DNA of 64,000 nucleotides from Apostichopus japonicus (taxonomy: Eukaryota > Echinodermata > Holothuroidea > Aspidochirotida > Stichopodidae). The translations under genes were made by a program, and so were the position numbers. The stretch covers positions 2,623,501 to 2,687,500 of the forward strand of contig NC_092570.1 of the NCBI RefSeq assembly GCF_037975245.1, in the 5' to 3' direction. This document shows positions 1 through 64,000 of this stretch, one piece after another. The stretch's first letter is position 1. Every line of letters starts with the position of its first letter. A model generated the notes under the pieces. It did not search any database, was not told the DNA's origin, and was given only the letters and a program-made list of their open reading frames with translations.

Positions 1-3000
1 GGAAATATTCTAGAAATCCTCGACAGATCTAGGTAGTGACCGAATATGGAAGGGATGGTAGCGAATGGAATACGTTATAAAGGGGAAGGGGGTGACCCTT
101 GGGTTGTTGACGCAGAGTCCCATGTTGAATTGTCTGGGGTCCTTCCCCCGCCCTTCCCCTTCCCTCTAAAAAATAACATAAAAATAGACATCAAATGGTT
201 CAATCTGAGGCAAAACTAGACTATAAATTAGGTCTTTTACTATAGGTTGTACAAAACTATACTTTTTATATTTTGTTTGTGATTATAAGAGGTTGCATGT
301 ACACCCCTATCAGTGGTCTGATTCTTCCCCGGATGAATGTAAAAATTCACCCATGACTATGGACGGTGATGGAATGCCCACCCCCTCATCCATCCCACCA
401 CCCGTCCCTAGCGCACGCCATTGGTTATATGATATCCCCGTTATATCATCGCGTATAATATAGGCTATGTATACACTTCGTGTTGATCAGTAAACTTACC
501 TCCAGTCAAGAGACAATTTAGATAGTAAGACAAAAGATTAAGATTACGGTGATCCATCGTAAAGTCGAACTTTGCTTCGTGTTTACAGCCCCGAGAGAAG
601 CACGTTTATGTCTTAGTGTTAAAGCAGTGTAAACAGTGAAAACACCAGAATTATCAGATTTCATAATCTATCGTCGCCTTTACTGTTATGTGACTGAAAC
701 GAGTGGTCGAAAATATTTTAATCCAACATGAAAAATTTGTAAAAATACAGTCTTTTCTTCATATATTTAATCTTATTGTTTCGTCGTTGAACGAGGTCGA
801 ACCACCCTCTATCCCCCCTGTCTTCGCCCCTGAAATACATTCCAGGTGTAAGATACAATATATAATGCATATTCATTATTTATTCATGTTTTAGAAGAAC
901 ATAGGCCTAACCATCCTTCCACAGTACTTCAATATATATCGCAGGTGATAGTAGTAACCCGACCAAATATGGTAAAAGACTATAGTATCATGCGATGAGG
1001 ATGTTTTTACACTGCGTGGTATATACGCATGATAATGCATTGCTATGAAAAAAATAACGCTATTTTATTTTGCATAGGCCTATATCCTTCACAAACAAGG
1101 AAATTTCCAAATGGATATTTGAGAACGAAGTTGTGGATCATTTGGGAAATCTCTGCAGTGTTTTCTCACGTAATCCACTTGGTCCGATTTTACAAGGATT
1201 TATAAGTTATACCTATAAGAGCATCAGTATTGCCCCCAAATATGCTAGTATAAACTAGACAACGGTCATCCGTTTCCAGTTTCAACAAGCATTCTACTAC
1301 CACTCTTTTAAAAGTAATTTTCCACATGCACTTTGACACCGACTTGTCTATTAATAATCCCATATATTACCACATACCGTAATCATTCAACGACTGGGCG
1401 ACTAATTCGGAGGATCAGAACCTCAAGGAAAGTGATTTTGGAAACTATGAACAATTTTAAGCTACAACATGGGGCCAATACTGATGATCATTACACCTTT
1501 TACTAATGGCAAAATGCATTGAGTAGGGTATGAGGTGAAAGTCATAATACTATTGGGCATGGTGTAACGGGCATGGACCGGTGATGGGTATGTTTTAACC
1601 TTGCCCAGCATATGTATGCATGTATATAGTCATTTTCTTTCGTCACTTTCAGTATATAATTTTGTAGTAGTAAATTGAACTACTTTTCATTGTGAACAGG
1701 GGCGGCGATTTGTTTCAAATATTGGGGGGGGGGGGGGGCATTTGCTTGGTTGCAGGCGCGTAGCAACTTTCATCCCCAAAATTGTTCGCGCGCTTCATGA
1801 TAGTTTGTAGATTACTATCTAAGCGGAGCGCCACCATCGGTTGGCGCGCAGCGTACAAGAAAATTTCTGGTTTTGGTAGCCCCCAGATCACCGGAAATGG
1901 CACTTCTCGGGCTTGAAAATGACCAGCCAGATGTACACTTTTGCCTGAGAACCAAGTTTTTCCCAATAGTTTTTTTTTTATCACTCATAACCTTTTTCAA
2001 GATTGTCACCAGTCACACATCATGTTCGACCTCATTGCATCTCCTGTGGATCATTGCTTTTGTAGGTAATACTACGTAACAGCCCACAATACCCGTCAGC
2101 CCCACTTTTCAAGGTTTTAAGCCCATTCAGAATTTGAATAATAAATTCACTTCACAACATGCCCATAATGTTGCACAAAATATCATCTATGGACTAACCA
2201 TATAGAAAAAAAACCTTCAACCCCTAACAGACCGGTCAAAATTGCACGAGTAGAGGGAAGTATAATGAAGAATGTTGGTCAGGGAATTTTCGAAAATTCA
2301 GACACAGTTAATTTATTGGTGTACAAATATTAAAACCTCTTACAATGGCTACTATAAAACTTCGATATCATAACAAATAAACAAAATATGCTCGGGGGGG
2401 GGGTCTCCCCCTTCGCCCCCTAGCTACGCGCCTGCGGTTAGAAATCTTGTAGGAAACAGGCCAAATGGAAACACATTGAACCCATATCGATGTGGATCAT
2501 ATATATGATTGTACGTACTTACACTCATACACAAGAGATGTACAGACATTATGATAATAATCATGAGTGACAACATGCTATACGGCGGTCACAGGTCACA
2601 GAAACGACCACGAAGAGTCATTTACCTCATGCAGCATGTGTTGGATGAAGTTTTAGCTACCGCCAAATATGATTTGGATCAATAATCTCATGCATTATTT
2701 TCTATTTATAGCCACACAAAAAGACTATGCCACCAAATATTGGGGGGGGGGGGTATTAGATACTATATCCCCCACCTAAAATATTTGGGGGGGACAGCAC
2801 GTAACCATGGGTATATAAAGATCGTATATAAAGTAAATTTGAAGATAATATATTCAAACAAAATCTTTATGGTTAACCAAGCATATACCACTTTAAAAAA
2901 ACGTTTGATATAACATCTTGCACACAGTAGATATGTACAGACAGTTAACGGTATCTTACACGTCTTAGTAAACAACAATCGAACTGGAAGATAAGCTGAA

Positions 3001-3278
3001 TGAGGAGGTGTATGATAGGCCTACTTAAGTGGACGAAATCAATCATACCATGCAGGGATTTTATAATATGCATACCCTGTAACTACGGGTCGAAGGTCTA
3101 TATTATACCCCCTCTTGAGTGACTGTGTGTGGGTTGTAAAATATCTAATCGTAGTTTTATTTGTGATCTTAAACGTGTTCGTTCTCCATGCCTGCAGTAT
3201 GGTATTAGCTTGAAACATCTTGGACGTAATTTAATAGAAACTGTGAAACGAGACTTCTTCAAGGAAGTGAAATCAATC
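1..3278. other. 5' flanking region without a recognised gene
   Basis: No open frame here resembles a known protein; those present are short, AT-rich and lack plausible splice-site context. The stretch contains G- or C-rich homopolymer runs (near 1724-1738, 2395-2402 and 2743-2755), a transposon-like segment at 1753-2434, and a possible hAT-type end near 404-421 (reverse complement reads CAATGGCGTGCGCTAGGG). The last 150 bases before 3279 stay in frame with the glucosidase first exon, so 5' UTR or an N-terminal extension lies there. A TATA-like string sits near 3098-3106, but nothing else marks it as a promoter. Confidence 0.5.
1753..2434. mobile_element. hAT-like non-autonomous element (putative)
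   Basis: The ends are exact 12-base inverted repeats, CAGGCGCGTAGC at 1753 and its complement ending at 2434, the CAGG-type terminus common in hAT elements. The flanks do not give a clean 8-bp target duplication. A second hAT-like left end, CAGGGGCGGCGAT, lies just outside at about 1699, so two insertions may overlap. The interior at about 1820-1930 shares a roughly 100-base core with copies at 60.5 kb and 61.0 kb. There is no transposase frame. Confidence 0.5.
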
Positions 3279-23392
<20,114 letters not shown>

Positions 23393-24310
23393 AAGCAACT
23401 TTTCGTAGCCTATGGAGCCAACCGATGCCTTTCCTGACCTACTTACAATTCAGTACTTGATTTTGATCAACTTTGATAAAAAAAAATGCCTTCACACAAC
23501 AGATAGTTGTTATTGTGAAATATTGACTACAAGTGTCCAGTGTTTTAACGGGTCATTTACTCCCTCCAGTCTTTCAATGTCTTGAAAGTTTAAGTGGCCC
23601 AGACTGCTTGATCATGCCACCCCCCCTCACCCCACAGTGAATTCATCTATGACGCAATGAAAGTTACTTGTAATACTTGACTTGATCTTTAAATGAAATG
23701 ATTTTATTAACAAATCTTGTACTGTTTTTTTTTTCTTTTTCTCTGTACTCAAGAAATTGATAATATACTACCTAGTGTTGCCTTTGCTGTAGATAGAATT
23801 AGTTTTAGTTCCACATGTTCTGAAAGGTAAAGGGATCCAATGGGGAACAGCATGGGGAAGGGAGAGTTGGGGGAATGGGGTTGGGTTGGGGGGGTGGGTG
23901 GGATAGATTGGGGCAGGGTGATCAGAAGCATCATGGTGTAAGAGACTGAGTAATCAATGGCCATTTACAATGAACGGTCACATATTCCGCACTGTATTTT
24001 TTTATTTTTTTTTATTATTATCATCTTTAATGAGGTTAGTCCTGCTCAGTGCAGAAGCACTGCTTCCAGAGTAGCCCTCAATGTCATTTAGTTCTTTATG
24101 GTTCCCTCTTTATGGTATCTATTGGTGACCCCAATTTTCGAATTCATCATCTTTGGTAACCCTCAACCAGTGGCCTGGGGAAGGGGTCTGTGAGGGAGGA
24201 GGTGTCCACCCTCCCCGTTTTTGTCAAGATTAAGGGTGCTGAATATGGTGTTCTGCATTTGTAATTTTTGAAGTAATTTATATTCCAAAATTGTTCACCT
24301 TTTATGTTGT

Positions 24311-24316
24311 AATAAA
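24311..24316 (+). terminator. Candidate poly(A) signal for the glucosidase gene
   Basis: An AATAAA hexamer about 0.9 kb after the stop codon at 23392. A second AATAAA lies at 24686-24691. Transcript 3' ends are needed to choose between them. Confidence 0.35.
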
Positions 24317-24349
24317 AAGTAATTGAGAAATGGAAAACTAACTGGGATA

Positions 24350-24505
24350 TTTAGACAATGGAAAAGAGACAATAGAAAAAGACAATGCAAAAGAAACAAT
24401 GCAAAAGAGCGATGCAAAAAATGTCAGTGGGAAAGTGACATGAAAAAGGGACAATGAAAAAGAGACAATGAAAAAAGAGACAATGCAAAATAGACAATGC
24501 AGGAA
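24350..24505. repeat. Degenerate purine-rich short tandem repeat
   Basis: Repeated GACAATG followed by AAAAGA-type words at roughly 12-15 base spacing, about ten imperfect units. Frames read on the minus strand give hydrophobic low-complexity peptides and are not genes. Confidence 0.8.
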
Positions 24506-25568
24506 AAACAGTATTTTTAACACATGCAAATTCTATTTTCATCCCAATGTTTTCACATTTATGTACTATAATGTATGTAAAAAATACAAACAAGCAGTGT
24601 GCCTTTGGTGAATTGAACAATTGAATACTAATTTAAATATTTTCCATTTTAATTTTTTTGAGTTCATTAAAATATCCGTATTGCCAATAAAGTGTAAAAC
24701 TATTGAACCCCCCTTTTTTGCCTTCTTCCTTTCTTTCAAAGACGAGTTCATTTATATTGAGTCAGCTGAAAAACAAACTTGAACCCTAATTATTAATTTA
24801 AATGCAACATACTTTAACCTTTCAAAATATCCACAAAATGAGGTGAGGGAATATGACCATAATCAAGGGTGGCTATTTCAAAAGATGCTATAAATTTTCA
24901 TCACTAATGAAGGGAAGCTAATTAAGCCTGAGATCAACTTCTCTGGCAAACTCCTGTTGTTTCTATTTTTTCTGGTAACCGACGACAGCACTATCAGTGA
25001 CATCATAAAATACTACCAAAACTTAACATGACGTTAGATACTATACTTTTCGATACTATAATGACCTTCCGATAATCTAGAGGCAGTGGACCATGCCCCC
25101 ACAACCTTTCAATGCATATGCAGGCCACTAGGCAGATTTCGTGTAGGCCTATACTATGGAAATAAACATACATGTTTACCCCATAATTTCCCCGGGCAGC
25201 CAGAGATCATTAATTTCACAACTTGTTCTGTAAAAGTAACACTAATAAGGGAAACATTTTCACCCTTCCCCTCCAGGCGCGTAGCGAGGAATTTGCCAAG
25301 GGCGGGGCGAACCTGTAGGCATATTATCAGGGCCGTAGATTAGGCATTGGAAACTAAGCGTAGCGCCAGTCCCCCTCCCCATAGCCATTAGGTAGCGTTG
25401 CGGTGTGTCCGTCGCACATTCTTAGGGTCCACACTTCAAATCCTCACAAGAAACCAGATTCTCTTGACCCATTCAAAATTACTGCTTCAATTCGCAGTGT
25501 TGATGAGCGGAGTCTTCTGTTGGTATAGTTTGGTATATCTGATTTGCGAATTGCTAAGTGTGAACTTG

Positions 25569-25959
25569 AAGGCATTGAAGACTCGCCCTAAACCGCGTAC
25601 CGCGCTCTGAAAAAGTTAACTTTCCGTTGCTTGCAAGAGAATTTTTCTGCTTGTCGCTACAAATGCACACAGTAATGAAAGGTTATACCATGTTATCTTT
25701 TATCTGGACCTGAGATCAGGGAGTTCCATAACAACTCCCTGCTGAAATGTCCATCCCTGCTGTATACACTGTGCAGTGGGTATTGACCGTTGCTGCATGT
25801 ATTGACTGTACACTAGTGTCTAATTACCGACGGTAGCAAGCTGTGTGTGTATTTTCTGGGATCGATGGTGGTGTCTAACACTTTTGTACACCTCATTCGA
25901 AACTAGGTCAGATTACCGGCATGAGACGTTTCTTTGTGCGCGAGTCTTCAGACCCTTTT
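25569..25959 (-). mobile_element. TIR element family 'GAAGACTCGC', copy B (inverted)
   Basis: Same family as 19889-20253 but in opposite orientation. The ends are AAGGCATTGAAGACTCGCCC and GCGCGAGTCTTCAGACCCTT. Interior matches include GGTATTGACCG, GTACACTAGTGTCTAATTAC and the complement of TTTTGTAGCGACA. A short inverted word AGGGAGTT...AACTCCCT at about 25719-25741 is not seen in copy A. Non-coding. Confidence 0.8.
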
Positions 25960-26595
25960 GGGGATTTCTGTTCTTTCAATGGTGCTCGAAACAACTTCGT
26001 TTACAATAGCTGCACTGCAGTGGTGATGAATATTGGGCATCTTTACCTGTCTCGGCATTTGAGAGCCTACACTCTCGTCCGTCGGATGGGGACGTTAAAT
26101 GGCAGCTATTGGCGCGAAAACTAGTACACGCCTCAGTACATCGAAAAGGAAGTAAATAAGCAGGTGTTTATCCACGAGCTTCACATGATATGATATGGTT
26201 TCAAATGTGCAAGTTCCGATTCTTCAGTGAGCCTTGGGCGGATTAAGGCTGAACTAGAACTAACATTTTGGGTGCAAGATATTGCTCCGCCTAAGTATTT
26301 AATAACTTTACATGTCGTTTAATGAGTTCTAGTAACTTTCCTTAAGGGAGCAATGTCAATGGTATTAAGTAACTAAGTAACTTAAACATTTTCCAGAGGG
26401 TTTTGAATAAAATTGATCATTCCGTAAGTTGGAACTTTAACTATGCCAAGCGCGCTTTCAATATGTGTTAATGGGTTTTACTACGAATGTTGTACATTTG
26501 TGAGTTTAAAGTTAAAACATATATGACCCGGATAAAGTTTGAGCGACGTATTATATTTATAGCATTAAGTTTCTGACTTCTGAATCTGGTATCAG

Positions 26596-26959
26596 CAGTG
26601 GCGTAGGAAGGTACTTTCGAGTGGGGGGGGGGGCTGAAGACTGATGGCCGGCCTGGGGGAGGGGTCTAAGGGGAGGGGATGTCCCCTCCCCTTTGGAAAT
26701 TGTTTGCATTTCCAGGTGGACTCAGATGCAATTTGGTGCAATATAGCACATATCAACACCCACTCCATTTTGTAAATAATTTTGCATTTTCACCTGGCCT
26801 TAGATGCAATTTGGTGCTCCAAATGAGATTTTTTTCTCATTTGGAAATGAAAAAGGGGTTTTTAGACTTGCGAAGCGGGGGGGCGGAATGATACTTCCGC
26901 CCCTCCATATTTTTGACTGGGGGACTGGCGCCCCCAGCCCCCCGGTTCCTACGCCCTTG
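26596..26959. mobile_element. hAT-type MITE with exact 8-bp target duplication
   Basis: A 364-bp element starting CAGTGGCGTAGGAAGG and ending CCGGTTCCTACGCCCTTG. These are inverted repeats with mismatches. The flanking duplication GGTATCAG is exact (26588-26595 and 26960-26967). A short direct repeat containing AGATGCAATTTGGTGC occurs twice inside (about 26727 and 26801). It lies in the intergenic region 0.4 kb upstream of the AP-1 sigma start codon. No coding frame. Confidence 0.9.
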
Positions 26960-27374
26960 GGTATCAGCGTCACTTTCTCCTTCCTCTCAAAAATCCTTCC
27001 CTCTCTATTCACCAGGTCAGATTTCTTTGCTACAGTTTATGGGCAGTTCTAGTATTAATTCGTTCCATGGCTTCTGTCCAAATAGTTGGCGCTATGTATA
27101 TTTGATTACTATCAACCTTGTATACAGACATACGTGTCTTCTCTCCGGCCGCTAGCTTCCAACCAATAATTTCTGTGCTTCCAACTCATATACTCCCACT
27201 TGTGGTTGAACAGTAATAAGTTATGTGGTACTGATATGCGTGTAACGTTAGTTATGTACGTACGATCCTAGATCATCCATTTTCTCTACTACAGACGTAG
27301 CCAGGCTACTACGAATCGAAACAGTATTCAAGCTTCACATTACCTACCATTTGGAATTTCCCTCTCGCTCCAAG

Positions 27375-30300
27375 ATGGTATGTCCTTTCTTTATTAACTG
27401 GAATCCGTCCTAAAATGTAACGGCAAGATGTCAATAAAACAGGACGTCAATACTTTATGACACTTGGTTGGAGATCGAGTTTGCATTAATTTACATTATG
27501 TCATTAGGCTAGCAAGACCAACATAGTACTGTAGGCTATCCGGACTTAGGCCTAGCCAATAACAATCAGTCGGGTTTTGCTCAATGATATAGTCCAATCT
27601 TTCATTTCACCAAAGCCTAGACTACCTGATTTCTACCTGAAATTGATCTAGCCTAGACCAAAACAAAAAGTCACTAGCCCTAGGCTAGGCCAAACAATAA
27701 CATTTAAAACCTTTTAGCATATTGACTAATATCACGCATGAATTAAAGTTGACTGTATAGCCTATTCTAAGTCTAGTAAATGGGTGCTGCGGTTGAAAGT
27801 ATGCCAATGTATTGATATTAGAAAATTACTGTTTGTTTTTCAGCTTCAGTTCATGTTACTATTTAGTCGTCAGGGCAAGCTTCGTCTGCAAAAGTGGTAC
27901 GTGCCTTACCAAGACAAACTTAAGAAGAAAGTTACAAGAGAGCTTATCTCTACTGTTTTAACCAGAAAACCAAAAATGTGCAATTTCTTAGAATGGAGGG
28001 ACTTGAAAGTAGTTTACAAAAGGTAAGTCATTCCAGATTATATTCAGTGTCCTGAGATATATGTACTGTAGTGAGAGAAGACATGGTCCACGTTTCCTTG
28101 ATCCTTCAACCATTTCATTTCCGTTACTCTAAAATTTTGGATTCCAAAAGTTTGGAGTCATTCAAACCTAGTAAACCATTTGCTGGCACATTCACCTGCC
28201 CATACTAACGATGAGACATTAAAAAAGGCCGTGGCTATTCTTACGACTAGTCGTAACAATTATTTATAAACTATTCTTACGACAAAGGCGAATTCAAGCG
28301 CAGTAAAGTAAATAAAGCAACTGCGCATGTAGTAGGGGTAACCCTAACTTTAACCCTAAACCCCAATCCTAACCCTAACACTAACCCTAACCGGAAATTA
28401 TTGTTACTCCTGGTCGTAAAAAATAGTTCTCCTGTCATAAAAATAGCAACTGCACATGCGTAGTTGGAAATTATTCTTACGAACAGTCGTAAGAATAGCC
28501 ACTTTGATTAAAAAACCCTTGTCATGGTCCTACTTATGAGGAAACTTGATTTTCATTGTGTGAATACATAATGTTTAACACTGTCATTCTGACAGCTGAA
28601 GGAACCTTGATGTCTGGTTAAAGGTGTTATTTGTGGGTGTTTGGAATATTCAGATTGGTCTTTTAAAAAAAAATTGTTATGGTAATAAATATATGGGAAC
28701 TTGACAGATAGGACAAATTCTATAAGTAACCATATCGGTTTTGTCATTGAAACAACATTCCTGGCCGTAAATTTGTCTGTGATAGATTCTGTCTTGGGTA
28801 TCAGCATGCTTCCATGCCATCTCACCTGTTTGCTTTTAATTTGATTTTTATTTGATTTTTAGTTTTGAAATATGTAACCAGTCAAAAATGAATTTACCTA
28901 GGGACTGTTCTTTGCTTAGATATTGCATGACGCTGTTCTTTTGTGTTAATCATTTTTTCTTACCTTTGATTGACCCGCTAGGTATGCCAGTTTGTATTTC
29001 TGCTGTGCCATTGAAGAATCAGACAATGAGCTCCTCACGCTGGAGATAATTCACCGATATGTCGAACTTCTCGATAAATATTTTGGTAGTGTAAGTATGA
29101 AGTTTGTTAATTAGAATTCACAATCATATCTAGGCTTCTTCAATGGTGCCATTTTGCTGCTCTATAGAGGAACTTTTCCCAGTCTTCACCTCTACTCTGT
29201 CTAACCCCCCCCCCAAAAAAAAAAAAAACCCTCCTGCCTTCCTCATGATCATTTTCTCATGTCTCCCTCTAAAGGTATGTGAACTGGACATTATTTTCAA
29301 CTTTGAAAAAGCCTACTTTATGTTGGATGAACTCATGATCGGAGGAGAAGTACAAGAGACGAGTAAGAAGAATGTACTAAAGGCCATTCAGGCACAGGAC
29401 CTATTACAAGAGGTAAGAGAACCTAGGTCACTGATGAGGTCAAATTGACATAGCTTTGTATTACTGCTATGTGTGCTAAGTTGTTTTGTAGTCAGGCATA
29501 TTTCTCACTATCTAATATACCCAAATTGATTAAAAACTGTCTTTTGATATAGACCCCAATAATTGCTTATTCTGATCATAATTCAAATTTCATTTGAATT
29601 TAATTGAATTGTGCTCCAGGCTACCAATGTTCCTATTGACTACATTTTCCTAGAAATGTGAGAAAATGTACATTTATGTACTACATAAATAGTTTAAAGG
29701 ATTGGTACTAAGAGGAAGATTAAAAAAAAAAGAAGTTGTTTAGGTCGAACTTTGTATTGGAATTTTGTATCAAATCTTTGGATGACATGTTCCCATTAAT
29801 TGTAATGGTGTGCATTTGAAGGTATGTTTAGTGCGTAACTATTTTTCGAAAAGAGACTTGCAACTTTATGAAGCATATGAGGAAGTTTGTTCTCAAGTCA
29901 AGAATAAAAAAGTATATGCCCCAGGATCTTACTTTATTGAACATATCTTTGGTGAATCATTACAAGTATTCTTTGATGTAAGCTCTTTGAATAGAAAATA
30001 AACCCCTCCTAAATACTTTCCTTCTACTCCATAATACGTGGAGCCCTGCTCCCCAAAAGCAAATGGGGTCAATGTGAGCAAACTGGAGAGGGTAGAAATG
30101 TGTGAAAGTTGGGGGAGGGGGGAGTGTGTGTAGGGGAATGGGTGGGATAGGTAGGTGAAGAAAGGATAGAAGGTGATGGGTAGATAAAAAAATTGACAAA
30201 AATATAGACAAAAAATAGACAAAAGTATTGACAAAAATAGGCAAAAATATTGATTTACTGTAAACTACTTCGTCAAGTTTCGCCGTTACAGGCTACATTT

Positions 30301-33300
30301 TCAGGGAAACTGACACATTTTGTCGTATTAAAAAAGAAATCCAAGTTTGGAAATGATAACACTTGTGATTTCACCTATACATGGCTGGTTTACAACATGA
30401 AGTTTATCTATAGCACAACAATTATTGCATGTCTGTTGCATAAATGTCACGACGTATCTTCAAAGGGAGAAAGCTCTCTTCTCCACTTGAATATCAAGAT
30501 GCACAGTATAAAACTATATGCGTGCAACATTACTATTACGAATGTATGATGAACGTTTAGTCTACTCTGCACACAAGCCTCTGACCATAAGTCAGTTGCA
30601 TGTCAGTTTCATTACTAATTACTATAATTCCCGTAAAACGAACATTTTTAAACAAAGAGGATATAGTTCATGGAATTCCTTTTTCATAGCAGTACGGTTG
30701 TTATTTTGAGTGAAATGTTTGCATAAACATGAATGTGGTCAGGTTAACAACTTAAAGCATCATTTTCTGTTTGATTGAGAATTTTAAAAATCCTACCAAA
30801 TTGAGCCATCCACTTCTTTCTTTCTCAAAATGAAGGTCGTCCAGGGAGGAAGAAAATAGAAATAATTTCAACTTTTATCACAATATATTTTTAGGCATAC
30901 TACACTGTACTAGTATTCAATCGCAAGGAAAATACTGCTCTGGGAAATGCCAAAATTTTCGACTTTGGGCTGCAAGCATTTGAAATTTGACTAGTGGAGG
31001 CCATGTTCTACAGTACATCAGTATGGCATGTTAGAAAAGCATAACAAAAGTTGATCAAATAAGCAGTCCAAGCGGGTGCTTGTACAGTACTTGTACATGA
31101 TTTTAAATTTTCAAAGTTTTTGATTAGGCAGTCATTTGTTTCCTGAAATGTTCAGCTATTCATGCTACAGTATTTCTGAATTACATATCTTCAAAGAATT
31201 CATTCAAGGTGTCATTTAGTTTTGAAACTTCCTCTTCCAAATTGTTTATTAATTTTTTCAATCTCAAGTTTTCAATCAGTCTGGAAATGTTGATCATTCT
31301 CAGCCCATGGTGTTTTTTTTCAATTTGCTTTTTTTCATTTTGTTTCGAAACAAATCATTGAAAGATGTTCTGTCATAAATTTCATTCATGAAACAATTCA
31401 AAAATTGGTACAGGATATGGGGGGGATGGTGGGTGGGGTGGTTGGGTGGTGGGGGAGGGGCTCTTTCATGTCATTATAATATGTTTCAGATCTTTTATAA
31501 TTTGTTGTAAAAAAGGTGTATATGTGCAGATCCTTAAATGCTCTTTCCACACTAGCCTTGCTAGCTTTTTGTTTATGTATGTGCTTTACTGCTCCATCCA
31601 AGAACAGGTTAGATTACATAACTCATTTCTCTTTGACAAACACAGGCCGAACTAGAAATGCAAATGCGATAAAAGTGGAAAGGTTTGCACCGTTTGATAT
31701 TTCTCTTCCATACTGTCTCTCATAATCTGGAAAATAATTACCGTATTTCAAGAAGTCTCGATACATTTCAAAACCGCAAAGTCATCTCAGCCATCACACG
31801 TTATTGTTGCTGTGTAACATGAAGATATTGCAATTGTATCAATTACATCAAGTGGTATACAACACCCCACCCCCACCCTCCCCAGGCCCCATCCACCATA
31901 AAATGAGGGGTAAATTTTAACCTTAACAACATCACAGGTGAGAATGTGTTTTGCCACCAGGTAGCAGTGATAGGCTCATAATTGAGCATTTTGGACAAAA
32001 TAGAAATTAAGAACAAAAGAGAAAGAAGATATTTGACATGGATCAAAACTATCCAATTTGAATTAAAGTCTTTGTCATAATTTTCAAAATTATTTGTTTT
32101 GTTTCTTTGCAAGTTTTGATGTCAACAGTATGATCATTTTGATATAACATTGCAATTTGGTGTTCCCTACTATTCCCTTTGGAGACTGTAAAAAAAAAAC
32201 TGCTGCAATGCACCCGTCAGTAGCTAAATAACATGCTCTTCAACTGGATCAGAATAATTAAAAAACACAAAATGATTGGCAGTTAATTCCCTCCAACATT
32301 CAGCTCTTTGAAACTGAAAAATTTCAGACTATCTCACTCAAATTATGTAGATGAATTAATGTTTTGTCTCTGTTCCATATCAAAGTCGGTCATTTCATTT
32401 TTGTGTTCATACAGTACATTGCATCATATTTGTGTTATAATATTTGGACTATAAATTAGACTTTAATTACTGCAATTCTGCAAAGTTTGAAACACAGATA
32501 ATAATAATAAATATTAAAGAAAAAGTTGACATGAAACCCAAAAAAAACTAAGTTTGTGAAGAAAACTGTTGGAATGGTAGGTAATGGCAAAGAAATCCTT
32601 CCACAGAAAGAACTAAGAGAGAAAAAGAAAATTCACCAAGAAAGAGTTATGACAGAATGCAAAATGTGTTCACATAAGATATTTATTTGAATTCTGGTAA
32701 ATAAGGGGAGGGGGGGGGGGGAGATATATAGTTTGATGGTTATAGCCAGCTGATAGGGACTTATATAATCCAAAGCCAGAAGAAATTTTTTCATCATGAT
32801 GAAGACTGCAAGGTCTCGACTCCACCGACTTAAAATGATACTGCACTCATGAAGAATACTGTATATATAATTCAACCCTGTCTATGAAACCAAAACCTAT
32901 TTTTTGGTCTGATTTAGTCTTTGGAGATCTTGGTTATCTTGTGGAAAGTTTGACCTGCTTATGTTTGTATCTGCTACTGCAATCTGTTATAATTCCAAAC
33001 CTAAAGAAACCGAAAAATACAAAGGAAATTTTGCTAGTGACCATAAAAGATTGGGAGACCTGTTGGGCCAGGTTAACCTTTTAATTGTTTTTTGCCGAAC
33101 AATGGGTTTGGGAAGGGGGAGGGAGAGGCAGGCAGGGCAGGCAACTGTTAGGTAACTGTTTTTGGCATAGAGAACATTGGGACCATGACGTATTGACTAT
33201 TGTGTGACAGAGTAGTATTTAGAGCACAGGATTTGTAACCAATGAGGTTGTTTGTTTGACTTTTGTTGTTGTTCTAAACGTTCCACGATTTCGTCTTCCA

Positions 33301-36300
33301 AACTTGCTTCGGTTACTGTCGTTGACAGAATGAATTCAGTCATAACTAGATTTTTAATTTCAATAAATGAGTTATCATCCACCATTCTTGCTACGGTATA
33401 TACTCTGTGTTTGTTTTATCGATGCGTAACTGTTTTCGTGTCATCTCACTTGCGTTAACAAACAAACAAAATAATGTTACACATGTTACTGTACAGCTAC
33501 TGTAACTACGGAGAGATTCAAAATCAAGATGTTTCCATGCTTCATGTTATGTTTTGTTGCCTTGTATAGTGTTTCAATCGGGCATCGAAACATCACCATG
33601 TATCAATACAGTATTTCACGTTTTTGTCATGTTAGTACTTCCCGGAGATTTTAGATACAGAAAGGTATGTGCTTCTCTTATGAACTGTGTTGTGTCATTC
33701 TGTTTGAACAAAGCAAAACAATTGCCAGTATCTGGTGCCATCTTGCAGAAATTTTCAGTTCCAATCAAACATGAAATATTGTTCATACAGAATGATACTT
33801 GTACTGCACCATATGTTTTTTTTTTTCAAACTAAAATTGGTTTCTAAGGCTGAAGTAGGTGGTCAGTGAAAGGGGTATGACAGGGGTACTCATTGGTAGG
33901 GGACAAAGAGAGTACACATACTCGAACTAAAAAGATTTGAAAAAAGTGAAACTGTATCGACCCCAGATATTCTGCATTGCAACATCGTTAAAGTCCAAAG
34001 GTTTTGAAAATGTGACCCCCAAAAAAAGTATTTAAGAAAATTTTTTTCATGTTGCAAAAATTTCTCACCTTATGTTTTGTTGATTTTCCCGAGCAACAGA
34101 CCCACCTTTTACGTACTGTTTGGTTTGTCTCAATATTATATTTTGAGTTCTTTGTAGCATATTCAGGGAATGATACATTTTTCTGTTTTTTTCACTTTTG
34201 AGTATGTATAGTAGAGTTGCATGATAGTTGGTCATTTTCTGTTGAATATTCATGAGGGTTTCTTTGATAAGGTATGTGGGAAATTGAATAATTTCGACAC
34301 ATAATACACATATGAAATGTGTCTACCATTTTATTTTCATTCTGTTAGTTGTGCTTTGTTTCTTTGCAGTGCTGACAATGGCATGCATTTTTACAGTTAA
34401 GTTCTGAAAAGAAGAACAACTTGCAGAAAGAAAAGTTTTGAATAACAACTGACAGCCTGATGATTGTAAATTGTTGTGTTATCCAATCCCCCCATCAAGC
34501 TCTTTGGAGAGATTTTGTAATAGCATTTTGTATCAAAATTAGAATTTTTCATTTTATCATATCACAAACTTAACTGGGGTTCATTTGCATGACAGGTCAT
34601 GTGTTATCTTAACAGTGTATGAAGATTTCTAGCTACTAGAAATGTGAAAATGAAGTACAAATTCTTGGATGATAAAGTCCAAGGAAACTTTACATCTGAA
34701 AGGTACAGTAGATTTAGGAGGAGGAGAAGGTGAGAACAGTGTCCATGGGATGATGTGGTAGGAGGAGGGTTGGGGTGGGGGGGGGGAGGGGAGGGATGTC
34801 TCAGTGCTAAAATGTTTCCAGCTCTGTAGCTTAAGAGGTACAAACAGTGTGCCTATGTATGTACAAAGATTGGAGACAGGTAAGTATATTGACACTTCCA
34901 TAAATACCCAAACCGGTAAGTTTTGGGGAAGTTGCCTGCCGTGGCAAAATACCACTGTGGAACTGGTTGCCATAGTAACATGTAACCTTCAAGTTCCAGC
35001 CCTGGTCTTGAGCCCGATTTTGCAGGTCAGTACAGACAGATGCCTAAAATGCAGTTTATCCCGGAGTCAATTGTTACTTTTTTTAGGACGGAAACCTTGA
35101 TTTTGTAAAGCTGCCACCGACAGGCTTCAGCGAGAAGGAACTGCTGTCAAGGTATCAGACTTTTGCCGCCTCCTGCATACGCTACTTCCACAACCCCACC
35201 ATCTTTTCTTCTCCCTTTGCCCATTCCCCCCTCTCCCAGCCAAATATAAAATAAAAAGCGAAGAATGAAAGTCTTGCCGTTCCGTAGGTCAAGCTTCTGT
35301 ACCGCAATTCATTCCATCCCTAGACAAAGATGTACCCGATGTTAATCAGTAAATGCTCCGGTCCTGCCAGCCAAAAATGTTCACTGCATGTGCTCTTGTA
35401 GCAGACAAAGATTAATAAACAGAAACTGCAGAAGCAAATAGGTAAATAAGCAACATCTTAAAGACACCATTCATTTTCCTCCCCTCTCCCTCACCTCCTA
35501 ACCATAATTAATTGTGTATAAGAAACATACAGTCATGCATGGACAAAGAGGAAGGAGGGGTGAGGGCAGGGGGCCAAAGCCGCCCACCTCCATGGTCATC
35601 AGTGAGGGGAAAATTGCCCCTTGGGTTGGATTTTTTACCATTCAGTCGAGAAAGAGTTTCACTGGTCACAAAAATTCAAAAGTATTTATTAGCAACCACG
35701 TTGAGTTACACATAATAATGTTCCTATTTCATAGTCTAAATTTGCGTCAAAAATACACCATTTGATATCCAAATTTTGAATTTGGCATGTCTCAATATTT
35801 TCACACAGTGGGCCCATAAGTAACAACATTTTGCTCATCGTGTATTAAAACATTGGCGGATTGAACTGCTATCCTGTGAAAATACAACCAACTGCATTTA
35901 GAAGCAAACTTTTTATTCACATTTGGCATGAGATTTACATATTTCCTGCCCTTTTCGCATTTTCAGATACAAGTTTATCCTACTACTGTATTCCTATTCC
36001 AGTATGTTGAAACCTGTATATTGAGAGAAACTATATCAATCCCTCACACACACATGAGTAAACAAACACAGTCACAATTAATAGTCTTTGCCGTTCTACT
36101 GTACTGTATCTAGTACGTATGCTATATGAAGACAACATGTCAATTACATGGGTTTACCTAGAACATATTAAGCTGTAGCTATTTTGGCAGATTTTTTTCT
36201 CCTTCTTTGCTTTTCCTGAGCTGAACAATTTTTACCTCTCACAAAAGAGACTTTTCCAGGTGAAAGCTTTAACAATTTTTGTACCAAAATTATAAAGAAT

Positions 36301-39300
36301 TTCTACTACTTTGGGTGAGCAATGCATGAATTACTTCCTAATAACTGCCTCTGGGTCTATTTTAGAAGTCTTTCCTCAAGAAAGATTTTCTTCTTCTTGC
36401 AATTTAAATGTGAAATAAAGAACCGAAGGTTATGTAGGTAAGGTGTATTCAGTGTTAACCTACAGTACAATAATATTTAGTTTACTGTAGAAACATACAG
36501 TAGCACAACACTGTACATTTAGGCTACACATATCTAGTGAATAGCAGTATATAATGTACTCTACATAACATAGATTGCATAGCAGGGCAACATTTGATTT
36601 TTTTTCCTTTTCTGGTTGTCCCCGGGACAACCAGGTCGTACATTTTGGTTACCTGATCAGCAACTTTGGTTGTCCGAATAAATGTACCAAAATATCCAAG
36701 AATGACTAATACGTACACTTTAAGAGAGATGTGTAGGTTTGGTGAATAGCACGTCGGCTCTGGAGCCAGTAAAACTCACATTCAGGTGGATAATAGTCCT
36801 ACAGTACCACTATTTTTTTTATTTTTTCATTTCAACAATCTCCAAGTTAATAGAGGGTGATACCAATTTATTCATTTAACCTATTTGGTGGTATTTGGTA
36901 ACAATGCAAACTGAATTTGATGTAATCAACTACTGTAGTTGTCCTTTTGGCAACCTCTAAAAGCTGATTTTGGTCGTCCCGAACAGGAATTTGGTCGTCT
37001 GGGGACGAACATTAAAAATTTGCCCTGCACAGTGTGGTGCAATATGTACTGTAGTATATGGTAAATAATGCAGTGTGTATTACCAGCTTTGCTAGATGGT
37101 ACAGTGAGATTCATTACAGCTCATAGAACTTTTACTACAGTACATGTATGCAATACAGATTTACTGTACACCAGGGGTGGGCAACCTTTTTGAACGAATG
37201 GGCCAGATATAAGGGGTGGAAAATTGACTAGGCCGCACCTAACCAACGACCTGCTGTTAATTTCAAACCTTTGATTCCGAGGACTTTTAAGCAATAGGTT
37301 TTGTGTACCTAATCTGTATTCACAAAAACATAATGTGAATACAGTACAGTTGATGATAATGAGGATAATAGGCCTACATGACAGCATCATTAGTGCCGAT
37401 AATTTCTAAGCAGCTAGCTCGTTTTTTGTGATGATGTAAAATAGATTGATTTTTTTTCATTTTCTTGAGACATCTCATGGGCCGCAAAAAAAATCACTGG
37501 TGGGCCGCATGTGGCCCGTGGCCGTAGGTTGCTCATCCCTGCTGTACACTGAAGTTTTTACTGTGCTGCAAAACATAGTAAAATGTGTATAGTTTACTCA
37601 CAGTAATGATTGTGCAGTACAGTAAGCACTATGCATTCACTGTACTGCGCATGTTTAATATGAGTTCATGGTATGCTATCAATGACACAAATCATTTTGT
37701 GTTGAAATTAGAATGGTACATCAATGACTTTAACTTTAATGCATAAACAATAGCAACAGTTTGCATATGTGTAAGTTTGTGCTAGTCTTGCCATGCAACC
37801 TAGCTAAGTTGGGTCATTGTTCAAAGTTTGATTGCAGTTGGCTAAAGTATGAAAACACCCACCTGGCTAGAATAAGCTAGCAACTCCAGAAAAGTTGTTA
37901 CGAATGTGTTGTGTTCGCACATAGTTAATATGTCAGTGGTTGGTAACTGTATTAGACGCATCTAACTGACCACGAATGAGATTTGCTGAGTATGAAATAA
38001 TTGCCGAGCAGAGTTGCATATATATACAGTAGGAATGGCGTTTAATTAATTTCAACAAGGAATTTAAAAAGAAAAGGGGGAATGCAATATATATATATAT
38101 TTATATTCTTTGAACAGTTGATGCTTTTGTGTTGTAGTGGGGAAAAATCTTCAGATTTATTGCATATTTTGCTTTTTTAAATTGAAGTTCAGTATTAAAC
38201 GGTATTAATCAATAATCAGGTTTGAATTCACCTTCTCAGCTTAAAATGCACCACTCTGTAGTTAATGCACTTGTAATACCACGACTCACTTTTAACCATT
38301 CTCTCTTTTCACGGCTGTGACCACAGACCTATATGTCCTGATATCTAGATCAATGGTCTGCAACCATTTTAGACCAAGAACCAGGCAATTTTTTTCATTC
38401 CTTGCCGGAGGCAAAAGGAATCTATAAGATGGTGATGGCATGTGTGTGTGTGTGTATGACACTTGATTGTACAGTAAGCGCAGTAACTCAATAAGTTAAT
38501 GGTGGATTAACTTCATACTTGGTATGTGGATCCATCTTATTGAGTACAAGAACCCTATTGTTCTCTTTGAAGTACAATGGTCATTTGTTCACTTTTGAAA
38601 CAATAACTCAAAAAGTACGTCTTTGTTGAACTTCATACATGGTATGCAGATTCAGCTCATTGAGTACAAGAACCCTATTGAAATTGGTGGAGGTCAAAGG
38701 TCATTTGCGGTCTAAATTTAAATGAAAGTCTGATAATTTTGTAAACAGGATAACTTGACATCATTTACAGTATGGGGGGGGGGGGGTGTTCAGTTTATCC
38801 ATGGAATTGTTTCATCTTTCTCTCATTCTTAAACTTGTCCTTGGAAATTAAATAAATTTGCACAATAAATTGTGGGTGGAAGGAAGGAAGGTTGAAGGGG
38901 GGGGGGGGGGGAGGGTAACACAAAATAAGATATTTTCTAACAGAGGAATTTGTGAAATACTTTTTTTGAATGATTAAATGTGCTCTCAGGGAGAATTTTG
39001 TCCCCCTGTCCAAAGAAAAGAACGACAAGATTTTGAAACTATTTGAAACTGATGATTTTATCATTTGGGTGGTGAGAGAGGGTGTTGGTGAGATTGTTTT
39101 CTTATTTTTCATGGGGTGGCGGAGGGGTGGTGGGAGCGAGACTGGGGGTGTCCGGCTTGCAATTATATAGATCTCTAACTCGGGGTCACCATGGAGAAAG
39201 ATGTACCCCTCAAAATAACAACTTGCAGATTCTAAATCCTCTCCCATTTTCTTCTCTCTCTCTTGCTCCTCTCATAGGAAGTGGAAGAAATGCGTAGCGC

Positions 39301-40433
39301 TCTTGAAGAATTGGGTCTTGTCTAGTAGAACGATCTCTGTCCACTGTCCACTTATGAACAAATATTTTCATTGTCCTTATTTCACAGTTTATAAAGCAAG
39401 AGTTACTCATATATGCTAACAATCACATTGCATTAACCCAGGCGCAATTAACATCATTTCTTTTTTTTCTCTCTAATTTCTGACTAAAAGGGCAAGGACA
39501 GAAAGCTACACCCCCCTCCCCCCTTTCGTCCTCCCCTTTCGTCCTCCCCTCTCTCAGCAAAAATAGAAGAAAAAGAAGAAGTTTTAATTCCCATTTTAAA
39601 CAGCATGTTTGCAATATTACACAGCTTATCATATGTTAACATTTATTATTTTGGTTGCACTCATATTCGAGCGTCGTCGCACATTGGCTAAGGCGTTGGA
39701 CTTGTGATCCAAGGATTGCTGGTTCGATTCCTGCCTAGCTCATTACGTTGTGTCCTTGGGCAAGATGCTTTATCTCAATTGCCCCAGTCCACCCAGGGGT
39801 TAAATGGGTACCTGTGAGGTAACTTGTCATTGGGCGCAGTATATAACTGCTGCCGACTGGAGGGATTGTCTCTGTGACATATCATTGACCAGGGGTAATA
39901 TAATGTCTGTAAAGCGCTTTGAGATCTATCGCTGGTATAAAGCGCTATATAAAAAGCAAATATTATTTTATAATTATTCAAAGACTGGAACATAGGATTA
40001 CTAACCAATAAAATTCTGTTCTTCGCAGCTAGTCTGTAGGGCACCTGCTCTTTATGACGTAACACTAGTCTTATCAAAGTCAAGACTTTTGACCTGGAGT
40101 CATTCTCTGCTGTTCGAAGCAGTTGACAGTGCTGTAGGCTCGGTGGGCTTGGTATGATTAAAATGTACTCTAACATTTGTTGTTTTTTGTTGATTTTTAA
40201 AGATTTATGGCAAGAAAATAAAGTTACAGAAGAAAATGAGGTACTGAAGCAAATGGCTCAACATACAGTATATACAGTAGTATTAAAACCATTAACAGAC
40301 CATTGAAACACACTGCTTTCAGTCCAAACTTGATTTGTCGTAATAGCTTCAATTCTTGAAGAATGACCCTTTAAACAAGTGACGCTCAACAACACAAGTG
40401 ACTGGACTATTAAGTCTAGTACACAGACCATTC

Positions 40434-40466
<33 letters not shown>

Positions 40467-42278
40467 CTTATAACGAGAGCTGTTTTTTCCTTAAAAAATG
40501 TTTCAAATTGTAAGTCTTCATGACATATTTCATCCCACGAACAACAACAGTGGTACATTGAAAAATGAGGAAAAACATACAATCAAACATTATCTTGTGT
40601 ATTCCGCTTTTCAAAATGAATGTAATCACTTTAACATGAAGCGCTGCAGTGAGTAGCCAACCTCATCATCTCTGAAGCCTTAAAGGAGCTTTCCAGAGTG
40701 TAAGCATATTTTAAAAGTCAACAGTTTGAAAACCTCGTTACCTACACTGAAACATTACACACACTTAAATTCTGCCCAATGTCCCCCTATAAAGTTGTTA
40801 TTAAAATAAATTATATTCTGGAATTTTGGAGATGAATGAGTCAACATCTTAACTTGCAACTACATGCACACTGTATCTTTGATTTTGAGGTCAAAGTTGA
40901 TTTGGAATGTTTAGCGACTTTGACCCAATGCAGATCTGCAAAGAAAAAACATGTGGGAGTTACGAAAGTTTGCCAATTTTAGAAACAGTTTAAGATTAGC
41001 TGTTGTAAAAGTTATGTCATTCTTTACCGAATGTCGCATTTTTAATGTCTGCTTGAAGCAAATTCATATATTTTTTTGGCCAGTTAACAGTTTATTTTAT
41101 CAAGCTGCATAGGTACCCGACCAATCACAAAATTAAAAAGCTTGCAAATTTTGCTCTTTCTTTAAATCATGCTTGGATTAGATTGATTCTGTAAACTACT
41201 GTATGGGTGTATCTAGGTGAAATCCTTTCCTTTGCCACTTTTTGGGTCAAACAGCTACTAGGGTGTAATTTCTGGCTTATAATTCTGACCGTGAGACAGT
41301 CCTACAACAATTTACAAATATTTGTGCATGTATGTCGGAGAGTTTGGAAATTTAGATGAAATTATTTTTGGCACACCGTCGAGAGAAGACTTGCCAAAAA
41401 CATGTTTTTAAGTTTGTGTGGTAGGGTTGTAGTACTAAAGATTAGCTTTCTAACTTCTGCTGTTGTTCTTGACACTGATGCAAATCAATGCTCAGTGTAT
41501 TAAGGTTACCGATCTTCAAATTAAAAACATTTGCCAATTTTTGCAACGCTGTTCTGGGTGTACTGTACACGGTATTGTACAACACTAGATATATTATGGT
41601 CACTCAATAATTGTATCATGGCAAAAAAAAAAAAAAAAAAAAAAATGGAACTCATGCTTGTTTGACTTTTAATTGGGTATCAGATTATTTTCAATGCAAA
41701 GTGCAGGGTATTGTTCCAGTGTTGAAATAGTAACATTGTGTCGTTACAGTATATCATACAGTATGTACGTTAAACTATAGTGTGGTATTTTCCGGCTGTC
41801 TGTTGTATGTATGGAGCAGCCATATGGATGGACTTTCACCCACTGTACAGTTATTATGTAATCTAGCAATGCATTCTGTTCTGGAAATCTGGATACATAT
41901 GTAGTACTACAGTAGAGGGCAGGATTTCTCAATTATTTCTCTACATGGCCAGGAAAGTATTGGTTTGGGATCAAAGGGCCATACAGTCAACATCTCACTG
42001 TACAGTACTGTACCCAGGTTGAGTAAGATTCCCCCTAACCCGCCCAGCCCTCCCCACCCCAACCTTCCCTCTCAGCTCCCTCCTTACTTTACCCCCTCTC
42101 TGCAAAAAAACCATTCTTGAAGAAAGGGTATAGCATCCTAAGAATATACACCGTAGAAGCCAAACCTATATTAACACCGTGAATCATATCTGGGTCAAAG
42201 TGACTGTATACAGTACAGTACCTTACTCTGACCAGACTTGAGACTTGAGGCTATAGTGGTAGTTAGTGTAGTTTGAAG

Positions 42279-42338
<60 letters not shown>

Positions 42339-45097
42339 CATATACATATATATATATATATATATATACATATATGAAAATCGTAATGAGTTGGAAAATA
42401 TATATAATATATATATATATATATGTATTATGTACTAACTCATGACTGTAAATCCAAGTATCATTAAGAAATGAAATGAACTGTATTCCTGCATGCACAC
42501 TGTACACTACAGCATACAATATGCAACCGTCATATCAATATTCATTCAACTGCACTGGTACAGTATTAAGGGTACTATACTGTATATATACAAGTATGAT
42601 AAAAGCCTGTGGTAAAATGGTGCTGGGAGCTGCCAACTTGGTTTCAAATTTCCTTTTTTTCTTTTTCCTTTTTATTGACTAAATATTTTGCATGTTTCTA
42701 CACATTTTCAGTTTGGGTGGATCACTGAATTTATATCTGCTTTTGCTTAATACCTTCAGTACACGCGGTTGTATAATGTGTGACTTAATTCCGTACAATT
42801 TGTCATGTTTTTTTTGGGAGTAATACTGGACTGCATGCATGTGCTTTCATGCTACTAACCGTACTTTATAAACTATGCATACTTCATCTTGATATTTGAG
42901 AGTACTTAAATAGCTTTGCTGATTATTGAAGATGTAATATTTATTTAATAAATTATATTTCCAGTTAAAGGTTATATCTAGTCATATTACAGTAAGTTTA
43001 AGTTTACTCAAGTAATGCAGAGAATAATTATTTAGTTTTTGCATTTTCTTAGTTGTACTGTAAATACTACATTAGGTTGGAGTACAACAATCTTCTGTAA
43101 AGTTACATAGATCTTCACATATGTTTAATAGCAGCGGGTTATATCTGCATAGCTTGTTGCATATATTTCCATAAATTTTTCCTTGTCATATTGGCACAGC
43201 TAAACATACAGTAATTTGATGGAGATATACGTACACCAAACCATACAGTAGTAGCTCTGTATTATAATAAAGATGAAAGGAGAACAAACCCAATCAAATT
43301 TAGATTGATTTCATAGAGATCTTTATAATTCCCTCGTTGGGATGGGTGTAGCTGCTATGAGGTTGGGGGTGGGGAGGGGGCTAGTTGCTACAGGGTGCCA
43401 GATTACCTTGTTTACCTTTTCAAAATGTCACAATGATGGAGGAAGTGACTTTGGTGGCGGCGAAAAGTTTAAAGGCTATTTTTTGTGTTAAGTTTTAACA
43501 ATCTGTTTTTTAAATATATATTTTTTTTTTAAGTAAAGAATTATAAAATAGTTTATATATACATGTTATTTTATTATCTATTTTTTGTCATATTCACTTT
43601 AACATCTAGAAAATAAAAAAAAGACAGTTACAGTAGTATTTAAATTGTTTCTAATTTGTTTTGTGTGTGACCCAAGAATATTCACATTTGATTGCAAATT
43701 ATGTTATTATTCTAACAGTTAATTTGGGATTTTATATAAGCAAAACTTGACCAGAATATTAAAAAGTTCTCTGTAGGTATTCTTCAATATACAAATACTG
43801 TACTAGGATACATTGATCTAGACAGTTCCACATGGTTCTTTTCACAACTCTCCTCCAGCCAGATTGAATGTGACCGAATCAATTGGACTGTTGTGACATT
43901 AACAATTGTGGATATTCGAATCAATTTGACTGTTGTGACTTTTAACAATGGATATTTGAGTCAATTCGACTGTTGTGACTTTTAACAATGGATATTTGAG
44001 TCAATTCGACTGTATTGAAATTTAACAATTGTGGATATTCAAATCAATTCGACTGTATTGACATTTAACAATTGTGGATATTCGAATCAATTCAACTGTA
44101 TTGACATTTAACAAAATGTGGATACTCAAATCAATTCGACTGTATTGACATTTAACAATTGTGGATATTGGAATCAATTCGACTGTATTGACAGTGAACA
44201 ATTGTGGATATTCAGGCAGTATGTATGTGCTTATGACCATGACTATGCTTAATAACTGATTATTTAGCATCACTATCTAGCCGGTTTAAGTTTCATCGGA
44301 TGTAATCGGGAGAAACTCATCTGTAGTGTTTTTATTCTGACTGTGCATTCTGCAGTTTGTGGGGAAGTACACAACTACTGGACAAACTGCCAATGTAAGG
44401 AATTACAGTAGAAAACTGTGGTGTGTGCTCATCAGTTGTTTGCTGTGGGGTGGGAGAGGGGGGGAGGGATCAGATGTAAGACAACTTTCAAAAGTATGTC
44501 ACGTCTGAGAGAAATTGTTATTAAAGTGGATGGCTGGTGCTTACAATAGAGACAAAATGGTAAGCACTACATTTTGCAACTTTTCAACAACGTTGAAGAT
44601 TTTTCAAACTGTTTAGGTTACAAGTACGACACATACCTGTTGTTTAATTATGTATTGTACACTAGGATTTTTTGTGGCATTCTGTCTGCTGGTAATTGGG
44701 GAGGGGGGGGGTAGAGTCCCTCTCCCTCTCCCCTTGATGTTGTAAATGGTTGTATCATTCCCTATCATAAAAAAATATATAAACATATTCCATCACAGAA
44801 TTGAATTATTTTCAAAGTTGATATAGCCAGTTTTAAGTCATCAAAATAAAATAAATTTGAATCTATTTCTATTTTTTTCCTTCTATATCACAACAATGGA
44901 ACGTACAATCTACCGTTATGTAGCTGTCAGAAGTGAACGTGCTTTTGTTTCGCAAGCACAGTTACATATACTATGTTTGTGCATTGGAGATTTTGTGAAA
45001 TATGCTGTTTATTAAAGTGCTATATGATTACATCATGATATATATATATATATATTCATATATGTATATGAGATAAATATATATATGTATATATATG

Positions 45098-45128
<31 letters not shown>

Positions 45129-45282
45129 ATTTTAATGCCAATAACATATTTTATATCTGATAAGCAAGAGAATGCCTTGTACAGTATGTGAAATACATTC
45201 ATGCATATTCATTTTCCATCTGTTTCTCCCACAGGAAACTGAAGTAAACAAGAGTGTACTGGAAGAGCTAGGGTTAACATAG
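27375..45282 (+). CDS. AP1S: AP-1 clathrin adaptor complex sigma subunit (AP1S family), isoform with distal last exon
   Basis: Small subunit of the heterotetrameric AP-1 adaptor, which sorts cargo between trans-Golgi network and endosomes; the sigma subunit helps bind acidic dileucine signals. Exons: 27375-27377 (the ATG alone, then GTATGT), 27844-28022, 28982-29090, 29275-29412, and last exon 45235-45282. Phases join perfectly to 158 residues, the usual length. The chain begins [20 protein letters not shown] and contains [51 protein letters not shown] and [12 protein letters not shown]-type motifs (here LMIGGEV). These are diagnostic of AP-1 rather than AP-2 or AP-3 sigma. An ATG-only first coding exon also fits my memory of vertebrate AP1S genes. 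Intron 4 is about 16 kb and holds a second possible last exon. Vertebrates have three paralogues (AP1S1-3); which is closest cannot be decided here. Confidence 0.96.
28227..28506. mobile_element. Mutator-like MITE with 9-bp target duplication
   Basis: A 280-bp element in AP-1 sigma intron 2. Its subterminal arms read GTGGCTATTCTTACGACTAG (from 28231) and, on the complement of the right end, GTGGCTATTCTTACGACTG. It is flanked by an exact 9-bp duplication ATTAAAAAA (28218-28226 and 28507-28515); the outermost 4 bases of each end do not match. A 9-bp duplication suggests a Mutator-like origin. The middle holds telomere-like repeats. No coding frame. Confidence 0.8.
28339..28392. repeat. Interstitial telomere-like CCCTAA tract
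   Basis: About eight degenerate CCCTAA units (TTAGGG on the other strand), some as CTTTAA, CCCCAA or CACTAA variants. The tract lies in the centre of the MITE at 28227-28506. TTAGGG is the usual telomere repeat of deuterostomes. Confidence 0.85.
33205..33262 (+). repeat. Possible degraded tRNA-derived SINE head
   Basis: The stretch GACAGAGTAGTATTTAGAGC through TTGTTTGTTTGACTT resembles a tRNA-like A box, anticodon region (ATTTGTAACCAATGAGG) and a decayed B box. It lies in AP-1 sigma intron 4. Weak evidence only. Confidence 0.35.
36583..37027. mobile_element. hAT-like element with short inverted ends
   Basis: The left end is CAGGGCAACATTTG and the right end AAATTTGCCCTG; inside, GGTTGTCC/GGACAACC-type words occur near both ends. 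The 8-base flanks do not match, so the target duplication is lost or the ends are misplaced. It lies in AP-1 sigma intron 4. Non-coding. Confidence 0.55.
37172..37541. mobile_element. hAT-type MITE, copy 2 (inverted relative of 16458-16831)
   Basis: A 370-bp element with ends CAGGGGTGGGCAACC and GGTTGCTCATCCCTG. It is flanked by an exact 8-bp duplication CTGTACAC (37164-37171 and 37542-37549). The interior (GGCCGCACCTAACCAACGAC, GGGCCGCATGTGGCCCG) matches copy 1 in reverse orientation, so the family boundaries are well supported. It lies in AP-1 sigma intron 4. Confidence 0.92.
38481..38707. repeat. Two tandem 120-bp units
   Basis: Both units contain a TAACTCA word, AACTTCATAC, GGTATG and an identical ATTGAGTACAAGAACCCTAT, at a spacing of exactly 120 bases, followed by GGTCATTTG. 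No coding potential was seen. It lies in AP-1 sigma intron 4. Confidence 0.85.
39278..39325 (+). CDS. AP1S: Alternative last coding exon of the AP-1 sigma gene (proximal)
   Basis: After a strong pyrimidine tract and CTCATAG acceptor, this exon reads [15 protein letters not shown] and stops at 39323-39325. It joins exon 4 (ending 29412) in phase 0, so the isoform is also 158 residues. The distal exon at 45235 reads [15 protein letters not shown]. Both match the conserved AP-1 sigma C-terminus (S-x-L-E-E-x-G-L), so both look like selected coding sequence. A candidate poly(A) signal AATAAA lies at 40007-40012. Use of this exon is inferred, not shown. Confidence 0.85.
   Translation, partial: EVEEMRSALEELGLV
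39671..39970 (+). repeat. tRNA-derived SINE
   Basis: The 5' head is tRNA-like, with box A TGGCTAAGGCG (39685-39695) and box B GGTTCGATTCC (39721-39731), matching RNA polymerase III internal promoters. The body contains a TTGGGCAAGATGCTTTATCT word and the 3' tail reads AAGCGCTTTGAGATC then AAGCGCTATATAAA. It is not a functional tRNA gene: the body continues for over 200 bases and no clean cloverleaf forms. Relatives lie at 48683-48850 and (tail only, inverted) 59955-60050. It starts about 350 bases after the proximal AP-1 sigma last exon. Confidence 0.85.
40007..40012 (+). terminator. Candidate poly(A) signal for the proximal AP-1 sigma isoform
   Basis: AATAAA about 0.7 kb after the stop at 39325, just beyond the SINE. 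Another AATAAA-type word lies near 40217. If used, the SINE would be inside this isoform's 3' UTR. Confidence 0.35.
42282..42425. repeat. (TA)n / (CATATA)n microsatellite
   Basis: Long alternating TA with CATATA interruptions. Shorter TA tracts of the same kind occur at about 40435-40460 and 45038-45125 in the same intron. These are low-complexity sequence with no coding content. Confidence 0.95.
43875..44214. repeat. 43-bp minisatellite, about 8 units
   Basis: Units contain GTGGATATTCGAATCAATTC, GACTGTATTGACATTTAACA, with short deletions in the early units (ATGGATATTTGAGTC). The array lies in AP-1 sigma intron 4, about 1 kb before the distal last exon. Minus-strand frames through it are repeat peptides. 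Confidence 0.92.
44356..44394 (+). other. AP1S: Possible 39-nt cassette exon in the AP-1 sigma gene
   Basis: A T-rich tract ending TTCTGCAG is followed by 39 open bases ([13 protein letters not shown]) and a GTAAGG donor. Phase is 0 on both sides, so inclusion between exon 4 and the distal last exon would insert 13 residues before the C-terminus without a frameshift. I know of no AP-1 sigma with this insert, so chance is a serious alternative. Confidence 0.25.
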
Positions 45283-47264
45283 TACCCAGAAGACTATGTA
45301 AAGAAAATTCCAGATACCCCCACGGAGTTGTGACTTATACACAAGACGTATATAAGGATTCCCTCTGAACTGGATTCAAAACCACTCTAATGTTCATCAT
45401 AGCATACAAAATTTAACATTAATGTGGCCATTAAGTAACTATGATTTTTCTTTTCTGTTAGAAACAGCATCCATAAGAAAATTAGGTTTGAAGTTACATC
45501 ACCGTGTACGAAACGTGCTGCCCTGACTTCATCCTGCTTTCATCGGTCATACAAGAGCAGAACGCTTGTACAGAAGTTATTGTAGCAATTTGAAAATATG
45601 CTTAATTTATCCCTTCAACAGCCCAAGAGAGCTCTCATATAGTAGAAACAAAATTTATATTTTCTCCAATGTCTACATCAGTTTCTACATCTAAATATAT
45701 TTATGTCACATTAATTTGGTGAAGAAATTATTAGAACATTTTGTGATAACGATTTGAGGTATTTCAGACAAATTTGCGAAGATCAAATGCAATGAACTGT
45801 ACATAATATCATTTCAAGTGGGTTTTGGGGAAATCTTCTCAGAGCTCTCAGCATCTCAACACATTCTCCAGAAGCAGTTTATTACTTCCATGTTCAACTA
45901 ATATCCTGTTAATATGTTGTTTACTTTTGAGGAGGGCGAGTTAATGCTGTGTTTAAACTGAAGTCTAAGGTTTGTTCATATGAAACAGCCGTGGGCAATT
46001 AAGCACTACATTATTATGGAACAGTGGGTTATAAAGAAATTAAGAATGGAAAGAAATTGCTTCAATGCACTATGTATCTTGGAAGTGCACCTCTAAAGCT
46101 GTGTAGATTATTCTATGCAACAGTACGTTATATGCGAGTTAACCAAACTGGTTTCTTTACATGATAAAAAACACCAGGTGAAACCCACAACATCAGAACA
46201 GCTGATGTTGTGAAGCGAGTCGGACATTTGGGCGGGATTGTCGAGAATGTTTATCTGATACCTATATCAATGTGGAGCATTAAATTTGAACAAATCATCA
46301 AATTCCTTTTGTATTTCTCATAGACTGATACTTTATGTTACCATGTCATTCATATGTGAGATGTGTTTAATATAACAGTATGCAATCACTGATATGTATG
46401 TTGCCAATTTCTGGACATAATACAATAGAGTATAGAACATATTGAACCATCAGCTTCTCACCAACATGTTAATGTCATCTTTTAGAAGTGTTATCACCGC
46501 TAATCCAAAAGCTACTGGAGATCAACATATTTTATGCCCCCCTTAGCAATTAATAACACATTTGAATATGCACAATAGAGCATAAATATATACAAGCCTA
46601 GAATTTTACAATTTTAACCACTTGCTGAAAAAATGCATGTGCATTGAAAAGGTAGTGGCTAAAATCAAATTCCGACTTGGCATTTTGCAAGAACTGAATT
46701 ATTAAAAAAAGCAACTTTGTGTTATACTGGCAGAATAAATGCCAGTGCCCTTTTCTTTCTCCTGACAAATAGCAAAATGCCCTGACATTCAACCCAGTTA
46801 ATAGCCTGAGTTTCAAGGACTGATATATAGTTCCAATAGTGAACCAAGAAGTTAGATCAAGTTGTACATAGACTCGTGCATAGGCCTACAGTGTTTTTCT
46901 GGGCAATTTGAACATTGTGTTTGTTCAGAATATTTAACAATAGGCAGTTTTCATCTTCCTCACCTCCATCCTTCTGTTCTTAAATTGCAAGAATTTGTGA
47001 ATTGTAACTTTACAAAATGATCTAACCAATGAAAAGAATATTTGTGAAATATTTGTACCTTCCAGCATCCCTTTGTCAACTTGCTCAATTATGTCTATTT
47101 CTTGCTATTATATGATGTGGTCTACAGGACATTAATTTCAATCATCGATATCACAAATGATGAATATTTTTTTATTTGACTTAGTTTCCCCATCATAAAC
47201 ACAAACTAACGGATCCCTATCACTACAATCGTTTTTGGTACTATGTATGTATGTTTGTATGTAT

Positions 47265-47470
47265 TTTAGATCCTCCTGCAAGCAGGAACTCGCGAAGAAG
47301 CCATCATTGGCTTATCAAAGCCGCAAGCTGACCGAAGTCAGTCTCTTAGATTCATATTTAACGTCCATGATTATGAATTGTCGACAACTCTGTAACTGGA
47401 CGACATACATACTCGAACTTGGGACCTTATGATTGAAAGGCACCTACTGTATAATAAATTTGTAGCATTG
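47265..47470 (-). repeat. Possible SINE in reverse orientation
   Basis: Read on the minus strand, about 47450-47400 gives a tRNA-like stretch with GGTCCCAAGTTCGAGTATG (B-box-like GTTCGAGTA). The other end holds GCCGCAAGCTGACCGAAGTC on the plus strand. Frames through it show no protein similarity that I recognise. Confidence 0.45.
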
Positions 47471-48682
47471 TGTAGTAAATTATCACACGATTATGACAAT
47501 GTAATTTTCCCCAAAATTTGTTGGGCCATTGAGGGGATGGAAACTTCTACTAAACCAAAACAAAGGTGTCTCGTTCTTTGTTATTGTTGTGGTCAAGATG
47601 ACAGCATGCGCCCGATTACTCTCTTCATATCAAACTAAACGATAATTCCACCCCAATTATAAAATCCTGGATCCTTGCGTCACCATTATGAATATTCATT
47701 AAGTGTCATCATATGCTTCACAATCTGATTCATTCCAAAGTACAGTTATAAAATAAAACCTTTTTTTTTTAATGAAACTTACATCGTTTGTTTTGTTTTA
47801 CTTTGACCAACTTAATAGTGGAAAGAAATTTAACATGCTGTGATCTTCAAAGCTATTCCCAGACATTGTGGACTATTAGAACAGACCGTTAAATATCGTA
47901 GCATAAATGACTACTGTATGAGAGGCAATAAAATGCTTGGAAACATTTGAGCATGGGCGACCATACTTGAATTAGCATATTTGTGGGTACACCAATGACC
48001 AATAAGCATCAATAACTCATAAATGAAAGTGACTGGACAGTCAAGTCTAGCATGTGGAACATTTGGTCAGCTCCGGTTGGCTTCCAAGTAAAATGCTTGG
48101 AATGCAAGTTTATGAGTTATATGTGTGTGCATTGAGTATGGGCAATGTTTATAGTTTACATATTAATCATACCTCAGCCCTGGGGTCCCATCCCCCACTT
48201 CACCATCAACAAGCATTGACTTCACATGCCAAATTTGTCACTTTCCAAAAGCCCTAGAGCATAGAAGTTTTTCTTCTTGCATGTCCCACACCTTTTGTAT
48301 GGGCCTACCATGGCACTAATAAATTGACCTACTATAACCTGTTAGATTTTGAGCTAGAAGAGATGAAAGTTCAGCATAGTGCTCCCCAAACCATACATGT
48401 GTTAGCTCTAGTTGCAGAAACTACGTTTCACCAATGAATTTCTAAAATACCTTAAATCACCTTCAATTTTCATGAGTTAAAGGCCATCAGTAGTTTATTT
48501 CATCTTCCGACATACCAAGCATAAAAGCCTAATGATAACTGAGAATTTGCCAAAATAGAATCACTTCAGTTGGTCCATTTAGGGCCTTTCCCTGAAAAAT
48601 GGTTGACAATTTGGGCGGAAAACAACTCCTCAAACCCATCCATCATCCATCAATGTGATAGTGGTAGTTGTGATAATACTGA

Positions 48683-48850
48683 GGGTGTCCGGTCAAATGA
48701 ATTAGTCAACAGACTTAGATCGTAGGTTTGAGTCCTGGCCAGATTATTGTGTTCTGTCTATGGCATTTCAAGGAACTTTATCTCGATTGGCTCTCTTGAC
48801 CAAGTTGTATAAATGGGAACCTTACAACAGTTCCTACCCTAAGTTGTATC
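48683..48850 (+). repeat. Diverged relative of the SINE at 39671
   Basis: A tRNA-like head with decayed B box (GGTTTGAGTCC, about 48725) is followed by TTGTGTTCT and CTTTATCTCGATTG, which align with TTGTGTCCT and TTTATCTCAATTG in the copy at 39671. The 3' tail is not recognisable. It lies between the two convergent genes. Confidence 0.6.
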
Positions 48851-49266
48851 CCATCTTCAACAAAAATTACAAACAAAAATGATAGTAAGGCAAAGGACCT
48901 CTGTTGACATTATGTAAATTTTAATCCCAACAAATATTACATAATTATGCAAATTTTCCTCTACCATTTCTGTTACGTTGCACTTCTTGTTATTAATTGA
49001 TTTTTTAATAGTTCAGAAGCAGATTTGTCAATCCATCTAAATAGAGCCAGCTCAACTGCCCTGTCCAAGGGATGTATTAAAAAAAAAATAATAATAATAC
49101 AATCCAACTCGAATGTTATCCTGACACAGATGGGGTTAAAACAAGGTGTAAAAAGGAGGCAGGATGTCCAAAGGAAAATAAAATCTGGAGAGAAAGAGTC
49201 GGCATGCAGTTTAACCAGACACTTTGCCTCTCTTTCAAGTCACAAACTAAAACAGCTCCAATTCTT

Positions 49267-52200
49267 TCATTGGTCAGGTTTCACCTCTTTAGGAGCTGTC
49301 ATCCCTTCCTTCTCCTCCGCCCTCTTGTTGAGACGGGCAATCTCCATCTCTACGATGTCCAGCTTTTCCTTCTCTTCTTCACTGCTATCAGAATCCTCCG
49401 ATGCTGCCTCATTCCCACTTGCAGATGAGGATGATGATGATGACGAGGATGATGATGATGTCCGAGGTGACTCTCCTTGATCTCGTGCTTCATCTTCCGA
49501 AGTTTCTCCGTCTGAACGCGGCAGTGGCTTTTCGACATCTACGGCACGTTTCCCTTCTGCCTCAGCATCCACAGATTCCTTGGGAATTGATACAGAGTCA
49601 CTCTTTACAGTAATCCCTTCCGGTTCGACGTGCCCGGTGTCATTTTGGGATCCAGTTTTGTCTTCATTCCTGAGAGAAGATTTAGACTTTTCTGTTGGAG
49701 TGTCAACCCCAACTTTTTGTTTTTTACTTTTTCGTCCTCGGTGGTGTGACTTGTTCTTTGATTTTGATTTAGCTCTTGACCTTCCCTTGGACCCAGAACT
49801 GCTCCCTGATGAATGTGACCTACTTTTTGATCTCGATCTACTTCTTGATCGCCTGTTTCTCCTCCGCTCATCTCTAATTCTTGATCTGGACCTACTCATG
49901 GAATCTGTCTTTCTAGGAGTTGGTGACCTTGTCTTTGAACGTGACCTCCTCCTCGGAGGGGACTTACTCCTGGAATTGGACCTCCAAGAAGGAGACCTAC
50001 TCTTTGAACGGGATCCTTTGTGTGAAGGTGAGTTCCTCTTGGATTCCGACCAACTCCGAGTAGGTGACCTGCTTTTTGAACGTGACCTTCGTTGGGAAGG
50101 TGACCTACTCTTTGAACGTGGCCTAGATGTCCTTCTTGACCTGGACCTTCTGCTGGAATGTGACTTTACTCTAACTTCAGATCTCTGTTTAGACCTCTTC
50201 CTCTCAGTTGATCTACTTCTGGATCTTGACCTGCTTCTGGTGTGGGAGTGATTCCTCCTTTCTGACCCCAAACGGTGCCTCCACTGATGGAGTGGGTAAG
50301 AACCCTGTCGCCACCTTCTTTCACTGAAACTCTTGAAATCAGACCTACCATGCCTTCCTCTGTGGGTCCTCCCAGTTTCATCTTTGGGATCTTTGAACAC
50401 ATGAAGGTAGTTACAGTTTTTACCTTTGGGGCATGTACCGAACTGGAACAGACCTGAAAGAAGAAGAGGAGAATGAAAACGTGGAGAAGAGCAAGATTCG
50501 AGGAAAGTACTTTCTAAGTTCCAAGAAGATGATTGTGTGGTAAATGAAACTGAGCAGAATTCATGTTATTTTGAGCGATAGTAAGTATCTCTAGCTTGAA
50601 ATATGTACCAGAAATATTCTTGGATATTACAATATTTCAGAGCCGAAATATATATGTTGACAACGTAAGCCTGCAAAGTGAGGTCAGGAGACTAATTTTT
50701 CATGGCATGCTAGCTTGTAGAGACACCCTATAAATGCTGTCCACATAACCTTATAAGCAATTAAAGACATGTAATATGTTATTTTTTAGGGGTGCTTTTA
50801 CAATATGTGATATAATTCTTTTCAAAATAACAGACTAAACTATGTGCAGGTAGAACTTCCATGTTCATTTTTTTATTATCTTCCATATTGCAATTTGCAA
50901 TTTCACTTTTCTTAGTTCAAATTGCAAAAATAGTACCGATCAAGTTACATCCCAAATCTTGCATACATTAGGTGCATATCTTTGTGAGTCTTTGCCTTTC
51001 GGTTTGATATAATGAAACTTTCACATAGTACATAATGATAACCCTTCTTGATGTACCTACATACTACAAACAGAGAAACATTCCAGGCTCAAATCCTGAT
51101 GGGATATTCTAGTCAGAATGCAAGGTGCGCCTCCAGGTGTCGAACTAATATCTTCTTCCCAAGTGTAGACAGTCTCCCAAGGCTAGACAGAGTTGCTTCA
51201 TAGAGACTTTATGCTTGCCAGATGTCATGCTTAAATTGAAAACTATCTTAGCAACTAGACAAGCTATACAGAAGGGATTAGTATACCTATGACTTCCTTT
51301 TTATATTTGCTGTTTTTAATTTTTCTCAACTTTTAGACTTCAAGCAATTCCCTTGAGTACTGGGCTGTTTGACCATCATTGCTGTTGTTTTGCGAGGCTT
51401 ATCGATTCGCTAATTGAATCTTTCTGATGGCGATGTAAAGTCCGTACATATTTGCTATCATCTGCTTGATATACTCACCACATATAGCAGCCCTCCAGTC
51501 ATCCAATGCTACATATTCGCAGGAGAGAGGCTTTCCGGCGTAAAACCTGCCGTTGAAAGTTTCCACTGCTTTAGTTCCATGCTCCTCTTTCTGATACTGG
51601 ACATAAACGTTGCCTCTCAGATGCTGCTCCCAGTTACAACATGCCTTTCAAAAGATAATAAAACAGGACAGAAACTGTCAAACTGGATCTCAAGTAAGAC
51701 AGTAATAGCAGGTACATTATCAATAAAGATACAAACTTGAAATGCTAGCCTGTGAGTATCATAGAGAGCTTTTCCTGTAGAGAATGTTTTTATGTATAGC
51801 GAAATATCCTGAGAGGGTTTGAACAAATACAAATGCATGTGAATTTCCAAGGCTAGAGGTTGATTCAGCATTCAATAAAAGAAGGGTGCGACTCCCCCCC
51901 CCCCACCTCATCCTCCTGGATGGGTGCCTGTGGGCTACATTTCTGACAGGGTGCCATAAAATGGACAGGTACTGAGTATTATTATGTTAACATTCTGAAT
52001 GCATCAGTACTTACATATAGCCTATTTTACATACTACTTGCAACAAATCACTCTATAAATTTTATAGGTAGCCCTGGTTAAACCACTGGAATTTGGAGAG
52101 TAGTACTAGCTACCTGACTGAATTTGGAGGAAATTATATTTCATAGTCCAGTAAAAATGCACATCTGCATGAAACAACACTTGACAGCAGTAACATTCTT

Positions 52201-55200
52201 GAAAGCTTAGAAAGTATATTGATGAATCTCCAGCATCCCCTTCCCCCTCTCCCCACCCACCGAAACAGGGAGGTTACATGAAAATGAAAATCTCACCATT
52301 CAACCTCCCCCCCTCCCCCACCCCACCTCTCCACAGCCTGGTCAACAACAGATATATTACCTTCATCACAACTACTCTGCCAATCTTCTCAAACTCGGGT
52401 AAAGTGTCCGAATAAAATTCTCTGAAATCTGCTTCAGCAGTTTCCTGATCGTATTCCAGACTAATGTCCGTGTCGTATTCATCCCGAAAGCTCTGCTCCA
52501 TGGTAAAGTTACTATACATGCCCTTGAGAAGCACCGTCCTAGAAATCCCCGGGTCAGGATGATTGCGAGAACACCTTAAGGAGGAGAAGAAGAAGAAATG
52601 AACAGACCTAACAAGTAATGACATCTGCAAGTATTAATCAATACCAGATACTGTATGAAGGGTACTGCAGGGTTGTCTGCCAGATAGACAGTTTGATTGG
52701 GAGGGGGTGGGCATGGGGGGGGGGGCATTGGGGGGCATTGGGGGAGGGTGGAGCTTTAGCCAGATATAAAAGAAGGCAGCACAATTCACATGCTGAGTGT
52801 CAAATCCAAATGAGGGGCAGCTTTTAGGTAAAAACTATCCAAAAAAAAACTAGTAAAAACTTTGAAAAATAAAATGGCCTAAAAGTTGTATTTGCAGATG
52901 TTTGGCATCAGTTTTTTAACTTTTCAAGCAGACAAAATGTTTGCCTTACTTCCCCACGAGTATATTGTATATTCTATGTGCCAACGGCAGTCTTTCTTGA
53001 GAACATATTAACAGGGTTTGTCTTCTAAGAAAATCAAGGGTGTGCTGAAAAATCGCACTCCTCAAGAAATTTAACGGTGCTGCAGGTGTGATGAAAATAG
53101 CACTCCTTAGTACAGTTTAGGCTGAGCAAGATTAAGGCAAATTCAAGCATGTTGTGAGCTGATGAATGGGAAAAAAAAAAAAAACTAGAGCACCAATGGT
53201 GCAGAAGCTCATACCTTTTCGAGCTCAAAAATGTAGGGCACACAAAACTTTATGGCCCTCCAAATTTCAGGCCATTTTTCAGATTCCACCAATTTTGGGC
53301 CCATGAGGCCAAACAATTTAGGTTCAAAGACAAATTTATACCCCTAGTTCAAAACGGCGATAACCCCCCCCCCCCCCCCTCCGTTAGCAGAATCTTGGCC
53401 ACACCACTGGCTATAATTCCTATTTTCCTCCTTTAAGTCCTATTTTACCCACTCTCTCAAACAATACCACTGACCTACCCTATTAATCTTTCTCCCCTCT
53501 ACCTGAGCAGAAATAACTTCACAAGCACTCCTTCCCAAAATTTTGGCTGGCTGCCTACATACCTCAGGCTCAAAGACTTTTAAGAATTGGCAAGTGCTGA
53601 TTGGCTATAGGGCTCTCATGCTTACAGTTCAACAGTTAATAACAACTCCCAATCCTGCTTTAATTCCACTAACAGTCTCTGCAGAGCTTAACCACAAATG
53701 TAAACAAACACTGCAGAGACTGGTAGATAAATTAAAGGAGCTTAGGAAAAATGTGAAGGCTCAGATTTTTTTAAACAACAGGGATTAATTGTAAGTAATT
53801 AACTTTTGACCCAAAATTTTTAGGCATCACCTTATTCATACACAATCCAACAATCATCAGTTCAACTTTGAATATGATCCATCGAAATCTTGAGGAGATT
53901 GAGATATTTGAAAATATTACAAAGAATGACCCCCGATGACCCCCTAAATGACATTTGACCTCAATTTTCCGAACACCACTCGTAACCCTCATCCCGAGGA
54001 ACGTTGTGACCAAGTTTCATTATAACTGGCCATACACTGTATGAACAGAAGCAATCTGAAAATATAGGGATGCGGCCGGGGCCACAAAAGACCCCTAGTT
54101 GATCTTTGATCTCAAATTCAGGAACACCCTGAAGATAAAACTTCCATAGTACTTTTGTGACAAACCCTCAACATTGTACCATGGAATCTGTAGGAGAAGA
54201 AGCAGTTTGCGTATTTCCACAAAATGGCCCATTACGGCCCACAGGTGACCTTTGACCCCAAATTTCGGACCATCTCTGATGGCCCTATACCCAATGGTCC
54301 TTGTGTCCAAGTTTCATGAAATTCCATTGAACACTGTGCGAGTGGGAGCGGTTTTACCAATTGTTGACGGATAGAGTGATAGAGTGATAGATGGCGCACT
54401 GTAACAATAGCTCACACCAGCATGCTGGTATGAGCTAAAAAATCTTGTATTTAATACTTGCAGGGGCTTCGATGGTGTATAGGGTGTAATGGTGTATGGG
54501 GTGTGATGGTGTATAGGGTGTGATGGTGTATAGGTGTTTAGTGTGTATATGGTGGGACAGTGTATAGGGTGGGATGGTGTATAGGGGTGATGGTGTATAG
54601 GGGTGATGGTGTATAGGTGTGATGGTGTATAGTTGTGATGGCCTGACATGGCCTGTGTCTTAACTTCTCTGTTGTATCTTGATTTCCTAGCTCTACTTTG
54701 TCTCATCAATAAGGCTTTCAATCACCTTCCTATAATACTTTACACCAAGTTACCTCCATACATTGCAGAAGAGGGGGGGGGGAATTACATAGACTGGTAT
54801 TTGTTTCCCTACCCCATCCCCACCCCCACATGGGGAAAAATATAATAGGTTGATACACTCTGCCTATGAAGGCAATGGATTAATTGCTGAATGAATGGTA
54901 GGAAAAGTATAAAACAGCAAAATGTGTTCCATTAATAACAGAGCACCAGATGGCTCACCTTTCACCAAACCTGCAAGCACCAGTTTTCTTGAAGAAGCTA
55001 CAAGTTTCTGCTTTCCTAGTTCCAGGCACAACTTTGGGGGCATCTGGGTTACGCCAAGGTTGCTGTAAATAAATAACATGAGAATTTTGGTTATTTTTCT
55101 TCTTCCAAAAATTGCTATCAAAACCAATACCTGAAGACTCAAGTATCTCTCAGGAATTTCCCCCAAAATATTCAGAAATGGTTTACAGCTTCCATGATTT

Positions 55201-58200
55201 TGATTTTCAAACTTTCTTATTTATTAACAAATTGGAGCTACAGCTGTATTCGTAGCCCAATGGGACCAAAATTCTTTTTTTATTTGAACTCTAGATAAGT
55301 ACCGTAACCTCAATCTTTCATTGTGTTGCAATTTCACTATTTTGTTTTTTCTTCGCATATTGCTACGCTATATTGGTTTGAGCTATTCCCTCAATATAAT
55401 GATAGTAATACTGCCAAAGAGCCAATAATTTACCATATGCTTTGTGTCTCTCTGTGAACCAAAAATATGAATACATTTTTGGAGACAAATGGACCACATT
55501 GTGCATTTACATACATCTAGACAAATATTAGTATGAAAGCCTGGACTTAAAAAGAGTTAACCACATTACCACAAAATAACCAACCTTACCAAAATAACCA
55601 CAAATTGTACATATCAAGATCCTTGTGTAAATCATAAAGCTAGATTTTGTCTTATATTGGCAACAATGTAGTGATATGATGATGTCCAACCATTAAAGGA
55701 AAAATGACTTTAGTCAGCTAAAACCACACACCGAACTATGAATCAGATGAAACGAATACATCAAAAATTGTGGGACAGAGAATTGTCTAATGCTGAAACT
55801 AAATACTAATTAGCAACTAAAGAAACAGGTAGGTGACTCTTACTTCTATCTCTCTACATCCATCTCTATGGTTGGATAAGGTGGGAGGGAGGTGGGGGGG
55901 GGTTAAGGTTTAGGGGGAAGGGAGGGTGATTACCCATTTGTGTGAAATCAAACTATGTATTGGCAGAGTGACACAACATTACAATGTGACGTAAAACAGC
56001 AGTCTTGATGAAGAAGGCAGGGAAAAAAAGGAGAATGTGAGAGAAAATAGGATATTACCTCTCCATTCTTGTTGCCTTTATCCAGGTACTGTAGAACTCC
56101 CTGGGATGAGTAGAAGACATTGATGGGTTACAAAGTGAAAAAATCTGGGGGAATAGACTTGTCAAGATTGAATATTTTAATTCAGAGAAAAGCAACATAT
56201 GAATAGAAAACTAGAAGAAGTCAATGTGTCAATGTTCTCTCCAAAATAGTGTTTTTATGGGAGAACCCTGGTTTGCTGGTGAACTTTTTAAGAAATATAC
56301 ACATTTCTTTTCAGTTCTGCAAGCTTTGAAACTAGCCCAAGTTGTTGTTTTTTGGTATTTTTAATAGCAATGCTTTAGCCTGATGCTTTTGCCATGAATA
56401 GCGAAGACCAAATTCAACCTTGTCAGATAATTTTGTTGCATATTGTGCTACCAGAGGAATTTTCAAAGATATTTCATTTTTCATGGTGTACCTCCATTCT
56501 GCTACCAAACAAACATGAGAGTCTATCCTATAAACTGCAGTTTCATAGTCGACGTATAATTTACGAGTTTAACACCATGAATGTGAGTACAAGTGAAAAT
56601 GCTCTTGGCATGAGTACAAGGCTCTAAGTGTGAGTAACGTGGAGTACATAATTTGCACTAGCCTCTACACTACTATTCAATATGCCCTGAGTGTGAGCTC
56701 AAATCCTATGAGGTACTTAATACAGGTAACTATACTATGATACAAGTATGAATACAGATTCAATGCAAGTATGCCATTCCTAATGCACAGTACGTAAGTG
56801 TATAACGTGTAGATGCGGTACAACTTGGACAGTCAAATATTCTTCAACGTTGTTAATAAAAAGTTGCATAATAATAATGATAAACAAAAAATGTAGAGCA
56901 TCTAAGCACCTCCATTTTACCAAAATTTCTCAAAGGCAGACAGACAGTCCTCCCCTGAATGATTTAGCATCTTAGCCCACCATACCCCCCCCCCCCCCCA
57001 AGTTAGCAACTTAGTGTCATGCCGCTGTTGCTAGGGTTTGAACATGATAAACCTACTTATCATATCAACATTATCAGCAACTTCTAAGGAAGACTACAAC
57101 AAACTTAACAACGACAGTAGTTTCTGCTCAAACATAAGTTGATGCCTCCTGGGAGGAAGTTAAAGCACATGATGCTATCAAGTAATTAAGAAGTTAAAGC
57201 ATGATGCTATCAACTAATTAAGCAAGAGCAGAATTTCTATGTTAACAAAAAAGATACAGCTGAATCCATCTCTGTAGGGACTTATGTTCATTTTCATCTG
57301 GAATCGTGGTTTTGAATATTAAGGAAACAATGAACGGTAAAAAAACAAAACATGAACAACAAAAAGTAAATGCTAATTATTCATGAGAAATGACCACAGG
57401 AACATTCATTACATTAAATAGCATTCTAATAGAGAACTTATGAGTGTGCTTGGGAGATGGGGGAGGTTGGGAGGGGGAGGTCATTTGAAGATAAGGAGAC
57501 AAAAAACTTGATAAGCAAATTTAACTTTAGAAACAATCCATGAACGAGAAAGTGCAAACCAGTTATGCCAAGAAATGTGTTACAAAGACCAAATTAATTG
57601 ACTCCTAATTAATCAACTTCCATACCTTCTTTTCCTTTCACTCTTTGCCCCAAAAATAGTGAATATATTAACAAGCTGAAAAGGGAGAATTTGTGAACAC
57701 ATTTCAATGTTACCATGCTATTCAACTGTTAAGGAAATAACAGATTGACATTCAATGGATGACTTTTGCATTTTGGGCTTAAAATTTCGATGTTGATAAC
57801 ATCAGAGTTCCCAAAAAACTAAAAACTATTGCTATTATAAATAAATTGGTTTGATGTGGATATAGTCCAGTCTTTGTCCAAATCACCTCCAACTGTTGTT
57901 GTTTTTCATCCTTTTTGGTTTTTTCCTTCTTCAGTTTCTCTTGTTCTTTCCTCTGTTCTTCCTCCCACTCAGCTTGAATTCTTTTCTAAAAATTAAAAAA
58001 ATCAAAACAGAAAAAAACTATAATGCATATTTAACAGTCTGTGCTTTTCCCTACACCTAATGTTTATGGTATATATATGTTTTCATATGAAATTATGGAA
58101 TGAATTGATATTAATATGTATGAACGATTTAATATGGAAGAAATTAACCAATTAATCCATAAATAAATACTGTACAGAAGTCATGAAGAGAGCACATTAA

Positions 58201-61200
58201 CTGTTCCTTGAATGTGATTCAAATTGCTCTAATAACTGGAAACATCAACAAAAACTTAACGTGAAGATCTCTACAACACAACAGTCGTGTTTAAATTTTG
58301 CGAATGGTCGGCTGTTGGTCTTTGCCTAAAAGAGGATTATGGACTGTATTGAAGAATAACAGCTTTTATTTAACAATATTTTTTAATGCAGCAAGTTTGC
58401 AAATTCTTTGAGATAACTTGCTTGTGTGACATAGGTGGACATTATAAGACTGTGTGAAATGTTGAAAAGAAAAGTCCAATAAGCAATACTTTCCTTGAAT
58501 TTCGAGAAGACTAATCTGCATCGAGATTAACATGATTTTTGGACAGAAACACATTTCAAATTCTCAGTGTCAATGCCAACTTGACTTACTATGCTTGAGA
58601 CATTTGGAAATGCACTCATTCCTTAATATAACCAACATTTGTCACAAATTGAAATGGAAGTAAAAGTGTATCCTCATTAGACTATCACTTGGGGGGGGGG
58701 GGGGGTGGGAAGAGGGACTAGCTTCATTTTATTTTAAGTTGTGCATTACCCTCTCCTCTTCCTCTTTCTTTTTCAGCTTCTCTTCCTTTTGTCTCTGTCT
58801 CTGAAATTCCTCCTGGGCTTGCCTCTCCCTCTCCAGCCACATCTCATGTTGTCTCTTCCTGTGAAAGTCAAAAAAGAAAAGTCAAGTTATCAAGCTGTGG
58901 TCGGTTTCTAACCAAACTACAAGTTTGGTTACTTTGAGATGGTACAATCGAATAGCTACTCAGCACTTCTTCTTATTACTCAGCACATCTTCAGCACTTC
59001 TCAGCACTCCTTCTCAGCACTTCTCTCCTACAGCACTTCTCTCCTTCTCTTCTTCCCAGCACTTCTGCCCAGTACTTCTCCCACAACTTCTCCCAGCACT
59101 TCTCTCCTACTCAGCACTTCTTCTACTCAGCACTTCCTCTTATCGCGATCATGCTAAGAATATCTCAGAAGAGATTACCTCTTTACATTTGTGTTCTTTC
59201 CTAGTCTTCTATTTACTGCATATACTCACAGAAGGGTATCCCACACTATCCAATTTTACTATCAGAATTTTACAGTGAACATTGAAGGGTCAAAACCCCA
59301 TATTGTCAGTGCGTCACAAAGCTGGACCTACTGTATAGTATCTTATGGAATGTCCCTGACACATTTTAACAGTTCATCAAACATAATATGGGGTTTGAGT
59401 AATAATAAATACAACCACTATGTACATGAACTGCAGATGGAGACTTAGATATACTGTATTTGTATCCAGCCTACTCACTTTTCCTGTTCCATCAACAAAT
59501 TTAGTTGTCTTTCCCGAGCCTCCTCTCCTTCCAATCTTCTTGGTGTCAGCTTCTCTTCTGAAATTTACAAGAGAGAGGTGGAGAGAGAGGGAGGGAGAAC
59601 GAGAGTTAAACATGACGAATAAACTGCTCATCAACTGCGTTGCAAGAATAGAAACTTCAGGGTTGCTAACTTTTATACATTCCAGTCTTTTACACAAAAA
59701 GTTTTTCTAATTCAGATAGAAAAATTGATAATGCCACAAAATTGTTCATTATATTTGCAAAGTACAACCTCCTACCAAGCATCTAACATATATGTCCCTT
59801 GCAAAGCTGCAAAAAAAACCCACAAATGATAATCTTAATTTGGTGCTATACAAAACAAAAAAACAAAACTTGTCAAAATTCTTGGGAAAACTAAATTATA
59901 AACAAACATCAACACTGAGCAGTCCTACAAAAACTTCCAGTAATAAAAAGAAAAGAATAAGAATAAATTGGCTTTTATATAGCACTGCAAAAACATCTAA
60001 AATACACAATGTGCTTGCAGAACCTAGCTACTCTGGTCAAGCAATTATTAGCATATAGTTCCAATAAGTACTGCGTTAGTCACATTATTACTATGGACTG
60101 GATAAAACCTATATATTGTAATCTTTATATGAATTATTGCACTAGTAATTGAGAAGTGAATCCAAAGTGGAATATGTCCAGTTAATTTTAGAAACGTTAC
60201 AGAAACCAGTTGTGCAAAGTATTCTAATGTAGTTTTTTTTTGCAAGCAGGTCAACACATGATACAGGGCAACTGCTGTGTATTCAAATAGATCTTCAAAT
60301 AGAACTCCAAATAGATCAATCAAATGGCTTCTTGGGTAACAATACAATACACATGGAAGGTTATTTAAGGGTGTGAAGACTCGCGCAAAAAGAAACGTCT
60401 AATGCTGGTAATCTGACCTAGTTTGGAATGAGGTGTAACTGAAGTGTTAGACACATGGGCGGCGATCCGTACTTCCGAGTGGGGGGGATATGACCTTGTT
60501 GACTATCTAAGCGTAGCGCCACCATGAGTTGGCGCGAAGCGTACAAGAAAATCTTGGGATTTACAAACCCTCTAGATGGCCGGAAACGGCACTTCCCGAG
60601 GTTTCCAAGCGGCATATACCCAACTTTAAAATAGGGATTTCATGTCCGAAATATCTCATAATCAGGATCCAAAAATACTTTTTTTTTTAAATTTCGGGTG
60701 ATATTTTGGGAAAATTGCCCCTGTCAATCTTGTTTCAGGCGCTAGGTTAGAATGTTCGAGAGCTCTTTATATTATTCGATGAAGAAAATGGCCTCATGCA
60801 GGCTATTATAGGCCTATACACATGCAATACACAATTACACATAGTTACATTCCTAGGTACCGATTGCTAGGGCATCCAGGTGAAACGTACGCGTATTAAC
60901 AGGGGCGTCGGAAGCTATTTGGGATTGGTACGGAAGATCAGAGTGTGGCCATCTACCATAATTATCGGGGGGGTGGGGGACGTCTGGAAGGTCAAACTAC
61001 GCTACGCGCCACCATTGGTTGGCGCGTAGCGTAATGGAGAAAATTTTGAAAAAATGCCTCCCAGATTGCAGGAAATGGCACTTCCCGAGCTTTTCTTCTG
61101 TGCATTCTCCCTTGTCTGTTTTTGTACCCGATTAATCTTCTGAATCACATTTTGAAGTATTTTTTCATTTTGGTTCTTTATTTTTTCCCTTTTTTTCTTC

Positions 61201-63175
61201 TTAGTGCTACTTTTTTCTCCTTTTTTTTTGCGCCGTGAATATTGGTCCGGCGAACCGCTCCGACGCCCCTAATTAAGCATTACCCTGGTAACATGAGATT
61301 CTCAGCTGTTCGAGGGAACATGTACGTGTGTAGGCCTACTATAGGGCCTATATGAATACTATGAGGGTGCATATATGTACTATATCAATACCGTGGGCGC
61401 AATAATACATTTTGCTGTTATAGGGCCAATGAAGCCTACAGTCAACTATTCTTGCTTTATAATGACGGTTTATTTGAAAAGATCGCACTGCGTTTATGGT
61501 ATAGGTGAGAAATGAAGCTAAAAAGAGCCGTACATTCACGATGATGCATAAATGAAGGCATGAAAATATTCTTATTCCTGGCATTTGGTGGGGGGGATAT
61601 GGTGTATTACATCCCCTCCACCCATTTTCATGGGGGGGATATATCCCCCCCATCCCCCCCAGGATCGCCGCCCATGGTTAGACACAACCATCGATCCCAG
61701 AAAATACGCACACAGCTTGCTACTTTCGGTAATTGGACATTAGTGTTCAGTCAGTACATACAGCTGCGGTCAATACCCACAGCACAGTGTACAAACGATA
61801 CAGTGATGGACATTTCAGGTCCAGCTAAAGATAACAAGGTATCACGTTTAATTACTGTCTGCATTTTGTAGCGACAAGCAGAAAACTTCACTTGCAAGCA
61901 ATGGAAAGTTAACTTTTCAGAGCGCGGCACACGGTTTGGGGCGAGTCTTCAATGTCTTTAAAGGACAATTTGGCTCTCTCACATAATTTCAATGGCAACT
62001 ATGAGAAAGCAATTGGTTGCTCAATACACAGTGAAAAAAGCAGAATTCACAGGTGTTTCACTTCAGAGATGCAGGTCTTAGATCCTATGACCTTTCATAT
62101 GGTAAGGTTCATTGTTGAGGTTATTGTGCACTATTGCTATAAGGTATGACCTGTAGCTTACCTGTACTCCACACTTCTTGGCCTTGAATATATTACTGTA
62201 CCTTTAAAGTTTGTTTTGAGTCTTTGAAAAGTCCTGGCTCTCGGGCCCTACAACAAAAGGTTCTCATTTATTTAAGACAAAATAAACAATAATACAAACC
62301 ATTGTTTTTTTCAAATTGCTGTCTTAGGATTGCTGCTTGTTGCCTTTTTTTTCTTCTTTTCTCCTTCTTCAATAATTTTCTATGTTCAGCTCTGGTCTTA
62401 CACCTTGAAAATATAATCCAAACAAATTTTACCCAGTATATCTTACCTTCAAAGAGTCAATACTTTCCAAACATTTGACCACTTCATGAACATATGTGTT
62501 TCCTGGTTCAAAACAGGAGAGGAGTAATTTTATGGTGGTGTGCATGAAATCGATAATTAATAGGTTCAGGGTTGAACAATAAAGTAAAAATGCATTTCTG
62601 TTTAGTCTGAAAAGTCAATTTCATGATAATCAATTCCAACTTGCAAAACTTGACCAAACTGAATGCTTCCTGGCCCAAGCAGTATGCCTCAACTTCCCCA
62701 AACTTTTACTACAGCAAGGCAGTATGAATCATTGAATGTATGTTATTCTGCCTGATAGGCCTACCTATAATAGTTACCCTGTCACCCAGATCAGGCCATT
62801 ACAGCACAAATTCAGATATATAAGTTATTACTGTACATACGTTTGTCACTCTATCATTTTTTCCATATTATACCGTGCTTAAGAACTCTAGCCTAGAACA
62901 AACAACATGCAGTTATTCTGGTTTTAGGCCTCGTCTTAACTTAGGCTAGACCTGTTTCAGTGATTGTTAATGAAACTTGTAAAGCAAAGCCTACAGGCCT
63001 AGCCAACGTTAAGTTACAGTTAACCTAACCAACCGAGGCCTAAAGTAAACTTAGATTAGAATAGTTAGATCCTAAGTTGTGTCTAACTGTTATACCTAAG
63101 TGTTATGAAATTCAACACTGATATGGAAGCGTACCTGACATTGTGTCCCCCGCTCTGAACATTTTCGACATTCAT
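49267..63175 (-). CDS. ZRSR2: ZRSR2-like U2AF35-related splicing factor (Urp family), 10 exons
   Basis: U2AF35-related protein that recognises 3' splice sites and, in vertebrates, is required for minor (U12-type) intron splicing. Minus-strand exons in order: 63175-63135, 62403-62300, 59557-59479, 58858-58750, 57985-57887, 56100-56059, 55062-54959, 52574-52361, 51644-51479, 50453-49267. All have GT-AG borders; phases join to about 714 residues. Domains: charged coiled coil (about 15-150, rich in E, K, R and Q), CCCH zinc finger 1 (C179, C188, C194, H198), U2AF-homology RRM (about 200-312, with LRGNVYVQY and NGRFYAG), zinc finger 2 (C319, C327, C333, H337), then a long RS domain, a 12-serine run and an acidic tail ending EVKPDQ. 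Human ZRSR2 is about 482 residues, so the tail is much longer here. The ATG at 63175 is chosen because it opens the frame and the short exon joins exon 2 in phase. Donors of introns 2 (GTTTGT) and 5 (GTGATT) are weak. Confidence 0.95.
53185..54440. repeat. Dispersed non-coding repeat with GACCTTTGACC-type motifs
   Basis: Contains internal repeats of 'CTTTGATCTC' / 'GACCTTTGACCCC', 'CCAAGTTTCAT' and 'GATAGAGTGATAGA', with a palindromic right end (AGCTCACACCAGC, TGCTGGTATGAGCT) and a left end containing GCAGAAGCTCATACC. Words of this kind are typical of dispersed repeats in marine invertebrate genomes (general recollection). It lies in intron 7 of the ZRSR2-like gene. Frames through it are not recognisable proteins. 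Confidence 0.55.
54471..54640. repeat. GGTGTATAGG minisatellite
   Basis: About a dozen variable units of GATGGTGTATAGGG(G/T)T at 13-17 base spacing. Minus-strand reading gives repeating YTPSHPIHHH-type peptides, a low-complexity artefact. It directly follows the dispersed repeat at 53185-54440. Confidence 0.9.
58955..59145. repeat. CAGCACTTCT minisatellite
   Basis: At least ten copies of CAGCACTTCT spaced 10-25 bases apart with CTCCT and CTTCT fillers, in intron 3 of the ZRSR2-like gene. Frames on the plus strand are serine/leucine repeats and are not genes. Confidence 0.9.
59955..60050 (-). repeat. 3' tail fragment of the SINE family, inverted
   Basis: AATAAATTGGCTTTTATATA on the plus strand is the reverse complement of the tail GCTATATAAAAAGCAAATAT at about 39943-39962. 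No tRNA-like head was found beside it, as expected for a 5'-truncated insertion. Confidence 0.55.
60454..61676. mobile_element. hAT-like element inserted into copy C
   Basis: The ends CATGGGCGGCGATCC and GGATCGCCGCCCATG are perfect 15-base inverted repeats. The flanking 8-bp duplication GTTAGACA is exact (60446-60453 and 61677-61684). The element is 1223 bp without a transposase frame. It contains the GCGCCACCAT...TTGGCGCG core at about 60516 and another hAT-like element at 60900-61270. Confidence 0.92.
60900..61270. mobile_element. Second hAT-like element nested within 60454-61676
   Basis: The left end is CAGGGGCGTCGGAAGC and the right end GCTCCGACGCCCCT, inverted repeats with one indel. 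The flanks share only ATTAA, so the target duplication is imperfect. The inner region carries the same core as its host (GCGCCACCATTGGTTGGCGC near 61008). No coding frame. Confidence 0.75.
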
Positions 63176-64000
63176 CTTCTTGGGTCCTCACCGTCACTCG
63201 GTGTTTGTGCACCAAATCACTGACCTTTCTATGTTTGTTTGTATGTTATGTTCTGCATATATTGCTGATCACCGTAACATGTGTATGCTAAACGACTTTG
63301 ACAAGTCGGCTAGACGTACTGTAAACAAATCTCGACGACGGCCTCAACTGTACCATCAGGCTTCTGTAGCATGTATTAGACCTAAATGGTAACTTTTATT
63401 TGTAACATTCCTTCTGTCGAGTTAAAGGAAGCTGCTTAACCTTAAATATGCCATTCGAACATAAAAAGGGCAAACACTATTGCGTCCTTTGCAGTAAAAT
63501 ATTTTATCGTGCAACTAGGACATTAGTGCAGAATAATATAGACTAAGCGTAGCTTGTAGTCCTACATTATTAGTATGACACTGTACTAACGTTTGTACTA
63601 GGTTTGGTTTCTTTGTTACTTCATCATGTTGTTTTTCGTCCATATTATATAGGTAGGATAAAATAATAAACAGCAAATATATCTCCTAGGATATAAAATT
63701 CTTTAGGAATAGTGTTGATCATGCCATTGTAAAGTTACAACATAAGCTACCACAATTCATAAGCCAGGAATGTACAGACATACTGTAGCCTAAAGTTAAT
63801 GTTGTGTGTATGAAGCTAACATTGTTAGTCCATTGTTTGACGCTGTTTTACATCGATTTCTTGCTGTAGTTGGATTTGGCTCAGTTCTCCCTATTTTTCC
63901 CTTAATCTTCCAATGTTTTGGATGAGAAATTATAAATCCCTTTAATTTTTTGGAAAAACAGGATGGCAGGTCTACAGTGATAATTTAAATTTTACCCTTG
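63176..64000. other. Upstream flank of the ZRSR2-like gene
   Basis: The promoter and 5' UTR of the minus-strand gene should lie here. A mildly CpG-richer patch at about 63295-63345 is the only compositional hint. A short plus-strand frame at 63180-63392 has no recognisable similarity. No other gene is seen to the window end. Confidence 0.45.

Follow-up and report, generated by a model that had tools for sequence, protein, structure and literature searches.

A convergent AP-1 sigma/ZRSR gene pair in Apostichopus japonicus, probably retained from an ancestral gene order

In a 64 kb stretch of Apostichopus japonicus DNA (the window), an AP-1 sigma gene on the plus strand and a ZRSR2-type gene on the minus strand are neighbours in convergent, tail-to-tail orientation, and this pair is probably an inherited ancestral microsynteny that has been retained passively. 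The predicted AP-1 sigma model runs from its ATG at 27375 to a stop ending at 45282, and the predicted ZRSR model from its ATG at 63175 to a stop ending at 49267 (i.e., 27375 and 63175 are the start codons of the two models; Table 1). The original prediction had placed these two genes tail to tail with about 4 kb between their stop codons; the gene identities are borne out by profile and homology matches, the orientation by the predicted exon models, and the distance comes to 3,984 bp. An echinoderm source is borne out by the mitochondrial contig, which fits the echinoderm code.

Table 1. Predicted exons of the two genes and the gap between their stop codons, in window coordinates
Feature	Position	Strand	Basis or content
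AP-1 sigma exon 1, coding part	27375..27377	+	ATG, then gtatgt donor; phase 0; candidate
AP-1 sigma exon 2	27844..28022	+	Predicted model
AP-1 sigma exon 3	28982..29090	+	Predicted model
AP-1 sigma exon 4	29275..29412	+	C-terminal ...DLLQE; phase 0
AP-1 sigma candidate alternative last exon 5a	39278..39325	+	Picked by eye from 30 candidate rows
AP-1 sigma last exon 5b	45235..45282	+	Picked by eye from 30 candidate rows
Gap between stops	45283..49266	.	3,984 bp; free of Pfam and Rfam matches; hexamers of poly(A) type on each strand
ZRSR last exon	49267..50453	-	Second CCCH finger, RS-rich tail, stop; homology
ZRSR exon 9	51479..51644	-	Second RRM half (HLRGNVYVQY); homology to human ZRSR2
ZRSR exon 8	52361..52574	-	End of first CCCH finger and first RRM half; homology
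ZRSR exon 7	54959..55062	-	First CCCH finger; homology to human ZRSR2
ZRSR candidate exon 6 (GVLQYLDKGNKNGE), tentative	56059..56100	-	Splice-site criteria; no homology score
ZRSR exon 5	57887..57985	-	Charged N-terminal helix; weak alone, E 0.11
ZRSR exon 4	58750..58858	-	Charged N-terminal helix; E 8.5e-7 to human ZRSR2
ZRSR exon 3	59479..59557	-	Splice phase; own homology insignificant, E 4.9
ZRSR exon 2	62300..62403	-	Homology to human ZRSR2, E 0.00094
ZRSR exon 1	63135..63175	-	ATG at 63175; splice phase; no homology

The joined AP-1 sigma protein matches the Pfam profile of the clathrin adaptor small-chain domain (Clat_adaptor_s, PF01217) over residues 1-140 of 158 (E 1.2e-59; 200.8 bits, cut-off 22.5), and by this profile it has the small-chain fold of AP1S1, AP1S2 and AP1S3. 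When the protein minus its first four residues was compared with solved structures, AP-1 sigma-1A scored best (E 5.1e-79, as against 3.9e-40 for the AP-2, 2.8e-30 for the AP-4 and 9.1e-30 for the AP-3 sigma chain); solved AP1S1 outscored solved AP1S3, and AP1S2 was absent among the solved matches listed. Identity is 84% over 157 residues to human AP1S2 and 47% over 135 residues to AP2S1. Judged by these sequence comparisons, the gene is an AP-1 sigma and not an AP-2, AP-3 or AP-4 sigma. It is also the sole AP-1 sigma recognised in the genome, where a Clat_adaptor_s search gave 10 matches: three to the window gene, three to its nearest relative, the AP-2 sigma on chromosome C8, and four weaker ones on C4 and C5. 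The minute coding part of exon 1 was picked by eye, by donor and nearness, from 19 candidates in which ATG directly precedes GT, and the stricter donor pattern GTRAG yielded no candidate for it.

ZRSR2 is a U2AF35-related protein that works at U12-type 3′ splice sites, and the minus-strand gene has the corresponding core of CCCH finger, RRM/UHM and second CCCH finger. The zf-CCCH family scores above its Pfam cut-off, with two matching stretches; RRM_1, at residues 254-304, falls below its own (17.1 vs 20.7 bits), and the two RRM halves match ZRSR2 with E 5e-19 and 8e-17. The gene further encodes both a charged N-terminal extension (exons 2, 4 and 5) and a long RS tail, features that are absent or shorter in U2AF1. 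Candidate exon 6 was the sole row under splice-site criteria, and a motif-scored search gave none. Eight of nine matches in a genome search fell on the window gene and the ninth on a U2AF1 gene on C12 (83% identity over 53 residues to human U2AF1); the window gene is thus the sole ZRSR recognised in the genome, with this U2AF1 as its nearest relative.

These assignments bear on the possibility that the wrong pair is being compared: AP1S2 might have a pro-orthologue other than the window AP1S, or the ZRSR gene might belong with U2AF1. Where an invertebrate has one AP1S gene, this is expected to be the pro-orthologue of all three vertebrate genes (AP1S1, AP1S2 and AP1S3), and so not of AP1S2 specifically, which leaves some room for such an error; however, no second AP-1 sigma was recognised, the C8 gene being an AP-2 sigma, and the minus-strand gene is built like ZRSR2, with U2AF1 itself placed on C12. 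We regard a mistaken comparison as very improbable.

The last intron of AP-1 sigma is 15.8 kb long, and two candidate terminal exons face ZRSR. Exons 5a and 5b are predicted to encode variants of the same tail, whose motif, drawn up post hoc from these two exons, occurs at only these two places in six frames of the whole window and in 0 of 200 shuffles of the AP-1 sigma intron. The C-terminal SVLEE.GL resembles that of solved sigma-1A, whereas the tail of solved AP1S3 diverges past LQE; unlike AP1S1, AP1S2 and AP1S3, the window gene has two candidate alternative terminal exons with different 15-residue tails. Exon 5a had gone unmentioned in the original prediction, and alternative last exons of AP1S2 were unreported among the literature matches listed. 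Read-through of the exon 4 donor also resembles an AP1S tail, and, being without transcript support, was not counted as an isoform.

The gap between the stops gave no match when searched with Pfam in six frames and with Rfam, so that, as far as known-domain profiles within the gap can tell, the two genes are immediately adjacent. Within it, poly(A)-type hexamers of the plus and minus strands are interleaved. Such tight tail-to-tail spacing, together with hexamers that would permit overlapping 3′ UTRs and a last AP-1 sigma intron long enough to house regulatory elements, could be taken to mean that selection holds the genes together, a break being harmful because their 3′ ends converge, because they terminate jointly or because one houses a regulatory element of the other. 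The earliest plus-strand hexamers past the AP-1 sigma stop (46279, 46701 and 46734) and the earliest minus-strand ones past the ZRSR stop (49009, 48925 and 48499) would, however, permit 3′ UTRs that never meet, and neither gene is known to be a developmental regulator; we consider selection of this kind unlikely, if the least unlikely of the alternatives.

A more elaborate version would make the two genes a functional unit of ancient origin: convergent transcription of ZRSR into the last AP-1 sigma intron would influence the choice between 5a and 5b and thereby keep the genes together. We hold this to be highly unlikely. If it were true, an adaptor subunit would owe its tail to how abundant or how active a splicing factor is, and the coupling would predate the split between echinoderms and vertebrates. 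A minor-spliceosome link from ZRSR to AP-1 sigma was also considered and set aside: none of 14 introns (five of AP-1 sigma, including two with a common donor, and nine of ZRSR, two of which hinge on tentative exon 6) fits simple U12 donor or branch patterns, and these introns therefore give no sign that ZRSR acts on AP-1 sigma specifically by way of U12 splicing.

Passive retention of an inherited order, which we prefer, draws on the comparison with vertebrates. Human AP1S2 and ZRSR2 are generally given as adjacent and tail to tail on Xp22.2; the window shows convergent orientation in A. japonicus. In a sheep X chromosome study, CA5B, ZRSR2, AP1S2 and GRPR are listed in that order for one small interval (PMC9126029), which is consistent with adjacency of the same two gene families on a mammalian X. 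The likeness to the vertebrate pair put forward in the original prediction is partly supported, the sheep list being consistent with it as to adjacency. In mouse, the named neighbours of Car5b are Zrsr2 and Siah1b (PMC11874400), and the Y chromosome of some mammals carries genes named AP1S2Y and ZRSR2Y (PMC6063916). Less favourably, rearrangement is reported around ace2, which has ap1s2 among its neighbours in tetrapods and not in ray-finned fishes (PMC6278350). The literature matches listed for the two genes together, or for ZRSR2 and sea urchin, included none that reported the pair from an invertebrate.

The surroundings of the pair differ between the two lineages. Whereas the outer neighbours in mammals are CA5B and GRPR, the A. 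japonicus pair is flanked on one side by alpha/beta hydrolase and trefoil/GH31 genes and on the other by ankyrin genes and amino-acid permeases; the mammalian neighbours were not seen among the flanking genes identified in these partly annotated flanks. The flanks were covered over 40 kb per side by open frames of at least 70 residues among those listed, seven of which, picked by eye, were scanned with Pfam: five gave families (one below the cut-off) and two had no match. Ahead of the pair, Pfam covered all six frames of window positions 1-15000 and a single frame of 15000-27299. The pair lies on C10, and of five human Xp22 genes considered as markers (taxilin, PIGA, CTP synthase, TRAPPC2 and HCCS) the two that were placed lie elsewhere, taxilin on C21 and PIGA on C23 (0 of 2 on C10). 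Taxilin is a weak marker of an Xp22 block because it has paralogues on other human chromosomes. A larger block common with human Xp22 thus finds no support from these two markers, and only the AP1S-ZRSR pair is common to both lineages as far as tested.

The differing flanks on both sides and the two displaced Xp22 markers would suit a chance origin, in which AP1S and ZRSR became neighbours once on the way to this echinoderm and once more, independently, in vertebrates; genome-wide, moreover, some coincidental pairs (a few) are to be expected, and the original prediction was free to choose this one. Against this, the chance of a named 3′ neighbour is about 1 in 20,000 (an estimate assuming ~20,000 genes), and roughly 1 in 10,000 once any of the three AP1S genes of vertebrates may serve and the orientation is fixed, also an estimate; moreover, a 64 kb window offers few gene pairs to choose from, so that picking the best of them changes these odds little. 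These low odds count in favour of a shared ancestral AP1S-ZRSR order, and we consider separate chance origins quite unlikely.

Ancient metazoan microsyntenic blocks were reportedly described by Irimia et al. in 2012. According to another study, microsyntenies of the bilaterian ancestor were largely retained in ambulacrarians. For blocks defined as three or more genes, it reports that vertebrates lost 84% of those of the bilaterian ancestor and that the vertebrate ancestor inherited 70, a number exceeded in shuffled genomes (110, 120 and 124) (PMC8851819). The AP1S-ZRSR order resembles those blocks in being a short-range gene order common to distant animals, but it is a pair only. Because of these losses and shuffled counts, a match between vertebrates and an echinoderm is, on its own, not strong proof.

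We infer descent from one ancestral arrangement together with its passive retention. AP-1 sigma, a clathrin adaptor subunit, and the ZRSR2-type 3′ splice-site factor would be ordinary, unrelated housekeeping genes; a single AP1S-ZRSR pair was most likely adjacent already in a deuterostome (or earlier) ancestor; and, of the AP1S copies left by the genome duplications of vertebrates, AP1S2 would be the one that stayed beside ZRSR2. The order would have persisted mainly since no breakpoint fell in the gap of a few kilobases, and not through joint function. If the pair is present in intermediate lineages, it would be a clean, trackable gene order, more than half a billion years old, that survived two vertebrate genome duplications, and AP1S2 would be marked as the copy that kept the original site. 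A duplicated last exon in AP-1 sigma, if real, would be a second point separate from gene order: one lineage may have varied the sigma-1 tail by duplicating an exon, and vertebrates by duplicating the gene.

The AP-1 sigma and ZRSR2-type (ZRSR) genes converge, with their stop codons 3,984 bp apart; the original prediction of a convergent pair was correct, and the ends of the predicted interval are the start codons of the gene models made here. Joining the AP-1 sigma exons (see table) yields a protein of 158 residues with a single Pfam domain, Clat_adaptor_s (200.8 bits). With the first four residues removed, it matches the solved structure of AP-1 sigma-1A at E 5.1e-79, compared with 3.9e-40 for that of AP-2 sigma. 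The protein is 84% identical over 157 residues to human AP1S2. Clat_adaptor_s has 10 exon-level matches in the whole genome: three in the AP-1 sigma gene, three on contig C8, which are AP-2 sigma, and four weaker ones on C4 and C5. Two of these four fall in locus L007, AP-3 sigma-like by eye, the third (L008) matches neither AP1S2 nor AP2S1, and the fourth is a place on C5.

The ZRSR gene, on the minus strand, starts with an ATG at 63175, and its stop codon ends at 49267; the model has nine exons, and a further one of 42 nt is tentative. Splice phase is the sole basis for exons 1 and 3, exon 5 has weak homology (E 0.11), and the remaining six match human ZRSR2 at E 0.00094 or better. The protein carries two zf-CCCH stretches (family above the Pfam cut-off) and a long tail that is RS-rich, and its RRM match stays under the cut-off. 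When the genome was searched with 343 residues of it, eight of nine matches were the gene's own; the ninth, on C12, is U2AF1 (83% over 53 residues to human U2AF1).

Features of the window and of pieces of its flanks (L018, L019, L022)
Feature	Position	Strand	Remarks
Trefoil (P-type) and glycoside hydrolase family 31 exons	about 3.4-19 kb (to 19070)	+	Pfam; last piece below cut-off; upstream of AP-1 sigma; lysosomal alpha-glucosidase or maltase-like
Tandem array	21903-22273		37-bp units, 10 copies, 93% matches
AP-1 sigma exon 1, coding part (ATG)	27375-27377	+	picked by eye among 19 candidates; least certain part
AP-1 sigma coding exon	27844-28022	+	GT-AG introns, phases agree
AP-1 sigma coding exon	28982-29090	+	GT-AG introns, phases agree
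AP-1 sigma coding exon	29275-29412	+	GT-AG introns, phases agree
AP-1 sigma candidate second last exon	39278-39325	+	strong acceptor; same phase after LLQE
Tandem array	43875-44213		43-bp units, 8 copies, 88% matches; inside AP-1 sigma last intron
AP-1 sigma last exon	45235-45282	+	GT-AG introns, phases agree
Alpha/beta hydrolase	L022, left of pair		
Ankyrin-repeat genes	right of pair		
Amino-acid permease exons	L018:7230-7763 and L019:564-1052, right of pair	+	family assigned on L018 frame

The candidate second last exon sits within the last AP-1 sigma intron (15.8 kb), and the variant tails of the upstream and downstream exons read SALEELGLV and SVLEELGLT, respectively. A tail motif, written after both exons had been seen, occurs in these two exons only in six frames of the 64 kb, and in none of 200 dinucleotide shuffles of the intron. 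The exons differ at 6 of 15 residues, and five of the six LEELGL codons differ, all synonymously, a pattern that selection on two coding copies would be expected to leave. Poly(A)-type hexamers lie 3' of both. Judged from the sequence, the two most likely arose by duplication and serve as alternative terminal exons.

The gap between the stop codons has no Pfam match (six frames, E 0.1), no Rfam match at gathering thresholds and only short repeats. Poly(A)-type hexamers, common in A+T-rich DNA, occur in the gap on both strands, so that overlap of the two 3' UTRs is possible and not required. Simple U12-type patterns were found in 0 of the 14 introns listed for the two genes, and thus no direct splicing link between ZRSR and AP-1 sigma is seen. 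A functional reason holding the genes together has no support yet.

The assembly comprises 671.6 Mb in 35 contigs, the contig bearing the pair (C10) being 20.0 Mb; the window spans its bases 2,623,501-2,687,500. C35 (16,099 bp) is a mitochondrial genome, with a full COX1 match in which the conserved residues of COX1 appear, by eye, when AAA is read as Asn and ATA as Ile, as in the echinoderm/flatworm code. Its gene order (named by eye), COX1-ND4L-COX2-ATP6-COX3-ND3-ND4-ND5-(ND6 on the minus strand)-CYTB, with ND1 and ND2 on the COX1 strand, fits the sea urchin and sea cucumber type, not that of sea stars or flatworms. Code and gene order together make an echinoderm the most likely source. Five further COX1 matches at C29:14745-31219 are possibly a mitochondrial concatemer, an insertion or an unplaced mitochondrial contig.

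Outside the pair, none of the flanking genes identified matches the vertebrate order. Taxilin and PIGA, human Xp22 genes, lie on C21 and C23, not on C10. With differing flanks and both Xp22 markers looked up on other chromosomes, the shared unit is the pair alone, as far as tested. The two permease exons on the right, closely similar by eye and about 3.3 kb apart, are likely a tandem duplication.

The original prediction places human AP1S2 and ZRSR2 side by side and tail to tail, and such adjacency fits a gene list from the sheep X. That selection study lists CA5B, ZRSR2, AP1S2 and GRPR in order, over roughly half a megabase (PMC9126029), which, as a list and not a map, is consistent with ZRSR2-AP1S2 adjacency. 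A study of the ACE2 neighbourhood has ap1s2 close to ace2 in tetrapods, an arrangement that ray-finned fishes lack, and reports rearrangement around ace2; zrsr2 goes unmentioned (PMC6278350). A wallaby paper mentions AP1S2, ZRSR2 and synteny; our literature search on microsynteny of AP1S with ZRSR found no report. For bilaterian-ancestor microsyntenies in blocks of at least three genes, a further study reports that ambulacrarians largely keep them and vertebrates lost 84%, the vertebrate ancestor having inherited 70 blocks versus 110-124 in shuffled genomes (PMC8851819). These figures make the shared pair plausible as inheritance, and they make single matches between vertebrates and other groups weak evidence.

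A chance origin of the shared adjacency is unlikely: if 20,000 genes are assumed, it is expected for one named pair roughly 1 time in 10,000. Descent without rearrangement is the most likely reason for the shared order. Conserved neighbouring genes are a well-known class, of which the AP-1 sigma/ZRSR pair is a further case.
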